Assembly (NCBI RefSeq): GCF_014192515.1
Contig: NZ_JACHYB010000002.1
Coordinates: 558,001-622,000, forward strand
Direction: 5' to 3'
Length of the DNA: 64,000 bases
Source: Microbacter margulisiae
Lineage (GTDB): Bacteria > Bacteroidota > Bacteroidia > Bacteroidales > Paludibacteraceae
How positions within the stretch are numbered: position 1 is the stretch's first letter; each line of letters starts with the position of its first letter. Positions 1 to 64,000 of this stretch are shown here, piece after piece. A program made the translations under genes and the position numbers. Under the pieces are notes generated by a model, which did no database searches, was not told where the DNA came from, and was given only the letters and a program-made list of their open reading frames with translations.

Positions 1-12
1 GGTCATAAAGGA

Positions 13-1158
13 TTAAACATTCAAGGGTTTTGCCCCAATACCTGGTTGATTACTTAAGGTGATCTTACCATCAATTACCTTCATACCTGTAAAACAATCA
101 TTAGCCAACAACAAATTTCCATCCAGATCAGCATAATCCATTTTTGGAGCCAACTGGGCAGCAGCAGATATGGCACATGAGGTCTCCGTCATACACCCAA
201 TCATCAGCTTCATCCCAAAGGTTTCGGCCATACTGATCATTTTATTGGCTTCACGCATTCCGGTGCATTTCATCAACTTAATATTAATCCCATTAAAAAC
301 ATCCTTCAAACGGGGAATATCCTCCAATCGTTGACACGATTCGTCAGCAATGGTAGGCAACGGACTTTGTTCCGTAAGCCATGCCATATCGTCCAAATCA
401 TGTTTTGGCATCGGCTGTTCCACAAACTCCACATTACGTTCGGATAACCATTCGATCATCTTCAAAGCATAATGCTTGTCTTTCCAGCCTTGATTGGCGT
501 CAACACGAATTGGTTTATTCGTCACGGAACGAATAGTGTTAATCAGCATTTTATCCGTCACCTCATCGACTCCGAGTTTTACTTTCAGCACCTTATACGG
601 AGCCGCTTCAAGTGTTTTTTGTTTTACTACCGCTTCAGTATCAATACCAATAGTGAAAGTAGTTACAGGAGCTTTTGCAGCCGTATAACCCCAAATGGCA
701 TGCCAGGGCTGCCCCATCAACTTTCCGACCAAATCATGCAATGCAATATCAACTGAGGCTTTAGCAGCGGTATTATTAATAGCAATATCGTCGACATAAG
801 CCAAAATATCATCCAATTCAAAAGGATTACTAAACTGTTGCAGATTCACTTTCTGCAAAAAAGCCATGACAGAAGCCTGTGATTCACCCAAATACGGAGG
901 CATAGCGGCTTCTCCGTAACCTGTAATTCCATCATAAGTCACCTGTGTAAGTACAATAGGAGTAGTTGTACGCGTGTATCCCGAGATGGTAAAGGGATGC
1001 TTTAAAATCGCATCAAAAGGACGAAAGGTGAGTTGCATTTTCCCATTTCCACCCATCCGGGTTGATTTTCCTTTTTGTGCAAACATAGCGGTTGGATTTA
1101 TAAGTGATGCGGCTGTTAAAAGAGCCGATGATTTAATGAAAGATCTTCTGGTAATCAT
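13..1158 (-). CDS. Tat-exported dipeptide epimerase (L-Ala-D/L-Glu epimerase-like, enolase superfamily)
   Basis: This 381-residue protein fits the muconate-lactonizing/dipeptide epimerase branch of the enolase superfamily, whose members racemise the second residue of dipeptides such as L-Ala-D-Glu from murein. The N-terminal cap is followed by a barrel with the expected catalytic parts: the K-x-K pair in LKVKLG, metal-binding Asp in VDANQGW, Glu in VEQP, Asp in ADES, and the opposing Lys in NIKLMKCTG. The first ~27 residues are a twin-arginine signal (TRRSFIK followed by a hydrophobic stretch and AMFAQ), so the enzyme should work in the periplasm. It is the last gene of the row that contains an NlpC/P60 peptidase and a GH9 protein, which supports a role in handling peptides from peptidoglycan. 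Substrate specificity is inferred. Confidence 0.85.
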   Translation of the reverse strand: MITRRSFIKSSALLTAASLINPTAMFAQKGKSTRMGGNGKMQLTFRPFDAILKHPFTISGYTRTTTPIVLTQVTYDGITGYGEAAMPPYLGESQASVMAFLQKVNLQQFSNPFELDDILAYVDDIAINNTAAKASVDIALHDLVGKLMGQPWHAIWGYTAAKAPVTTFTIGIDTEAVVKQKTLEAAPYKVLKVKLGVDEVTDKMLINTIRSVTNKPIRVDANQGWKDKHYALKMIEWLSERNVEFVEQPMPKHDLDDMAWLTEQSPLPTIADESCQRLEDIPRLKDVFNGINIKLMKCTGMREANKMISMAETFGMKLMIGCMTETSCAISAAAQLAPKMDYADLDGNLLLANDCFTGMKVIDGKITLSNQPGIGAKPLNV

Positions 1159-1487
1159 AACTATTTTTTTTAATGAATGTCTTTTTTAATATCCCCATTG
1201 CAATAGAACAAGGCATTGCCCGACAGATTGAAGGTTTGAAAGTTCGAGGGTTCGAGGTTATAACTTCATTAATTTCAAGGCATTTTGTTATTCAGTAATT
1301 CGGTCATTCAGTTATTAACATTGGGGACAGCACTTGCACATTATCTTCCGGCAACTATGGTAGTCTTTGTTTGCTTGACAGATTATCACTTCCCTTGTGT
1401 TGAAGGGAAGTGCCCGAAGAGGGATGGGTTAGATTTATCATAAAATATTCATTTCAAATATTTTGCTATTTCAACTGTCAATTGAAT
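1159..1487. other. Gene-free stretch with a hairpin between epimerase and peptidase genes
   Basis: No coding sequence is apparent in these 329 bases. A perfect 10-bp stem (CACTTCCCTT / AAGGGAAGTG, 1387-1412) with a 6-nt loop lies near the peptidase end. It has no clear T-run, so it may be an mRNA-stabilising hairpin or part of a dispersed intergenic element rather than a terminator. Short direct repeats (GTTCGAGG, ATTCAGT) occur at 1230-1320. Confidence 0.4.
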
Positions 1488-2444
1488 CTACTCTGCCAGA
1501 TAAAAAGGATGCCTCGCTATGGAGACAATACCCGAATCCTTGTCGATTCGCGTCAACAACCGTCTGGCACACAGCAAGCGTTTTGTATTATACGCATCAT
1601 ATTTGGGCGATGATGGAGCTAAACTACTGATATGTACCATTCCCGATGAGTGAATAAACTCACCGTTTCCGATATAAAGTCCCACATGTGATACATGTCG
1701 TTTTCCATTCTTTTTTGAACCAAAAAAGAGTAAATCGCCGGGACGCAATTCAGAAAATCCTTTGGAAATATTTACGCTATCACCCGTCATAGCCTGTTGC
1801 CATGCATCACGCCGCAACACAACACCATTCAGGAAGAAACAGGTTTTGGTAAATCCACTGCAATCCATTCCTTTAATAGATGTACCACCCCACAAATATG
1901 GGAAACCGACAAAACATTTGGCGGTAGCAATAATATTACCTGCAGTTGGCTGGCGCGAAGCAATCCATTGATCAAATGGCACTGCATAGCTTTTTTGCAA
2001 AAAAGCTATCCGCCCGTCAGGCAGTAAAAGATGGAAATAATCACCCCGTTCTCCGGTCAATCGTATGACATCGCCCCAAACAACATCTGAAACGACAGGA
2101 GAATTTTCCGAAGGTTCGGAATGCAATACGGTAAAATAATGAGTCACAATCACTTTTCGGGAAGCATTCCACTCCTTATATTGATCCAATGACATAGGTT
2201 GTACACTTTCTGATGTCGCCCAGGCAACATAACCATCAGGCGTCATTAACTGTTTCCATCCGTGATCTGTTTTCAGGATATGAACCGGAGTTCCCATCAA
2301 AGCCTGCGTTCCCATTTCAGCAGCTACTGAAGGATTCTGACGCATATTAATGACCGACTGGGTAACAATGGCATACTCTACAGGTTGACCATGAGCAGCC
2401 ATAATCCAGCTTAACAACAAACACAAGGCAAAAATGTTTTTCAT
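1488..2444 (-). CDS. Secreted SH3-NlpC/P60 cysteine peptidase (gamma-D-glutamyl-L-diamino acid endopeptidase type)
   Basis: The 318-residue protein has a signal peptide (residues 1-19), two bacterial SH3-like modules (about 22-85 and 95-155) and a C-terminal NlpC/P60 domain (about 165-300). The catalytic residues are visible: Cys195 in MDCSGF, His253 in HVSHVGLY and His265 in GEFIHSSG. The layout matches the YkfC group, which cuts the gamma-D-Glu to diamino acid bond of murein peptides with a free N-terminal L-Ala. Such cleavage yields L-Ala-D-Glu, the substrate of the epimerase encoded next to it. The gene lies 92 bases downstream of the GH9 fusion gene on the same strand and is likely co-transcribed with it. 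Confidence 0.88.
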   Translation of the reverse strand: MKNIFALCLLLSWIMAAHGQPVEYAIVTQSVINMRQNPSVAAEMGTQALMGTPVHILKTDHGWKQLMTPDGYVAWATSESVQPMSLDQYKEWNASRKVIVTHYFTVLHSEPSENSPVVSDVVWGDVIRLTGERGDYFHLLLPDGRIAFLQKSYAVPFDQWIASRQPTAGNIIATAKCFVGFPYLWGGTSIKGMDCSGFTKTCFFLNGVVLRRDAWQQAMTGDSVNISKGFSELRPGDLLFFGSKKNGKRHVSHVGLYIGNGEFIHSSGMVHISSLAPSSPKYDAYNTKRLLCARRLLTRIDKDSGIVSIARHPFYLAE

Positions 2445-2536
2445 ACGGTAATCGTTTGGTTTTTGAATGTCATACGGAACTCACATGCTGATAACCCTGA
2501 ACGGAAACAATTACATGTTGATCCCTTGTAAAAATA

Positions 2537-5020
2537 TTAATTATGTCCTAATAAGGCATTTATTGGCACAAAATGATATCCTTTTTGCTGTAACGTCGTA
2601 ATAAGTTGATCCAGTTTATCATAAAATTTATCTGTCCGGCGTTTATCCGTTCCCAAATGGGTGAGTAATAAAAAGCCATTTAATGAATATTTCCCTTCAT
2701 AGGCAAGTATATTCTTCATAATCTGACTGGAGGAGCGATACGATTGCATGTCGGGAGTCGTATAATCGGCATTTGAAGTAGTGCCGGGAGTAAAATCAAT
2801 CAGCTCCAGTCCTAACTCTTTAGCCCATATACTGATTTTTGTATTATAATATTCATATGCCGGTAGAAAATAATAGGGTGTATCTATTTTTAATCCGGCC
2901 TCTTGCATGGCATGGTAATTATTCATGATATCTTGTTCAAATACTTCAGGCGTTACCAGAGTTGAATCCCGTTTCGTCCAATCGGCATACAATAAATGTT
3001 TATCAGAATGGATTCCCATGTAATTGCCATCTTTTTGCAGTTGTCTTGCTAAAAGAGGATGAGCACGATAAAAATCACCGGTCAGGAAAAAAGCTCCATG
3101 AATATTATTCTTTTTCAATACTTTCTGTATCGTTGAATATCCGTCATAAAATTCATGCCCTGTAAAAACCAGCGTGATATTTTTTTGTGTCGTATCCCCA
3201 CGGATAATTCCTCCCTCGAAAACACGATATTTCGAATCCGCATTTTGAGCAGCAGGATTTGCAAGGGAAGAGAGGTAATAACACAAAGAAGCAGTTCCAT
3301 CCATTGTCGGTTCATTCGTCGAGTAATCCGCCCAATCGTCGTGATACACAACCCGGGATGATTGAAAAGCAGCATAAGGATCAGCATATGTCAGGTGCAC
3401 TCCTCTAAGATTATGAAAAATAGGAGCATAAATAGGCCCGTCGACCAGACCCCCGTCAATATGATAATGATACACTGCCGACAAAGCTGAATGAGGATGT
3501 TTCGGATAATCTCCGTCAGCCGGTAACCCGATAACCATACATTTCCCCCATGGATTACAGCCAAACAACCAGTCACGCAATGCCATTTCCATCTCCTCAA
3601 AAGTAGTATCTCCCGTCAGTTGTCTGTAGAGATGGCATTGAGTAACGGCTGCCACAACCAGGTTATTAGAGCACCAGATGAACGGAATGCCGTTGATAAA
3701 CGGGTCATCTCCTGCACGGTCCCTGATTCGTTCAAGCCCGCTACGCATATTGCGGATAAATTCCGCACTGGTCCGTTTATTCGACTGTTGTAATGCTAAA
3801 AAATAATGTCCTAAGTTGATAAAAGGATACCATTGGTAGTGATGAGCAGAGTCAGCTCCCATCCACGGAGTTACCGGTTCCATCCGGCCATAATCGACAG
3901 CGTTTTTCAAATACCCCGGTTGTTTATTCGTATCATAAAGCTGAACGGCAGCCAATTCCATATCATCTACCCAGTTATCTTCTTCGTAAAAATAAGGAGA
4001 GACACAAGGCGCTGTCTGACACACACCCGGATTTGCCGCCCCTTTTCGATAGGCATACACGGCTTTTTGTTTCAACAAAGCGGCGAATTGCGGATAATAA
4101 GGAGCCAATAGCTTAGCACCCAAAGAATATGCTGAAGAATACTTGCCAAGCGTCGAGGCTAATCCTCTCGACCGATTTTTATATTTATACAATCCTTCCG
4201 GTGTCCCTAAGCAACCATATACGGGACGCGCCCTTCCTTTTCCCCAGCCATAATCCACAGAATCTTCCGTTGGCAGCCGGAACGAAGCATGATCTCTGTC
4301 GTCGGCAACCTGATTATAATAGGTATCGCTATCTGGATTCATCCGTACCAGCCAGTCCAGTCCCCATTTAGCTTCATCCAGAATATCAGGGATGCCGTTG
4401 CTGTGAGGATTACCATTGGCGTCAAAATGATCGGCAAACGCTTTTGGATTCTGCTGATAAGCAAACAGCATTTCAAAAACTGCATTTGCCGAAGTAGTCA
4501 CATATTTCAAATAATCCGAAGCATCATGCCAGCCGCCATACACAGGTATTGTCTCCCCGTTATGTTTTGGATTATAAATCACTACTCCATCATAGCGATG
4601 GCAGGAATCCTTCAAAAGAGGATTGTATCCACACTGTTGTTCCCGCATATAGCGTAGCAGAAAATCAGCGCTCCCATCATACACATCTTCTCCAATAAGA
4701 AAAGATGGAGAGACAACATTCCCAACTTTAATATAATATCTTCCTGCTTCCTTGACAGGAGAAAAATTTAGGCGTGCAGCAGCTATAAAAGGCTCTTTTG
4801 CTTTTTTGCAAGAGATATCCCGGCCAACATATACCGTCTTGCCTGTCATTTCATTCACAACCTGAAACTTATCAGGATGTACATTCTCTTTACTCAACCA
4901 AACGGCTACCTTGATATCTTGCGGCAAATATCCCATTTGATTCACTCTGATCCATTGCTGGGCGTTCAATATCAAGCCCCCAATACTCAATAATAATATA
5001 AGCCAATATCTATTTTTCAT
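2537..5020 (-). CDS. GH9 glycoside hydrolase fused to a polysaccharide deacetylase-like domain
   Basis: This 827-residue secreted protein starts with a signal peptide (1-20) and an Ig-like CelD_N domain (about 24-110, with VNQMGYLP). A GH9 (alpha/alpha)6 catalytic domain follows (about 120-590). The GH9 Asp motif is present as GGWHDASDYLKY and the acid Glu region as YSTNEPTMDG. Residues from about 610 to the end resemble a NodB/CE4 deacetylase, with AFFLTGDFYR and the metal-binding HSDKH. The first CE4 motif, normally TFDDG, reads VFTGHEFYDG, so the metal site or activity may differ. GH9 enzymes act on beta-glucans and some on glucosamine or chitin oligosaccharides; the deacetylase partner and the peptidase and epimerase neighbours favour an amino-sugar substrate, which is inference. 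Confidence 0.85.
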   Translation of the reverse strand: MKNRYWLILLLSIGGLILNAQQWIRVNQMGYLPQDIKVAVWLSKENVHPDKFQVVNEMTGKTVYVGRDISCKKAKEPFIAAARLNFSPVKEAGRYYIKVGNVVSPSFLIGEDVYDGSADFLLRYMREQQCGYNPLLKDSCHRYDGVVIYNPKHNGETIPVYGGWHDASDYLKYVTTSANAVFEMLFAYQQNPKAFADHFDANGNPHSNGIPDILDEAKWGLDWLVRMNPDSDTYYNQVADDRDHASFRLPTEDSVDYGWGKGRARPVYGCLGTPEGLYKYKNRSRGLASTLGKYSSAYSLGAKLLAPYYPQFAALLKQKAVYAYRKGAANPGVCQTAPCVSPYFYEEDNWVDDMELAAVQLYDTNKQPGYLKNAVDYGRMEPVTPWMGADSAHHYQWYPFINLGHYFLALQQSNKRTSAEFIRNMRSGLERIRDRAGDDPFINGIPFIWCSNNLVVAAVTQCHLYRQLTGDTTFEEMEMALRDWLFGCNPWGKCMVIGLPADGDYPKHPHSALSAVYHYHIDGGLVDGPIYAPIFHNLRGVHLTYADPYAAFQSSRVVYHDDWADYSTNEPTMDGTASLCYYLSSLANPAAQNADSKYRVFEGGIIRGDTTQKNITLVFTGHEFYDGYSTIQKVLKKNNIHGAFFLTGDFYRAHPLLARQLQKDGNYMGIHSDKHLLYADWTKRDSTLVTPEVFEQDIMNNYHAMQEAGLKIDTPYYFLPAYEYYNTKISIWAKELGLELIDFTPGTTSNADYTTPDMQSYRSSSQIMKNILAYEGKYSLNGFLLLTHLGTDKRRTDKFYDKLDQLITTLQQKGYHFVPINALLGHN

Positions 5021-5059
5021 TATTACAGCATATTAACCGGAGACAGAGTGTGAAAAACC

Positions 5060-6538
5060 TCATTCTGTCACCGCATTGATCGATTGAATAGCAGGTTTAC
5101 GCAAAAGCCACATGCCAATGAAGGTAAATAATCCATTGACAATTAACAACGTGAATCCAAAACCAAAATGGAAGAAAAGATTACTCAACGTATCCAGCAA
5201 GAAACAAAATGCAGGTGACAAAATGGCCACGAAAGGCATCCAGCGGTCACGCACCTGATAACGCGTCAAAATCCCAAAAAAGAAAAATCCCAATAACGGA
5301 CCGTATGTGTATGAAGCCAATTGATAAACAAGATTAATCACAGCCTCATCATTCAAAACATAAAACACAAGAATAAGCAAAAAGAAAACAATAGAATAAA
5401 TCGCATGGGTGCGATACCGTATCGTTATTTTACGTTTTTCCGTCAAATCGGTTCGTCTGTTAAATCCGACAAAATCAACACACCATGAAGTAGTTAACGA
5501 GGTTAAAGCTCCACCTGCACTGGGATATGATGACGATACCAGACCTATTAAAAAGATGACGCCGGCAACTACTCCTAAATAAGAGGTAGCTATTGCTGGG
5601 AATATCTGATCTACTGCCGAAATACCCATTGCCGCCATTCCACCATGTTGCTTCACATAAAGCGCCAGAACAGCGCCCAATGTCAAAAACAAAAGATTAA
5701 CAATCACAATGGTAAAGCTTGTAGTCATCATGTTTTTCTGAGAGTCTTTTACTGTCTTACAACTCAGATTTTTCTGCATCATTTCCTGATCCAGTCCCGT
5801 CATCACGATGGTAACAAAAATGCCGCTAACAAACTGCTTAACAAAATAGGTACTGTGATCCCAATTAAAATCAAACCAGGAAGAGTAGTGGCTTGACGTC
5901 ACGGCAGCAATCATACCATTCAGATTCCACCCCATTTGTTTTGCAATCACCACAACAGCAACAATCACAGCCAGAATCATAAAGGTAGTTTGCAGCATAT
6001 CAGTCCAAACAATAGTTTTGACACCTCCCTTCAATGTATAGAGATATATCAGCACCATAAAAATCAGAGCAACCACCCAAAAAGGAATCGTTCCTGCAGG
6101 CAACAATCCATGCAGTACAAAAACAACCAGATAGATACGTACGGCAGCACCCAAAATCCTTGATAGCAAGAAAAACGAAGCGCCTGTTTTATAGGTAAAA
6201 AATCCAAACCGGGATTCCAGATAGGAATAGATAGAGACCAGATTCATGCGGTAATAAAGCGGCAATAATACAAAGGCTACGACAACATATCCCACTACAA
6301 ATCCCAACACCATTGGCATATAAAAAAAGGATTGATTCATTACATTGCCGGGAACCGAGATCATCGTAACGCCCGATAAAGAAGTCCCCACCATACCATA
6401 AGCCACCACAAACCATGGAGATTTTCGGTTTCCCTGAAAATAAGAACTATTATCAGCCTTCCGGGATGTGTACCAGGAAATAATAAAAAATAGAATCGTA
6501 TAAACGACAAAAACGGTCAGAAGTAAAGCCAACGACAT
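5060..6538 (-). CDS. Sodium:solute symporter (SSS family)
   Basis: A 492-residue polytopic inner-membrane protein with about 13 hydrophobic segments and no signal peptide. The region IISWYTSRKADNSSYFQGNRKSPWFVVAYGMVG and the later SSYPSAGGALTSLTTSWCVDF follow the SSS pattern, with the conserved sodium-site Ser/Thr cluster in the last part. It lies 40 bases upstream of the GH9 fusion gene and probably begins a four-gene operon with it, the peptidase and the epimerase. It would bring the released sugar, amino acid or dipeptide into the cytoplasm; the exact substrate cannot be read from sequence. Confidence 0.88.
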   Translation of the reverse strand: MSLALLLTVFVVYTILFFIISWYTSRKADNSSYFQGNRKSPWFVVAYGMVGTSLSGVTMISVPGNVMNQSFFYMPMVLGFVVGYVVVAFVLLPLYYRMNLVSIYSYLESRFGFFTYKTGASFFLLSRILGAAVRIYLVVFVLHGLLPAGTIPFWVVALIFMVLIYLYTLKGGVKTIVWTDMLQTTFMILAVIVAVVVIAKQMGWNLNGMIAAVTSSHYSSWFDFNWDHSTYFVKQFVSGIFVTIVMTGLDQEMMQKNLSCKTVKDSQKNMMTTSFTIVIVNLLFLTLGAVLALYVKQHGGMAAMGISAVDQIFPAIATSYLGVVAGVIFLIGLVSSSYPSAGGALTSLTTSWCVDFVGFNRRTDLTEKRKITIRYRTHAIYSIVFFLLILVFYVLNDEAVINLVYQLASYTYGPLLGFFFFGILTRYQVRDRWMPFVAILSPAFCFLLDTLSNLFFHFGFGFTLLIVNGLFTFIGMWLLRKPAIQSINAVTE

Positions 6539-6565
6539 AAAAAAAGGTTATTAAACAGATATTCG

Positions 6566-6573
6566 CAAAGGTA
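6566..6573 (-). promoter_or_regulatory. Bacteroidota -7 promoter element for the symporter operon
   Basis: On the minus strand the bases read TACCTTTG, a match to the TAnnTTTG -7 consensus of Bacteroidota housekeeping sigma factor. It lies 28 bases upstream of the symporter ATG. A TTTG -33 box is not evident at the expected distance, so the assignment is moderate. Confidence 0.5.
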
Positions 6574-6636
6574 CGGAATATCCTTTTTTAGGAAGATGAA
6601 ATTCCTGCCTGGTTTTCACAAAAGAGCAGAAATAAA

Positions 6637-6688
6637 CAGCGGAACAATTTCATATTGCTCTTCAGCAACATTATCCGTTGTTCCGCTG
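6637..6688 (-). terminator. Hairpin terminator after the first susCD pair
   Basis: An 11-bp perfect stem (CAGCGGAACAA / TTGTTCCGCTG) encloses a 30-nt loop, followed on the minus strand by a short T-rich run (TTTATTTCT). It lies 63 bases past the SusD stop and separates the susCD transcript from the symporter operon. Confidence 0.55.
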
Positions 6689-6750
6689 AATAATTGATCG
6701 ATACTACAAGGTACTTACTACTTATAAACTACCAATATGTTCAGAGAATA

Positions 6751-8481
6751 CTACCATCCCGGATTTTGAGGGAATGTATAGCCCAGATTTTGATATAAAT
6801 TCAATTGTCCTGTCGGAATTGGATCTAAATAATTTTTCGGGGTTGTAATCACACGCTTGGCAGCAGTCGTCGTCGAATAAGGTAAAATATATCCTGAAGC
6901 ATCTTGACCACCAGGAGAACCAGCAGTTCCTGCAGGAGCTTTAGCTCCTTTGAATATATCTGGTTTGACAGACGGATTTAGATAGGACAATTTGCCCCAA
7001 CGACGTAAATCCCAATAGCGGAATCCATCCATCATTAATTCTACCCGACGTTCGCGACGTACTTCCCATAACAGTGGAGATACATCGGGATCTCTTTTAG
7101 GATCATCTGGAATATTCGACACTTCTAGGGAAGCGACTCCCGCACGTGCTCTTAATTTATTAATGGTATTATCAGCAACTGTTTGATCAAAATCACCTAA
7201 TTCTACACAAGCCTCTGCTTCATTTAACAAAATCTCTGGTAACCAGAATATTGGCGCATCAGTTGGATTGTTTGGTGCCAAAAGCTCTGTTTTGGTCAAA
7301 GTAGAATTATCAAAACGAGAAATCCGATATCCTGTAGTTGATGTAAAACCACTGCTATTAGGCTTACTGATATAGCAGAGAGTACTATCTACACTTTCAA
7401 TCAAACGTTTATCCCGATTCTTCAATGTAGTTTGTCCTATAGAAAGTGTTGTAGGATTAGGAACGTCACCTTTATAAAGCGGAGACAACCCAATTGGCAT
7501 TCCATCTGTGCATAAGAAAGATTCAACAGCATCTTTTGTCAAGCCTGAAATGATAGTACTACTATTACAGTACCCTACCACTGAATGGGTAACAATGCCA
7601 TCTATATACAAACGATATAATAATGTTTCCTTATTTCCCGTCAAATCAAGAGAACTATAAACTGTCCTATAATCTGAATTTAATGCATAGTTAGAACTAC
7701 TCATCACAGCTTCAGAGGCAGTTTTACATTGATTTAAATATTCAGTAGCTCTCGTGTTATCCCCAAGTTGATATTTGCTATACGTACCTTCATATAAACA
7801 AATTCTTGATTTCAACGCGTTAGCTACATCTTGATTCACTGTATTTGCACCTGTATAAGTATCAGCAACGGATTTCGGATAAAGTAAGGCAACAGCTCTA
7901 TTTAGGTCATTCAAAACACTATCCATGACAGTATTACGCGGAGTACGGGTACCCCATATCAAAGCTGTATCAGAAACCTGATCCAAATATTTGTTAATAT
8001 AAGGCACATCTCCATAACGACGGACTAAATCAAAATATTCCATTGCTCTAAAGAAATAAGCAATCCCGCGGTAATGATTCTTAGCTGCGTCACTAATGGG
8101 AACAGAATTAATTCTGGTTAATAACAAATTAGCTAAACGAATATACGTATAAGGAGTACTCCACGTCGTTGAAGATGCAGGTGCAGCCGTTGGAAAAATA
8201 TCAATAGCATTGTTTGCCTGATCATCGTTAAATGTAGTAAAATAAAAATCAGATTCACTTCCAGATCCTCCGTTTGAGCTAATACTCGAAGTTGCTCCAG
8301 TTCCAAAACCATCAAACAAAGAATAAAATCCCATACAGAAAGTCTTTACATTACTTTCACTTGTCCAATAGTTTGTATCGGTAAATTGCGTTAGGGGAGG
8401 TTTATCAAGCCATGAATTACATGCGGTAACTAAAAGCAATGTAACCAACGCAACAAATATTTTTTTAATTATATGCTTCAT
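6751..8481 (-). CDS. SusD/RagB-family outer-membrane nutrient-binding lipoprotein
   Basis: The 576-residue protein has a lipoprotein signal with the acylated Cys at position 21 (LLLVTACNSW). The SusD signature region NSWLDKPPLTQFTDTNYWTS is followed by TPR-like helices. The C-terminal part has RRERRVELMMDGFRYWDLRRW, a hallmark of the family, and ends with the usual QNPGW. SusD proteins sit on top of their SusC barrel and hand the substrate to it. The gene starts 21 bases after the partner susC, so they form one transcript. It is the first of two SusD proteins in this locus and is about 95 residues shorter than the other. Confidence 0.93.
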   Translation of the reverse strand: MKHIIKKIFVALVTLLLVTACNSWLDKPPLTQFTDTNYWTSESNVKTFCMGFYSLFDGFGTGATSSISSNGGSGSESDFYFTTFNDDQANNAIDIFPTAAPASSTTWSTPYTYIRLANLLLTRINSVPISDAAKNHYRGIAYFFRAMEYFDLVRRYGDVPYINKYLDQVSDTALIWGTRTPRNTVMDSVLNDLNRAVALLYPKSVADTYTGANTVNQDVANALKSRICLYEGTYSKYQLGDNTRATEYLNQCKTASEAVMSSSNYALNSDYRTVYSSLDLTGNKETLLYRLYIDGIVTHSVVGYCNSSTIISGLTKDAVESFLCTDGMPIGLSPLYKGDVPNPTTLSIGQTTLKNRDKRLIESVDSTLCYISKPNSSGFTSTTGYRISRFDNSTLTKTELLAPNNPTDAPIFWLPEILLNEAEACVELGDFDQTVADNTINKLRARAGVASLEVSNIPDDPKRDPDVSPLLWEVRRERRVELMMDGFRYWDLRRWGKLSYLNPSVKPDIFKGAKAPAGTAGSPGGQDASGYILPYSTTTAAKRVITTPKNYLDPIPTGQLNLYQNLGYTFPQNPGW

Positions 8482-8502
8482 AATAATAGTAATAATTAGG
8501 GG

Positions 8503-11500
8503 TTAAAACGACATTTGTACGCCAAATGAATATGTTTTTGTGAAAGGTGTGGTAGCTCCATACCAGCTTCCTGTTGATGATGCATCCGTAGTTTCCGGAT
8601 CAATAGGAATTTTGTTTTGAGCAAAAGTCAATAGATTCATTCCTTCAACATAAATACGGAACTTGTTTATACCTGCTTTTGCAAGCACAGTTTTTGGCAA
8701 GGTATATCCAATCGTTAGCGTTTTTAATCTCAAATAAGCCAGGTTAAGCAAATATTTTGTTTGCGGATAAAAGTTATTGCCTGATGTTGAAGAAGTATTA
8801 CCTGACCAAAATGCTTCACCTGATAGATTAGATGAACTATTCCCTTGATAAGGATTTGGATAAGTTGCATTTACATTAGAAGATGTCCAGTAATCCATTT
8901 GGTGTTGCAAAAAGATACTACTGCCGGTATAGCCCGGAATAGCAATACTACCGGTTGCCCAATAATCACGTTTACCTACACCTTGAAAATATGCATCAAG
9001 ATCAAAACCTTTCCAACTGCCACCCAAACGGAAGCTATATTGATATTGAGGAGTACAATTACCAATCTTCTTCAAATCTCCGTGATCAGCCAACGTCAAA
9101 GAGCCACCATCGATTTTACCATCTTTATTCAAATCAGCATATTTAACATCACCAGGTCCAAAAACAAAACTACCTGATTGCAATTTGACCTGACTTGGAG
9201 AATTTGCCACATCTGCAGCATCTTTGAAATATCCCACAGTTTGAAAACCCCAAATATCCCCATAAGTCATACCGGAATAATAGGTTGTTAAGGAATTAGA
9301 TGGGTTCCCACCCCATTTAGTAATCTTAGTAATGTAGTTATTCAAAGAAACATTGGCATACAATTGTATCCCATTGTGAAGTTGATAATGATAGTCTAAA
9401 GCAACTTCCCAACCGTTTGTTCTCAAATTTCCCACATTAGTTTTTGACGCACTTGTCCCAAATACTTGAGGTAAGGTTGTAGATGAAGAAATCATTCCTA
9501 CATTGTCACGTTGAAACCAATCAAAAGTTAAGCCTAAGTTATTATCCAGAAAGCGAGCATCAGTTCCAAAATCCAATGTATTAATACGTTCCCATGTTAA
9601 AGTAGAAGCGACTGTTTGAGGCATGCCTGTATATGTTGCTTTTGCACTTCCTACGATCCAAGAATTTTGTGCGGTAGTCATTACCGGCAAGAACAAATTG
9701 GTGGTACCAACATTTTGATTACCTATCGTACCATAAGACCCACGTATCTTCCAATCAGTAACTACTTTTTTAATACCTTTTGCAAAAGGTTCTTCTGTTA
9801 CTCTCCATCCAAGTGAACCTGAAGGGAAGAATGCCCAACGACCACTTACAGGGAAGTTTGACGAACCATCGTATCGTCCATCTAATTCTACCAAATACTT
9901 ATTATTAAAATCATAGTTTATACGTCCAAAATAACCGGCTACCGACCACCATGTATGTGCTGGTCCGTAGGTTGAACTTGTAGAAGTGATTACCGGAGGT
10001 GTTGAATTAGTTACCAACGCTATTTCACCCATAGAATTATTCATCAATCCATAGCCTTTACTAAATTGCTGCAAGAAGGTTCCCTTTTCTGCATTTAACC
10101 CAACCATGGCCTTAATAGAGTGCAACCCAAATCTCTTATCATAAGTCAAATAGCTATTAGAAGTTAACTGAGTTGTAAACGAACTGGTATAATCTGTTTC
10201 ATTATATGAAGCACTTGGCAATGTGCTGTTCAATGCCAATCCTCCTGACCAGAAATCCCATAATGAAATTTGTCCTCCAATCTCATGTCTGTTGGCATTA
10301 ATATTCATATAGCTAAACTCTGAACGAAACTTAAGGTTAGGCGTCAATTTGATAGTAGCAGCAATGTTAATATTCTGTGTATTTTGACGATAAGTACAAT
10401 TATTAGCATTTGCCAAATAACCGTTCACATTCCGAAAGTAATAGCTTTGCCCGCTATTAGGATCGGTATATTGTCCGTATGGGAAATATGCTCCCCAACG
10501 CCACATATAATAAAAATAATCCTGATAAGAATATGGATAATCGTAATTATATTGACGATTAGTGGTCTTAACATCCAAATTTAACCAATTATTGACATCT
10601 GCATTAATTCCGGCCATTAAATTGTATTGACTCAATTTATCCGGGTGAATTTTTAAAATGCCTTCCTGATAACTATATGTTCCTGATACGAAGTATGACA
10701 ACTTATCAGTTCCTCCTGAAAATTGCAAATTATGATTTTCTTGCGGCATAGTTTGATACATGATCTTAGTAGGATCCCAAATACGATAAAAATAGGCAGT
10801 CCCATTCACAATATCAAAATCTTGACCTTTAACCATCTGATTACTTGTCCTGTTTTTTGAATAGTTTGCTTCCCATTTTTGAATGCCTGCAATTAATTGA
10901 GGGGCCTGCATGCCAAACATATCAAAACCACTGCCTTGACGTGCAAATGCATTTACTTCCATATTAATTTCTGCTACTGGATCATTAGGGAATTGTGGCA
11001 ATTGGGTCGGAGTTCCCCACGAGAAATTATCAGAATAATCAATTTTAAATTTCGAATTTTTTTGACCTGATTTGGTTGTAATCAGAATAACTCCATCAGC
11101 TGCCCGCGCCCCAAATATTGAAGTTGAAGCTGCGTCCTTCAAAACACTGATACTAGCAATATCGTCAGGATTTACCATGGTAATATCAGGTACAACAACG
11201 CCATCAACTAAAATCAACGGAGTATTTCCACCGTTGATAGAAACCAATCCACGAATATTTATGGAAGGGGTTTCGGTTATTGACCCACCACCATAAGTAA
11301 TAGTAAGACCGGGAACATTTCCCTGCAAGCCTTTTGCTACATCTGTGAAAGGTTTTGCGCTCAAAGATTTTGACACATCTACAGTTGATACTGCTCCCGT
11401 CAAATTCTCCTTACGCTGGGTACCATAACCTACAACCACAACATCCTGCATTTGCACATTCGATTCTGCTAAAATTACATTAATCACAGAACGATTACCT

Positions 11501-11772
11501 ACGATTTCTTCTTTTGACGTATAACCCATAAATGAAAATTGCAACTTATCCTTCGATGTTGCCGAGAGTGAATAAAGCCCATTGACATCAGTTATTGTGC
11601 CGGTAGAAGTACCGACAATTTTTACCGATGCACCAATAATAGGTTGATTATTGGTATCAACCACCTTTCCTTTAATAATTCTTGTTTGTGCATACCCGTT
11701 TGTTATCACAAAAAATGATAACAAGACAGCAATACCCAAACGAATCCATTGTTGTTGAAAAGTTCTCATCAT
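8503..11772 (-). CDS. SusC/RagA-family TonB-dependent outer-membrane transporter (pair 1)
   Basis: The frame is open to 11880, but I place the start at 11772 (1089 residues) because the paralogue at 15,775-19,137 starts with the same MMR...QQQWIR sequence, giving a normal signal peptide ending in NGYAQ. Order of parts: carboxypeptidase-D-like domain (about 30-105, GKVVDTNNQPIIGASV), SusC signature VVVVGYGTQRKENLTGAVS, TonB plug (PLILVDGV, ISVLKDAASTSIFGARAADGVILITTK), then a 22-strand barrel ending in a terminal Phe. It has no STN domain, so signalling to an anti-sigma factor is not expected. It imports the ligand gathered by the SusD encoded just after it. Confidence 0.93.
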   Translation of the reverse strand: MMRTFQQQWIRLGIAVLLSFFVITNGYAQTRIIKGKVVDTNNQPIIGASVKIVGTSTGTITDVNGLYSLSATSKDKLQFSFMGYTSKEEIVGNRSVINVILAESNVQMQDVVVVGYGTQRKENLTGAVSTVDVSKSLSAKPFTDVAKGLQGNVPGLTITYGGGSITETPSINIRGLVSINGGNTPLILVDGVVVPDITMVNPDDIASISVLKDAASTSIFGARAADGVILITTKSGQKNSKFKIDYSDNFSWGTPTQLPQFPNDPVAEINMEVNAFARQGSGFDMFGMQAPQLIAGIQKWEANYSKNRTSNQMVKGQDFDIVNGTAYFYRIWDPTKIMYQTMPQENHNLQFSGGTDKLSYFVSGTYSYQEGILKIHPDKLSQYNLMAGINADVNNWLNLDVKTTNRQYNYDYPYSYQDYFYYMWRWGAYFPYGQYTDPNSGQSYYFRNVNGYLANANNCTYRQNTQNINIAATIKLTPNLKFRSEFSYMNINANRHEIGGQISLWDFWSGGLALNSTLPSASYNETDYTSSFTTQLTSNSYLTYDKRFGLHSIKAMVGLNAEKGTFLQQFSKGYGLMNNSMGEIALVTNSTPPVITSTSSTYGPAHTWWSVAGYFGRINYDFNNKYLVELDGRYDGSSNFPVSGRWAFFPSGSLGWRVTEEPFAKGIKKVVTDWKIRGSYGTIGNQNVGTTNLFLPVMTTAQNSWIVGSAKATYTGMPQTVASTLTWERINTLDFGTDARFLDNNLGLTFDWFQRDNVGMISSSTTLPQVFGTSASKTNVGNLRTNGWEVALDYHYQLHNGIQLYANVSLNNYITKITKWGGNPSNSLTTYYSGMTYGDIWGFQTVGYFKDAADVANSPSQVKLQSGSFVFGPGDVKYADLNKDGKIDGGSLTLADHGDLKKIGNCTPQYQYSFRLGGSWKGFDLDAYFQGVGKRDYWATGSIAIPGYTGSSIFLQHQMDYWTSSNVNATYPNPYQGNSSSNLSGEAFWSGNTSSTSGNNFYPQTKYLLNLAYLRLKTLTIGYTLPKTVLAKAGINKFRIYVEGMNLLTFAQNKIPIDPETTDASSTGSWYGATTPFTKTYSFGVQMSF
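11377..11772 (-). repeat. susC 5' direct repeat, copy 1
   Basis: The first ~132 codons of this susC are nearly the same as those of the second susC (18,742-19,137). By my residue-by-residue comparison 119 of 132 amino acids agree, and long DNA stretches are unchanged, while the rest of the two genes is clearly diverged. The copies are in the same orientation, 7365 bp apart. Confidence 0.85.
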
Positions 11773-11880
11773 AACCTTGGGGATTAAAAAATAAAGAAAT
11801 GATTTAATTACGCCTTTTTCATGGAATAGAAGATTTGAGGCGGACAAAACTTCCAGCTTTCTATTAAATTTTAAGATCAT

Positions 11881-12537
11881 TCAACTTCTCACTCAATTTC
11901 TAACATCAAAAAGAGCGAAAGAATAAATTTGAATAAATAACGCATCTTCAATCGGAAATATCTTTGAATCTTCTTCAAACACAACGCATATTTCTATTAA
12001 AACTTTCTTAGTTACTACAAACATTACCTGTAATATAAAAAATAAATACAAGAAGAAGAGTGAATAACAGTAATATGCAAAATCATATAATCAATTAGTT
12101 TCAAGATAAAAACAAGGAGCATAGAACTCATTCCTATATCTTATCCGCAACAAAATTAGTTCAATTTTTTCAAGAAGCAAATGCAAAAGTAATATTTATG
12201 TTTTTTGCTTTTACTTTATTCTTATTTTGATTATTGAAACTATTATTGATACTAAAATCAATTCAAAATAGGGAATATATTAAAAAAGAACAAAGGGATC
12301 ACTTGCTACTTCTCTAAATTCACTATACCTATTGGTGCAATCGCCTAATTAATGCATCGGGAGCAAAAAGTTCAGAAAACAAAAACCTCTATATATTAAG
12401 AAGTTAACACACTTTTAAAAAAGGAGTACAATACTACTTACTATGACACTATATCTAATAATGAAGATTATATTTTGTGGCAGAGAAACAAATAACTATA
12501 TACAGAAAAACGATTCCGTAGGATAATTGATATTGCA
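11881..12537. other. Intergenic region carrying the susC-1 promoter and a long leader
   Basis: There is no supported gene in these 657 bases. The part from 11,773 to about 12,144 would be a ~370-nt 5' leader of the susC-1 transcript. The bases beyond 12,182 are strongly AT-rich with T-runs (around 12,195-12,240) that could act as upstream promoter elements. The remainder up to the GH18 stop shows nothing I can name. Confidence 0.5.
12151..12181 (-). promoter_or_regulatory. Promoter of susC pair 1 (-33 TTTG, N19, -7 TAATTTTG)
   Basis: On the minus strand TTTG (12,178-12,181) is followed after exactly 19 bases by TAATTTTG (12,151-12,158), matching the Bacteroidota TTTG-N19-TAnnTTTG promoter. 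The same block, with conserved spacer bases, occurs before the second susC at 19,485-19,515. Transcription would start near 12,144. Confidence 0.7.
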
Positions 12538-13596
12538 TTATTTCATACGATTTATTTCATTTTCAACAGCTTCCATTAGCGAACTATTATCATTGGTATC
12601 CATGCTAATCTCCCAAAACATAACACCACCCAGCCCCTGGGAAAACGAATATTGTATTTTACGTTGGACGGTAGTCATTCCATTGTAATAAATCCAAAAA
12701 GGAGCAGAATGTGTAGTAGTAATCACTAGCGCAGAGTCAGACATACAATCTCCTCCCTGATCTATAATATCAGCGTATGACAATGTATTCCCAGTCATTG
12801 AAATTCCTGAAGGGCGTCCATAGAAAGGAATTCCAGCAACAAATTTTGTTCGTGCCAAATTACGCACGGTTATCCAATAATTAAAACTGGCCAACAACAT
12901 AGAATATGGACTATGTTGCACATAAGATTGCGTAGTACTATAATCATCATAAATCATAACATTAAACCAATCTACATCATCAAACACATCAGGTAAAATT
13001 CCATTTGAAACTGCCCCGACATATAAACCGCTTGTAATAGCCATAGTCAAAAGATATGGGTTACCTTTATGGCAAAAATCGCTCAATTGCTTCATCAAGA
13101 GTGCATTATAATAACCGGAACCGTCAGAAACAGAAGGATATTCCCAGTCATTATCAATGCCATCCAAATTGTATTTACTGATATCTTCTTTTAATGCGTT
13201 TACAAACAGATCACGGGTTGATTTTTGCGAAGCCATTAACACAAAATATTGCTGGCTCCCATTAAAGCTCAAAAGAACTTTGACTCCCAGAGCATGACAT
13301 CGACTAACCAATGTTTGCAACTTATCCGGTTGATCAATTTCCGGCAATAATGACGAATTAATGGTTGCAAAAGCGTATATCACAACATCAAGCTGTCTTA
13401 GTTTCGAATCGGGTATTGCATCAATATTTCGATATGATGGAATATATCCTACCACTTGAAATTTCGAATTGACAGGAGCTTTATAAAATGTCACAGTAGA
13501 ACTTTCATCAATTTGGTCAGGAGTATCATCTCTTTTACTACAAGACGAAAATATCACAATAAATAGAAGAAACAATATAAAAAGCTTATTCTTCAT
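12538..13596 (-). CDS. GH18 family lipoprotein (chitinase or endo-beta-N-acetylglucosaminidase type)
   Basis: The 352-residue protein has a lipoprotein signal (acylated Cys19 in FSSCSKR) and a single GH18 barrel. The catalytic DxxDxDxE motif is complete as LDGIDNDWEYP, with Glu152 the acid. Other barrel landmarks are VVGYIPSYR, LLSFNGS, DWFNVMIYDDY, FVAGIPFYGRP and GGVMFWEISMD. GH18 enzymes cut beta-1,4 bonds next to GlcNAc by substrate-assisted catalysis. No carbohydrate-binding module is attached. It is the third gene after susC-2 and susD-2 and would cut GlcNAc-containing polymers at the cell surface for import. Chitin, N-glycan and peptidoglycan cannot be told apart from the motif. Confidence 0.88.
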   Translation of the reverse strand: MKNKLFILFLLFIVIFSSCSKRDDTPDQIDESSTVTFYKAPVNSKFQVVGYIPSYRNIDAIPDSKLRQLDVVIYAFATINSSLLPEIDQPDKLQTLVSRCHALGVKVLLSFNGSQQYFVLMASQKSTRDLFVNALKEDISKYNLDGIDNDWEYPSVSDGSGYYNALLMKQLSDFCHKGNPYLLTMAITSGLYVGAVSNGILPDVFDDVDWFNVMIYDDYSTTQSYVQHSPYSMLLASFNYWITVRNLARTKFVAGIPFYGRPSGISMTGNTLSYADIIDQGGDCMSDSALVITTTHSAPFWIYYNGMTTVQRKIQYSFSQGLGGVMFWEISMDTNDNSSLMEAVENEINRMK

Positions 13597-13643
13597 AGCA
13601 CCATAAGATTAACAAGCCGGGTTAGAAACATAAAATAAGACAA

Positions 13644-13692
13644 AGCAGGACTACGCATGATAAAATTATTCGATTTAATGCATAGTCCTGCT
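13644..13692 (-). terminator. Hairpin between susD-2 and the GH18 gene
   Basis: The arms AGCAGGACTA and TAGTCCTGCT pair perfectly, with further pairing inside (GCAT/ATGC). On the minus strand it is followed by TTTGTCTTATTTTA. It may be a leaky terminator or a processing hairpin that sets the GH18 level below that of susCD. Confidence 0.5.
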
Positions 13693-13720
13693 CAATAAAT
13701 GCTGCTCAAAGTATAATAAA

Positions 13721-15736
13721 CTACCTATTAGCCCAACCTGGATTTTGTGTTAAATTATTAGTATAACCGGCATTCTGGTAAAGTGTAAATTGATCCTTCC
13801 CAATTGGAGACAAGTAAACTTCCAATCCTGACATGGTTCCACTACCATACCCGTTTGAATTAAATGACCTTGAAGTAATCACTGTAGGAGATGTTGAATA
13901 TATAATATAACCCGAGGCTGGACCTCCACCTGCGCCTGGGGTTCCATTGCTATCAAGCCATGGCGTAGCAACCGTGTTATCTACGTTATTATTAGCAGCC
14001 AGCAAAGGCTTCAATTTATACATCAGAGAAGAAGCGTTTCCTGTTTTTGGATCCAATCCGATACTCATGTCAATCCATGCTCCTCTATTGACTGTCAGCT
14101 GAGGCTGACGAGTATAATCCATATAATGCAATTTTCCCCAGCGTTTTAAGTCATCAAAGCGAAAACCTTCTAACGCCAATTCAATACGACGTTCCCGTCT
14201 AATTTCCCATATCATAGGAGGAACTTCGTAGCTTGTCCCATCAGGATTAATATCTCTATCCGGATCATTAATCAATATCCCGTTGACAGCAGGATACCCA
14301 CCTATAGATTGTAGATGAGGCATATTTATCCCTGACCGATCGCGTATTTTATTAATTGAAATATCTAAATCAGATTGTGAAATCGGCACAGGAACATTAC
14401 CGGAAATATTTGTATTTGCAATTTCAGCACAGGCTTCTGCATAGTTCAACAAAACCTCATCATAACAAATAATAGGAGCGCTAGTTATATTTGTGTTCAA
14501 CACTGCCGTATAATAATCATTATCATTTAAAAACTTCCGAATAGCCATACCAGTAAGAGCATAATCAGCATCTCCATTTGCTCCTGGAAAAGCTGCCGCT
14601 TGTAACCTTAATGAATCAGGACAAATCGTTGAACCTATTCGCGGATCTAGCAATGACGTGCCAGTTTTGAATTTTCTATAACTAAAAGAAGAAGAAGCCG
14701 GATCCAGATTTATCGTTTGTGATTGCTTTTGAGGCAATCCATCTTTACAGAGGAAAGCATCCAGTAAATTTTTAGATATCCCTACTTGAGCATTTTGATA
14801 GGCTACATAAGATTCTACCGAATGAGAAACTATTCCACTTGCATACGAACGATACATAATCACTTCCGAGTTACCTGCCAGATTGGTTGAAACAAATAGT
14901 GACCGCAAAGGATCTCCACCTCCGGATACTACTGTATTATTGATACTGTAGCGTCCGCTATTCATGACATCTAACGCATATTCCTTAGCTTTTTGATAGT
15001 ATCGTAAAGCTTTGCTTTTATCATATCCAAAAACAGATGGATAATATCTAAATACTGATGCTTCATATAACATAATTCTTGAAGCAAAGGCAGCTACAAC
15101 ATCTTTGGTAATTGTAGTACCTTGAGGATAGCCAAGGGTCACCTCGCTAATACGAGTATGGGCAATCGCATAATCAAAATCGGCTATCATACTATCAACA
15201 ACTAATGAACGAGGATCGCGGGGTTTATAAAGTAGAGCCGTTTGGCTCTGATCCACTACAGTATTATAGTAAGGACAATCCCCATACGATTTAATAATGA
15301 GAGCGTATGCTAAAGCTCTGAAAAATCTACCCACTCCTAACCAGTGGTTACGTGTAGAATCATCAATGTTAGTAGTTTGGTTAACATTAGCGATAAAAAT
15401 ATTAGCTTTACGAACCCATGTATAATTCCAGCCTCCGGTATTAGGAACAGTTGTCGCAAATATATTACTTCCCCCTGCATAGTCGTCACTGGTATTGGTA
15501 CCACCCAAAGCCTCATAATATGGGCCATACGTATAATCCTGCCCATAACCAAAAAAATAGTTACCAAAAACTCCTGTTGATGTATTCCCCGAAAGGAATC
15601 CCCAGGAAAAAGCCCTGACGCTAGCTTCCGATGTCCAATATTGAGAATTGGATACACTGGTTATAGGCCCTTTATCCAAGTAATTAGTACAACTAACTAC
15701 AAAACATGCCACAATGGCAAAATATATCATTTTCAT
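13721..15736 (-). CDS. SusD/RagB-family outer-membrane nutrient-binding lipoprotein (pair 2)
   Basis: A 671-residue lipoprotein with acylated Cys16 (FVVSCTNYLD) and the SusD N-terminal pattern YLDKGPITSVSNSQYWTSE. The family signature IRRERRIELALEGFRFDDLKRW is near residue 510, and the C-terminus has QNPGW. It is longer than the usual 500-600 residues because of insertions in the C-terminal half, around RQPQLTVNRGAWIDMSIGL and the Gly-rich stretch after it. The gene begins 38 bases after susC-2, and the pair should form one transport complex in the outer membrane. Confidence 0.93.
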   Translation of the reverse strand: MKMIYFAIVACFVVSCTNYLDKGPITSVSNSQYWTSEASVRAFSWGFLSGNTSTGVFGNYFFGYGQDYTYGPYYEALGGTNTSDDYAGGSNIFATTVPNTGGWNYTWVRKANIFIANVNQTTNIDDSTRNHWLGVGRFFRALAYALIIKSYGDCPYYNTVVDQSQTALLYKPRDPRSLVVDSMIADFDYAIAHTRISEVTLGYPQGTTITKDVVAAFASRIMLYEASVFRYYPSVFGYDKSKALRYYQKAKEYALDVMNSGRYSINNTVVSGGGDPLRSLFVSTNLAGNSEVIMYRSYASGIVSHSVESYVAYQNAQVGISKNLLDAFLCKDGLPQKQSQTINLDPASSSFSYRKFKTGTSLLDPRIGSTICPDSLRLQAAAFPGANGDADYALTGMAIRKFLNDNDYYTAVLNTNITSAPIICYDEVLLNYAEACAEIANTNISGNVPVPISQSDLDISINKIRDRSGINMPHLQSIGGYPAVNGILINDPDRDINPDGTSYEVPPMIWEIRRERRIELALEGFRFDDLKRWGKLHYMDYTRQPQLTVNRGAWIDMSIGLDPKTGNASSLMYKLKPLLAANNNVDNTVATPWLDSNGTPGAGGGPASGYIIYSTSPTVITSRSFNSNGYGSGTMSGLEVYLSPIGKDQFTLYQNAGYTNNLTQNPGWANR

Positions 15737-15774
15737 TTTGAAGTATTTTAAGTATTAAACAAAGAGCATTTCAA

Positions 15775-18700
15775 TTAAAATTTTACTTGAAGCCCAGCAG
15801 AATAAGCCTTTACAAAAGGATAGCTACGTCCATAAGCAATTGCATCACCCACACTACCGGTCTCAGGATCAATCGGGGCTGTAACATGATCAAAAGTCAA
15901 CAAATTATCGATGCTAATGTATATTCTAAGATTTTGAATAAATGCTTTAGAAATCATCGATTTTGGGAAAGAATAGCCAACCGCAAGATTTTTCAAACGT
16001 AGATATGCAAGATTTTGCATATATTTATCACTCACTTGAAAATTCCCGGTTGAAGACGAACCACTGTTGGATGGACGGGGATAAACAGGATCTTTTACTT
16101 GTGATACAAAATAATCAGATTTTGATGGATCAGTAACATTAGGTGTATACCAATAATTTGTTTGTGTCGTTAACAAGCTTGGACTATTACCGGTATCAAA
16201 CCCGGGAAGAGTAGCTGATGATGCTATCCAATTTTTACAGCTGCCAACACCTTGAAAAAACATATTAAGATCGAACCCTTTCCAAGATGCTCCAATCGTA
16301 AAATTATACTGATCGCGAGGAGTATTATATCCTAGCAATGACATATCTCCATGATTAGCAACAGTACCATCCCCAGCATCAATTACACCATCCCCATTCA
16401 AATCCTTATATTTAACATCCCCAGGGCCGAAAGTTCCTAACTTCGACTGAGTCGCAATGCCTGGTTTAAGTTGATATTGTCCGCTTGATACCGCGATAGC
16501 ATTATTGGCATCCCGTTGAAAATCATCAACATTAAAAAGTCTGTCAAACTTATATCCATATACAGCTCCGATACGTTGGCCAACCCGATAGCCCGTATAG
16601 GAAGTTGAGTAAACCCATTTGGTTATAGTCTCAATATAATCAGATAAACCAGCAGATAGATTAATTGTCAGGCCATTATTAAAAATATGTCGATAATTTA
16701 ATTGAAGTTCCCAACCTTTTGTCGTCAATGCTCCAAAATTCTGATAGGCAGCAGTTGTCCCAAAAGTCAATGGCACAGGGGATCCCGCTGTTATCATACC
16801 TGAAGTGACACGTTGATACCAATCATATGTTATATTCAAATCATTGATTAATTGTAAGTCAGCGCCAAAATCTGCCGTAGTCACTTTCTCCCAAGTTAAC
16901 GAAGTGGATACAGTGGTAGGTGTACCAAAAAAGGTTTGATTTGCGCCATTTACATACCATAATGAACCTCCAACATTTACGTTAGTCCCATAATATGGAG
17001 TTAAGGTAGATATAAATGAATTTGCAGCAACATCTTGATTTCCAAGCATTCCATAAGAGGCGCGAAGTTTTCCCGAAGTTAATATCTTCGTAATCCCACG
17101 CATAAAAGGTTCTTGGGTAAAACGCCAGCCTAAAGATCCTGACGGGAAAACAGCCCAACGATTTGCAGCAGGAAATAAAGAAGAGCCATCATATCTCATA
17201 TCATATTCCAATAGATATTTATCATCATATGAATAATTGATTCTACCAAAAGCACCTGCAGTTGCCCACTGCGTTGGCGAACTAGTCAGATAGCCAGCAC
17301 CAATAACACCGACGGTTTGAGTGCCGGAGGCCAATCCAATATTAGCTTGAGAGTTTATTAATAGATTAGCTTTCTTTGATATGTAACCATTCCTTATAAA
17401 ATCTTCAGTATTGACACCAGCCGTAACTTTTAAATCATGTTTATCAATTTTCTTTTTGTAGGTAAAATATCCATTGAACGCTCTTGTTCTCTCATACATG
17501 AAATCTTCTTCTATATAATTGGTATTGGTACTAACAATTCCATAATTAAACCCACTTGGAGTAGATGAATTGGGAGTGCCCCATGTGTTCAACGCATAAA
17601 AATCACCTCCTCGGACAGTAGCTCTTGTATCTTGATTGGAAAAAGTATAGTCAGCATCAAAAGTTAATCCCTCTAATATCTTTGCAGTGGCAGCTATTGT
17701 CACACGAGATAGTATAGCATCCGTAGTGTTATCATTTGCTTGTCGAACCGCATTGACTGCATCTTTTACGGGTTGCCCATTCATATAACCGTAAGGAGAG
17801 AAACTTGACCATCTATACATATAATAAAAAGCATTGTACCTCGAGGCAGTATTAAGAAGATTAAATGGCGTTGTATAATCAGAATTTGAAAGCATTGAAT
17901 TTAATCTAAGTTCCAGCCACTTATTGACAACCCCATTAATATTAGCCGTCAAATTATATCTTTTATAACTATCAGGATTGACCTTTAACAAACCAGATTG
18001 ATTCAAATAAGCTCCACTTAAATTATAAGAAATTTTTTCACCTCCTCCTGAAACAGAAATATTATGTTGACTCATGGGGGTATATCTCTTCAAGTATAAA
18101 TGAGTAGGATCATAAGTTCTATAACCGTAAAACTTTCCTCCAATGATATCATAATCTCTACCTCTAACAATATCCTCTCCCAGATTCTTATTACCATATT
18201 GCTTCAACCAGTCTTTCATAGTCTGAATAGTAGAAGCATTTGCATATACAAACCCACCATTTGCGTCAGCAGGATTAGTTGGATTTGCTCTTTGATTAAC
18301 AGCTAATAAAAAGGCTGCATTTGTAGGAGCATCTGCAATATTCATAGTTATGGTTGGAGTATTCTCTGAAAAATTAACAGAATAATCTACAACAGCCCGT
18401 TGGTTAAACTTTCCTTGCTTTGTTGTGATTAAAATAACCCCCCATGTGGCCCGTGCCCCATAAATTGCACTTGAAGACGCATCCTTTAAGACAGATATGC
18501 TTGCAATATCATTAGGATTGATCATCATGAGATTTGGTACCTCAACCCCATCAACAAGAATAAGTGGAGACGCCGCCCCGTTTGATGAAGCTCCATTCCC
18601 TAACGATCCCACACTACCTCTTAATTTAATAGACGGATTAACACCAAGATCTCCCGTCGGCGCCGTAATTGTTAGCCCTGGAGCCACACCTTCCAAGCCA

Positions 18701-19137
18701 CGAGAAACATCTGTAATAGGACGGGCATCTAAAATCTTAGTATCTACAGTGGCCACAGCCCCTGTCAAGTTTGCTTTTCGTTGGGTACCGTAGCCCACTA
18801 CTACGATATCTTGCATTTGCACGTTAGATTCTTCTAAAATCACATTAATCACAGAACGATTGCCTACAACTTCTTCTTTTGAAGTATAACCCATAAATGA
18901 AAATTGCAACTTATCCTTCGATGTTGCCGAGAGTGAATAAAGCCCGTTGACATCGGTTATAGTGCCGGTAGAAGTACCGACAATTTTTACCGATGCACCA
19001 ATAATAGGCTGATTTTTTACATCAACCACTTTCCCTTTAACGGTTCTTGTTTGTGCATACCCGTTTGCTATCACAAAAAATGATAACAAAACAGCAATAC
19101 CCACACGAATCCATTGTTGTTGAAGAATTCTCATCAT
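15775..19137 (-). CDS. SusC/RagA-family TonB-dependent outer-membrane transporter (pair 2)
   Basis: The 1120-residue protein has a signal peptide (to about residue 29, ANGYAQ), a carboxypeptidase-D-like domain (GKVVDVKNQPIIGASV), the SusC box IVVVGYGTQRKANLTGAV, the plug (PLILVDGVEVP, ISVLKDASSSAIYGARATWGVILITTK) and a barrel ending in LQVKF. The first ~132 residues are almost the same as in the other susC of the window, but the barrels differ strongly, which points to a different ligand. It opens a susC-susD-GH18 unit. Confidence 0.93.
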   Translation of the reverse strand: MMRILQQQWIRVGIAVLLSFFVIANGYAQTRTVKGKVVDVKNQPIIGASVKIVGTSTGTITDVNGLYSLSATSKDKLQFSFMGYTSKEEVVGNRSVINVILEESNVQMQDIVVVGYGTQRKANLTGAVATVDTKILDARPITDVSRGLEGVAPGLTITAPTGDLGVNPSIKLRGSVGSLGNGASSNGAASPLILVDGVEVPNLMMINPNDIASISVLKDASSSAIYGARATWGVILITTKQGKFNQRAVVDYSVNFSENTPTITMNIADAPTNAAFLLAVNQRANPTNPADANGGFVYANASTIQTMKDWLKQYGNKNLGEDIVRGRDYDIIGGKFYGYRTYDPTHLYLKRYTPMSQHNISVSGGGEKISYNLSGAYLNQSGLLKVNPDSYKRYNLTANINGVVNKWLELRLNSMLSNSDYTTPFNLLNTASRYNAFYYMYRWSSFSPYGYMNGQPVKDAVNAVRQANDNTTDAILSRVTIAATAKILEGLTFDADYTFSNQDTRATVRGGDFYALNTWGTPNSSTPSGFNYGIVSTNTNYIEEDFMYERTRAFNGYFTYKKKIDKHDLKVTAGVNTEDFIRNGYISKKANLLINSQANIGLASGTQTVGVIGAGYLTSSPTQWATAGAFGRINYSYDDKYLLEYDMRYDGSSLFPAANRWAVFPSGSLGWRFTQEPFMRGITKILTSGKLRASYGMLGNQDVAANSFISTLTPYYGTNVNVGGSLWYVNGANQTFFGTPTTVSTSLTWEKVTTADFGADLQLINDLNITYDWYQRVTSGMITAGSPVPLTFGTTAAYQNFGALTTKGWELQLNYRHIFNNGLTINLSAGLSDYIETITKWVYSTSYTGYRVGQRIGAVYGYKFDRLFNVDDFQRDANNAIAVSSGQYQLKPGIATQSKLGTFGPGDVKYKDLNGDGVIDAGDGTVANHGDMSLLGYNTPRDQYNFTIGASWKGFDLNMFFQGVGSCKNWIASSATLPGFDTGNSPSLLTTQTNYWYTPNVTDPSKSDYFVSQVKDPVYPRPSNSGSSSTGNFQVSDKYMQNLAYLRLKNLAVGYSFPKSMISKAFIQNLRIYISIDNLLTFDHVTAPIDPETGSVGDAIAYGRSYPFVKAYSAGLQVKF
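18742..19137 (-). repeat. susC 5' direct repeat, copy 2
   Basis: This is the partner of the repeat at 11,377-11,772, in the same orientation. Similarity stops soon after the LTGAV codons. Upstream, the promoter core is also alike in the two copies. Confidence 0.85.
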
Positions 19138-19750
19138 AATTGCTAGGATTTAAGGATATAGAAATGATTAATTGCACCTTTTACACGCAATAGGAAATCT
19201 GAGGCGCACAAATCCCCTAATTTATAAATTCTTTGATACCTCAAGATCAGATAAAAGATAATTTTGAATAAATAAACAGACACTATACAGCAATTTTCTT
19301 CAAATTCACGCCATTATTTACCCATATATAATAAGAAACTATATTATTGTATCGTAATATTACCTTTAATACAAAAATATATTACAATGATATTTCGTAG
19401 AAGCCAATAAGCACATGATATATAAACAATTAATTAGCAGAAAATAGACTACAAATAAGACAATCATTCATATCTCATTGCCCACAAAATTAGATGAATT
19501 TTTTCAATAAACAAGACCAATTCAATTGTTTATTGTTTTTATTTGTTTTTTATTTGTTTTTTGCTTTTTGAGACTCTTATTTATACTTTAAAAATACAAT
19601 GACTAAGTTTTGACGCAGGCAGCAATTAATAGAGGAAAATAATGAACAAGAATAGTAATAATGGAATCTTAGAGCAGACAATAAACACCTAATTATTAAA
19701 GCAAAAACAAGCAATCTAAAATAATTCAACGAAATTTTTTATCACAGAAA
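19138..19750. other. Intergenic region with the susC-2 leader and promoter
   Basis: No gene is supported in these 613 bases. From 19,138 to about 19,478 lies the probable ~340-nt leader of susC-2. Beyond the promoter there are T-rich direct repeats of TTTATTTGTTTT (19,535-19,565). The last part, next to the rsgA stop, shows no clear terminator. Confidence 0.5.
19485..19515 (-). promoter_or_regulatory. Promoter of susC pair 2 (-33 CTTG, N19, -7 TAATTTTG)
   Basis: On the minus strand CTTG (19,512-19,515) is followed after 19 bases by TAATTTTG (19,485-19,492). The spacer contains the AAAAAATTC block also present at the susC-1 promoter. Its -33 box is one base off consensus, so it may be weaker or need an activator. 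Confidence 0.62.
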
Positions 19751-20674
19751 TCAACGATATTTCCCCTTTTCAAATTCATCAAGAATACTAAGGTAGCTTG
19801 TATAACGGGAGGGATCAATGCGACCATCCTGAACGGCTTCAATGACAGCACAACCTGGCTCATGGGTGTGTGTACAATTATAGAAACGACAATCAGATGC
19901 AATTTTAAATATTTCAGGAAAATAATGACTTACGTCTGCAAACGACATACCCGTCATACCAAATCCCTTAATACCAGGAGTATCGATAACAAAACCACCT
20001 CCTTCCAAGGGAAACATCTCTGAAAATGTTGTTGTATGCATACCCTTGTTGTGATATTCCGAAATGGCATTGGTTTTTGCCGCAGAATCAGGAGACAAAC
20101 GATTAAGAAGTGATGACTTACCAACTCCAGAGTTACCTGAAAACAAAGAAATTTTTCCAATTAAAGAATGGTGTAAAGTACTGATTCCTTCTCCGGATTC
20201 AGCTGATACAGCATAACAAGGATAGCCAATAGATTGATACAACGTTTGCCACTGTTCCACAACGGACAATTCGTCTTCATGATATAAATCTATTTTATTA
20301 ATCACTATAATTGCGCGTATTTTAAATGATTCCGCCGCAACTAAAAAACGATCAATAAAGACAGAATAAGTTTTCGGATAATTAGTTGTCACTACTAATA
20401 CTGCCAGATCAATATTAGCGGCAATGATATGAGCTTGCTTTGAAAGATTGGATGCACGACGCACCATTTCATTTATTCGAGGTTTAATTGCAGTAATCAT
20501 AGCAATATCATGCGCATTTTTTTCAAAGCACACATGATCACCTACCACAATAGGATTCGTTGTAGAGATAGATTTCAAACGGAAGTTACCTTTTAAATTA
20601 CATTCAACAAGAGACCCGTCATTTGACAAAACCCGATATAATTGCCCTGATGTTTTTACAACAACACCTTCCAT
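19751..20674 (-). CDS. rsgA: Ribosome small-subunit-dependent GTPase A
   Basis: The 307-residue protein has an N-terminal OB fold and then a circularly permuted GTPase. The NKxD motif (VINKIDLY) comes before the P-loop SGNSGVGKSSLLN, which is followed by DTPGI. The C-terminal zinc motif CRFYNCTHTHEPGC is complete. RsgA helps mature the 30S subunit and releases from it on GTP hydrolysis. The length is normal. The start is 49 bases after the dnaG stop on the same strand, so they are probably co-transcribed. Confidence 0.96.
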   Translation of the reverse strand: MEGVVVKTSGQLYRVLSNDGSLVECNLKGNFRLKSISTTNPIVVGDHVCFEKNAHDIAMITAIKPRINEMVRRASNLSKQAHIIAANIDLAVLVVTTNYPKTYSVFIDRFLVAAESFKIRAIIVINKIDLYHEDELSVVEQWQTLYQSIGYPCYAVSAESGEGISTLHHSLIGKISLFSGNSGVGKSSLLNRLSPDSAAKTNAISEYHNKGMHTTTFSEMFPLEGGGFVIDTPGIKGFGMTGMSFADVSHYFPEIFKIASDCRFYNCTHTHEPGCAVIEAVQDGRIDPSRYTSYLSILDEFEKGKYR

Positions 20675-20723
20675 AAAATCGATTATTATTGCTCAATCGT
20701 TACGCACTACTTACAATATATCT

Positions 20724-22688
20724 TTATAACTTAAGAATGATCCGTTCGCCAAGATTTTTAGCAAGCTGAGCTTTAATAGCGTTTAATTGGCTAATTTCTT
20801 CCATTAATCTCTGCTCCGCTAGTGCATCATGCAACTCGTTCGCATGCTTTAGTGCCAGCATTTTTTCTTTGAGCGATGTCATGACAATCTTATTTTTGTA
20901 TTCAAACAAAACACGCGGAACAGCTTCTGACAACCATTCGTCATCTCTTTCCGTTGTAGCGTTTTGAGTATATAGCCGACTTAACACATATTTATCAGCT
21001 ACCAGATCGGCAGACAAACTGCTAATTGTAGGATCATGATGCTGAAGAAAATAAGGTTCTGGAACAAAAAATTCATCATGAAGATGCTCTTCAAATTCTC
21101 TGAGTATTTTAGCATGTAAAGGATGTGCAAAAGCAAGATGGTCGTTCTGTAATTCATCGATAAGATATTGCATAACCGAAATAGAAATCAGTTGTGTATC
21201 ACTTGCATTATCACGCGATAAAAATAATTTACGTTCACCATATCGAATCATATACTGGATGATATTTCGTTCAACCTCATCCCAATCATGAGGTTGATAT
21301 TTTTTTTCATCCGTCTCTGATCCAGAGTTGACAACGGAGAGACTTGTTACAGTTGTGGTACCGTTGTCAGGCTGCTGAAAAGTATGTCCGTTTTGATATT
21401 TAGTGATTTCTGCATACAACAACTTTTCATCCGTCTCTAAAAGGGTACTGCATTCTTTCACATATACAGACCGAATAATATGATCAGGGATGATAGCAAT
21501 ACTACGGACAATATCCCCAATCAAAGCAGCTCTCTTAATTGGATCATTACCTGCTTCATTCAGTAATAATGAAGTTTTGAAACGAATGAAGTCAGTCTGA
21601 TGCTTTTCAATATAACTAATAAACTGACTGGCATCCTGGCTTTTCGCAAATGAATCCGGATCTTCTCCCTGTGGTAATAAAACCACTTTGATATTTAAAC
21701 CCTCTTCCAGCAGCATATCTATCCCCCTGATAGAAGCTTTAATGCCAGCAGCATCACCATCATACAAAACCGTTACATTGTTCGTGAAGCGATGAATGAG
21801 TCTGATCTGACCTTTTGTCAAAGAAGTTCCCGAAGAAGCAACAACGTTTTCGATGCCAGCCTGATGCATCGCTAATACATCCGTATATCCTTCGACCAAA
21901 AAACAACGATCAAACTTTACAATGGTTTGTTTGGCAAAATAAATTCCATACAATTCATTGCTCTTGTGATATATTTCCGATTCTGGAGAGTTTACATATT
22001 TCGCTGTTTTGTCATCTTTCTTTAAAACACGACCTCCAAAGGCAACAATATTACCCGAAAGCGAATGTACGGGAAACATAACTCTTCCCCAAAACCGGTC
22101 ATATAGAGAGCCGTTCTCGCGATCAATTGAAAGCCCGGTCTTAATCAAATATTCCTTTTTATACGCCTTGCTAAGCGCAGAAACCGTAAAAGCATCGCGT
22201 TGGTCCAGGGAATATCCTAATTGAAACTTACGTATTATATCGTCATGAAACCCTCGTTCATGAAAATAAGCCAACCCAATATTACGCCCTTCAGAAGAGT
22301 CAAACAACAACGAGCTGAAATATTGCTGAGCAAATTTATTGACAGCCAACATGCTCTCCCGATCATTCCGCTGGGCTATTTCTTCAGGCGTCAACTCTTT
22401 TTCGACAACTTCAATATTGTATTTCTTTGCCAAATATTTCAACGCTTCATAATAGCTCATTTGTTCGTGCTCCATAATAAAATTCACGGCATTTCCTCCC
22501 TTGCCGCAGCTAAAGCATTTACAAATCCCTTTTGCAGGAGAGACACTAAATGAAGGCGTCCTTTCTTCATGAAACGGGCATAAGCCAATATAATTAACTC
22601 CACGTTTTTTCAGAGTAACAAAATCAGACACAACATCAAGAATCTGAGCTGCGTTTATAATTTTATCAATAGTGACGGGGTCAATCAT
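20724..22688 (-). CDS. dnaG: DNA primase
   Basis: The frame opens at 22,712, but the start MIDPVTIDKI at 22,688 (654 residues) fits the family and lies just after a promoter element, so I use it. The N-terminal CHC2 zinc finger is seen in CPFHEERTPSFSVSPAKG and KCFSCG. The Toprim domain has VEGYTDVLAMH and VLYDGDAAGIK. The C-terminal ~200 residues are a variable helicase-interaction region. The enzyme lays the RNA primers for replication with the DnaB helicase. Confidence 0.95.
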   Translation of the reverse strand: MIDPVTIDKIINAAQILDVVSDFVTLKKRGVNYIGLCPFHEERTPSFSVSPAKGICKCFSCGKGGNAVNFIMEHEQMSYYEALKYLAKKYNIEVVEKELTPEEIAQRNDRESMLAVNKFAQQYFSSLLFDSSEGRNIGLAYFHERGFHDDIIRKFQLGYSLDQRDAFTVSALSKAYKKEYLIKTGLSIDRENGSLYDRFWGRVMFPVHSLSGNIVAFGGRVLKKDDKTAKYVNSPESEIYHKSNELYGIYFAKQTIVKFDRCFLVEGYTDVLAMHQAGIENVVASSGTSLTKGQIRLIHRFTNNVTVLYDGDAAGIKASIRGIDMLLEEGLNIKVVLLPQGEDPDSFAKSQDASQFISYIEKHQTDFIRFKTSLLLNEAGNDPIKRAALIGDIVRSIAIIPDHIIRSVYVKECSTLLETDEKLLYAEITKYQNGHTFQQPDNGTTTVTSLSVVNSGSETDEKKYQPHDWDEVERNIIQYMIRYGERKLFLSRDNASDTQLISISVMQYLIDELQNDHLAFAHPLHAKILREFEEHLHDEFFVPEPYFLQHHDPTISSLSADLVADKYVLSRLYTQNATTERDDEWLSEAVPRVLFEYKNKIVMTSLKEKMLALKHANELHDALAEQRLMEEISQLNAIKAQLAKNLGERIILKL

Positions 22689-22709
22689 ATTACATTGAAA
22701 TAAGAAGAA

Positions 22710-22717
22710 CAAAAGTA
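22710..22717 (-). promoter_or_regulatory. -7 promoter element for dnaG-rsgA
   Basis: On the minus strand it reads TACTTTTG (TAnnTTTG). It lies 22 bases before the chosen dnaG ATG and leaves a leader of about 15 nt. The expected -33 region carries TTGT, a partial match. Confidence 0.5.
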
Positions 22718-22800
22718 CCTAATTTTGTATCACAGTACAATAAGCAAATCCTTAATATTGCAGTGTCATGACAACATTAACGAGGTTGCTGTTTTTTTGC

Positions 22801-22808
22801 TACCTTTG
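22801..22808 (+). promoter_or_regulatory. -7 promoter element for the MlaE-type permease gene
   Basis: TACCTTTG matches TAnnTTTG, 18 bases before the permease ATG. A TTTG box at the usual -33 distance is absent. Confidence 0.5.
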
Positions 22809-22825
22809 CAAAAAAAGAAGAATCA

Positions 22826-23566
22826 ATGAAAGTTTTTATTGCAGTAGGTCGCTATTTTTTATTCTTAAAGCGAGTATTTTCTGTGCCTGACCAATGGCGC
22901 ATGTTTTATAAACAATTGCTTTTGGAATTTGAAAAGTTGGGTTACCGATCTATTGGGATTGTAATCATTATATCTACTTTCATCGGGGCCATCATTACTA
23001 TTCAGGCACAACACAATACGACAAACCCACTGATGCCTCGCTACACAACCGGATTGCTCACCCGCGACACTTTGATCCTAGAATTTTCTTCAACTGTACT
23101 TTGCTTACTTTTGGCAGGGAAAATAGGCTCCAATATTTCCTCTGAAATTGGGAGTATGCGCATCTCTGAACAGATTGATGCACTCGATGTCATAGGCATC
23201 AATTCCGCCAATTACCTGGTACTGCCGAAAATAGCAGCCTTAGTAATTTTAATGCCTATCTTAGTAGTTTTCAGCATGTTCCTTGGAGTAGTAGGAGGTG
23301 ATGCCGTAGGCGTATTCTCGAATATCATCACGACATCTAACTTTATCTATGGCATTCAATATGACTTTACTCCATTTTATGTGACCTACTCATTGATTAA
23401 ATCAGCCGTCTTTGCCTTTATTATAGCTTCAGTTTCGTCTTATTACGGTTATTTTACAAAAGGAGGAGCTTTAAACGTAGGGAATGCCAGTACAACTGCT
23501 GTTGTGAATAGCAGTGTATTAATCCTTTTATTTGATGTAATTTTGACTGAAGTAATGCTTACTTAA
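22826..23566 (+). CDS. MlaE-family ABC transporter permease
   Basis: The 246-residue inner-membrane protein belongs to the MlaE (YrbE) family, which moves phospholipids or other lipids between the membranes with an MlaF ATPase and an MCE protein. The conserved cytoplasmic loop is present as AGKIGSNISSEIGSMRISEQIDALDVIGIN, and there are five or six hydrophobic segments. It is the only plus-strand gene in the first 58 kb. In many Bacteroidota the ATPase gene follows directly, but here the next gene is on the opposite strand and overlaps the last 8 bases. The partner must be elsewhere or is lost. Confidence 0.9.
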   Translation: MKVFIAVGRYFLFLKRVFSVPDQWRMFYKQLLLEFEKLGYRSIGIVIIISTFIGAIITIQAQHNTTNPLMPRYTTGLLTRDTLILEFSSTVLCLLLAGKIGSNISSEIGSMRISEQIDALDVIGINSANYLVLPKIAALVILMPILVVFSMFLGVVGGDAVGVFSNIITTSNFIYGIQYDFTPFYVTYSLIKSAVFAFIIASVSSYYGYFTKGGALNVGNASTTAVVNSSVLILLFDVILTEVMLT

Positions 23567-24089
23567 GTTGCTCATCTTCAGTATACCAGCTGGCATACAT
23601 GGAATAATTGTGAGCAATGCGTTGATTGATTTCAACAGATTGCTCTTTATCCATTTCCTTAACAAACTTGGCAGGAACACCTGCCCAAATGGTATTAGGT
23701 TCAATTTTTGTTTTACTCAACACTAATGCATTAGCAGCGACAATCGCCCCCTCACCTACTTCTGCATAATCAAGTACAGTTGCCCCCATTCCAATTAAAG
23801 CATAATCATATACTGTAGCACCATGAATCGTAACATTATGTCCTACAGAAACATAATCACCAAGTGTTATTGTTGATTTTTGATAAAGAGTATGTAAAAC
23901 AGCTCCATCCTGAATATTAACATGGTTACCAATCCGAATAGAATTCACATCACCACGAATAACAGCGCCAAACCAGACACTGCAATTATCACCTATCACT
24001 ACATCACCGATAATTACTGCATTATCAGCAATAAAACAATTTTTTCCAATTTGAGGAGTAAATCCTCTCACGCTTTTAATAATAGCCAT
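23559..24089 (-). CDS. Gamma-class carbonic anhydrase family protein
   Basis: A 176-residue left-handed beta-helix protein of hexapeptide repeats (for example IGDNCSVWFGAVIRGDVNSIRIG). The three zinc-binding His are visible in AVLHTLY and GHNVTIHG, and GAVIRGD is the usual signature. Family members (YrdA, PaaY, Cam-like) include real carbonic anhydrases and proteins of unclear activity. It converges with the permease gene, overlapping it by 8 bases. Confidence 0.88.
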   Translation of the reverse strand: MAIIKSVRGFTPQIGKNCFIADNAVIIGDVVIGDNCSVWFGAVIRGDVNSIRIGNHVNIQDGAVLHTLYQKSTITLGDYVSVGHNVTIHGATVYDYALIGMGATVLDYAEVGEGAIVAANALVLSKTKIEPNTIWAGVPAKFVKEMDKEQSVEINQRIAHNYSMYASWYTEDEQLK

Positions 24090-24137
24090 AATGAATTAAT
24101 GGATACAGATACGATACTTCTTTAGATTATAAAAACA

Positions 24138-24167
24138 AACAGCCGATTAAAAAACTAATCGGCTGTT
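24138..24167 (-). terminator. Terminator after tsf
   Basis: A 12-bp stem (AACAGCCGATTA / TAATCGGCTGTT) with a short loop is followed on the minus strand by a T-rich run (TGTTTTTAT). It closes the rplM-rpsI-rpsB-tsf block. Confidence 0.85.
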
Positions 24168-24190
24168 TTTATATTGAAAATCAGAATCGA

Positions 24191-25009
24191 TTATTCCTGA
24201 TTTAATGTAATACGTTTGAAGGCAATTGGAGTTGCATTGTGTTGCTTCACATATTGCGCTATTGTCATCTTATTATCCTTGATAAACTCTTGCTCTACAA
24301 GAGTAAACTCCTGATAAAATTTATTCAAACGACCTTGTGCAATTTTATCCAACATAGCTTCAGGTTTCCCCTCCTGACGAGCTTTATCACGACCAATCTC
24401 CAATTCTTTTTCTACAATTTCAACCGGCACTGAATTTCGATCTAAAGACACAGGATTCATTGCAGCAACTTGCATGGCTACATCGCGAGCAACCTGATAT
24501 TCAACCGAAGTCTCAGCAAAAGCAACAATAGTTGCCAACTTGTTCCCCGGATGTATGTAAAAAATTGTACTTTCTCCCTTGACAAAATCATAACGGTCGA
24601 GTTCCATTTTCTCACCCGTAATTCCTGACCGGTCAGTAATTAATTCAGCCACCGTACGCCCATCTTTTGCCATAGCTAATAATTCTTCTTTGGAAGCAGG
24701 TTGTTTAGCAAGAGCTTCATCAAGAATCGACTGGGTTAAAGCAATAAAATCAGCATTTTTGGCAACAAAATCAGTTTCACACTTCAATGCTAATACAGCA
24801 GCAAAATTGCCATTGTTTCCGGCTAAAACACAGCCTTCAGATGCTTCACGGTCACTGCGTTTTGCAGCTACAGCTTGTCCCTTCTTGCGAATGATTTCAA
24901 TTGCTTTGTCAAAATCTCCATTTGATTCAGTCAAAGCATTCTTGCAATCCATCATGCCGGCACCGGTCATAGTCCGCAATTTTGAGATATCTGCCATTGT
25001 TACAGCCAT
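24191..25009 (-). CDS. tsf: Translation elongation factor Ts
   Basis: The 272-residue protein has the N-terminal UBA-like part with MTGAGMMDCKNALTESNGDFDKAIE and the core motif CETDFVAKNADF. EF-Ts exchanges GDP for GTP on EF-Tu. Start and length are normal. It follows rpsB by 87 bases on the same strand, the common arrangement. Confidence 0.97.
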   Translation of the reverse strand: MAVTMADISKLRTMTGAGMMDCKNALTESNGDFDKAIEIIRKKGQAVAAKRSDREASEGCVLAGNNGNFAAVLALKCETDFVAKNADFIALTQSILDEALAKQPASKEELLAMAKDGRTVAELITDRSGITGEKMELDRYDFVKGESTIFYIHPGNKLATIVAFAETSVEYQVARDVAMQVAAMNPVSLDRNSVPVEIVEKELEIGRDKARQEGKPEAMLDKIAQGRLNKFYQEFTLVEQEFIKDNKMTIAQYVKQHNATPIAFKRITLNQE

Positions 25010-25096
25010 AACTATTTTTCTTTTAATGATTTGATAAATAATATATTGAATGCTGTCCTCTATTCAAAAAGGCTTACATTTCAATAATAACATAAA

Positions 25097-25933
25097 TTAC
25101 AACTCTGAATCTTTTAGATACTTATCTGCAATATTAGCATTTAATGCTACCTCATCTTCTTTATGAACGCGAGGTTTTTTAGCTCCACGTACACGTTTTT
25201 CATGTATTTGTGGTTCTTCGCTATTTTCTGCTTCCATCTTAACAGCCTTCAATTCTTCTTGACCTTCCTGAATAGCAGCAACTAAAGCATCTAAAATAAT
25301 GGAAATTGATTTTGTTGCATCGTCATTTGCTGGGATCACAAAATCAATATTATTGGGATTAGAATTGGTATCAACAATAGCAAACACAGGTATTCCCAAT
25401 CGTTTTGCTTCGTTTACAGCAATTTGTTCTTTCATCACATCCACAACAAACAGTGCAGCCGGCATACGAACCAGGTCAACAATACTTCCAAGGTTCTTTT
25501 CCAATTTAGCGCGTTGTCGTGTGATTTGTAAACGTTCGCGTTTCGATAAATTCGAAAATGTACCATCGTTCGACATCTTATCTATGGTAGTCATTTTCTT
25601 AATAGCTTTCCGAATTGTCGGGAAATTGGTCAACATACCACCAGGCCACCGTTCTGTCACGTAAGGCATTCCAACTAAAGATGCTTTTTCAGCAACTACT
25701 TCTTTAGCTTGTTTTTTAGTTGCAACAAATAAAATCTTTTTGCCTGTTTTAGCAATTTGACGCATTGCTGCTGCAGCTTCATCAATTTTAACTGCTGTTT
25801 TATGCAAATCAATGATATGAATCCCGTTACTTTCCATAAAAATATATGGAGCCATTGCAGGATTCCATTTACGTTTCAGGTGACCAAAATGGCAACCAGC
25901 TTCTAATAAATCTTCAAAATTTGTTGTTGGCAT
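25097..25933 (-). CDS. rpsB: 30S ribosomal protein S2
   Basis: The frame is open to 25,972, but the family start is MPTTNFEDLLEAGCHFGH at 25,933 (278 residues). Typical blocks are GHLKRKWNPAMAPYIF, RWPGGMLTNF, LPVF-like IPVFAIVDTNSNP and FVIPANDDA. The C-terminal ~40 residues form a charged tail (EKRVRGAKKPRVHKEDE), which is usual in Bacteroidota. No separate promoter is obvious in the 164 bases before it, so it may be read from the rplM promoter. Confidence 0.96.
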   Translation of the reverse strand: MPTTNFEDLLEAGCHFGHLKRKWNPAMAPYIFMESNGIHIIDLHKTAVKIDEAAAAMRQIAKTGKKILFVATKKQAKEVVAEKASLVGMPYVTERWPGGMLTNFPTIRKAIKKMTTIDKMSNDGTFSNLSKRERLQITRQRAKLEKNLGSIVDLVRMPAALFVVDVMKEQIAVNEAKRLGIPVFAIVDTNSNPNNIDFVIPANDDATKSISIILDALVAAIQEGQEELKAVKMEAENSEEPQIHEKRVRGAKKPRVHKEDEVALNANIADKYLKDSEL

Positions 25934-26097
25934 CTGTATTGTTTTAATTAAGTTTACATTCCATGAAATCAATTGATAGGTAGTTCAGAAGTGAAGTCTT
26001 ATCAATTTAGATACTAAACTTGGTCTTTGCTCGTGTCAATAAAGAAATCATTTTTATGAGATTTGCACTTATCATGTAAATCAGCAAAAAGATTCAA

Positions 26098-26484
26098 TTA
26101 ACGTTTGCTGAACTGGAAGCGTTTACGGGCTTTTGGGCGACCTGGTTTTTTACGTTCCACTTCGCGTGAATCACGAGTTAGAAATCCTTCTGATTTGAGA
26201 GCATGTTTGTCTTCAGCATTTATTTTTACCAGTGCTCTTGCAATAGCCAAACGTAAAGCTTCAGCTTGCCCTTTGAATCCGCCTCCAACAAGATTAACAC
26301 GAATGTCGTATTTTTCAGCAACACCTAATTTGTTCAACGGTTGCTTTACAACATACTGCAAAATGGTTGAAGGAAAATAAACAGAAAGATCTTTTTTATT
26401 GATGATAATAGAGCCATTTCCCTGAGCTACAAAAACACGGGCAACAGCAGCTTTTCTTCTTCCTATAGCATGTATAAGTTCCAT
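26098..26484 (-). CDS. rpsI: 30S ribosomal protein S9
   Basis: 128 residues with the S9 pattern: IGRRKAAVARV, the GFKGQAEALRLAIARAL block and the basic tail ending in FQFSKR that reaches the P-site tRNA. It begins 5 bases after rplM ends, so the pair is translated from one message. Confidence 0.97.
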   Translation of the reverse strand: MELIHAIGRRKAAVARVFVAQGNGSIIINKKDLSVYFPSTILQYVVKQPLNKLGVAEKYDIRVNLVGGGFKGQAEALRLAIARALVKINAEDKHALKSEGFLTRDSREVERKKPGRPKARKRFQFSKR

Positions 26485-26489
26485 ATTAC

Positions 26490-26945
26490 TTATTTAAGTA
26501 TGTTTAAATCAATGACTTTGGGTTGTTGAGCTTCATGAGGGTGTTCAGGACCGGCATACACATGTAAATTACGTAAGAGTTGAGCGCCTAAACGATTCTT
26601 AGGCAACATTCCCTTAACTACCTTCATAATCAGTTTTTCAGGACTTTTTTCCATCAAACGGGCAGGTGTGATATCACGTTGCCCTCCAGGATATCCTGTA
26701 TAACTCAAATAGACACGATCAGTCCATTTATTACCTGTTAATCGAACTTTCTCAGCATTAATAATAATCACATTATCGCCACAATCAACGTGTGGAGTAA
26801 AATTAGGCTTATATTTGCCTCGCAAAAGTTTAGCAACTTTAGAACCCATGCGTCCCAACACCATATCAGTGGCATCAACGACCACCCATTCTTTTTGCAC
26901 AGTTGCCTTATTTGCAGAAATGGTTTTATAACTTAACGTATTCAT
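26490..26945 (-). CDS. rplM: 50S ribosomal protein L13
   Basis: 151 residues with the L13 motifs VVDATDMVLGRMGSKVAKLLRGK, VDCGDNVIIINAEKV and KGMLPKNRLG. It is the first gene of the rplM-rpsI-rpsB-tsf group and has a ~176-nt leader. Confidence 0.97.
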   Translation of the reverse strand: MNTLSYKTISANKATVQKEWVVVDATDMVLGRMGSKVAKLLRGKYKPNFTPHVDCGDNVIIINAEKVRLTGNKWTDRVYLSYTGYPGGQRDITPARLMEKSPEKLIMKVVKGMLPKNRLGAQLLRNLHVYAGPEHPHEAQQPKVIDLNILK

Positions 26946-27127
26946 ACGAATAATTTGTTAACCCTACCTCGCTCCGTCACCACTCGGGGAAATAGGCACA
27001 ATGATTAATTAAACTCTTCGGCATTTCACTTAATAACTCAATAATAAAAACGTAGGCTAATCCGCTTTCATCGTTGCTATTAAAGATTTACCCATTATCT
27101 TACTCTACTGGACAATAAATCGGACTG
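26946..27127 (-). promoter_or_regulatory. Structured 5' leader of rplM-rpsI (candidate autoregulatory leader)
   Basis: The predicted transcript has ~176 nt before the rplM ATG. Close to the ATG are complementary runs: CCTA (near 26,990 on the minus strand) with TAGG, and CCCCGAGTGG-type bases that can pair with the following GGAGCGAGG region. Such leaders often bind the encoded ribosomal protein, but I do not recognise a named family here. The leader carries no reading frame I can support. Confidence 0.4.
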
Positions 27128-27158
27128 CAAAAGTACGCTAAATTTTTCAAGTACAAAA
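27128..27158 (-). promoter_or_regulatory. Promoter of rplM-rpsI
   Basis: On the minus strand TTTTG (27,154-27,158) is followed after 18 bases by TACTTTTG (27,128-27,135). This is an almost ideal Bacteroidota promoter, as expected for a strongly expressed ribosomal operon. Confidence 0.8.
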
Positions 27159-27241
27159 GTTTTCATGCATTTTTCTTACTCAAAAAAGGAACTCGTCTAT
27201 ATAGTCCAGAATTATACAGAGACCACCTTTCTCTAATTGAC

Positions 27242-27290
27242 AAAAAAAACAACAAGAGCATCTTTGAGTACAAAGATGCTCTTGTTGTTT
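27242..27290 (-). terminator. Strong hairpin terminator downstream of the small membrane protein gene
   Basis: A 19-bp perfect stem (AACAACAAGAGCATCTTTG, 27,248-27,266, with its complement 27,271-27,289) has a 4-nt loop. On the minus strand it runs into eight T. It insulates rplM from the gene at 27,347-27,667. Confidence 0.9.
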
Positions 27291-27346
27291 GCCTGAACTA
27301 AACACCTATTTATATAGCTTCATTAACCCTCCACATTCAAAAAAAA

Positions 27347-27667
27347 TCATGCAAATTTAAACCAACGAATCATATCAAATTTTTCATCTAACGACAAATT
27401 TGCCCATTCGCCTGTCGTAAATTGATATAATATCTTACCTGTTTGTTTACACTCAATACGTTGTTCATCAAAATTGATTACAGGATCAAATGTTTGTCCT
27501 TTTGTCAACTTGAGGAATCTTACAAGAGATGATGACAATACAATTACAGCTAAACTCATCAATAAAACCGGTAAAACACCTTTACTAACTCCAAAAGCTA
27601 GAATTACCACCAAAGCAACTACGAACAAGATCAACGCAAATAAATTTCTTACAACAAAACGTTTCAT
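27347..27667 (-). CDS. Small membrane protein of unknown function
   Basis: I take the start at MKRFVVRN (27,667; 106 residues); the frame is open 33 bases further. Two hydrophobic helices (about 8-30 and 33-50) are followed by a soluble C-terminal part with KLTKGQTFDPVINFDEQRIECKQTGKILYQFTTGEWANLSLDEKFDMIRWFKF. I do not recognise the family. It is a single gene with its own strong terminator. Confidence 0.6.
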   Translation of the reverse strand: MKRFVVRNLFALILFVVALVVILAFGVSKGVLPVLLMSLAVIVLSSSLVRFLKLTKGQTFDPVINFDEQRIECKQTGKILYQFTTGEWANLSLDEKFDMIRWFKFA

Positions 27668-27903
27668 AGTCATTAAAATTAAAATATCACTTCGCATCAT
27701 TATTCCGTCATTTCTGACGTTTCAAAATTATGCTCTTAATTTCAAAATAATGCGAATGTGACCAAAATATGATATGGAAAGGGATATGTATTAGATCAAA
27801 AAGAACATTTGTAGTCAAACGATTACATATAAGAAGAAAATTCCACCTATGGAAAATAATTAATTGTGATTATTTATGCATTTTACAACCATTAAATTCA
27901 ATC

Positions 27904-28578
27904 TTAAAAAGCATATGCTACTAAAAAACCTGCATTAGTCGACTTCGGAAGAACATTCCCCTGTAAGTCATGTAAGGTTGAAAAACTAGGGTCAACACTG
28001 AAATGATTTTTACCATCTACTGCTATATTAATTAAATCTCTATGATTATTGATAGACCTTGCAGAAATAAAAGAATCAAATAAACTCCATACATATGTAA
28101 CAGCTGCAGTTGCTAACCCAACAGTTGCGAGTGTATGATTTCCTTTAGAAGATGCCACAGCAGCCATACCCAAACTTCCATATGACACAGCTAACATGCC
28201 AACGCCTTTCACAATTTGCCCATTATAGATTTGTCCTAAACCAGGAACCAACATAGACAATGTACACGAAAAAGCCTCATCTTTTACTTCATCTTGATTA
28301 TTAAACTGTGATGCCATGTCTGAATTGAGGCTTAACTGAGATTGCGTTGAAGGCATCTCCATCTTATTGTGCAACACATTTGGAACATCCACTTTCAAAG
28401 GAGCTAATTGTATATTTAAATGTTTTAGATTCAGCCCCTGGCTGTTCAGATGAAATTTTACCTGAGGAGACTTCAGAAAGATCACAGTACCCGATTCCTT
28501 CGGAACGTTATTTATTGTTTGAGCGGGAGCAACTACCACCGCAAAAATAACAACTAAGGTAAGTAACAAGGCTTTCAT
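27904..28578 (-). CDS. Secreted or membrane protein with a TM2-like segment (DUF5683-type)
   Basis: 224 residues with a signal peptide (MKALLLTLVVIFAVVVAPAQ). The middle has LSMLVPGLGQIYNGQIVKGVGMLAVSYG, the Pro-Gly-x-Gly-Gln-x-Tyr-Asn pattern seen in TM2 and DUF5683 membrane proteins, followed by a second hydrophobic helix (ATVGLATAAVTYVWSLFDSF). The N-terminal ~90 residues are hydrophilic and unrecognised. The function is unknown. Confidence 0.65.
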   Translation of the reverse strand: MKALLLTLVVIFAVVVAPAQTINNVPKESGTVIFLKSPQVKFHLNSQGLNLKHLNIQLAPLKVDVPNVLHNKMEMPSTQSQLSLNSDMASQFNNQDEVKDEAFSCTLSMLVPGLGQIYNGQIVKGVGMLAVSYGSLGMAAVASSKGNHTLATVGLATAAVTYVWSLFDSFISARSINNHRDLINIAVDGKNHFSVDPSFSTLHDLQGNVLPKSTNAGFLVAYAF

Positions 28579-28796
28579 AACTTATATTATTTAGAGATCC
28601 ATAAAACTAGTTTGCTGATTTATTGAATAATCGGGTTAAAACCTTTTTTGATTTCCAAATCCCGATATTTCAAATAACTCATTTATTTTTCACTCATTAT
28701 AATACAAAACAAAAAGCATGCCACAGGTCAAATAAAGGCTGCACAATCTATCTAAAAAAGACATATATCATTAATTATCAGCATACTGAAAGACAT

Positions 28797-28828
28797 AAAA
28801 AAATGGCGAACTCTAAGAATTCGCCATT
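28797..28828 (-). terminator. Terminator of the signalling cluster
   Basis: The stem AATGGCGAA / TTCGCCATT (28,802-28,828) is followed on the minus strand by seven T. It lies 48 bases after the stop of the sigma-54 activator gene and closes the cluster. Confidence 0.8.
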
Positions 28829-28876
28829 ATAACTTTTTAATTAACATATCAACTGCTCAAAAAACATTGAGTATGC

Positions 28877-30271
28877 TCATTTTTGAGCAATTTGTGGTTC
28901 GGGTTCGATCATATATTTCTGCATTTTTCGTACTAGCGCCATTCGGTCAATGCCTAACAATTTCGCTGCAGCAACACGATTATAATTGGCATCCTTGAGT
29001 GCAGCACGTATCAATTCTGCTTCATGCGTTTCTAAATTGAACGTATCAACCGGCAACAAGGTTTCTGGCGTGGCTACTGTTTTCTCTTTTATAGGAAAAT
29101 CTTCGATGGATAATTTTCTCCCTTTATTTAAGATCATGGCGCGTTCTACCATATTTCTCAATTCACGAACATTACCCGGGAAAGAGTATTTTTGCAATAA
29201 TTCTATCACATCATCATTCAATTGGGGTATAGGTTTATTTAGTTTCTTGGCGATATCTTCGAGAAAAAACAAAAATAGCGATTCTATGTCTTCAGGCCTT
29301 TCCCGCAATGGAGGAATATGAATATGAAATGTGTTTAAGCGGTGCATCAGATCCAAACGAAATTTTTGTTCCTCCACTAATTTATCAAGTGGATTGTTCG
29401 TGGCGGAAATAATACGAAAATCAACATCAATGGAATGGGTATCTCCAACTCTCGTAATTTTTTTCTCTTCGATTGCACGTAACATTTTAGCTTGTAGATT
29501 AATCTGCATATCAGCAATTTCGTCCAAAAACAACGTTCCATGGTTACTGATTTCAAAAAAGCCTTTTTTATCGGCAACAGCCCCCGTAAAGGAACCTTTT
29601 TTATGTCCAAAAAATTCACTTTCCAATAACGATTCAGTTATGGACGCACTATTGACTGCACAGAAAATGGCATCTTTTCTGGCACTGGCATAGTGGATAA
29701 TTCGCGCAATATTTTCCTTTCCCGTGCCACTTTCACCCGTTATTAACACATTGGTATCCGGATATTGAGCTACAGTAAGTGCCTGATCCAATATTTCCTT
29801 TATTGGGGTGCTAACCCCAATAAAATGACGCTCAATTCTTTCTTCCAAACTCTTTGAAATCAAAGAGTTTTTTTCCTCTAATTGTTTCACCTCCCGCTGT
29901 AAAGCCAGAAATTTTTGCGTTCGTTCAATAGAAATACGAATATCTATATGCCGGAAAGGTTTTTTCAAATAATCAAATGCGCCCAAACGCATAGCCTGAA
30001 TCACTGTATCCATATCTCCATGGCCAGAAACCACAATAACTTCTATGTTAGGATAAAGAGATTTTACATCTTTCAAGATATCCAACCCATTACTACCCGG
30101 CAATCGCACATCCAGAATTAACAGGTCTATTTCCGTTTTCTTCAGGATCGATAACCCCAACCCCACACTATTTGCCTCATAGGCATGAAACCCTGAATTT
30201 TCTAAAAATTCAGCCAATTCTTCCGTAAATCTCTTTTCGTCATCAAGAATTAAAACATTAAGCATACTCAA
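28877..30271 (-). CDS. Sigma-54-dependent response regulator (NtrC family)
   Basis: The 464-residue protein has three parts. The receiver domain (1-125) has phospho-acceptor Asp54 in LLILDVRLPG. The AAA+ activator domain (about 150-385) has Walker A GESGTGKE, the sigma-54 contact loop as GSFTGA (GAFTGA with one change that is tolerated in the family) and FLDEIADM. A Fis-type helix-turn-helix ends it (YNRVAAAKLLGIDRMALVRKMQKY). It should activate RpoN promoters when phosphorylated. It is the last gene of the cluster, 9 bases after a receiver-PAS-kinase gene, its likely partner. Confidence 0.94.
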   Translation of the reverse strand: MSMLNVLILDDEKRFTEELAEFLENSGFHAYEANSVGLGLSILKKTEIDLLILDVRLPGSNGLDILKDVKSLYPNIEVIVVSGHGDMDTVIQAMRLGAFDYLKKPFRHIDIRISIERTQKFLALQREVKQLEEKNSLISKSLEERIERHFIGVSTPIKEILDQALTVAQYPDTNVLITGESGTGKENIARIIHYASARKDAIFCAVNSASITESLLESEFFGHKKGSFTGAVADKKGFFEISNHGTLFLDEIADMQINLQAKMLRAIEEKKITRVGDTHSIDVDFRIISATNNPLDKLVEEQKFRLDLMHRLNTFHIHIPPLRERPEDIESLFLFFLEDIAKKLNKPIPQLNDDVIELLQKYSFPGNVRELRNMVERAMILNKGRKLSIEDFPIKEKTVATPETLLPVDTFNLETHEAELIRAALKDANYNRVAAAKLLGIDRMALVRKMQKYMIEPEPQIAQK

Positions 30272-30280
30272 TTTTTTACA

Positions 30281-32695
30281 TTAAACCCATGCCATTTCTT
30301 GCTGAATAGGCATAAAAGGAAGGCATACTCTGAATAAGGAACCAATCATCCACTCACTTTCAATTTGGATAGTTCCTCCCATTTCTTTCACAATGCCATA
30401 AGATATGGAAAGTCCAAGTCCTGTACCTTTTCCTACATCTTTTGTAGTATAAAAAGGCAGCATTATTTGATCAATATCGTTTGAATGAATACCTACTCCA
30501 TTATCCTTAATTTCGAGATAATTAAATCGTTCGTCATGATACGTGCGAACTTCTATATGCATTTCAAAATCATGTTGTGTATTTTCTTTTTCTTCCACTG
30601 CATCTTTTGCATTAGTCAATAGATTAAGCACGACTTGTTCAAGTTGATAGACATTGCCCCTTACCAAAGGAATATCCTGATCCAGTTCCAATGTCACCCT
30701 AACACCATGATTTAAAAACTGCTCAGAAATCATAGCAACGGCATTCCGTATACTTTCATTGATATCAAAAGGTAGAGGCTTTTCCCGGTCATGATCTCGA
30801 GAAAAAGTTCGCACATGATCAATAAGTCTGCTGATCCTAGAAACATCCTCAAATATTTTTGTAGACTTATTCGTAAAATATGCCTCATCAACTACATTAG
30901 CCTGCTTCATTTTCATCAATAGATTATCAATGCTTAATGAAATCGAGAGTAGTGGCTGGTTAATTTCATGCGCCATAGCGGATGCCATTTCCCCCAAGCT
31001 CACCATACGTTCTGTCCTCAGTAATTGTCTTTCTATCTCTTTTCTTTCTGTGATGTCGCGTAAAATAGCCATATATGATTTTGGATTACCATTTGCATCA
31101 TGAATTAATGTAGTACTCAGTTCACAATGAAATAATGACTTATCAAATCGCGACATCATAAATTCAACCTGATGAATGCGTCCCTCTTCAAGTGTTCTTT
31201 GTAATACAGAAGTCAGTTTATCGACCTCTTTATCCGGAATAAACGAAAAAACATTTTCACCTACAAAATCGTTCTTATTCGGAATTCCAAAAATTTCGAG
31301 CACAATATCAGACATCTCAACAATTTTGTGTTGCATGTCAAGAATGACAATTCCTTCCGGGGAGGCATTCAAGAGCGTGCGATACATTTGTTCTGACTCA
31401 ATCAGTGCTTTTTCAATTTGTTTCTTCTCTGTTATATCCTCAGTCAGTACCACCAGAGAATCAATAGTTCCCTGATCATTCTTAATTGGAACTCTGATCG
31501 TATGTATAATAAGATTCCCTCTACCCTGAATAAAAAGATTTGCTTCCGAATCATCTAATACTGCCCCTGTCATTAAGGCTGTTTGATCTTTAGCATTCAA
31601 ATATTCGGCATCAGCTAAATGAAAAATCTCATACACGTTCTTCCCTATTGCTAGTTCCCGTTTTAATCCTAAAAGTTGTTCACCTGCTTTATTCATCATT
31701 TGATACCTCAACGTGTTTGCATCCTTTAAAATCAACGAGGTTGGGATATTCTCTATAATATTCGTTAGCAGTTTCTCATTTTCAACAATCTTTTGTTCAT
31801 TGAGCTTATGTTCTGTAATATCAAGACAATGACCAATGTATCCAATAAATTCGCCGTTACTATTGTAACGTGGTGATCCATTGTCCTGTATCCATCGATA
31901 ATCGCCGGAAACATGGAGCAATCTATATTCCATGCTAAATTTCTCATGATTATCAAATGCGTTTATATATACATCAAGACAGTACGGCAAATCATCCGGA
32001 TGGACGCCCGCCACCCAGCCGTCTCCAATTTCCTGCTCCAAAGCTCGACCCGTAAAATCAAGCCAGGGCTGATTAAAATAATCACATTTTTTATCAATAC
32101 CTGATGTCCATACTAAAGCCTGGCCTGAATTAGCCAATGTCCGATAATGAGTCTCACTTTCACGGAGAGCCATCTCAATCTTTTTACGGGACTCATTCTC
32201 TTCCTTTAAATCCTCCAACAAATTAAGCATTGCCACTTGGCTTTCTTCAAGCTCACGGGTACGCTCTGCAACCAGTCGGGTAAGATTTTCTTTTTCATTC
32301 TGTTTATAATCCTCAGATGCTTTAATACGCAGCATGGCCCGTATTTGCACAATCAATTCCGACTCATCCAGAGGTTTTGTCAAAAAAGCATCCGCTCCCA
32401 CTTCCAGCGCTTTAATACGATTCTCTTTATCAGTCCGTGCAGCTGTAAGGATAATAACAGGTATAATTCTCGTTCGTTCATTTTCCTTCAAAATCCGACA
32501 AACTTCATACCCATCAATTTCAGGCATTATCAGATCAAGCAGAATAACATCCGGCTGTTGTTCAAGAGCTAATGAGATGCCTTTTCGTCCCGACTGGCAA
32601 CTAATAAATTGCATATCAGGGAAAGACTCTATCAATAAAGCCCGAAGAACAATTAAATTATCTGAGTTATCATCAATTGCAAGAATTTTTTCCAT
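30281..32695 (-). CDS. Receiver-PAS-histidine kinase (NtrB-type)
   Basis: 804 residues without a membrane segment. An N-terminal receiver (Asp54 in VILLDLIMPE) is followed by a coiled coil (about 130-175), three PAS units each ending in a DITE-type PAC motif, and a kinase core. The phosphorylated His lies in MVSLGEMASAMAHEINQPLLS, and the ATP-binding lobe has LLTNAKDAV, DNGVGI and GTGLGLSISYGIV. The HisKA sequence is the kind paired with NtrC-like regulators, and such a gene follows at once. The N-terminal receiver suggests that another kinase of the cluster controls it. It acts in the cytoplasm. Confidence 0.92.
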   Translation of the reverse strand: MEKILAIDDNSDNLIVLRALLIESFPDMQFISCQSGRKGISLALEQQPDVILLDLIMPEIDGYEVCRILKENERTRIIPVIILTAARTDKENRIKALEVGADAFLTKPLDESELIVQIRAMLRIKASEDYKQNEKENLTRLVAERTRELEESQVAMLNLLEDLKEENESRKKIEMALRESETHYRTLANSGQALVWTSGIDKKCDYFNQPWLDFTGRALEQEIGDGWVAGVHPDDLPYCLDVYINAFDNHEKFSMEYRLLHVSGDYRWIQDNGSPRYNSNGEFIGYIGHCLDITEHKLNEQKIVENEKLLTNIIENIPTSLILKDANTLRYQMMNKAGEQLLGLKRELAIGKNVYEIFHLADAEYLNAKDQTALMTGAVLDDSEANLFIQGRGNLIIHTIRVPIKNDQGTIDSLVVLTEDITEKKQIEKALIESEQMYRTLLNASPEGIVILDMQHKIVEMSDIVLEIFGIPNKNDFVGENVFSFIPDKEVDKLTSVLQRTLEEGRIHQVEFMMSRFDKSLFHCELSTTLIHDANGNPKSYMAILRDITERKEIERQLLRTERMVSLGEMASAMAHEINQPLLSISLSIDNLLMKMKQANVVDEAYFTNKSTKIFEDVSRISRLIDHVRTFSRDHDREKPLPFDINESIRNAVAMISEQFLNHGVRVTLELDQDIPLVRGNVYQLEQVVLNLLTNAKDAVEEKENTQHDFEMHIEVRTYHDERFNYLEIKDNGVGIHSNDIDQIMLPFYTTKDVGKGTGLGLSISYGIVKEMGGTIQIESEWMIGSLFRVCLPFMPIQQEMAWV

Positions 32696-32760
32696 AACGC
32701 TATAAACCGTATTTTATATCCGGTGTTAATGCTCAAAACATTCATCTCTTAACGCAAAAA

Positions 32761-35751
32761 TTATATTTGCAACCATTTGTGCATTACCTCATCCAGCCTT
32801 CGGCTGTCAATAGGTTTTGATACATAATCATCAAATCCTTCTATCAGGAAGCTTTCCCTGTCCCCTTTCATAGCGCTCGCTGAAACCGCGATAACAGGAA
32901 TATTTTTCGTTTTTTGATTTTTACGTAAAATATGAAGCGCTTCAATACCGCTCATTCCCGGCAACGCAATATCCATCAGAATTATATGAGGAACGTGCTG
33001 TTTTGCTAATTCAACACCGGAAATGCCGTCTTCAGCCTCAATTACAACACAAGAGTCTTCCAACAATGCTTTTATTGTTAACATGTTGTCTGCATTATCC
33101 TCTACAATTAAAACGGTTGGTCTTTCATTGATCGGAATCCGGAGCTGCTGAGGTGTTGCTGTAGTATTGGATATTTCCTGATCAGCTGGCAACATAGATT
33201 GAATCACAGCGTTCAATAACTGTGCCTTGTTGATATCACCTTTCCGGATTAATTGAAAAATACTGTTATGGGTCAAGAAAGCAAGTTCATCTTTCGTTAC
33301 ATATTTAGCAGTTAATATAATAACCGGTAAATGTTCTGAAATTTTTTCTTCACGGATATGCCTTAGAACTTCAAATCCATCTACTTCCGGCATCATTAAA
33401 TCAAGAATCATCGTGTCTGGCATTTGTTCTGAAATTCTCTCCAATGCTTCTTGCCCGTTATGTGCCACCATCACATGATAACCTTCTGTTTCAAGAATAT
33501 CACACAATTGAATCACAATAGCTTCAGTATCTTCAACGACCAGAATCGTTTTCTTTGTTACATCAATTTTTTGCGATTCATGCTGTATCTCTTCAGGTTT
33601 ATACACAGGCGCAGAAATCCCCTGATAATCTACAGTTTTTACCTGAGCTCCCAGTTTCACAGGAATAGAAAAAGTAAAATGAGATCCATGGCCTTCTGCG
33701 CTTTCCACAGAAATTTGTCCACCAAGCATATTTGCATATTTCTTCGCAATGGCCAGGCCCAATCCTGTTCCTCCATACTTTCGGGAATTGCTACCATCAG
33801 CTTGCCGGAATTCCTCAAAAATGTGAGGCAAAAATTCTGCTTTAATACCAATGCCCGTATCAATAATGTCAATTTGTACAGCATCAACTATTCTGTCAGC
33901 CCGAATCTCCACCTTACCTTTTTCGGTAAACTTTATTGCGTTTGCTACAATATTTTGAAGGATATGCCGGCATTTATCATAATCACTTGTTATCTCTGGC
34001 AGTGCTTCATTCGGGATATAGATCAATTTCAGTTTTTTCTGTTTGGACTGCGGTTCGATAGTTTCAACTACATCACGAATCAAGTCATTCATATTAAACA
34101 GATGCGCCCTTATTTCCTCCCTCCCGGCTTCGATACGGGAAAGATCGAGAATATCATTGATCAATGAAAGCAGTTGTTTCCCATTTCTTTCAATTACACC
34201 AATATAACTATACTCTTCATCAGACAATTTACCTGACAACCGGCGGGAGAGAACATTTGAAAGCGCAATCACAGAATTCAGAGGAGTACGTAACTCATGG
34301 CTCATACTTGACAGAAAACTATTTTTCATCTTATTGGCTTCACCCAGTTGTTTTTTCTGCATAGCCAGTTCTACATTTTGTTCCGTTAATTCAGACGTTT
34401 GAGCCGCTAGTTCTCTCTTTTGAGATTCAAGTTCATTATTCTGAATCTCAAGTTGTTTAGCAAAATCAACTACTTTACGATACGTCAAAATCCCTTCCAT
34501 GCGTGCATTTAACGTAACCAAGACGGTATCAAGCAATCTTAAACTTCCATCGCTAAAACGTGTAATAGAAGATAACGAAAGAATAGCAGCAATTTCATTC
34601 TTTACTATAATGGGAATAGTAATAATTTCGCGAGGAATAAAATCGCCACTGACAGTAGAAAAAGTCATTTTACTATCTTTAGGAATCCCTTTAATATGAT
34701 GGAGTTTACGGGTAGCTAAGACCATACCAAATTCACCTTCATAGTTTAATGCAGAAAAAGAGTGATATGTTTCTTTGTTCATTCCAATGCTCTCAAAAGG
34801 CTCATACATAGTTTTTTCGTTATTTAGCAGAAAAACAGCTCCTATGATAGCTTCCGTATGCTGAATTAAAGATTTAAGTAATGCGTGGCTAAACTGATGA
34901 GCATCTTCCTCACTCAGCATTACTCCGGCTAATTGGGCAGCTCGTTCATTCAAAGTCAGTTCTGTTTCAATCGTGTCTGCCAATTCATTGAAAGATTCTG
35001 CAAGCCGACCAAGCGCATTGGACGAAACATAAGTGCTCCGTGCACTCAAATCTCCCTCACGAAAACGCGATGTAGCATCTCTCATCTCCCGTAAAGGCGT
35101 AAGTATACTTTTGCTTAGAATTAAAAAAATCACTATTGAAATCAATAAAATACAGATTACAAAAACAGCTAATTGAACATTCAATGCGCGTTTCAGGTCA
35201 GATGCATTGGTAAGAAACTGATCTGCCTTGTTTTGTGCAAATGCATCCATCTTATTCAATGACAAGGTAAGTTGTTCTCTGGCTTGTACTAAATCGCTAT
35301 GAGTCCCCAGTCGACTTAAAGACTCATTAATCTGACCTGTTTCAATCTGTTTCTGTTTCCATACATCATCCTCTAGGTCCTTCCATACGACAAAAGACTT
35401 GTGTGCATTATCAATATCAATTCTAGGTCCTAAATACCTACTATACAATATTGTAAACTGCTGCTCTGCATCTGTTATATGAATATTAAAGGCTATGCGT
35501 TCAGCTTCTTGTTCTTTTTTCGAAGCATAAAATACGTTATTCTTCGCTTCAAGTTGATATGTAGACACATCTTCCCTAAGTGCAGACAAAGATCGACTAA
35601 CACTTAAAGGATGATTATACATATCTACAGTTTGTTGTGCAATTTTATCGGTATCTCTCCATGCAATCAGTCCCAACACCAAAATAAACACCCAAATAAC
35701 CCCAAAAGTTAGTTGGAGCTGAGTTGAGATCTTTATATTTTTCAATTTCAT
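32761..35751 (-). CDS. Membrane hybrid histidine kinase with HAMP, GAF and two receivers
   Basis: 996 residues. Two membrane helices (about 12-32 and 193-213) flank a helical periplasmic sensor of ~160 residues, like the four-helix-bundle sensors of chemoreceptors. Then come HAMP (SKSILTPLREMRDAT), a GAF-like domain, a coiled coil of repeated Leu/Gln/Glu (about 430-475), HisKA with SHELRTPLNS, an ATPase lobe (NAIKFT, DTGIGI, GGTGLGLAIAKK) and two receivers (Asp in MILDLMMPE and ILMDIALPG). It is the only membrane-bound protein of the cluster and so the likely entry point for an outside signal. A CheR-type gene lies 103 bases upstream. Confidence 0.92.
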   Translation of the reverse strand: MKLKNIKISTQLQLTFGVIWVFILVLGLIAWRDTDKIAQQTVDMYNHPLSVSRSLSALREDVSTYQLEAKNNVFYASKKEQEAERIAFNIHITDAEQQFTILYSRYLGPRIDIDNAHKSFVVWKDLEDDVWKQKQIETGQINESLSRLGTHSDLVQAREQLTLSLNKMDAFAQNKADQFLTNASDLKRALNVQLAVFVICILLISIVIFLILSKSILTPLREMRDATSRFREGDLSARSTYVSSNALGRLAESFNELADTIETELTLNERAAQLAGVMLSEEDAHQFSHALLKSLIQHTEAIIGAVFLLNNEKTMYEPFESIGMNKETYHSFSALNYEGEFGMVLATRKLHHIKGIPKDSKMTFSTVSGDFIPREIITIPIIVKNEIAAILSLSSITRFSDGSLRLLDTVLVTLNARMEGILTYRKVVDFAKQLEIQNNELESQKRELAAQTSELTEQNVELAMQKKQLGEANKMKNSFLSSMSHELRTPLNSVIALSNVLSRRLSGKLSDEEYSYIGVIERNGKQLLSLINDILDLSRIEAGREEIRAHLFNMNDLIRDVVETIEPQSKQKKLKLIYIPNEALPEITSDYDKCRHILQNIVANAIKFTEKGKVEIRADRIVDAVQIDIIDTGIGIKAEFLPHIFEEFRQADGSNSRKYGGTGLGLAIAKKYANMLGGQISVESAEGHGSHFTFSIPVKLGAQVKTVDYQGISAPVYKPEEIQHESQKIDVTKKTILVVEDTEAIVIQLCDILETEGYHVMVAHNGQEALERISEQMPDTMILDLMMPEVDGFEVLRHIREEKISEHLPVIILTAKYVTKDELAFLTHNSIFQLIRKGDINKAQLLNAVIQSMLPADQEISNTTATPQQLRIPINERPTVLIVEDNADNMLTIKALLEDSCVVIEAEDGISGVELAKQHVPHIILMDIALPGMSGIEALHILRKNQKTKNIPVIAVSASAMKGDRESFLIEGFDDYVSKPIDSRRLDEVMHKWLQI

Positions 35752-35854
35752 ATATTGAAGATTTTATTTTTAGAAGCAGAATGAAAGGTTAGACAATTAA
35801 CATATCATTGATTTACTGAAATTTATATATCGAAAAATACCATATATACAAGAT

Positions 35855-36685
35855 TTACTTTGAACCTATATGTCCTTTCGCATTAAAGATCGCCGAATTT
35901 ACAAAAACTTCCTGATAACAGTGTTGCACAAGAGTTTCACGTTCTGTTTCTCCTGTAATTAAAAACCCGTTAGGAGCAAGATTGCGTTCCATCTTTTCAA
36001 GAATACGGGTACGATACTCTGGTTTATAGTAAAACAATAAATTGCAACAGAAAATAATATCAAAGTCTCCGTAAATACTGGCAGGTGGACTTATCAGAGA
36101 TTCATCCAGTAAATCAAACGTAGAAAAATTTACCATTTGCTTTATGACTGGTGTAATCGAAAAGAAATCATCTTGCTTCAAAAAATAATTTTGGATACGT
36201 CTCAAAGACACATTTTCAACAGCCACAATATTATAAACGCCTTGTTGCGCTCTTTGAATTTCATCAGGATCACTATCAGTAGCAAAAATTCGATACGATA
36301 ATTGTGGATTGCCTTTCGTCAAAATTTCATCACAAAGCATTGCAACGCTATATGCTTCCTGCCCTGCTGCACAAGCCGCAGACCAGATTCTGATTTCTTT
36401 ATTGTTTTCTTTCTTCTTGCGTTCCATCAAAACGGGCAAAAGTACCTGTTCAAGATAAGCATAGGTAAGAGGATTCCGAAAAAACATACTGAAAGAAATA
36501 TTCAATGAATCAATCAACAAACTGGCTTCGTTCTGGTTATTTTCCAAATAAAGCCGATAATCAATCACCGAATCACATCCATTAGCCAACATCCTTTTAT
36601 TTAAAGCCATTTCCAGAAATGTAGCGTCATATTGCAATACATCTACATTATATATATCAGACAAGAATCTTGATAGATTTTCCAT
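35855..36685 (-). CDS. CheR-family protein methyltransferase
   Basis: 276 residues with an N-terminal helical part and a SAM-dependent Rossmann domain. The SAM motif appears as IRIWSAACAAGQEAYSVAML, where classical CheR has GEEPYS, and the later motif as FDIIFCCNLLFYY instead of FCRNVxIYF. CheR methylates Glu side chains of chemoreceptors. No receptor, CheA, CheW or CheB is in the window; the four-helix-bundle sensor kinase downstream is the nearest candidate substrate. The changed Arg in the CRN motif could alter activity. Confidence 0.85.
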   Translation of the reverse strand: MENLSRFLSDIYNVDVLQYDATFLEMALNKRMLANGCDSVIDYRLYLENNQNEASLLIDSLNISFSMFFRNPLTYAYLEQVLLPVLMERKKKENNKEIRIWSAACAAGQEAYSVAMLCDEILTKGNPQLSYRIFATDSDPDEIQRAQQGVYNIVAVENVSLRRIQNYFLKQDDFFSITPVIKQMVNFSTFDLLDESLISPPASIYGDFDIIFCCNLLFYYKPEYRTRILEKMERNLAPNGFLITGETERETLVQHCYQEVFVNSAIFNAKGHIGSK

Positions 36686-36698
36686 AATGAGAACTATT

Positions 36699-38153
36699 TT
36701 ACTGAACGATATGATATTTTGGGTCTTGACCTGATTCTTTGAGCAATGAGTTCACTTCTTTCTTTAATTCGATCATAGCCAACTCCCTGTCTACAGTCAA
36801 ACGATGAAAGCGTTCCAACTCATTCATTTTTTTAATTAATGCATCTTCGGCACGTTTTCGATCAACATACAACCCAATCTGATTCGCAAAAATAGAAACT
36901 ATCTCATTATTTTTCAATAGATTATCTTGCGTGTAAATTAAATAAAAGGCACCAAGGCCTTTGTTATTCTTTCTAATATTAACTACGTGTAATTCATTTA
37001 TTTTGAAAACAGTATCAATGAGTCGGCAAGCAGTTCTGGAAATTACATGCTGAGCCATATCGATAACAGAATCAAACCGTGTAATAACGGCTCCTTTGAT
37101 CCTCTCTTCCAATATAGAATCCCTTGTCCAGGTTTTATTCAATACCTCAAAGCCTAGGATAGACATTGCTTTGGTTATATCCTCCTTAATCCCCGCAATT
37201 GCTACAGTTTTAAAGTCCAGGCTATTCTCATTAAACAAATTAAATACCACAAATTGCGCTTCCGAAAGATCCCGTATGATGTCAGCCATTGTTTGATAAT
37301 TGACTTCTCCGGTTGTCACATCTATAAGTTGAGAGCTCTCAAAAAGTGCTTTCTTCAAAAGAATCTGATTTTTCTCTAATGTAACCTGAGCCTTTCTCTT
37401 TTCAGTAATATCTTCTTTAACTGCAAGAAAATGAGCAACTTCCCCTTTATCATTAGCTATCGGAGCAATTAGTACAGATTCATCATACAACTGTCCATTT
37501 TTTTTACGATTTTGCAACTCACCATGCCATTCCTTCCCTTTGGTAATGGTCTGCCAAAGATCTTTATACAGGTTCGGAGGCATAAATCCTGATTTCAAAA
37601 TCCGTGGATTTTTTCCTAAAACCTCCTGAAAGCTATATCCTGTAATTTTAGTGAATTTTTGATTTACGTATTCAATTTCACCCTGGATATTGGTAATAAT
37701 AATAGAAGCTGGATTTTGTTCTACCGCACGCGAAAAAATTCGCAATTGCTCATCCGTCTGCTTTTTCAGCCGCAGATTCGCTTTATTTTGAAGCGCGGTC
37801 AGCATAGCCGACCCTATCCGGGTAATGTGCCCTTTCAGAATATAATCATCTGCACCGGCCTTCATCACATTCACAGCAGTCTCTTCATTAATTGATCCGG
37901 TGCATAAAACAAAAGGAATATCTGGGCACATTGTTTGCCGGATCGCTAATGCCTCCATGCCATTAAAGGCAGGAAGCGTATAATCGGAAAGAATGATATC
38001 AGGGTGGAATGTATTCAGGCCTTCTATAAAATCCTCTTTAGTCTCTACCAGATGATGAACAAAAGATATATTATTCTTTTTGATTTCTCGTTTAATTAGT
38101 TCTACATCAAACGCATTATCCTCGACCATTAAAACTCGTATTATTGGCTCCAT
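36699..38153 (-). CDS. Receiver-PAS-GAF-like regulatory protein without a kinase domain
   Basis: 484 residues. The receiver (1-120) has Asp57 in IILSDYTLPA. A PAS unit (about 138-260, VEQNPASIIITN to VKEDITEKRK) is followed by a GAF-like region (about 265-430). The tail ERFHRLTVDRELAMIELKKEVNSLL is the linker normally found before a kinase domain, but the protein ends there, so it may have lost a kinase core or serve as an adaptor. It starts 18 bases after the single-domain receiver gene. Confidence 0.85.
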   Translation of the reverse strand: MEPIIRVLMVEDNAFDVELIKREIKKNNISFVHHLVETKEDFIEGLNTFHPDIILSDYTLPAFNGMEALAIRQTMCPDIPFVLCTGSINEETAVNVMKAGADDYILKGHITRIGSAMLTALQNKANLRLKKQTDEQLRIFSRAVEQNPASIIITNIQGEIEYVNQKFTKITGYSFQEVLGKNPRILKSGFMPPNLYKDLWQTITKGKEWHGELQNRKKNGQLYDESVLIAPIANDKGEVAHFLAVKEDITEKRKAQVTLEKNQILLKKALFESSQLIDVTTGEVNYQTMADIIRDLSEAQFVVFNLFNENSLDFKTVAIAGIKEDITKAMSILGFEVLNKTWTRDSILEERIKGAVITRFDSVIDMAQHVISRTACRLIDTVFKINELHVVNIRKNNKGLGAFYLIYTQDNLLKNNEIVSIFANQIGLYVDRKRAEDALIKKMNELERFHRLTVDRELAMIELKKEVNSLLKESGQDPKYHIVQ

Positions 38154-38171
38154 GCATCTTAAATTATTATT

Positions 38172-38618
38172 TTACTTCGTTTTCGGAGGCTCATTCAGCA
38201 AAAGCCAATACATGCCTAATTCCTTGACTGCATCAATAAATTTAGAAAATTCAACAGGTTTGACTATAAAACTATTGGCTCCAAGCTTGTAACTCGCTAT
38301 AACATCACTTTCCTCTTTGGATGAAGTCAAAATAACAACCGGAATATGCTTCATTTGCTCATCCGCTTTGACAATGCGAAGCACTTCTAATCCATCTACT
38401 TTAGGAAGTTTCAGATCAAGAATCATCAGTTTTGGAGTAGCTGTTTTATCTCTGCCACTGTATCTCCCTTTTGCAAAAAGATAATCCAGAGCTTCGGCTC
38501 CATCGGTTACTACATGAATATCATTCGCAATGTTGTTTTTCTTCAATGCTCTCAATGTTAACTCAGCGTCATTGGGATTATCTTCCACCAAAAGAATATC
38601 CACAAATAAATTTTCCAT
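38172..38618 (-). CDS. Single-domain response regulator
   Basis: 148 residues that consist of one receiver domain of the Rcp1 type. The acidic pocket is EDNPND, the phospho-acceptor is Asp68 in [10 protein letters not shown], and the Thr and Lys are in [10 protein letters not shown] and SFIVKPVEF. There is no output domain. It begins 26 bases after the large PAS kinase gene, whose SHDLRAPLRAL kinase type usually phosphorylates such receivers, and may pass phosphate on to the next proteins. Confidence 0.93.
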
Positions 38619-38644
38619 TTAAAAATTCTCCTTTGTTTAATGCA

Positions 38645-41600
38645 TTATTGATTTGGTAATGTAAAATAAAATGTTGCTCCTTCGTTTTCTTTTCCTTCAG
38701 CCCAAACTCTCCCGTTCATTCTGCTTATCACACGTTGAACAATAGCCAACCCCACGCCGGTTCCAGGAAAGTCATTTATAGAATGAAGTCGCTGAAATAT
38801 ACCAAACAATTTAGCGGAATAGGCCATATCAAATCCTGCCCCATTATCTTTCACGTAATAGATGTTTTCAGCGGTTTCCTTTGTAGATCCAATTTCGATT
38901 AACCCGGAAGATTTCTTAGACGTAAATTTAACTGCGTTATCAATCAGATTCGCCCACACCTGTCGCACCATAGCCGGATCACCAAAAGCATCCGGTAAAT
39001 CATGCAGTAAAAACTTTATTTCGGATTGAGAAGCGTTTACACTAAGATCGTGGTAAACCGATTCTGCCAATTTATACATATCGATTTTCGTGAACTTGAT
39101 TTCTTGCCGGCTAATACGGGAAAATGCGAGCAAATCATCAATCAGGTTTCCCATTTTCTTCGCGTTGTCTGTAATGACATTAAGCAGACGTGTAGCTTCA
39201 GGATCAAGAGTGGTTCCATAATCTTCCACCAGGATTCGGGCAAAGCCATCCAAAGCTCGCAGGGGAGCTCGCAGATCATGGGAAACCGAATAGCTAAAGG
39301 CCTCCAGTTCCTTATTGGCTACCTCAAGTTGGGCTGTCCGTTCTGTAACACGCTGCTCGAGTGTAGCGTTGAGTTGACGAATTTCTTCTGCTGCAAGACG
39401 ATTCTCTGTAACCTCCCGGATGATGCCTCCGATCGCTTTTCTGCCATTGTTTAACGCCAAAGGAAATTTAGTCGTCTCAAAAAACTGATTTCCCAATTTT
39501 TCTTCTACACGAAATGCCCGTTTCGCATGTAACGCCTTCTGATCAGAAGAAGCGCACGGTTTTAGATTCTTTTGTTCTGCTAAGTCCTGATCTGTTTTTC
39601 CTATCAGTTCAGCCACCTTTTTACCAAAGAAATCTCCCATAGCTTTATTTGCCACAAGATAACGAAACTGATCATCTTTGATAAAGATCAAATCATCACT
39701 CTCGTTAATAAAAGCGTTATATCGTTGCTCACTCTCCAGCAAAGCTTCCTGAGCAAGTTTCCGTTCTGTAATATCTGTCACAATAACCTGGCCTGCCGGT
39801 TCATCATGATAGGTAGTGGCTAAAGCTACCACTTCTGCAATAAAAATCGAATTGTCTAAACGGATCAATTTCTCTTCTGTTGGAGGTATTGTTTGTCCTG
39901 CCATGACTTCGCTAATTCTTTGCTTCACCACATCAACACTATCAGGATGCACAATTGACATCACAGGCTTTCCAATTAATTCTTCAGGGTGTTTGGCTCC
40001 AATCATAGCTAATCCTTCAGGATTGACATAAACAAATTTACCCTCCTGATAAACAGCAATCCCCACAGGAGCATTCTCCACCAGATTACGATAACGCTGC
40101 TCACTTTCTCTCAAATCTTCTTCGATCCGTTTTCGTTCTGTTATATCCTGAATAACACCAAATACACGCTTTTTGTCTTCATCATAAATAGCTATGGAGT
40201 GAACATCTTTAATTTCGCGCGTATCCTGTGTTTGGATTTTAAATTCAATATCATAAGGTTTCTGATTGATTACTAAATTTACAAAGCTTTCATCCAACTT
40301 TGAACGATATTCAGGCAGAGGAATTACTTGGATTTCTGAAAGTTCAAGCTCTCCTTTATCCATTCCATAAATTTTTATTGCACCTTCGGAAGCAATAACT
40401 TTATGAGTTTTCACATCAACCTCCCAATTACCTGATTTAGAGGCAATTTCAGCCCGCCTCATACGGGCTGCATTGACACGAAGCGTCTTCTCTACCAGCT
40501 TTCGATCTGTAATGTCATGAACAATAGAATGCAGGTAATCCTTCCCGTTAATCGTAATCTTACTGCTATAAACATCTACATTACGAATATCTCCGCTTTT
40601 AAGTTGATGTTGAAATTCGAAGTGATTCTGCTGATTCGTCATAACCTGAGCCATGCTTTTTTCAATATTCAAGGAGCCTAATGTATTTATCTCCTGAATT
40701 TTTTTCTGTTTCAGATCCTCCAGTGACCAGCCATAATACTTTACCGCAGCTTTATTGGCATCTGCAATAGCACCCGTATCAGGATCAACAAGTAATTTAA
40801 CAGCAGCATGATTATCAAACAGATTATGAAATTTTTCTTCGCTTTCCCGCAACGCCGACTCAACCCGTTTTCTTTCGGTGATATCAATCACAATAGCATG
40901 TACATATCTTTTATGAGCAATATCCACTTTACTACTAAAAACTTCAACATCACGAATCTCCCCATTTTTCAATCGGTGTCTGAATTCAAAATGATTTCGG
41001 ATTCTGTTAGCCGACTCGCTTAATTTTTTAAGTACTTCATTTTTTGTCAAAACATTAATCTGATCCAGATTCATCTGGATTAATTCTTCATGGGACCAAC
41101 CGTAATAATTCACAGCAGCTTTGTTTGCATCCACAATATTTCCTGTTTCCGGATCAACCAAAAGTTTTATGGCTGCGTGTTCCTGAAAAATCTTGCGAAA
41201 TTTTTCCTCGCTCTCCGCCAACATACGTTCGCTCTGCTTGCGTTCCGTAATATCCTGGATAGTCCCCATCATGGAAACTAACACGCCATTTTGATCAAAT
41301 TGCAAACTGCCCAACCCCCAAATCCATCTTATTGCTTCATCGGTTTGACGAATAATCCGATACTCAGCATTAAATGATTGATGTCCAGCCATCACCTCGG
41401 ACTTCAAATACCGATCCATTTTCTCCCTGTCTGACGGATAAATCAAAGCTTCCCATCCTTCAACGTTTCTTTTATAATGCTTATCGATCCCAAAGATTTC
41501 ATCAAGTACTTCGGAAGAATCCCATGTATCATGCAAAAAATCAAAAAAATAAGATCCAATAAAAGCCACCCGTTGTGATTCTTTGAAAAAGAATTCACTC

Positions 41601-42121
41601 TTTTGCAACGTTTCTACAGTCGCATGGTGTGATATAACCTCATGCTGCAAATCATAAATTAAAGATTGCATTACCCGGTTATTTTGTTCAAAGTCCTGGT
41701 TTTGAGATTCTATAAGCGAAGAAAGATGTTCGTATTGTGCTTTGTGTTGCTTATGTAGATTGCCGAGAACTTCTAACATATGTAACTGTGATACAAAAAA
41801 CACCTTTTCGATCGGAAGCATTATAAAAGCATCAGCCTTCAATTCAAGCGATTTTTTCCTTAACAAAGCAATATCTTGCTGTTGCGAAAAAAAAGCTACC
41901 GGAATAGCATTCATACGGAGATCTTGCTTGATAACTTTGCATTGTTCGGCAACCTCCTCTCCCAAAAAAATCATATCGGGATTTTCAGTAACAAGGTGTT
42001 CAATATCCAGGTTACCATCAAATTCTTTTAGTATGGAATCCTCCGAAAAAATCTCACGAACCATCGCCTTCAAATCATACAAGACCTGATCCGGAAGTGC
42101 AATCGTAACTATTTTCTCCAT
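38645..42121 (-). CDS. Multi-PAS sensor histidine kinase with a degenerate N-terminal receiver
   Basis: 1158 residues with no membrane helix. Residues 1-120 fold like a receiver, but the acceptor position reads PDMIFLGEE without Asp. Six PAS units follow, each closed by a DITER/DITDR or EVTEN PAC end. The second and third are near copies (VDPETGNIVDANKAAVNYYGWS and VDPDTGAIADANKAAVKYYGWS). The kinase core has SVSHDLRAPLRALDGFARIL as the His site, then NLIDNAVKFT, DNGAGFD and GTGVGLAIVQRVI. This bacteriophytochrome-like kinase class often works with Rcp1-type receivers such as the one encoded next. It is the first gene of the seven-gene cluster. Confidence 0.92.
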   Translation of the reverse strand: MEKIVTIALPDQVLYDLKAMVREIFSEDSILKEFDGNLDIEHLVTENPDMIFLGEEVAEQCKVIKQDLRMNAIPVAFFSQQQDIALLRKKSLELKADAFIMLPIEKVFFVSQLHMLEVLGNLHKQHKAQYEHLSSLIESQNQDFEQNNRVMQSLIYDLQHEVISHHATVETLQKSEFFFKESQRVAFIGSYFFDFLHDTWDSSEVLDEIFGIDKHYKRNVEGWEALIYPSDREKMDRYLKSEVMAGHQSFNAEYRIIRQTDEAIRWIWGLGSLQFDQNGVLVSMMGTIQDITERKQSERMLAESEEKFRKIFQEHAAIKLLVDPETGNIVDANKAAVNYYGWSHEELIQMNLDQINVLTKNEVLKKLSESANRIRNHFEFRHRLKNGEIRDVEVFSSKVDIAHKRYVHAIVIDITERKRVESALRESEEKFHNLFDNHAAVKLLVDPDTGAIADANKAAVKYYGWSLEDLKQKKIQEINTLGSLNIEKSMAQVMTNQQNHFEFQHQLKSGDIRNVDVYSSKITINGKDYLHSIVHDITDRKLVEKTLRVNAARMRRAEIASKSGNWEVDVKTHKVIASEGAIKIYGMDKGELELSEIQVIPLPEYRSKLDESFVNLVINQKPYDIEFKIQTQDTREIKDVHSIAIYDEDKKRVFGVIQDITERKRIEEDLRESEQRYRNLVENAPVGIAVYQEGKFVYVNPEGLAMIGAKHPEELIGKPVMSIVHPDSVDVVKQRISEVMAGQTIPPTEEKLIRLDNSIFIAEVVALATTYHDEPAGQVIVTDITERKLAQEALLESEQRYNAFINESDDLIFIKDDQFRYLVANKAMGDFFGKKVAELIGKTDQDLAEQKNLKPCASSDQKALHAKRAFRVEEKLGNQFFETTKFPLALNNGRKAIGGIIREVTENRLAAEEIRQLNATLEQRVTERTAQLEVANKELEAFSYSVSHDLRAPLRALDGFARILVEDYGTTLDPEATRLLNVITDNAKKMGNLIDDLLAFSRISRQEIKFTKIDMYKLAESVYHDLSVNASQSEIKFLLHDLPDAFGDPAMVRQVWANLIDNAVKFTSKKSSGLIEIGSTKETAENIYYVKDNGAGFDMAYSAKLFGIFQRLHSINDFPGTGVGLAIVQRVISRMNGRVWAEGKENEGATFYFTLPNQ

Positions 42122-42559
42122 ATTGTTATTACAATTTTATAAAGAAGTTTGTATTCCAATAGTTTTCCAGAAATCTTATCCGCTCAATAGAATCATCAAG
42201 ACATTCACATCCATCCAAATACATAAGACTTGCATACCCTGCTACAAATATACACCAATAAGCATACATTGCATAATGTCAACTCATTTTTTATTGGAAC
42301 AATAAAAATTAGGGAAGAAAAATAAGAAGGTTATCCTTTATAAGATCTTTCAGATAAGAAAGACTTTAATGATATAAAATGATCCCGGTAAAAACTTTGT
42401 GAAAAAGACAACAGGCTATTGTTTGCTAAAAAACATGTAGCCCGGAAAACATGCTCTTTGCATTTGTATTATAATACACTAAAAACGAATACTATAAATG
42501 TATATGGCAATACTTTTTTAGAGCGAAGATACCTTTCGGAGGGGAGAGGAATTAAGACA
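42122..42559. other. Upstream region of the signalling cluster, interrupted by the IS element
   Basis: No gene is supported in these 438 bases. On the minus strand a TAnnTTTG match (TATATTTG, 42,245-42,252) lies 124 bases before the first kinase gene, without a good -33 box. The region ends at the left inverted repeat of the IS3 element, so any control site further upstream is now separated. Confidence 0.4.
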
Positions 42560-42588
42560 TGGCTGACTAGTCCTAAAAAACCGTTACA
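42560..42588. repeat. Left terminal inverted repeat of the IS3 element
   Basis: It pairs with 43,928-43,956, matching 23 of 29 positions by eye. It lies 57 bases past the orfB stop. Confidence 0.8.
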
Positions 42589-42616
42589 GGTTTAATGAAC
42601 AAAAATACTCTTTTTA

Positions 42617-43489
42617 TCAAACCTTATCAAGGCTAGCCTTGATAAGGTTTTGCTTTTTATAATTTCTAATTTTTATTTCTTTTTGGCAGTGCATCTGTTC
42701 AGGTGTTTTCATGTAACAAGACCAGTGTGGCCTTTGTGTATTGTAAATATGAACAGCATCTTCTACCAACAATTTCATTGTTTTGATATCTACCAGATAA
42801 TCCTCCAGAAAAAACTCCTGTTTTAATATCCCATTTACCCTTTCAGCTATCGCATTGGCATAAGGGTCATAATGCTCAGTCATACTTGGTATGATCTTTT
42901 TCTTTTTCAAAACATTTTGATAATCGTTACTGCAATACTGTAATCCTCTATCCGAATGGTGGATCAGTTTGTTTTTATATCTCTTTTGCCTAATGGCCAT
43001 GTTTAATGCTCTCAAAGAACCTTCAGTGGACAAGCTATTAGAAACATCATAACCCATTATCTTTTTGGAATATGCATCTGTAACTAATGCCAGATAACAG
43101 TTCCTGTCCCTGCCCCCGATATAAGTTATATCCGATACCCAAACCTGTTCGGGATGGGTCAGTTCTATATCTGCCACCAAATTCTTATGTTTTCTAAAAC
43201 GATGGTGCGAGTCAGTGGTTATACGATAATTTCTCTTTGGTTTAATCAACATGTGATTAGCTTTTAGTATAGACAAAAACTTGTCACGCCCAATATGTAA
43301 TTCTCTCAGTGGTTCATAAAGAAGATAATATAACTTCCTGAAGCCTATTCGGGGCATCGCCATCCGTGTAGAACGAACCATAGCCAATACTTGCTCTGCC
43401 TTATCCTGTTTCTTCTGTTTTGACCTACAATAACGATAATAAACCTGCCTACTTACCCCGAGCAATCCACAGGTGGAGGTTTTGCTCAC
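42617..43489 (-). CDS. IS3-family transposase OrfB (DDE catalytic part)
   Basis: The stand-alone frame begins with GTG at 43,489 (290 residues), overlapping the orfA stop as GTGA. It has an HTH_21 region (MAMPRIGFRKLYYLL) and an rve integrase core with the three acids in VWVSDITYI, IHHSDRGLQY and AIAERVNG, the last two about 35 residues apart. The frame stays open upstream of the GTG up to the AAAAAAC site, so the active form is probably the OrfAB fusion made by -1 frameshifting. Confidence 0.93.
   Translation of the reverse strand: MSKTSTCGLLGVSRQVYYRYCRSKQKKQDKAEQVLAMVRSTRMAMPRIGFRKLYYLLYEPLRELHIGRDKFLSILKANHMLIKPKRNYRITTDSHHRFRKHKNLVADIELTHPEQVWVSDITYIGGRDRNCYLALVTDAYSKKIMGYDVSNSLSTEGSLRALNMAIRQKRYKNKLIHHSDRGLQYCSNDYQNVLKKKKIIPSMTEHYDPYANAIAERVNGILKQEFFLEDYLVDIKTMKLLVEDAVHIYNTQRPHWSCYMKTPEQMHCQKEIKIRNYKKQNLIKASLDKV
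42619..42650. repeat. Perfect 32-bp palindrome at the end of orfB
   Basis: The 16-base arm AAACCTTATCAAGGCT is followed directly by its full complement. It covers the last codons and part of the stop codon of orfB. On the plus strand it is followed by a T-rich run. A transcript from either side would form a strong hairpin, so it may stop transcription coming from outside into the element. Confidence 0.8.
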
Positions 43490-43911
43490 TTTGTTTTCTT
43501 GACTGAATCGGTCGACTGTTCGGGTAAAGAGTTTTTTCGGATAGAGATATTGTACTCTTTTTCTGCCATATCAACCATCATGTCAAAGAAAGCTGCTTTC
43601 ATATCGGATTGCTCTGCCTGTTTTTCTAGAAATGCTTTTTGCTTTTCTAAAACCTTGATCTTTTGCTCCAGTTCAAGGATCTTTTGATCTTTACTTTTTG
43701 GCATATTACTCGGCGTTTGATTTTCCCAATCAAAGGTACCATATTTTCTGAGCCAACCAACTACTGTGGATCTTCCCTGTATACCATATTTCTTCGTAGC
43801 TGATGTGACTGAGATGTCTCCTCGTTCTATCTCTGAAATAATCGATAATTTTAAGGACATGCTATAATCCTTTTGAGTGCGCTTTACATACTGATTCTTA
43901 ATTCCTCCCAT
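43486..43911 (-). CDS. IS3-family transposase OrfA (DNA-binding part)
   Basis: I start the gene at MGGIKNQYVKRT (43,911; 141 residues). The frame is open to 44,001, but those extra codons lie in the tRNA terminator and outside the IS end. The N-terminal part is a helix-turn-helix (KLSIISEIERGDISVTSATKKYGI...TVVGWLRKYG), then a leucine-zipper-like coiled coil (KILELEQKIKVLEKQKAFLEKQAE). OrfA binds the inverted repeats and limits transposition. Confidence 0.9.
   Translation of the reverse strand: MGGIKNQYVKRTQKDYSMSLKLSIISEIERGDISVTSATKKYGIQGRSTVVGWLRKYGTFDWENQTPSNMPKSKDQKILELEQKIKVLEKQKAFLEKQAEQSDMKAAFFDMMVDMAEKEYNISIRKNSLPEQSTDSVKKTK
43531..43537 (-). promoter_or_regulatory. Probable programmed -1 frameshift site A_AAA_AAC in orfA
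   Basis: On the minus strand AAAAAAC lies in the orfA frame as A AAA AAC, the X XXY YYZ type of slippery site. A shift of -1 leads into a stop-free path through LFTRTVDRFSQENKVSK into orfB. Confidence 0.65.
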
Positions 43912-43927
43912 TATTTTACGCTTTTTG

Positions 43928-43956
43928 TGTAACGCTATTTCAGGACGAGACAGGCA
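43928..43956. repeat. Right terminal inverted repeat of the IS3 element
   Basis: This is the complement of the left end with six mismatches. It lies 17 bases upstream of the chosen orfA start. Confidence 0.8.
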
Positions 43957-43994
43957 ATAAAAAAAAGGAGGTTGAATAAGAAATTCAACCTCCC
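43957..43994 (-). terminator. Terminator of tRNA-Val
   Basis: On the minus strand an 11-bp stem (GGAGGTTGAAT / ATTCAACCTCC) with a 5-nt loop is followed by a run of eight or nine T. It starts about 10 bases after the tRNA 3' end. The IS element abuts the T-run. Confidence 0.9.
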
Positions 43995-44002
43995 TTTTCA
44001 TG

Positions 44003-44077
44003 TGGGCGTTGACGGATTCGAACCGCCGACCCTCTGCTTGTAAGGCAGATGCTCTGAACCAGCTGAGCTAAACGCCC
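44003..44077 (-). tRNA. tRNA-Val (anticodon UAC)
   Basis: The 75-nt minus-strand sequence folds as a full cloverleaf. The acceptor stem is GGGCGTT / AACGCCC with discriminator A, the D-arm is GCTC/GAGC, the anticodon stem TCTGC / GCAGA has loop CTTACAA (anticodon TAC), and the T-arm is GGCGG TTCGAAT CCGTC. The CCA end is not encoded. It stands alone between folC and the IS element. Confidence 0.96.
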
Positions 44078-44151
44078 TTGTCAAAAGCGTTGCAAAGATA
44101 AGCAGGGATTTTTATATTGACAAATATTCATCTTGTTTTTATTCGTTTTTT

Positions 44152-45414
44152 TCAAAGAGCCTCAGCAACAACATAACTACTCCCTCCTACAAAAATAACA
44201 TCTCCCTCTTTTGCAGCACTTTTAGCTGCTTGAATAGCTTCTTGCACAGAAGGGAAAGCTGTACCCTTTAACCCGATTAAGAAGGCTTGCTGTTGCAATT
44301 CATCAGCAGGAAGTGCTCTTGGAATAGCCGCCTGTGTAAAATAATAAAGTGCATTTTGTGGCAAAAGAGGTAAAATCTTACGATGATCCTTATCATTTAC
44401 CATTCCAAAAACAATATGCAATTGCCTGCACGGTAACTGCGAAAGCTGTTGCATTACATATCGGATTCCGGCTTCATTGTGTCCTGTATCACAAATTAGC
44501 AAGGGATTTTTCTGCAATATCTGCCAGCGGCCCTGCAATCCGGTCAATCCGGTAACATGTTCAATACCTTTTTGAATAGCCTGAAGAGGCAAACTTATAC
44601 CTTGCTTATTCAACAACAAAATACTTGAAAGGACAGTCGCAAGATTCTTCTCCTGATACAGGCCTTTTAGTCCCATTGTAATATTACCCAACTCTTTGGT
44701 ATAAAATTGATCAGAATCATTACCCCGCGATACCTGTATCATTTTCTGAGCAAAGAAAAGAGGTGACTTTACTTGCGAAGCATGTTGGATAAAAATGTTT
44801 TTCACACTCCCGTCTGCTTCTCCGATCACCACAGGAACATTTGGTTTCATAATGCCGGCTTTCTCTGCTGCAATTTTTTCAAGTGTGTCTCCAAGAAATT
44901 GTTGATGATCGAAGCTAATGTTTGTGATCACACTCAAAATGGGAGTAATGATATTCGTACTATCCAACCGGCCACCCAGACCAACTTCAATCACAGCAAT
45001 CTCTACCTGTTGGGCAGCAAAATAATCAAAAGCCATCGACATGGTTAATTCAAAAAACGAAGGATGCAGAGATTCAAATTCGGAAGTATAACGTTCAACA
45101 AAATCAACAACATATTGTTCGGTAATCATTTCGCCGTTGACCCGGATGCGTTCACGAAAATCCTTCAGATGCGGCGATGTGTAAAGCCCTGTTTTATAAC
45201 CAGCCGCTTGCAAAACAGCAGCCAGCATATGAGAAGTAGATCCTTTCCCGTTCGTTCCTGCAACATGGATAGTCTTATAGTTTTGATGTGGATGGTTCAA
45301 AATACGATCCATGTCCATCACCCTATCAAGGCCGGCCTTATAGGCAGAATCTCCGATACGCTCAAACACGGGAAGCTGATGATAAAGATATTCAATTGTT
45401 TCCTGATAAATCAT
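44152..45414 (-). CDS. folC: Folylpolyglutamate synthase / dihydrofolate synthase
   Basis: 420 residues of the Mur-ligase type. The P-loop is HVAGTNGKGSTSHMLAAVLQ, followed by GLYTSPHLKDFRERIRVNG, the VGLGGRLDSTNII block, NISFDHQQFLGDT and the C-terminal WQIL...LICDTGHNEAG. The enzyme adds glutamate to dihydropteroate and to reduced folates. Length and start are normal. It follows trpB by 90 bases, but a terminator lies between them. Confidence 0.95.
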   Translation of the reverse strand: MIYQETIEYLYHQLPVFERIGDSAYKAGLDRVMDMDRILNHPHQNYKTIHVAGTNGKGSTSHMLAAVLQAAGYKTGLYTSPHLKDFRERIRVNGEMITEQYVVDFVERYTSEFESLHPSFFELTMSMAFDYFAAQQVEIAVIEVGLGGRLDSTNIITPILSVITNISFDHQQFLGDTLEKIAAEKAGIMKPNVPVVIGEADGSVKNIFIQHASQVKSPLFFAQKMIQVSRGNDSDQFYTKELGNITMGLKGLYQEKNLATVLSSILLLNKQGISLPLQAIQKGIEHVTGLTGLQGRWQILQKNPLLICDTGHNEAGIRYVMQQLSQLPCRQLHIVFGMVNDKDHRKILPLLPQNALYYFTQAAIPRALPADELQQQAFLIGLKGTAFPSVQEAIQAAKSAAKEGDVIFVGGSSYVVAEAL

Positions 45415-45423
45415 ATAAAAAGA

Positions 45424-45453
45424 ACCGGCAATCTCTTTAATGAAATTGCCGGC
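45424..45453 (-). terminator. Terminator after trpB, immediately before folC
   Basis: The stem GCCGGCAAT / ATTGCCGGT has a 12-nt loop and is followed on the minus strand by TTCTTTTTAT, whose last bases touch the folC ATG. folC would thus need its own promoter inside this short gap or live on read-through. Confidence 0.7.
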
Positions 45454-45504
45454 TACAAAATTCGCTATTTTTGGTCAGAAAACCATTAGTAAAACACCGG
45501 ATGG

Positions 45505-46866
45505 TCAGACCAATTTTTCCAGCTTGGATACATTTTCCATAATCATATCTTCCGGCACATTGTAGTTTGATAATTTACCAGAGAAATAACTGTCATAGGC
45601 AGTCATATCAATTAAACCATGTCCTGAAAGATTGAACAAAATGATTTTCTCCTTACCTTCCTCCTTGGCTTTCAAAGCTTCCTGAATGGCAACGGCAATG
45701 GCATGGGTTGATTCAGGAGCAGGAATGATACCTTCTGAACGGGCAAACAAAACGCCTGCTTCGAACGTATCCAATTGTTGTACCGCTTGCGCTTCAATCA
45801 ATCCATCTTTCAGCAATTGGCTGACAATGGATCCAGCACCATGATAGCGTAAACCTCCAGCGTGAATATCAGCCGGTTGAAAATCATGTCCCAATGTATA
45901 CATTGGAATAAGGGGAGTCATACCAATGGTATCGCCAAAGTCATATTCAAATTTTCCCCGCGTCAATTTAGGACATGAAGCCGGTTCGGCAGCGATAAAA
46001 CGCGTATTTTTCCCATCCACCAAATTATGACGCAGGAAAGGAAACGAGATTCCGGAAAAATTGGAACCACCTCCAAAACATCCAATCACCACATCCGGAT
46101 AATCACCAACCATTTCCATCTGTTTCTCAGCTTCCAATCCGATAATCGTCTGATGCAAAATAACATGATTCAACACGCTGCCTAACGTATAACGGGTATC
46201 GGGATGTGTCACGGCAGCCTCAACAGCTTCGGAAATAGCGCCACCCAAACTACCTGAACTGTTTGGATCTTTTGCCAGTAATGCTCTTCCGGCAGCCGTC
46301 CTGTCACTTGGAGAAGGAATCACTTCAGCGCCATAGGTTTGCATTACGAATTTGCGATAAGGTTTTTGTTCGTAACTCACTTTCACCATATACACCTGCA
46401 AATCAAGGCCAAAATGTTTGCATGCAATGCTCATTGCACTTCCCCACTGACCTGCTCCGGTTTCAGTAGTAATATGTTTTATCCCCTGGATTTTATTATA
46501 GTAAGCTTGCGGAATAGCGGAATTCAATTTATGAGAGCCTACCGGACTAACACTTTCGTTTTTAAAATAAATCTTTGCAGGAGTATCCAACGCCTTCTCA
46601 AGGCCAGAAGCACGAACTAAAGGCGAAGGGCGATAGATTTTATACAATTGCCATACCTCATCAGGAATCTCAACATATCTTTCGGTTGTAAACTCTTGTT
46701 CAATAAGCCCTTTAGCAAAAAGAGGCTCCATTTCTTCAGGTTTCACAGGTTGTTTTGTCCCTGGATTTAACATTGGCAACGGCTTGTTCTTCATGTCTGC
46801 CACAATGTTATACCAGGCTTTTGGCATCTCTTGTTCCGATAATAAAATCTTTTTTGTTGTCTTCAT
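45505..46866 (-). CDS. trpB: Tryptophan synthase beta chain, TrpB2 type
   Basis: 453 residues, longer than the ~400 of classical TrpB, with the N-terminal extension [11 protein letters not shown] and the RPSPLVRA...[12 protein letters not shown] block typical of the TrpB2 (TrpB-like) group. The PLP lysine is Lys113 in GSHKLNSA, and the phosphate loop is GCFGGGSNF. The enzyme joins indole and serine, or uses O-phosphoserine in some relatives. No trpA or other trp gene is nearby, which suggests indole salvage rather than the full pathway. Confidence 0.9.
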
Positions 46867-46924
46867 GAGCTAAAAATGAATAAGTTGAAAATATTGAGTA
46901 ATTTGAATTGGTATGATATAAAAA

Positions 46925-46951
46925 AACCGCAGGGAAAAGGATCCTGCGGTT
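46925..46951 (-). terminator. Terminator of the pst-phoU operon (possibly also a trpB leader element)
   Basis: The stem AACCGCAGG / CCTGCGGTT is followed on the minus strand by seven T. It lies between the phoU stop and trpB, 59 bases before the trpB ATG. Confidence 0.8.
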
Positions 46952-47134
46952 ATAGGCTTATTAAAAAACATAATGATTGCGCATTCACCTTTTATAAAAA
47001 TGAACGGCGCCAACTGTTTCTATATTCGTTACACATCATTTTCTGTCAATTTGTTTGCAAAGGAACAAAAAAGATAGAAAAACAACAAATTACAAGCCAA
47101 AAAAATCGATTTCATCAATTTTGTATGACTTTTA

Positions 47135-47824
47135 TCATTCGTTCTCGAGTTTTTTATGCCGAAGGTCTTTCCCTTCCAAGGCATAAATTGATGATTCAGC
47201 GATATTGGTAGCATGGTCTCCAACCCGTTCGATATTCGAAATGATATTATTCAGGTTGATGAAAGCAAACAATAATTGTTGTGTTTCTTCGGGCAGATTG
47301 CTTCTGGTAATTGTTTTCTTGATCAATTTGCGATTCATCTCGTCTACAATAGCATCATTCTTGATGGTCCAGATGGCATCTTCCTTGTCATTCATGGTAA
47401 ACGACTGGATAGCCCGTTTTACCATACTGACACTGGTCATCAACATATTACCCATCACTTCAGACATCTTGGAATAAATCTCAACATTCTGGATCCTCGG
47501 AAGGAAATAAACGATATTCATTACCAGATCACCTATCCGTTCAAGGTTGGAAACCATTTGGTTTATGGCAATGACCTGGCGCAGATCAGAGGCCATAGGT
47601 TGCTGCAACACAATTGTATCAATAATTTCCTCGCCCAGCTGAATTTCGAGAAGATCAATATCAGCTTCGTTTGCATTCAATTCTTCCAGTAAACTGTCAG
47701 GAATTGACGGATCACCTTTATTAATAATCTTCTCCAGTAAGTCAAGCTGATACAGGACAAGCTGTGACAGATCGTTAAACTTTTCGCGGATATCGTGCAG
47801 GGCGTTTTCTTTTTGCGTATTCAT
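47135..47824 (-). CDS. phoU: Phosphate transport regulator PhoU
   Basis: 229 residues, all helical, with two PhoU repeats. Metal-binding motifs are E-x-x-x-D-like in ELNANEADIDLLEIQLGEE and NIERVGDHATNIAE, the latter close to the family signature. PhoU links Pst transport to the PhoR kinase and keeps the Pho regulon off when phosphate is ample. It starts 40 bases after pstB, the normal position. Confidence 0.95.
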   Translation of the reverse strand: MNTQKENALHDIREKFNDLSQLVLYQLDLLEKIINKGDPSIPDSLLEELNANEADIDLLEIQLGEEIIDTIVLQQPMASDLRQVIAINQMVSNLERIGDLVMNIVYFLPRIQNVEIYSKMSEVMGNMLMTSVSMVKRAIQSFTMNDKEDAIWTIKNDAIVDEMNRKLIKKTITRSNLPEETQQLLFAFINLNNIISNIERVGDHATNIAESSIYALEGKDLRHKKLENE

Positions 47825-47863
47825 AAGAAAATAGTTTTTGTTGTTTTACTTGGATTCATTCTA

Positions 47864-48652
47864 TCAACCAAACTTTCCGGTTAAATAACCTTCGGTACGG
47901 GAATCTTTCGGATTGGTAAACATCGTTTTTGTATCTTCATATTCAATCAATTGTCCAAGATACATAAACATGGAATAATCGGAAATACGGGCAGCCTGAG
48001 ACATATTGTGAGTCACCAGGATAATGGTATAATGCTTTTTCAAATCAACCAGCAAATCTTCAATTTTGGCCGTTGAAATCGGATCAAGCGCCGAGGTTGG
48101 TTCGTCTAATAAGATCACTTCTGGTTTGAATGCCAGTGCACGGGCAACACAAAGGCGTTGTTGCTGACCACCTGAAAGAAATGTTCCTTTTTTATGCAAA
48201 GCACTTTTCACTTCTTCCCATAAGGCAACATCACGCAGTGTCGATTCCACAATTTCATCACGCTCGGAACGTTTCAAATGAATACCATTCAATTTATAAC
48301 CTGCAATTACATTTTCATAAATACTCATTGTCGGAAACGGATTTGGGCGTTGAAAAACCATCCCGATTTTACGGCGCAATTCAATGGTTGACATTTCATA
48401 AATATTATCGCCGTATAGATTGATCTTCCCTTCTGTTGAGATATTAGGATATAACTCATGCATCCTGTTAATTGCCCGTAAAAGGGTTGTTTTACCACAC
48501 CCCGAAGGACCCATAATGGCTGTGATAGAATTTTTATGTACTTCAGCCGAAACATTTTTGACTGCATACTTATCCTTATCGTATGCAATGGATAAATTGT
48601 CAAACGACAGGATCGTTGGCTCCGGTGTTACATTCGGTTCGTTTATCATCAT
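47864..48652 (-). CDS. pstB: Phosphate ABC transporter ATP-binding protein
   Basis: 262 residues with Walker [18 protein letters not shown]-loop [21 protein letters not shown] signature [16 protein letters not shown], Walker [14 protein letters not shown] and the H-loop [13 protein letters not shown] is characteristic of PstB. It powers phosphate uptake together with PstA and PstC at the inner membrane. Confidence 0.97.
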
Positions 48653-48682
48653 TGTATCTTTGTTTGTAAGCGTTTTATATTG

Positions 48683-49588
48683 TTATTGAATACTCTTTTT
48701 TGCCGCAATCCATTTTGACAGGATGTTCAGAATCAGAACAAATGCCATTAAAAAGAGCGACGAACTCCAAATCATGTTTACCATATTCGGATCATTATAA
48801 AATTGCCATATCAGCAAGGGCACAGCGCTTATAGGTTTAGAAAGATTCCAGTTGACGGAAGAGTTTCCCAACGTAGTCAGCAATAATGGTGCTGTTTCTC
48901 CCAAAACACGCGAAACAGCAAGCAATATACCGGTGATTAATCCGCTGAAACTCGAAGGAATCAGTACTCTGAGAATCACTTTATAATAAGGTGTTCCCAG
49001 TGCAACAGCTGCCTCTTTCAACGATTCGGGAACCATCTTCATCGACTCTTCGGTAGATCGGATGATAAGAGGCAACATCATAATTGCCAATGCCACGCTT
49101 CCTGCCAACGCCGAGTATCCTTTCGTCACCGAAACAACCACCCAAAGATAAACAATTAACCCGATAACAATTGATGGAACGCCTTGCAAAACATCCGCTA
49201 TGTCACGAATGAGATTCGCATACCGTTTGTGAGGATTTTCGTATAAAAATATTCCTATGATTACTCCTATGGGAATAGCAAGAATAGAAGCAATAGCAAC
49301 CAAAAATATAGATCCGGTAATTCCGTTCAGGATTCCACCAGGGATGAGTCTTCCGCTTGCATTTGCCATCATGGCATCAAACGTATCAGGAGCCACTTGG
49401 GTAAAGAAGCTCCAATTAATCTGCCGGTAGCCTTTTGCCACCAAAGTCCCGATAATCAAAAAGACAATGGATATGGTAATCAGGGCAAATAAAAGCACAA
49501 CGCTGAAAAAGATTTTATTCTTCCAGCTTCGTACCAAATGAGCAGATTTTGTTTCTGTTTTTCCTCTCTGAAAAATTGATGTATCCAT
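48683..49588 (-). CDS. pstA: Phosphate ABC transporter permease PstA
   Basis: 301 residues with six membrane helices and the permease loop EAAVALGTPYYKVILRVLIPSSFSGLITG. The helix run GGILNGITGSIFLVAIASILAIPIGV is typical of PstA. The ATG overlaps the pstC stop as TAATG, so the two are translationally coupled. Confidence 0.96.
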   Translation of the reverse strand: MDTSIFQRGKTETKSAHLVRSWKNKIFFSVVLLFALITISIVFLIIGTLVAKGYRQINWSFFTQVAPDTFDAMMANASGRLIPGGILNGITGSIFLVAIASILAIPIGVIIGIFLYENPHKRYANLIRDIADVLQGVPSIVIGLIVYLWVVVSVTKGYSALAGSVALAIMMLPLIIRSTEESMKMVPESLKEAAVALGTPYYKVILRVLIPSSFSGLITGILLAVSRVLGETAPLLLTTLGNSSVNWNLSKPISAVPLLIWQFYNDPNMVNMIWSSSLFLMAFVLILNILSKWIAAKKSIQ

Positions 49589-50439
49589 TAGGCAAATTTT
49601 TTGATAATATATTTTCCGGCAGCATTAATAAGCGCCGTAATCACAAACAAAATCAATCCAAGTGCAATCAGAGAACTCAGGTGCAACCCGTTGGCTTCAC
49701 CGAACTCATTGGCAATAACACTCGCCATCGTATTCCCCATACTGAATAGCCCTTTTGGCACAATATTGGCATTTCCAATAAGCATAGTTACTGCCATGGT
49801 TTCTCCTAAAGCGCGTCCAAAGGCCAAAATATAACTTGCCGTAATACCCGAACGCGCATTAGGCAAAATTACATTCCAAATCACTTCAAGCCGTGTTGCT
49901 CCAAGTGAATATGCGGCTTCCTTTAATTCATTCGGCACCATCATAATGACCGAATTACTTAGTGATGCTGCGTATGGAATAATCATCATGGCCAAAACAA
50001 TCCCCGCAGTGAAAACACCAAATCCCTGCTGAGTCAGACCAATATGCACAATAAACGGACGCAAGGCATAGAAACCCCACAATCCAAAAATAACGGAAGG
50101 GATACCGGCCAGCAAATCAACACATGTGCTTACCACATTCGCAAACCAACTGTTCCGAAAATATTCGGCCACAATCAACGATGTTGAAAATGCCATTGGT
50201 AAAGCCACCAGCAAAGCCAATACGGAAGTGTATATAGTTCCAAGGATAAACGCCAATGCTCCATAATGCTCATTTCCCTTTGTAGGATTCCATTCGGGAG
50301 AAATTATAAATTTCCATCCAAATGTATGAAAAGAAGGAAGCGATCCCTGTATCAGGGAATAAAGCATTCCGCCCGTCACAATCAATATAATAAAGGACGT
50401 AACAAATAAAACGTACTTCGTTATTTTATCACTGTTCAT
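49588..50439 (-). CDS. pstC: Phosphate ABC transporter permease PstC
   Basis: 283 residues with six membrane helices and the ATPase-contact loop EAAYSLGATRLEVIWNVILPNARSGI. FGTIYTSVLALLVALPMAFSTSL and the region IPSVIFGLWGFYALRPF are PstC landmarks. It starts 99 bases after pstS, with a strong hairpin between. Confidence 0.96.
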   Translation of the reverse strand: MNSDKITKYVLFVTSFIILIVTGGMLYSLIQGSLPSFHTFGWKFIISPEWNPTKGNEHYGALAFILGTIYTSVLALLVALPMAFSTSLIVAEYFRNSWFANVVSTCVDLLAGIPSVIFGLWGFYALRPFIVHIGLTQQGFGVFTAGIVLAMMIIPYAASLSNSVIMMVPNELKEAAYSLGATRLEVIWNVILPNARSGITASYILAFGRALGETMAVTMLIGNANIVPKGLFSMGNTMASVIANEFGEANGLHLSSLIALGLILFVITALINAAGKYIIKKFA

Positions 50440-50464
50440 TCAGTAAAGTTTTTATAACACTAAA

Positions 50465-50507
50465 CCTTTCGGGTCGTTCCTTTCTCAAAAAGGAGCGTCC
50501 CGAAAGG
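50465..50507 (-). terminator. Hairpin between pstS and pstC (attenuator or processing site)
   Basis: The arms CCTTTCGGG / CCCGAAAGG pair perfectly, with further pairing inside (CGTTCCTTT with AAAGGAGCG). Only TTTA follows on the minus strand, so read-through into pstC is likely. Such hairpins let pstS be made in excess of the permease. Confidence 0.6.
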
Positions 50508-50538
50508 AGTGATGAAGAAATTGAGTTAAAACTACTTG

Positions 50539-51582
50539 TTATTGCAGAATTGGTTTTCCGTCATAGGTTACCGTACGTAAAATACTTTTATCCAGCGCAA
50601 CTACTGAAGCAGGAAGCGGAACATAATCAATTTGTTGAGCAACTGCCTGAGCATCCGGATCTAACATCCAATCCCACAATTTCAACAGAGCCTGAGCCTG
50701 AGCTAAAGTACGGTTGTTGTAATGTTGTTCCTTGTAAAGAATCACCCAGGTAAACCCTGCAATTGGATAGGCAGCTGAGTCAGGAGAGTCGGTGATCATA
50801 ATACGTGTATCCTGAGGCATTTGGCCTTTTCCAGCTGCACTTGTTGAAGCAAAAGACGGAGTAATAAAAATGCCTGCCTGATTTTTGATGGATGCAAAAG
50901 GAATTTTTTCTGCAAAAGCATAGGTTGATTCAACATATCCGAAAGCTCCTGTCGTTTGGCTAATGGTTCCTGCTACACCTGGATTTCCTTTACCGCCTAC
51001 TCCTACCGGCCAGTTAACGGTTGTTCCGAAACCATATTTTGATTTCCACTCAGGACTTACCTTAGTCAGATAGTTGGTGAAAATATTTGTAGTACCACTA
51101 CCATCCGAACGGTGCACTACCGTGATCGGCAAATTCGGGAATTTCACGCCCGGATTGATTTTTGCCAAAGCAGGATCATTCCAGTTTGTGATTTTGCCTA
51201 AATAGATATCCGCCAATACTTCAGGCGTTAATTTCATTGTTGTAATGCCCGGCAGGTTAAATGCCATAACCACAGCACCGCTACAAGTTGGAAATTCTAC
51301 TACCGGTGCAGGCATTGCAGCCATTTGAGCATCGGTCATAAATGCATCACTGGCGCCAAAATCCACAACGCGATCTTTCAAACTTTTGATACCAGCACCT
51401 GAGCCAACACCTCCATAAGAGATTTTCACACCAGTCAGCGGAGTATACTTTTGAAATGCAGTTGTATAGAATGGCATAACAAAGGTTGAGCCCGCTCCCG
51501 ACAAAGCAACTGAATTCTTTTTACCACTATGGCAAGAAGCGATAACCAGCGCAAGAGCTAAAAACAAACCGATTTTTTTCAT
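50539..51582 (-). CDS. pstS: Phosphate-binding lipoprotein PstS
   Basis: 347 residues with a lipoprotein signal (acylated Cys17, VIASCHSG). The phosphate-binding loops are visible: SGAGSTFVMPFY, VDFGASDAFM and HRSDGSGTTNIFTNYL. It captures phosphate in the periplasm for PstCAB. The lipid anchor is a Bacteroidota-type feature, unlike the soluble PstS of enteric bacteria. Confidence 0.96.
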   Translation of the reverse strand: MKKIGLFLALALVIASCHSGKKNSVALSGAGSTFVMPFYTTAFQKYTPLTGVKISYGGVGSGAGIKSLKDRVVDFGASDAFMTDAQMAAMPAPVVEFPTCSGAVVMAFNLPGITTMKLTPEVLADIYLGKITNWNDPALAKINPGVKFPNLPITVVHRSDGSGTTNIFTNYLTKVSPEWKSKYGFGTTVNWPVGVGGKGNPGVAGTISQTTGAFGYVESTYAFAEKIPFASIKNQAGIFITPSFASTSAAGKGQMPQDTRIMITDSPDSAAYPIAGFTWVILYKEQHYNNRTLAQAQALLKLWDWMLDPDAQAVAQQIDYVPLPASVVALDKSILRTVTYDGKPILQ

Positions 51583-51631
51583 AACTAAAGGTATTAATGT
51601 GAGAAATTGATTTTATATGAAGTTTATTTAT

Positions 51632-52627
51632 TTAGAAGCTAAGACCGAGATTCAAAGCTAAACTTGTTGTAGAGTGCATTGCACTTGATGACGGATTCCA
51701 GTAACGGAAGTTAGGAGATATCTGAACCCCTTTTGCAGGCATGAACACTAAACCTGCCATATAAGTTTGCCCATCGGAAGAATCCCAACCTGTTGTTGCG
51801 CTTCCTATTTTCTTGGAAGTCAAGTCATCAAACCTTACAAATATAGCCATATTTTTATCTACATTGTACGTCCCGTGCAAAGAAACCCCGGAAAAATTAT
51901 GATCCTGAATCATCTTATTTCCATTCTGCATGTCATACTCCCCAGCTAATGTAAAATCTTTACCGGTGTAAGCAAGGAATGCATTAAAAGAATGTTGTGC
52001 CACGTTTTTCTTCATATAGTCAACATAAACGCGGGCTATAAGATTTTTGACCGGCATCACGGTTAAACCGGCAGCCACCTTAAATGTGCTGTCTGCTTGC
52101 ACTTTCTGGTACCCTTCTCCATTCAGCAATTGTACATCCAGGCTAACTTGAGGTGCAAACTTTACTTTTACAGCAGCTCCCAGGTCAGCACTTGAACCAA
52201 AACCATACTGATCCTGAAATGTTTTGGCTAAGAAACGTTTTCCCCAGATAGATTCCTGTAAACTGAACTGACTTGTACCAATCATACCCATGTCAACTGT
52301 AACCACCGGATTGGAATACTCAAGAAAAGCATTTTTCAGAAAAGCCGTAAATGCTGAAGGAGATAAACCCGCCGAGTTGGCTATATCAAAAACTACTTTT
52401 CCATAGAAGTCTTTGCTGAAATGATAGCCATACCCGAAATAAGCGCGCGACAAATCAAAAGCGTTGTTCGTTTTACTGTTTGACGTAGTACTCGTAAAAT
52501 CGCTAAAGATAGTCACAATCGGAGCTCCATTGGGTTTAAAATCACTTTGTGACGTTGACGAAGTTTGCGCAGAAAGCAAATTGCTCATAACAACCAGAGC
52601 GAGTAAGCTCAAAAAGATTTTTTTCAT
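51632..52627 (-). CDS. Outer-membrane beta-barrel protein of the pst operon (phosphate porin-like)
   Basis: 331 residues with a signal peptide (to about residue 20, LLSAQ) and alternating-strand sequence ending in LALNLGLSF, with the terminal Phe of outer-membrane barrels. Blocks such as FDLSRAYFGYGYHFSKDFYGKVVFDIAN and LIARVYVDYMKKNVA resemble phosphate-selective porin O/P-like proteins. It is the first gene of the operon, 49 bases before pstS, right behind the Pho-box-like array, so it probably lets phosphate through the outer membrane. The porin role is inferred from position and fold. Confidence 0.75.
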   Translation of the reverse strand: MKKIFLSLLALVVMSNLLSAQTSSTSQSDFKPNGAPIVTIFSDFTSTTSNSKTNNAFDLSRAYFGYGYHFSKDFYGKVVFDIANSAGLSPSAFTAFLKNAFLEYSNPVVTVDMGMIGTSQFSLQESIWGKRFLAKTFQDQYGFGSSADLGAAVKVKFAPQVSLDVQLLNGEGYQKVQADSTFKVAAGLTVMPVKNLIARVYVDYMKKNVAQHSFNAFLAYTGKDFTLAGEYDMQNGNKMIQDHNFSGVSLHGTYNVDKNMAIFVRFDDLTSKKIGSATTGWDSSDGQTYMAGLVFMPAKGVQISPNFRYWNPSSSAMHSTTSLALNLGLSF

Positions 52628-52658
52628 CGTGAATAAATTTGGTGTTTAATTTCGGAAG

Positions 52659-52666
52659 CAAAAGTA
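52659..52666 (-). promoter_or_regulatory. -7 promoter element of the pst operon
   Basis: On the minus strand it reads TACTTTTG (TAnnTTTG), 32 bases before the first ATG of the operon. No TTTG -33 box is present; its place is taken by the repeat array, as in activator-dependent promoters. Confidence 0.65.
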
Positions 52667-52674
52667 TTTCGGAG

Positions 52675-52734
52675 ATGTTACAAGAATGTGAAGGGATTGT
52701 TACATTATTGTTACATTTTATACCCGTTGTTACG
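52675..52734. promoter_or_regulatory. Pho-box-like array upstream of the pst operon
   Basis: On the plus strand half-sites ATGTTACA (52,675), ATGTGAAG (52,686), TTGTTACA (52,697) and TTGTTACA (52,708) recur at exact 11-bp steps. A further TTGTTACG (52,727) lies out of step. PhoB-type regulators bind direct repeats with an 11-bp period. The half-sites point against the direction of pst transcription. Confidence 0.65.
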
Positions 52735-52759
52735 ACAGAAACAACACAATTTTTTTACA

Positions 52760-53935
52760 TTATTTCAAATCAATTGTTGCATTATTACCCCATTCAAGTT
52801 TCGAGTTGGCACCTGATTTATTCCAAAAGCACTCCCTGACCGTCATCTTCTTTGTATCACTATTAATTGAAATTACCTGAAATGATACTTCCTTCTCATC
52901 GCCTACCTTATTAGGAGCATCAGTCCCTGAGATATCACCCTTCATAGGCGAGTCGACTCTAAAAACAGGAAGCTGGATATTATCATCAGGGCCATAGTAA
53001 GTATAGAACTGATTAAAATTGTCGTGCCCATGAAAATAAGCTCTGATATTAGGGTGTAATTTAAGGAAACTGACAAAACCACGTTGTTCAATGGTAGTAG
53101 AAGATTTTGGTGTTTTCCCGTCTTTAAATATTTCCTCCAATATATTCTCAAACTTATCCGTCGCATTAATGGAATGATTGCCATTTGGATTTATAAAATG
53201 CTTTGGATCGGCAATGGGAGGATCATGTGTAAAGATAACCACCGGAGTTTTGGAACTAACCGATGCTAAATCGTGTTGCATCCAGATTCGTGCTGTTGAA
53301 TCAGGCCAGACATTGACAAACATAAAGTGAACACCTGCTATATCCCGTGAAGAATTAATTTTATCTTCCTTATAATGAAATGTTGCATTGGTAAGGGGAA
53401 CCGAAGGAGACAACATCATGTTGTAAATATTTACCATAGAAGTAGCATCACTGTCTGGATTCATGGGTTTTGTAAACCCAATAGCATCCGAAACATCATG
53501 ATTTCCACATTCTAATAAAAAAGGAGTCGGTTTCCCATCTTCGTTCTTTAAGGTTATGCCACCATCTAAATAAGTAGCGGCAAACTGTTTCCACGATGCA
53601 GTAGCCGATTGTATGCCAATTTGCTGACGATTAACAATATCACCCGTAACAATAATATAATCGACAGGACCAACTTTTGAACCCTGATCGATTCCTCCAT
53701 CTTTAGGGAAACAAATTTCAGACAATGTATTCATTTCTCTTACCATGTCGCGATTAACCTCATTGGCGCTACAATTCGTTTTGCCACGAAATTGCCGATG
53801 CCATCCAAAATGCAAATCCGAAGTATATACAATGTGTATTGTATGATGCGATTGAGCATTGACGGGCATCTCCCCGCACGAAACAAATGCAAGAGAGAAC
53901 AATAGTATTAACAAAACCCGATTTAGTTTATTCAT
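52760..53935 (-). CDS. Calcineurin-like phosphoesterase, lipoprotein
   Basis: 391 residues with a lipoprotein signal (acylated Cys20, FVSCGEM). The two-metal site is complete: DLHFGWH (DxH), GDIVNR, ECGNHD, FTHDPP and FHGHDN. Such enzymes release phosphate from organic mono- or diesters outside the cytoplasm. It lies between the pst operon and a TonB receptor/beta-helix pair, which fits a phosphate-scavenging role. It has its own start, 234 bases after the beta-helix gene and beyond a terminator. Confidence 0.85.
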   Translation of the reverse strand: MNKLNRVLLILLFSLAFVSCGEMPVNAQSHHTIHIVYTSDLHFGWHRQFRGKTNCSANEVNRDMVREMNTLSEICFPKDGGIDQGSKVGPVDYIIVTGDIVNRQQIGIQSATASWKQFAATYLDGGITLKNEDGKPTPFLLECGNHDVSDAIGFTKPMNPDSDATSMVNIYNMMLSPSVPLTNATFHYKEDKINSSRDIAGVHFMFVNVWPDSTARIWMQHDLASVSSKTPVVIFTHDPPIADPKHFINPNGNHSINATDKFENILEEIFKDGKTPKSSTTIEQRGFVSFLKLHPNIRAYFHGHDNFNQFYTYYGPDDNIQLPVFRVDSPMKGDISGTDAPNKVGDEKEVSFQVISINSDTKKMTVRECFWNKSGANSKLEWGNNATIDLK

Positions 53936-54046
53936 AGAGCAATAATTTTATTTTCAAGATTGTTTGGAAATCACAGATCAACATTTGTATTCCTGAATGG
54001 AAATCCTCTACATATTCATTTCACATACTTTATTTTAAAAATAGCA

Positions 54047-54083
54047 AGGTGCTTACCTCCAATATTATTATTGGCAAGCACCT
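54047..54083 (-). terminator. Terminator after the beta-helix lipoprotein gene
   Basis: The outer stem AGGTGCTT / AAGCACCT and inner CCAAT / ATTGG form a long hairpin. On the minus strand it is followed by TTGCTATTTTTA. Confidence 0.65.
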
Positions 54084-54169
54084 CTCAGCAAGTTAATGAA
54101 AAATTAAAACCACACAATCTGTACCATAGACAATTTCCATAACCAATTTTATATAGAGCAAAAAGAGAA

Positions 54170-55624
54170 TTAATGTTGATTCCCTGATCCGTCAAGTTGA
54201 TAGCATCCCATGTCAGCGCCAGGCATTGTAATGGTAGGTTTCAGGTTGGCATTTGTAATTTGGACAGCTTCAATTGGAGCAATTAAGGCCGGATCTGTAG
54301 TTCCCTTTCCTGCAGCAGGCGAACTGGATTGTAATCTAAAATTATAGTTTCCAACTGCTGAGATATCGGATAAACGGGTTATTCCCTGTTCCGGAAGAGG
54401 GAAGTTAACAAAAAGAGGATTCCCTTTTTGAACAAACGAAGATCCATCGTATGGCTTAACCATATGAACGGCATTTCCACTAGCATCTAACTGATACAAA
54501 TAAGTAGCTGAGTATATGGAATCTGGAAATATTGTTGATGTAGGAATTGGAACATCAGTTGGTTGCGGCACAGTTACTGAGGTGGTTGGCGGGACCGGAT
54601 AAAACATATCACAAACGCTTAATGAATCTCCATAGGAGTAGTTATATCCATATTTCATGTGCTGAACATCCGCAGCCGGATTATTATGAATCCGCAAGCC
54701 CACCCTGCAGTTTACGATCAAATTATTATAAGCTTCTCCTTTGGCACCACTTTCATAATTCAAAGAACCACCACGTCCGGTTGGGTCAGATTGCCTGTAT
54801 CCGCAATTAATATAAGTATTATTGTACATGTTGACATTGGTTTGTACGTTCGTGCTATTGGGCATGGCAGCTTTGGTTGCATTGGTTGCCGAACCGACAC
54901 ATAAATTGTAGGCCATATCACCGACAGCTCCACTCTTTACATTTACACCATCTCCTCCTGTATAGCCACATTTTTCAAAAGTATTACGCATAACTTCAAA
55001 CTTACCGGCAGAAATGCGGATAGCATCGTCAATACAACCATACATCCAACTATCTTCCAAAATAAAATTACCATTTATATTTTGGAAATAAAGACCAAAA
55101 GATGTGTCGCCTGCAGATTTTCCAGTGGGGAAGAAATTAGCCGGGAACGAGGCACCCGTATAATCTATATGTGTCCATTTAATATCTACCAATGTACAAG
55201 TAGGTTCACAGTTTATACCTGTCCAATAACCACAGTAGGCCGAATCGCTTTGGATAGGATATCCCACCTGGTCTGTTTTGGTAAATGTCTTATCAGGGCC
55301 TATATAATTGGGATTATCTTTCGTTCCTAATGAAATGAATACACCTTTCACCAAGATGGTTAATCCTCGGCCAACCTTTAAATGAACCCCAGGTTGCATC
55401 AACAATGTATCTCCCTGATTAATTGTAATATTCCCTGTCATAGTGTATGTTTGACCGCTCAGCATAGTCCCCTTCACACTTCCCGACAAAGGAGTTCCTG
55501 CACTAATCGTTTGCCCAATCACAAGCGGAGGCGTAGAAACTGACACGGAATTTTTTGCGCAGGAAGCTAATAATAAGCTTACAGCAAAGCCCATAATACA
55601 CAAGTAAATGTTTTTTGTTTTCAT
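54170..55624 (-). CDS. Parallel beta-helix lipoprotein (pectate-lyase-like fold)
   Basis: 484 residues with a lipoprotein signal (acylated Cys22, LLASCAKN). Repeats of the right-handed parallel beta-helix type fill residues 150-370 (for example NINGNFILEDSWMYGCIDDAIRISAGKFEVMRNTFEKCGY). The N-terminal part GTPLSGSVKGTMLSGQTYTMTGNITINQGDTLLMQPGVHLKVGRG is the lead-in of such helices. I see no catalytic motif of a named lyase family. It starts 12 bases after the TonB receptor gene and should work with that receptor at the cell surface. Confidence 0.8.
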   Translation of the reverse strand: MKTKNIYLCIMGFAVSLLLASCAKNSVSVSTPPLVIGQTISAGTPLSGSVKGTMLSGQTYTMTGNITINQGDTLLMQPGVHLKVGRGLTILVKGVFISLGTKDNPNYIGPDKTFTKTDQVGYPIQSDSAYCGYWTGINCEPTCTLVDIKWTHIDYTGASFPANFFPTGKSAGDTSFGLYFQNINGNFILEDSWMYGCIDDAIRISAGKFEVMRNTFEKCGYTGGDGVNVKSGAVGDMAYNLCVGSATNATKAAMPNSTNVQTNVNMYNNTYINCGYRQSDPTGRGGSLNYESGAKGEAYNNLIVNCRVGLRIHNNPAADVQHMKYGYNYSYGDSLSVCDMFYPVPPTTSVTVPQPTDVPIPTSTIFPDSIYSATYLYQLDASGNAVHMVKPYDGSSFVQKGNPLFVNFPLPEQGITRLSDISAVGNYNFRLQSSSPAAGKGTTDPALIAPIEAVQITNANLKPTITMPGADMGCYQLDGSGNQH

Positions 55625-55636
55625 ATTAAATAAAAA

Positions 55637-58387
55637 TTAGAATGAGTATCTGACTCCAATTAAGTAACTTGGTTTATATATTTCTTTCTGAACTACAACA
55701 CTATTCGGACTATTCTGATCAGGCAACTGGTATGTTCCAGTCAAATATGAATTAGGACGAAATATGCGCGTGATCGCAGCAGCATTAAGGATATTCCGGG
55801 CTTTCCCGAATATATGCAGCTTTCCTTCTTTGGTAAGTCGTTGATCAAACGAAAAGTCCATTGTTGTATAAGGCATACTCCAATAGTCCAATCCATAGTA
55901 GCCAGAGACTTGTGAAATATATTTTCCGGTATAAACAAACGCCAGTTGCATTTTAAGTCCCCATCGCAGGTTTTTGTAGAGAAACGATAAATTAGCAATA
56001 TTCTCCGCCTGTCCCTGCATTGGACGTGTCACTAAAACGCTATCCGTAACTAAATCACCAGATGCATTTCTTTGATAACTAGATTTATAAGTTGTAATTC
56101 TTGATTTTGTAAAAGTGTAATTACCTGAAATTCCAAAGTTTTTGAAATATTTCAAGAAGACAAATTCAAAACCATAATTCAATGCCGTACCGAAGTTTTG
56201 GGGCTTCAGCTGTAAAGAGGAAGGGCCTAAATCCTGCACCAAACTATATTCAATAGGATCTTTAATTTGTTTGTAAAAAAATCCGGCTAATATCTGCTCT
56301 GAAGAAGAGGGAAACAACTCATACCGAAAATCCAGATTCTGAGCCTTTGACCGTTTTAGATAGGGATTACCTTCTTCGTCAAAATATTCACCTGAGACAA
56401 GATAGGGAATGACCTCAAAATACCCCGGCCGCGAAATGGAAGTAAAATAACTAAACCTCAAATTTTGATTTCTGGCTAATGCATATCTCAAATGAATACC
56501 TGGCAAAATATCAGAATATATCTGACTTCCGGTTCTACCTACAAATGAAACTGGCATAGGTGTTGAATAATGCAAATCCGTTTGCTCCATTCGGACTCCG
56601 GCCAAAACATTAAGTTTATCCAAAGTATATTTAACTTCTCCATAATAAGCCACCACATTCTCAATAACGCTATAATCATTTTGATTAACAGGACTACCTA
56701 AATTTGCATTGTATCCTTGAAAAACAAACTTTGCACTGTCAATCGTTGTGAATGATTGGGGTTCGTTGTTGATTAACTCCGGTGTTAAACTATATTCATT
56801 GTAATAATTGTTCCTCGATTTATGACGGAACATTCCTCCAAATTGAAATTCAGGAGTGCTGCCATCAAATTTCGGTTTCCAGTAAACATTTAGATATCCT
56901 GCAAGATCCTGATCGGTATTGTGGCTCCATTTGTGGGTAAGCCCCTGTAATGTTGGAGCATTAATGATGGTACTATTGTATTGCAACTGCACATCATCCG
57001 GATTGTTTGCCCATGCTTTCGAGTAAACAGCCGACCAATCAAATGATAACGAAGGAAATAATGTATGAAAGCCCTGGAGTGTAGTGTTATAAATACTTTC
57101 GAGCTGGGTTTGGGATCTGTCTTTTGTGATTACATTCCCAACACCGGTTCCCAAAGCAGTTTCAACCGAATTGCGCGAAATATATTTATTCAATTGAAAA
57201 TAGGCATTATACAAAACTATTCTATTATTTTTATCAATAACAAAGTCATTCTTATTATGAATTCCCAGCCGGTTGTTCTGGGTTGAATAATACCGCGTAG
57301 TCATGTACTCAAAACCCGGCATATTATCAACGTTGGGTTTTGCTCTGGGAGTTGCAAAAAAATCATTGGAACCACTATAGCTGGTTTGATTGCTAACAGC
57401 CACTATAACTCCCAATTTCTTATGGAAGAATCGATCTCCTATACTCAAACCTCCGTTGAAATTCGGAAGCGCCCTGACACGTTGAAACTTCAGATTATTG
57501 ATTGTAAAGTCAGAAACCTTAGCAGGATAATCTGCACCATACATTTCTGCGGGTGACTTAAGATGGACAGCCTGGTGATCGAACTGATAAAATGGCCTGT
57601 CAAAAAATAATTGATTATACCCTACAGATAGATTGGCAGTAAAAAGAAAGCTTGGGGGTGCATCTTTGAGGATAAGATCCATCGCTCCCCCAATTGCATC
57701 ACCTTCCATATCGGGTGTCAATGCCTTAATAACTACCAGATTGGAAATTAATTCCGCTGGAAAAATATCCATTGGCACATATCTGTTTTTATCATCCGGA
57801 CTGGGGATCTTAATGCCATCCACTAAAGTATAATTGTATCGCTTATCCATTCCCCGAATGATTGCATATTGTCCTTCACCACTGTTAGCCGTCCTTTGTA
57901 CCGTTACACCCGGCATTCGCGAAAGCACATTGGCAACCGTAATATCAGGAGATAATTGAATACTCTTGGCAGATAAAATGTTTTCCACATTTTCAGCAGT
58001 TCGCTCTTTATGGATGGCATAAGCGTTGCTTTCTGTGTTTTGTTGCGCTACAACATCAACCTGAGCTAATGACAGTCCCTTAGGTTCCAGGAAAACTGTC
58101 ATATGAACCACCTTATGATTTAATGCAACATATATATTTTTTTCTTTTATTTCATACCCAATATACTTGAAGATCAAATCATGACTTCCTTCATTGACAT
58201 TATTTAATTTAAAAGAGCCATCCATCCCAACTACATCATTCACTTTCATATTGTTCTGATCATATACCACAGCTCCAATTAAAGGCTCCTTATTTTTAGC
58301 ATCTAGTACATAACCCTTTATTACAGTAGCACTAAGATTATTCTCCAGCAAAACAACACACAAAATGAACAGTAAAATTTTCTTCAT
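55637..58387 (-). CDS. TonB-dependent outer-membrane receptor
   Basis: The chosen start MKKILLFIL at 58,387 gives 916 residues with a signal peptide ending near LSA. A carboxypeptidase-D-like domain (about 22-105, VIKGYVLDAKNKEPLIGAVV) is followed by the plug (VANVLSRMPGVTVQRTANSGEGQYAIIRGM, YTLVDGIKIPSP, GDAIGGAMDLILK) and a 22-strand barrel ending in GVRYSF. It lacks the SusC box and has no SusD next to it, so it is a classical TonB receptor. Its upstream Pho-like array suggests a phosphorus-containing ligand; this is inference. Confidence 0.9.
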   Translation of the reverse strand: MKKILLFILCVVLLENNLSATVIKGYVLDAKNKEPLIGAVVYDQNNMKVNDVVGMDGSFKLNNVNEGSHDLIFKYIGYEIKEKNIYVALNHKVVHMTVFLEPKGLSLAQVDVVAQQNTESNAYAIHKERTAENVENILSAKSIQLSPDITVANVLSRMPGVTVQRTANSGEGQYAIIRGMDKRYNYTLVDGIKIPSPDDKNRYVPMDIFPAELISNLVVIKALTPDMEGDAIGGAMDLILKDAPPSFLFTANLSVGYNQLFFDRPFYQFDHQAVHLKSPAEMYGADYPAKVSDFTINNLKFQRVRALPNFNGGLSIGDRFFHKKLGVIVAVSNQTSYSGSNDFFATPRAKPNVDNMPGFEYMTTRYYSTQNNRLGIHNKNDFVIDKNNRIVLYNAYFQLNKYISRNSVETALGTGVGNVITKDRSQTQLESIYNTTLQGFHTLFPSLSFDWSAVYSKAWANNPDDVQLQYNSTIINAPTLQGLTHKWSHNTDQDLAGYLNVYWKPKFDGSTPEFQFGGMFRHKSRNNYYNEYSLTPELINNEPQSFTTIDSAKFVFQGYNANLGSPVNQNDYSVIENVVAYYGEVKYTLDKLNVLAGVRMEQTDLHYSTPMPVSFVGRTGSQIYSDILPGIHLRYALARNQNLRFSYFTSISRPGYFEVIPYLVSGEYFDEEGNPYLKRSKAQNLDFRYELFPSSSEQILAGFFYKQIKDPIEYSLVQDLGPSSLQLKPQNFGTALNYGFEFVFLKYFKNFGISGNYTFTKSRITTYKSSYQRNASGDLVTDSVLVTRPMQGQAENIANLSFLYKNLRWGLKMQLAFVYTGKYISQVSGYYGLDYWSMPYTTMDFSFDQRLTKEGKLHIFGKARNILNAAAITRIFRPNSYLTGTYQLPDQNSPNSVVVQKEIYKPSYLIGVRYSF

Positions 58388-58489
58388 AGCCAACATACAA
58401 TATATTTATAAATAGAAAACAACACTTTCCTGACAGACGATTATACATAATCTCTGCAATCAAATAATAATTTTATTTATTTTCGCTGG

Positions 58490-58497
58490 CAAAATTA
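58490..58497 (-). promoter_or_regulatory. -7 promoter element of the TonB receptor gene
   Basis: On the minus strand it reads TAATTTTG (TAnnTTTG), 103 bases before the receptor ATG. No -33 box is seen, and the repeat array lies upstream. Confidence 0.5.
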
Positions 58498-58523
58498 TAA
58501 TGGCATTATTACAACCCTATGAA

Positions 58524-58558
58524 GAAAACATTAAGATAACATTACATTCTTATCACAA
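58524..58558. promoter_or_regulatory. Pho-box-like array upstream of the TonB receptor gene
   Basis: On the minus strand TTGTGATA (58,551-58,558) and ATGTAATG (58,540-58,547) are 11 bp apart, as are ATGTTATC (58,535-58,542) and ATGTTTTC (58,524-58,531). The two pairs interleave. The half-sites resemble those before the pst operon (WTGTKAYA). Confidence 0.45.
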
Positions 58559-58642
58559 ATAATTAGGTAAGACTATATGATATTTTGTACCTTTATGGTT
58601 GAAAAAAACGCTTCTGCCCAAAAGCTTAAAAACATATCATCT

Positions 58643-59908
58643 ATGTCTTCTTTCATTCTTATTCTGGTTTTCATAGCAGGCTATGCTGCCATTGCGTTCG
58701 AACATTCCATTAAGCTTAACAAAGCTGCATCCGCTCTGCTCACAGGAGTAGCCTGCTGGACTTTATACACCGTTGAACAATCTGATTTTTCCAAAGTAAA
58801 TGAGCAGTTGCTTATCCACCTGGGGGATATCTCCTCCATCCTGTTTTTCCTTTTCGGAGCCATGACTATCGTAGAGCTCATCGATGGACATAATGGATTT
58901 TCCATCCTTTCACAATACATCAGAACCACAAAAAAAAGCACCCTGTTGGTAATTATCAGCATGATCACTTTCATCCTATCCGCATTGCTGGATAACCTGA
59001 CCACCGCCATCGTAATGACTTCTTTGTGTGGACGGCTGCTGACCGACAAGGAAGACCGCTGGTGGTTCGGGGGGATGATTATTATTGCCGCCAATGCAGG
59101 CGGGGCATGGTCGCCTATCGGGGATGTCACCACCACCATGCTTTGGATCGGAGGACAGGTTACCGGATATCATCTGGTCATCAAATTGCTGATTCCATCG
59201 CTTGTGGTGCTTTTACTCCCTTTATTGGTGGTCTTTTTCAAGTTCAAAGGACAAACCATCCGGGAACATGCGCTACCCGAAACTTCCCCGATGGAACGCA
59301 GGGAAAGTACTATTATTCTTGCATTGGGCGTTGCAACACTGCTATTTGTCCCCTTCTTCAAGGCCATTACCCATCTGCCGCCTTTTATGGGCATGCTACT
59401 GGCATTAGGCATTATGTGGGTCGCTACCTCTATTATAGAAAACCGGAAAAAACGCAAGAAACCTCATCCGGTAGTGTTTGCCCTGCACAAAATCGATGGG
59501 CAGAGCATCCTCTTTTTTCTGGGTATTTTGCTTGCCGTGGCCGCACTGCAATCATCCGGTCTTCTAGCCAGACTGGCCATATTCCTGGAAGACACCTTTA
59601 GAAACGATTACCTGATTGGATCTGCCCTGGGACTCATCTCGGCCATCATCGACAATGTACCGTTAGTTGCTGCCACGCAAGGGATGTATTCGTTGCAGAC
59701 CTTCCCTGTAGATCATTTCTTCTGGCATTTCATCGCCCTGACCACCGGCACGGGAGGAAGCACCATCATCATCGGCTCTGCAGCAGGCGTAGCCGTAATG
59801 GGTCTGGAGAAAATATCCTTTATGTGGTATCTGAAAAAAATCAGTTGGCTGGGACTTCTCGGCTTTTTGGGTGGAATCCTGGCATTCGTACTGATGCATC
59901 TGACATAG
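58643..59908 (+). CDS. nhaD: NhaD-type sodium/proton antiporter
   Basis: The frame opens at 58,577, but MSSFILILVF at 58,643 (421 residues) fits the family start just before the first membrane helix. About 11-13 helices are visible. Motifs include GAMTIVELIDGHNGF, SALLDNLTTAIVM, IIAANAGGAWSPIGDVTTTMLW, AIIDNVPLVAA and TGTGGSTIIIGSAAG, which match NhaD in the ion-transporter superfamily. It should export Na+ or Li+ in exchange for protons. The gene is visibly richer in G and C than the genes to its left. Confidence 0.9.
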   Translation: MSSFILILVFIAGYAAIAFEHSIKLNKAASALLTGVACWTLYTVEQSDFSKVNEQLLIHLGDISSILFFLFGAMTIVELIDGHNGFSILSQYIRTTKKSTLLVIISMITFILSALLDNLTTAIVMTSLCGRLLTDKEDRWWFGGMIIIAANAGGAWSPIGDVTTTMLWIGGQVTGYHLVIKLLIPSLVVLLLPLLVVFFKFKGQTIREHALPETSPMERRESTIILALGVATLLFVPFFKAITHLPPFMGMLLALGIMWVATSIIENRKKRKKPHPVVFALHKIDGQSILFFLGILLAVAALQSSGLLARLAIFLEDTFRNDYLIGSALGLISAIIDNVPLVAATQGMYSLQTFPVDHFFWHFIALTTGTGGSTIIIGSAAGVAVMGLEKISFMWYLKKISWLGLLGFLGGILAFVLMHLT

Positions 59909-60197
59909 ACGACCTGCCAGAGGGATATCTTCCCTGTTTTTCTCAAACAGTTCTTCCACTTCTTCTTGGTGCGTTTTTATCCTGTAGCCGCAATCTCATT
60001 TGCATATAGGCATATCCAATAACATTTGACTTCATCTTATCGAAAAATCCCCTTTATCGCTACCCTATTGAATTGTGGTACTGTATACAATATGTACATG
60101 CTGAAACAAAACAAAAACAATGTAGCGAAGTAAAGCAGGAAAACCATACTCTTCAAACATTTAAAATTGCCTTGTTTGATACCTGCTGCTGCCTATG

Positions 60198-60381
60198 CTT
60201 AAGGCCATCTCAAGGCTACCTCAAATATAGTAAAAACTCATTATAAATATAGATATAACTTATATAAAGCAGATATATTACTCCTCTTTAAAAAGGAGCT
60301 ATATATATACTACATATATGCTATATATATACTATATATATGCTATAAATAGATTTGAGCAGGCCTTGAGGTGGCTTTAAG
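60198..60381. repeat. Imperfect inverted repeat flanking AT-rich tandem repeats
   Basis: The left arm (60,198-60,226, complement of ATTTGAG-GCCTTGAG-TGGC-TTAAG) pairs with the right arm (60,353-60,381) over 29 positions with five mismatches, some of which are G-T. Between the arms are a CTCCT/AGGAG hairpin (60,281-60,299) and two 22-bp units (60,298-60,319 and 60,320-60,341) that start GCTATATATATACTA, plus a partial third. Confidence 0.75.
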
Positions 60382-60982
60382 GTGGCCTAAAGATCAGAAG
60401 GACGTCCTTATGGTGTAATGCCTGAACAACTATCACTCACGCGCAACACGACGATTTCCCATAAGCTTGTTTTTGCAATATTTATGATAAAAATTCGACA
60501 TAAATCATCCCGATACCCTTGCCTTTTCCTCTCCCTGACTTCCTGGGTTTTCACCCTCTTCAGCTATGCCGCCAAAGAATATTTTCAATTTTGGCCGGAG
60601 CCTGCACCGCATTACCGGTTGGAGCGGCACCATGAGAGTAGTGAATAAACAGACGTTCATCTACATAGTAACAGGGAATGCAACATCAATCAATTTACTA
60701 TTTTCAAATTCTTGGAGCTTCTCATTCCTAGGCTGGTAGAACTGCGGCGAGGGGCACCTCCTAGCGTTTCCTTATACGCTTATATCTTGCGCCAATGCGG
60801 ATCAAAAACGTTTGAAGTTCGGGAGGCTCGACTCTGTGACCGTAACCAACTCTGTGCAATAACTCTACACAATAGGCGACACTCCACCTGCTTCTGCCGG
60901 AGAGGAAAACCTCATTACCGGACTCAGCACCAAAGCCTGTTTCCGGCTAGCCCAGCCGGGAAATAGCCGAAAAAAAACACTC

Positions 60983-61045
60983 TACATCTATTTTCATTGG
61001 TACAACACCAAACGTCCCAACCTGTCAGACACTGGAGTACCTTAA
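60983..61045 (+). pseudogene. Possible transposase C-terminal remnant
   Basis: A 20-codon stretch ends at TAA and includes FHWYNTKRPNLSD, which recalls the YNTxRPH motif near the end of IS3-type OrfB (the resident IS has IYNTQRPHWS). Nothing upstream extends it convincingly, so this is only a hint of a decayed element. Confidence 0.25.
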
Positions 61046-61394
61046 AAGATGAGTTGACTTTATAAATGAGAAGAGGAAACTAACTATCAAGAGATGTTTG
61101 CATATTTTGCGTTGACAAAACAAAAAAATGATGCGGAATCCACCTGTGGGTAGAAGCTACAGCCACAATTATCCAGATAAATTACAACAAGCCCATGATT
61201 GATTATTCTTGACTGGCTACGCTTTATATTGTTTCTTGCTATTTCTCAGAGTCGCTTTTTACTCAACTAATCTTTTTAAGCTGATTCGTTTTTTGTTTTT
61301 CAATTTGTTATTCAGCTCACTGCCATTTGCATACCTATACAACCTGGATGGTATGGAAGTCGTTTTAGATGACATATCTTATACATAAATCCAT

Positions 61395-62549
61395 TTAGTC
61401 AGCCCATCTTATAATCTCAAATTTGAATTCGGATTGCTTTATAGGATTTATTTGTATGTTGTTGAATCCGCCAATGTATTTAACCTCGCCTTCTGTGTTC
61501 CAACTTCCTCTCGTAAATTTAAGTTCTACAGGTGATTGTACTGTTAATTTAATAACCCTTACATAATCGGATTCACGATTCATTTTAATTTGATCCGGAT
61601 TCCAATCTCCAAGAGACTTCTGGTTACCTGTTACAAAAACTGTGTCATTTTTATTCGGCACTTTCACCTTGATTTGAATATCATAAGTTTCATCGGAAAG
61701 CTTTGTTTTTAGGGTGTCTAAGTACTTAAAATATTGTTTCAGGCCATACGCTAAGCTTGGAGCAAATGTTGACCAATGCGATTCATCTGGAAATTGCCGA
61801 ATCACGACATGGATATTTTTGAAATTCTTCGAGGCCCCAAAGAAAGAATAAACTTTATTTCTTGCTGGAATCCATTGTTCCCAATAGCCGACTCCTTCAT
61901 TGGCATTACTTAAATACAAAAATGTATGGTCTAATTGATGATAATCAAAGCGCAATAGCTCGTTGGCAATCCTTTCATTATCGTAGGCCAAATTAGGTGA
62001 TATAGCGAAATAAGCATTAAATAAATGAGGCTCTTTAACCATCGAATGGAGAATAAAGGATGCACTTAAAGAGTGTCCAATGGCAATTCTTTGGGCCCCG
62101 ACCCTGTAATGATTTTCTATATATGGAATGACTTCATATTGCACATATCTCAAAAAGTTGTCAGCATTACCGAAGTATTTACCATAGCGCTTTTTAGCGC
62201 TTTCTGTTTCTAATATAGGTAGATAATCATTATTTCGGGCATAATCATATTTTTTTATGTACGGAGAGGTAATTCCGACCACAATGTATTGTTTTGTTGC
62301 ATCAGATAAAAAACTGATTATCGAATGTGTATAATCAAAAAGCTCTCTGTTTTGAGCATCAAATACGTAGATTACATTATAAACTACCAATTTATTCTCT
62401 TCGTAATTCTGGGGTGTATAAACCAAAATTTCACGCTTCTGGTGCAATGCCTTTGAGTATATTTTGATATTCTCTATTTTGGCTATTTCTTGTCCCAAAA
62501 CCAGATGGGCTGCAAATAACAGAATAATGAATGTAATTGATTGTCTCAT
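61395..62549 (-). CDS. Secreted alpha/beta-hydrolase esterase with a C-terminal starch-binding-like domain
   Basis: 384 residues with a signal peptide (to about residue 19, LVLGQ). The Fes/IroE-like esterase domain (about 25-285) has nucleophile Ser160 in IAIGHSLSASF and the catalytic His258 in FPDESHWS. Residues 295-384 look like a CBM20-type beta-sandwich (FVTGNQKSLGDWNPDQIKM, VELKFTRGSW). Relatives cleave carbohydrate esters or siderophores; no neighbour decides between these. It is a single gene on the minus strand. Confidence 0.82.
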   Translation of the reverse strand: MRQSITFIILLFAAHLVLGQEIAKIENIKIYSKALHQKREILVYTPQNYEENKLVVYNVIYVFDAQNRELFDYTHSIISFLSDATKQYIVVGITSPYIKKYDYARNNDYLPILETESAKKRYGKYFGNADNFLRYVQYEVIPYIENHYRVGAQRIAIGHSLSASFILHSMVKEPHLFNAYFAISPNLAYDNERIANELLRFDYHQLDHTFLYLSNANEGVGYWEQWIPARNKVYSFFGASKNFKNIHVVIRQFPDESHWSTFAPSLAYGLKQYFKYLDTLKTKLSDETYDIQIKVKVPNKNDTVFVTGNQKSLGDWNPDQIKMNRESDYVRVIKLTVQSPVELKFTRGSWNTEGEVKYIGGFNNIQINPIKQSEFKFEIIRWAD

Positions 62550-62994
62550 ATTGGTTCCGGTTTAATCCCTTTGATATATAAAATGCAATGTCATCATCTT
62601 TATTAATTCCGAGTTGCTTATTTACAGTCCATATATTGATGATTCACTGTGCAAATATATTTTTTTCTTCGCATATTATGCCTTTGGTTTAAGGATTTAT
62701 CCAAAAAAAAATCTTTGAAGAAGATATAATTTTCTTCCAGATAAATCTTGCGATTACTACAAGAACATACTCATTGAATTATAATCAGCAAAAAAACAAT
62801 AAATGAAAAGGTTGAAGGAAATCGAGAGTTATAATCTCCACATTAACACATTATAAAATGCTTTCTCACGCACAACAACGCCATAATGGCATATATTTTT
62901 TAAATAAATTATGACATTTTGACACAACAAATACTTCATTCCACTTGGCAAACAATTTGTTTCCATAGAAAAAAACAGACATACGACTACAACT
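62550..62994. other. Divergent upstream region of the esterase gene and clpB
   Basis: No gene is supported here. On the minus strand TATATTTG (62,652-62,659) is a TAnnTTTG match for the esterase transcript. Towards clpB the bases TTTTGACAC (62,915-62,923) may belong to its promoter, but I see no good -7 match and no heat-shock inverted repeat. Confidence 0.4.
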
Positions 62995-64000
62995 ATGAAC
63001 TTTAATAACTTTACAATCAAATCGCAGGAGGCTGTCCAGGAAGCCATTGACACCGCGCAACGCAACCACCAACAGGCTATTGAGCCCCAACATCTGCTCA
63101 AGGCTGTGATAAAGGTGGGCAACGACATCGTGCAATTCCTTTTCGGCAAAACGGGAGTAAACGCTTCCATCATCTCGTCCACGGTTGATCAGATGGTCGA
63201 ATCGCTTCCGAAGGTAACCGGAGGCGAGCCCTACCTGAGCCGTGAGAGCAATGCCGTGCTGCAAAAAGCCATTGACTATTCAGGTAAGGAAGGCGACCAG
63301 TATGTGTCGCTTGAATTTGTCCTGTTGGCGCTCTTCACCGAGAAAAGCCAGGTAGCCACCCTGTTGAAAGACGCCGGCCTGACCGAGGCTGCACTTCGCG
63401 CTGCCATCACGGAACTGCGTAAAGGCAACAAGGTGAACGACCCTTCTGCAGAAGAGACTTATAACGGGCTGAACAAATATGCCATCAACCTTAATGAGCG
63501 TGCCCGCTCCGGCAAGCTCGACCCGGTGATTGGCCGCGATGAAGAGATCAGGCGGATACTGCAAATTTTAAGCCGCCGTACCAAAAACAACCCTATCCTG
63601 ATCGGAGAGCCCGGTACGGGGAAAACGGCGATTGCCGAAGGGTTAGCACATCGTATCGTTCGCGGTGACGTGCCCGAAAACCTGAAATCGAAGCAGATCT
63701 TTTCGCTCGACATGGGGGCATTGATTGCAGGAGCAAAGTACAAAGGCGAATTTGAAGAACGGCTGAAATCGGTAATCAACGAGGTCATCCAGTCCAATGG
63801 AGAGGTGGTGCTGTTTATCGACGAAATCCACACCCTGGTAGGCGCCGGCAAAAGCGAAGGGGCTATGGATGCCGCCAACATACTGAAACCGGCGTTGGCA
63901 CGTGGTGAGTTACGGGCTATTGGGGCAACTACACTCAACGAATACCAGAAGTATTTCGAAAAAGATAAGGCACTGGAACGTCGTTTCCAGATTGTGATGG
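62995..64000 (+). CDS. clpB: ATP-dependent chaperone ClpB (5' part; continues past the window)
   Basis: The gene starts at ATG 62,995 ([17 protein letters not shown]) and is open to the end of the window, giving the first 335 residues of an expected ~860. The N-terminal Clp repeat domain (about 1-145, with [13 protein letters not shown] and [11 protein letters not shown]) is followed by the linker [21 protein letters not shown] and the first AAA+ module. Its Walker A is [15 protein letters not shown] near residue 203, then [21 protein letters not shown] and Walker [15 protein letters not shown]. ClpB dissolves protein aggregates with DnaK. The sequence is visibly G+C-rich compared with the ribosomal genes of this window. 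Confidence 0.95.

Follow-up and report, generated by a model that had tools for sequence, protein, structure and literature searches.

A predicted utilisation locus for peptidoglycan fragments with two SusCD pairs in Microbacter margulisiae

A cluster of 17 same-strand genes spanning about 35 kb in Microbacter margulisiae is, with a probability that we put at roughly 0.84, a utilisation locus (PUL) for peptidoglycan (murein) fragments, where the substrate, the import by SusCD and the role of a GH9 enzyme are predicted from sequence. An ORF check of the window (the 64,000-nucleotide stretch analysed here) returned nine ORFs, all on the minus strand, at the positions where an earlier note had placed them. 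Two SusC-SusD pairs, with gaps of 38 and 21 bp, are among them. The TonB-dependent outer-membrane transporters SusC1 (15775..19137) and SusC2 (8503..11880) match TIGR04056 with 782 and 799 bits, both above the cut-off, and SusD1 (13721..15736; PF07980) and SusD2 (6751..8481; PF07980, PF14322) are surface glycan-binding lipoproteins. They are accompanied by a GH18 lipoprotein (12538..13596; PF00704), a GH9 and polysaccharide deacetylase-like fusion (2537..5020), an NlpC/P60 peptidase, an epimerase and an SSS-family sodium/solute symporter (5060..6538; PF00474), a candidate inner-membrane importer of murein sugars whose TIGR00813 match is below the cut-off. The earlier note had named this set of proteins on one strand, and their Pfam and NCBIfam domains are as it described. 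The features by which a PUL was recognised are all present, namely tandem susC-susD genes, degradative enzymes encoded in the same direction and an importer for sugars, with GH18, GH9, NamZ, GH20, GH2, SSS and MFS proteins as partners of the two pairs.

The limits of 13 to 19137 first proposed for the locus had to be revised from 19 kb to about 35 kb. Position 13 is only the edge of the window, which truncates the gene cluster; the stop codon of the epimerase gene is followed after 6 bp by the next same-strand ORF, and like genes extend about 16 kb further. These downstream genes encode a Golvesin_C protein that is a putative MurNAc-L-Ala amidase, a YfeW/PBP4B-like serine hydrolase and NamZ, and also, on the same strand, GH20, GH2, MFS, a ROK kinase and a phosphoesterase. 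With the NamZ, YfeW/PBP4B-like and Golvesin_C genes outside the window and the recycling genes of relatives, the case for murein is much stronger than from the epimerase and the NlpC/P60 peptidase alone. The housekeeping genes RsgA and DnaG lie upstream of the locus. Since gene order is conserved among relatives, a chance run of genes can be ruled out. A promoter scan gave no excess of sites (85 versus 73.4 in shuffles, sd 8.9), and the same scan counted 22 terminator-like sites versus 14.5 in shuffles (sd 4.0).

The peptide side is represented by two adjacent genes. The NlpC/P60 protein (1488..2444; Pfam NLPC_P60 and SH3) has a signal peptide and is annotated as a gamma-D-Glu-diamino acid endopeptidase, its nearest structures being 3npf and the DPP VI entries 3pvq/4r0k at 276 and 264 bits. 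It was compared with the YkfC/DPP VI marker residues given in the accessible part of PMC2954226: the Cys-His-His triad, Tyr226, Trp228, Asp237 and Ser239, Asp256 and the SH3b residue Tyr118. Aligned to 3h41, the protein keeps Tyr226, Trp228, Asp237-Cys238-Ser239, Asp256, His291, His303 and SH3b Tyr118. With every marker checked in place, it is, judged by its sequence, a member of the YkfC/DPP VI subfamily, and the Cys-His-His assignment of the earlier note holds. The epimerase (13..1158; Pfam MR_MLE_C/N) is predicted to be of the L-Ala-D/L-Glu dipeptide type and has 3iji/3ijl/3ijq as nearest solved structure (486 bits). Residues K192, K194, D220, E247, D272, K294 and D344-x-D346 are invariant in 16/16 aligned relatives, so that the enolase-superfamily catalytic set, which we take to consist of KxK, D, E, D and K, is complete. 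The protein falls below the curated NCBIfam equivalog cut-offs, with 163 bits versus 343 for PRK15129 and 217 versus 400 for DgcA. Its export by the Tat route, as proposed earlier, is supported by an arginine pair that is invariant in the same 16 relatives, though the Pfam TAT_signal score of 19.8 bits is slightly below the cut-off of 22.7 bits.

The GH9/deacetylase fusion (Pfam CelD_N, GH9 and PDA) carries the GH9 catalytic residues D166, D169 and E570 within GGWHDASDY and STNEP, hence both the DxxD and the NE motif, and its GH9 part is most similar to the endoglucanases 3x17, J30 and BoGH9A. The PDA domain scores above its Pfam cut-off and retains an HSDKH metal site; the canonical Asp of CE4 motif 1 is missing (VFTGHEFYDG), so the CE4 residue set is incomplete. 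In an AlphaFold model with a mean pLDDT of 80, the folds are those of GH9 and peptidoglycan deacetylase. Of 24 genomes, 11 have GH9 and deacetylase as one fusion protein and 8 have them as neighbours; in G008 the fusion is a single ORF of 885 aa. Among 23 other genomes, GH9/PDA lies inside murein-type loci in 5 and outside them in 18, which led us to reject it as a murein-specific marker; no epimerase was found near it in 17/17 regions among family relatives. The signal peptide of the GH18 protein ends in FSSC-SKRDD, placing the lipoprotein start at CSKRDD, and its catalytic motif D145xxD148xD150xE152 is intact. The earlier note envisaged glycan cutting by GH18 and GH9; the GH9/deacetylase is no general part of such loci. 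NamZ, an exo-beta-N-acetylmuramidase by its domains, matches NamZ_N with 256 bits and NamZ_C with 105 bits, both above the Pfam cut-offs, with 4jja as closest structure (533 bits). The GH2 protein carries an exo-glucosaminidase Ig domain, and most enzymes of the locus have signal peptides. GH18, GH20 and GH2 equally suit chitin or N-glycans, and this was counted against the murein reading.

Two proteins are candidates for separating peptide and sugar. The Golvesin_C protein of M. margulisiae reaches 13.4 bits with Amidase_3 (PF01520; cut-off 27). An Amidase_3 hit with E<=1 was obtained for 15/17 of its relatives, the best having 9.5e-5, and four full-length ones (L285-L288; 43-44% identity) score 37.1-39.8 bits against the same cut-off of 27. 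Alignment of the Golvesin family with Amidase_3 by hhalign, whole and trimmed, gave no support, as a control stretch outscored the test stretch. The AlphaFold model has a mean pLDDT of 60.9 and is poor in the amidase region, and its Foldseek matches are fn3 and a Golvesin-type domain. The serine hydrolase, a GH3/beta-lactamase protein, has PBP4B (YfeW) as top NCBIfam match of its beta-lactamase-fold domain (1.8e-46) and contains the motifs S280-x-x-K283, Y382 and H563TG; its PRK03642 score is 159 bits versus a cut-off of 385. This protein (616 aa) combines a weak GH3_C stretch with the beta-lactamase fold and is without the GH3 catalytic barrel looked for in NagZ, whereas a relative in a similar locus of Mucilaginibacter straminoryzae (L166) has a NagZ-like GH3 with barrel fused to a PBP4B-like domain. 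The short form occurs together with GH20 in 5/5 genus loci, and no GH20 was found in the DNA examined around the full-length forms (L165, L166, L224, L225, L228). A rule that the short form accompanies GH20 was dropped, as L139 is a short form with no GH20 in 21 kb.

Within the genus, SSS, GH9/PDA, NlpC, epimerase, Golvesin protein, NamZ, GH20, phosphoesterase and the GH3c/beta-lactamase protein are common to all five loci examined, each accompanied by SusC-SusD. GH18, GH2, MFS and ROK are absent from some of them, GH18 being present in two. In three of four relatives (G007, G002, G003), the genes directly upstream of the locus encode an AmpG-like permease together with a second NamZ, and in G007 MurQ and two kinases abut it as well. 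GHL10, like MurQ, MurK-like kinases and the AmpG-like permease, is found in or against the same locus in relatives. In the source genome, MurQ (above cut-off) is on another contig (C1), inside a Tannerella-like recycling cluster with MurK-like kinases, an AmpG-like MFS and NamZ; the Tannerella-type combination of MurQ, MurK-like kinase and AmpG-like permease is not found inside the locus itself. Uptake and breakdown of cell-wall fragments, the central proposal of the earlier note, gains support from NamZ, the YfeW/PBP4B-like hydrolase, Golvesin_C, the YkfC residues and the MurQ, AmpG-like and GHL10 genes of relatives. The refuting condition set by the earlier note, a block separate from susCD in most relatives, gave a split outcome: in the genus the block is with SusCD in 5/5, yet at the level of the phylum no SusC was seen in the DNA examined at 63/80 named loci of the NlpC-epimerase pair, about the value that SusC density alone could yield. 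The pair per se was accordingly rejected as a SusCD marker.

The association with murein genes is seen in the SusD tree, read within 396 sampled genomes. All 17 rows with murein-type neighbours fall inside one 22-row clade (support 95/97), which includes both SusD proteins of the window, SusD1 as a second sublineage. The murein label changes 6 times on the tree, compared with 14.6 in shuffles, and 0/500 shuffles were as low. NamZ is beside 8/20 closest SusD2 relatives versus 0/20 next ones (Fisher 0.0016), MurQ beside 5/20 versus 0/20 and an SSS homolog beside 6/20 versus 0/20; any of NamZ, Golvesin, GH9 or the beta-lactamase protein is beside 11/20 versus 1/20 (Fisher 0.0006). NamZ, SSS, MurQ and the GH3/beta-lactamase protein track this clade in other genomes. 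It is tempting, though rather doubtful, to propose that a dedicated SusC/SusD clade imports muropeptides in Bacteroidia across several orders and defines a murein PUL type (SusCD, NamZ, SSS and MurQ/GH3-amidase), with the GH9-deacetylase pair of some of these loci as a peptidoglycan-acting glycosidase module, the first such role for a GH9.

Among other explanations, the locus could serve mainly the recycling of the cell's own wall, with turnover fragments recovered in the periplasm and SusCD recapturing lost ones rather than feeding on other bacteria. This agrees with the signal peptides, by which most enzymes would work in the periplasm, and with those relatives in which a Tannerella-like recycling cluster is linked to the locus. 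Against it, an external substrate is indicated by the GH18 lipoprotein, which is of surface type, and by the presence of two SusCD pairs, and a distinct recycling cluster exists on the other contig; we consider it unlikely. Quite improbable is a PUL for chitin or GlcNAc-rich glycoproteins (N-glycans) next to a peptidoglycan-recycling block by chance, in which SusCD, GH18, GH20 and GH2 would act on the glycan and NlpC-epimerase-NamZ on own-wall turnover. GH18, GH20 and the Ig domain of GH2 are typical of such use and the NlpC-epimerase pair mostly occurs without SusC; against it, GH18 is the variable element of the genus loci and the murein set the constant one (2/5 versus 5/5), recycling genes lie against SusCD in three of four relatives, and NamZ, SSS and MurQ adjoin SusD of this clade without GH18 in other families and orders. 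The similarity of GH9 to endoglucanases might even mark a beta-glucan (cellulose-like) PUL. This is hardly credible, as the accompanying deacetylase would be senseless for an unacetylated glucan and the remaining partners are all amino-sugar or murein enzymes, and it was rejected for want of a second beta-glucan enzyme in the locus.

Under the preferred reading, a murein PUL, the GH18 lipoprotein and the two SusD lipoproteins would capture or trim wall fragments at the surface, and the two TonB-energised SusC channels would presumably import them. In the periplasm, the fragments would be dismantled from the ends inward. The Amidase_3-like Golvesin_C protein and/or the YfeW-like hydrolase, by homology, may cut the peptide from MurNAc, while GH20 would remove GlcNAc and NamZ MurNAc; more speculatively, the substrates of the GH9/deacetylase and GH2 might be other amino sugars, or N-deacetylated ones. 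The freed peptide would expose the N-terminal L-Ala that a YkfC-type NlpC/P60 requires. This peptidase would release L-Ala-D-Glu, which the Tat-exported epimerase would convert to the ordinary dipeptide L-Ala-L-Glu. The sugars would enter the cell through the SSS and MFS symporters, and the ROK kinase together with the MurK-like kinases and MurQ of the other contig could lead them to GlcNAc-6-P metabolism.

Bacillus subtilis degrades muropeptides by an exolytic NagZ-AmiE-NamZ pathway. The locus resembles it in NamZ, a serine-hydrolase-fold protein and a hexosaminidase, and Mucilaginibacter fuses NagZ-like and PBP4B-like parts, but SusCD coupling, the absence of a GH3 barrel and the presence of GH20 set the locus apart. 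The full-length GH3/beta-lactamase proteins are of the same fusion type as RmNag3 of Rhodothermus marinus, next to which the accessible part of PMC6987092 reports no neighbouring GH gene; in the locus protein, by comparison, all that is left of the GH3 part is its C-domain, next to the beta-lactamase-like domain. Adjacent YkfC/DPP VI peptidase and YkfB-type epimerase genes are likewise found in Bacillus, Bacteroides thetaiotaomicron and Gramella forsetii, as far as the accessible sources go, but here a signal peptide and a Tat motif mark the two proteins for export, and their genes belong to a 35-kb locus that includes SusCD. The recycling cluster of Tannerella forsythia (Tanf_08345 to Tanf_08385: AmpG, MurT, MurK, MurQ) is likewise a murein-scavenging gene set of Bacteroidota, similar to the one that the source genome has elsewhere and relatives carry against this locus; in the accessible parts of PMC7670621 and PMC10465942, no SusCD, NlpC/P60-epimerase pair or GH9/PDA is described for its nine-gene unit. 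PULs for chitin and N-glycans share SusCD with GH18 and GH20, whereas NamZ, NlpC/P60, epimerase and MurQ-linked relatives distinguish the locus. The remark of the earlier note that SusCD systems with such partners for murein do not form a standard type is consistent with our finding no described peptidoglycan PUL in the open-access literature, from which subscription papers and preprints may differ.

SusCD systems are familiar from the uptake of dietary and host glycans, and the related clusters in distant Bacteroidota may represent a little-described use of this sugar-uptake machinery. For the great majority of gut commensals, the recycling of peptidoglycan has yet to be explored, according to the accessible part of a review (PMC11382707). 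SusD binding, NamZ, the Golvesin-amidase and the GH9-deacetylase pair offer concrete objects for testing. If the SusD clade is indeed a muropeptide importer, it would provide a sequence marker for bacteria in sediment, gut and mouth that live on the walls of other bacteria, and hence for those that determine how large the pool of immune-active muropeptides is.

The window covers bases 558001-622000 of C2, a 1.31 Mb contig of a 3.56 Mb genome in two contigs. ORF calling and a domain search of the window recovered all nine minus-strand genes listed in the earlier note, with the domains stated there. The lower limit, which had been placed at window base 13, had to be moved: the same-strand locus runs past the window edge to C2:541909, where its last gene, for a metallophosphoesterase/PQQ protein, ends. 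In total it comprises 17 same-strand genes over ~35.2 kb. A 1019-aa Golvesin_C protein (C2:554947-558006) begins 6 bases past the epimerase stop and is followed by a protein of 616 aa that combines a GH3-C-like stretch with a domain of beta-lactamase fold. The exo-muramidase NamZ (C2:551528-552706) comes next, ahead of GH20, a GH2 that carries an exo-glucosaminidase Ig domain, an MFS permease, a ROK kinase and the metallophosphoesterase/PQQ protein. RsgA and DnaG lie upstream of SusC1. The largest intergenic gap, 657 bp ahead of SusC2, makes it likely that the locus is transcribed as more than one transcript. After the locus, on the same strand, C2:539729-541689 (L040:9729-11689 of the own-genome stretch, ~16-18 kb below window base 1) encodes a BlaI-type repressor (PF03965, 91.7 bits) and a BlaR1-like M56 protein containing a TonB-plug-like stretch. 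No such genes were seen beside the phosphoesterase in four genus regions. The pair may regulate the locus in response to wall stress. A Mutator-family transposase (L040:8336-9550) marks the far boundary. A near-identical short inverted repeat with its tail was found at like places in the SusC2 and SusC1 genes (window 11642-11662 and 19007-19027), as expected for an old duplication.

Within the genus, the fusion of GH9 to a polysaccharide deacetylase-like domain (GH9/PDA) was present in 8/8 genomes. Gene order was compared in five loci, those of the four relatives with long enough contigs and of M. margulisiae itself. All five carry one same-strand run of the sodium/solute symporter (SSS), GH9/PDA, NlpC/P60 peptidase, epimerase, Golvesin protein, NamZ, GH20, phosphoesterase and GH3-C/beta-lactamase-fold protein, accompanied each time by SusC and a SusD. 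As second-type SusD partners, the four relatives have PF12771 proteins. GH18 was found in 2/5 loci; GH2, the MFS permease and the ROK kinase occur in the M. margulisiae locus only. The run also contains a GHL10 protein in G001 (258.6 bits) and G007 (92.6% identical); E. coli DigH, an enzyme that cleaves peptidoglycan glycan free of peptides, belongs to the GHL10 family. In G003, a protein between NamZ and SusC (L046:3304-4479) gave a sub-threshold match to heparan-glucosaminide N-acetyltransferase (20.6 vs 22.0 bits); it could acetylate glucosamine freed from deacetylated wall. Immediately upstream of the G007 locus, on the same strand, lie two BadF-type kinases, MurQ, GT2, DUF4922, an AmpG-like MFS protein and a second NamZ, 51-81% identical to a cluster on the other contig of M. 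margulisiae. That cluster (C1:1923001-1942000) holds two BadF-type kinases, MurQ (326.7 bits, cut-off 302), AmpG-like MFS and NamZ. The AmpG-like and NamZ end of the recycling cluster adjoins the locus in G002 and G003, and no recycling cluster was found within the 40 kb examined in G001. According to the accessible text of PMC7670621 and PMC10465942, AmpG, MurT, MurK and MurQ belong to a recycling unit of nine genes in Tannerella forsythia.

Across the class, a SusD2 relative (E<=1e-40) was detected in 31/396 genomes. Of 51 rows outside the own genome, 40 were examined with 20 kb around them, namely the 20 closest and the next 20, omitting one of the closest set that lies inside another stretch, two of the next set and 8 weaker rows. 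Any of NamZ, Golvesin, GH9 or the beta-lactamase protein was near 11/20 of the closest vs 1/20 of the next (Fisher 0.0006). The corresponding counts were 8/20 vs 0/20 for NamZ (Fisher 0.0016), 6/20 vs 0/20 for SSS (Fisher 0.010), 5/20 (L224, L227, L228, L229, L235) vs 0/20 for MurQ, and 4 vs 2 for GHL10. A midpoint-rooted SusD tree was built from 53 rows: the 40 regions, three named loci picked for lying by the epimerase, the two window SusDs and a further eight taken from the 22 SusD matches elsewhere in the genome. All 17 rows with murein-type neighbours fell inside one 22-row clade (support 95/97). The neighbour label required 6 changes vs 14.6 in shuffles, with 0/500 shuffles as low. The other five members have GHL10 (L231, L241), the phosphoesterase (L223, L246) or none of these genes (L222), and the window's two SusDs occupy different parts of the clade.

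Named relatives of the epimerase were taken as the best 80 of 581 matches, which is not a random sample; the closest among them, at 78% each, come from a Paludibacter MAG and from Bacteroidales UBA1309, in a scan that may not include the genome's own records. NlpC/P60 lies beside the epimerase in 69/80. SusC occurs in the stretch examined in 17/80, a number that SusC density alone could nearly account for. The earlier note's check, whether the symporter-GH9-peptidase-epimerase block stands apart from susCD in most relatives, had a split outcome: the block is with SusCD in the genus loci (5/5), and the NlpC/P60-epimerase pair has no SusC in the stretch examined in 63/80. Among the exceptions, one ~18 kb region of Mucilaginibacter straminoryzae (L166) combines GH3-beta-lactamase, MurQ, SSS, NlpC, epimerase, NamZ, SusC, SusD, GHL10 and the phosphoesterase, and shorter versions occur in Hoylesella oralis (L168) and Mariniphaga (L173).

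The solved structures closest to the NlpC/P60 protein are the dipeptidyl-peptidase VI entries 3npf (276 bits) and 3pvq/4r0k (264 bits). Aligned to 3h41 and compared with the residues described in PMC2954226, the protein keeps every YkfC marker checked: Tyr226, Trp228, Asp237-Cys238-Ser239, Asp256, His291, His303 and Tyr118 of SH3b. Residue numbering from chain to protein is our own count. For the epimerase it is 3iji/3ijl/3ijq (486 bits), presumably the B. thetaiotaomicron enzyme BT_1313. Its catalytic set and RR motif are invariant in 16/16 aligned relatives, and no NCBIfam epimerase equivalog matched it at its cut-off. YkfB-YkfC adjacency has been noted in B. thetaiotaomicron and Gramella (accessible part of PMC2954226). 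Since a YkfC-type peptidase requires a peptide with N-terminal L-Ala, a MurNAc-L-Ala amidase must act before it, and the peptide would be processed by amidase, NlpC/P60 and epimerase in this order.

The locus encodes two candidates for this step. One, the Golvesin_C protein, is probably an Amidase_3-like amidase. A default-level domain search of the window copy gave no amidase match. At E<=1, Amidase_3 matched 15/17 Golvesin relatives (best 9.5e-5, window copy 0.079). Second, full-length Golvesin proteins elsewhere in four genus relatives (L285-L288; 1034-1036 aa, 43-44% identity) score 37.1-39.8 bits against the Amidase_3 cut-off of 27, and three further relatives fall narrowly below it. Profile-profile comparison of the Golvesin family with Amidase_3 did not confirm the likeness, and the AlphaFold model is poor in the putative amidase region. 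The other candidate, the beta-lactamase-fold domain of the 616-aa protein, carries SxxK, Tyr and HTG; its top NCBIfam match, to PBP4B/YfeW, scores 159 bits where the cut-off is 385. B. subtilis AmiE shares the beta-lactamase-type fold of this PBP4B/YfeW-like domain, and E. coli YfeW is encoded alongside MurQ and MurP. The Mucilaginibacter relative (1010 aa) has a NagZ-like GH3 ahead of this domain; the GH3 barrel is absent from the window's protein. RmNag3 is a GH3-beta-lactamase fusion without an adjacent GH gene (PMC6987092, accessible text).

GH9 of this type was found in 24/392 class genomes, fused to the deacetylase-like part in 11 and alone in 13, of which 8 have a separate adjacent deacetylase-like ORF (including L229 and L249). 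Fusion or adjacency indicates that the two parts act together. GH9/PDA keeps the GH9 catalytic residues and, in the deacetylase-like domain, HSxxH, but not the motif-1 Asp; its fold is closer to endoglucanases than to the GH9 glucosaminidase PBPRA0520. GH9 lies inside murein-type loci in only 5/23 other genomes (L227, L229, L234, L235, L249). In the other 18, NamZ, the Golvesin protein, SusC/SusD and the beta-lactamase protein are all absent from the 20 kb examined, and one of these genomes has SSS there. No epimerase was found near GH9/PDA in 17/17 other-genus regions of the family, where neighbours are mostly housekeeping genes. In G066, from another genus (L058:5947-14533), a NAGPA phosphodiester-glycosidase protein adjoins GH9/PDA and an Amidase_3 protein lies one ORF off, both T9SS-tailed, possibly forming with GH9/PDA a secreted wall-lysis set.

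Gene content, order, conservation and active-site residues are established here at the sequence level; from these we infer import by SusCD, the order of cuts and murein as the substrate. The downstream NamZ, the genus-wide run and the MurQ and NamZ genes near SusD2 relatives support the earlier note's proposal of a peptidoglycan locus. We consider it very probable (about 0.84) that this is a real, conserved murein polysaccharide-utilisation locus (PUL). A search of the open-access literature found no described peptidoglycan PUL, in agreement with the claim that this SusCD set is not a standard type, and the accessible portions of PMC10877868, PMC12915301 and PMC11382707 describe no such locus. 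NamZ and GH20 would take turns on the sugar chain, the periplasmic epimerase would convert L-Ala-D-Glu to a dipeptide usable by ordinary peptidases, and MurQ and the kinases would complete the pathway in the cytoplasm. As a murein PUL, the locus is novel by arrangement, not by kind.
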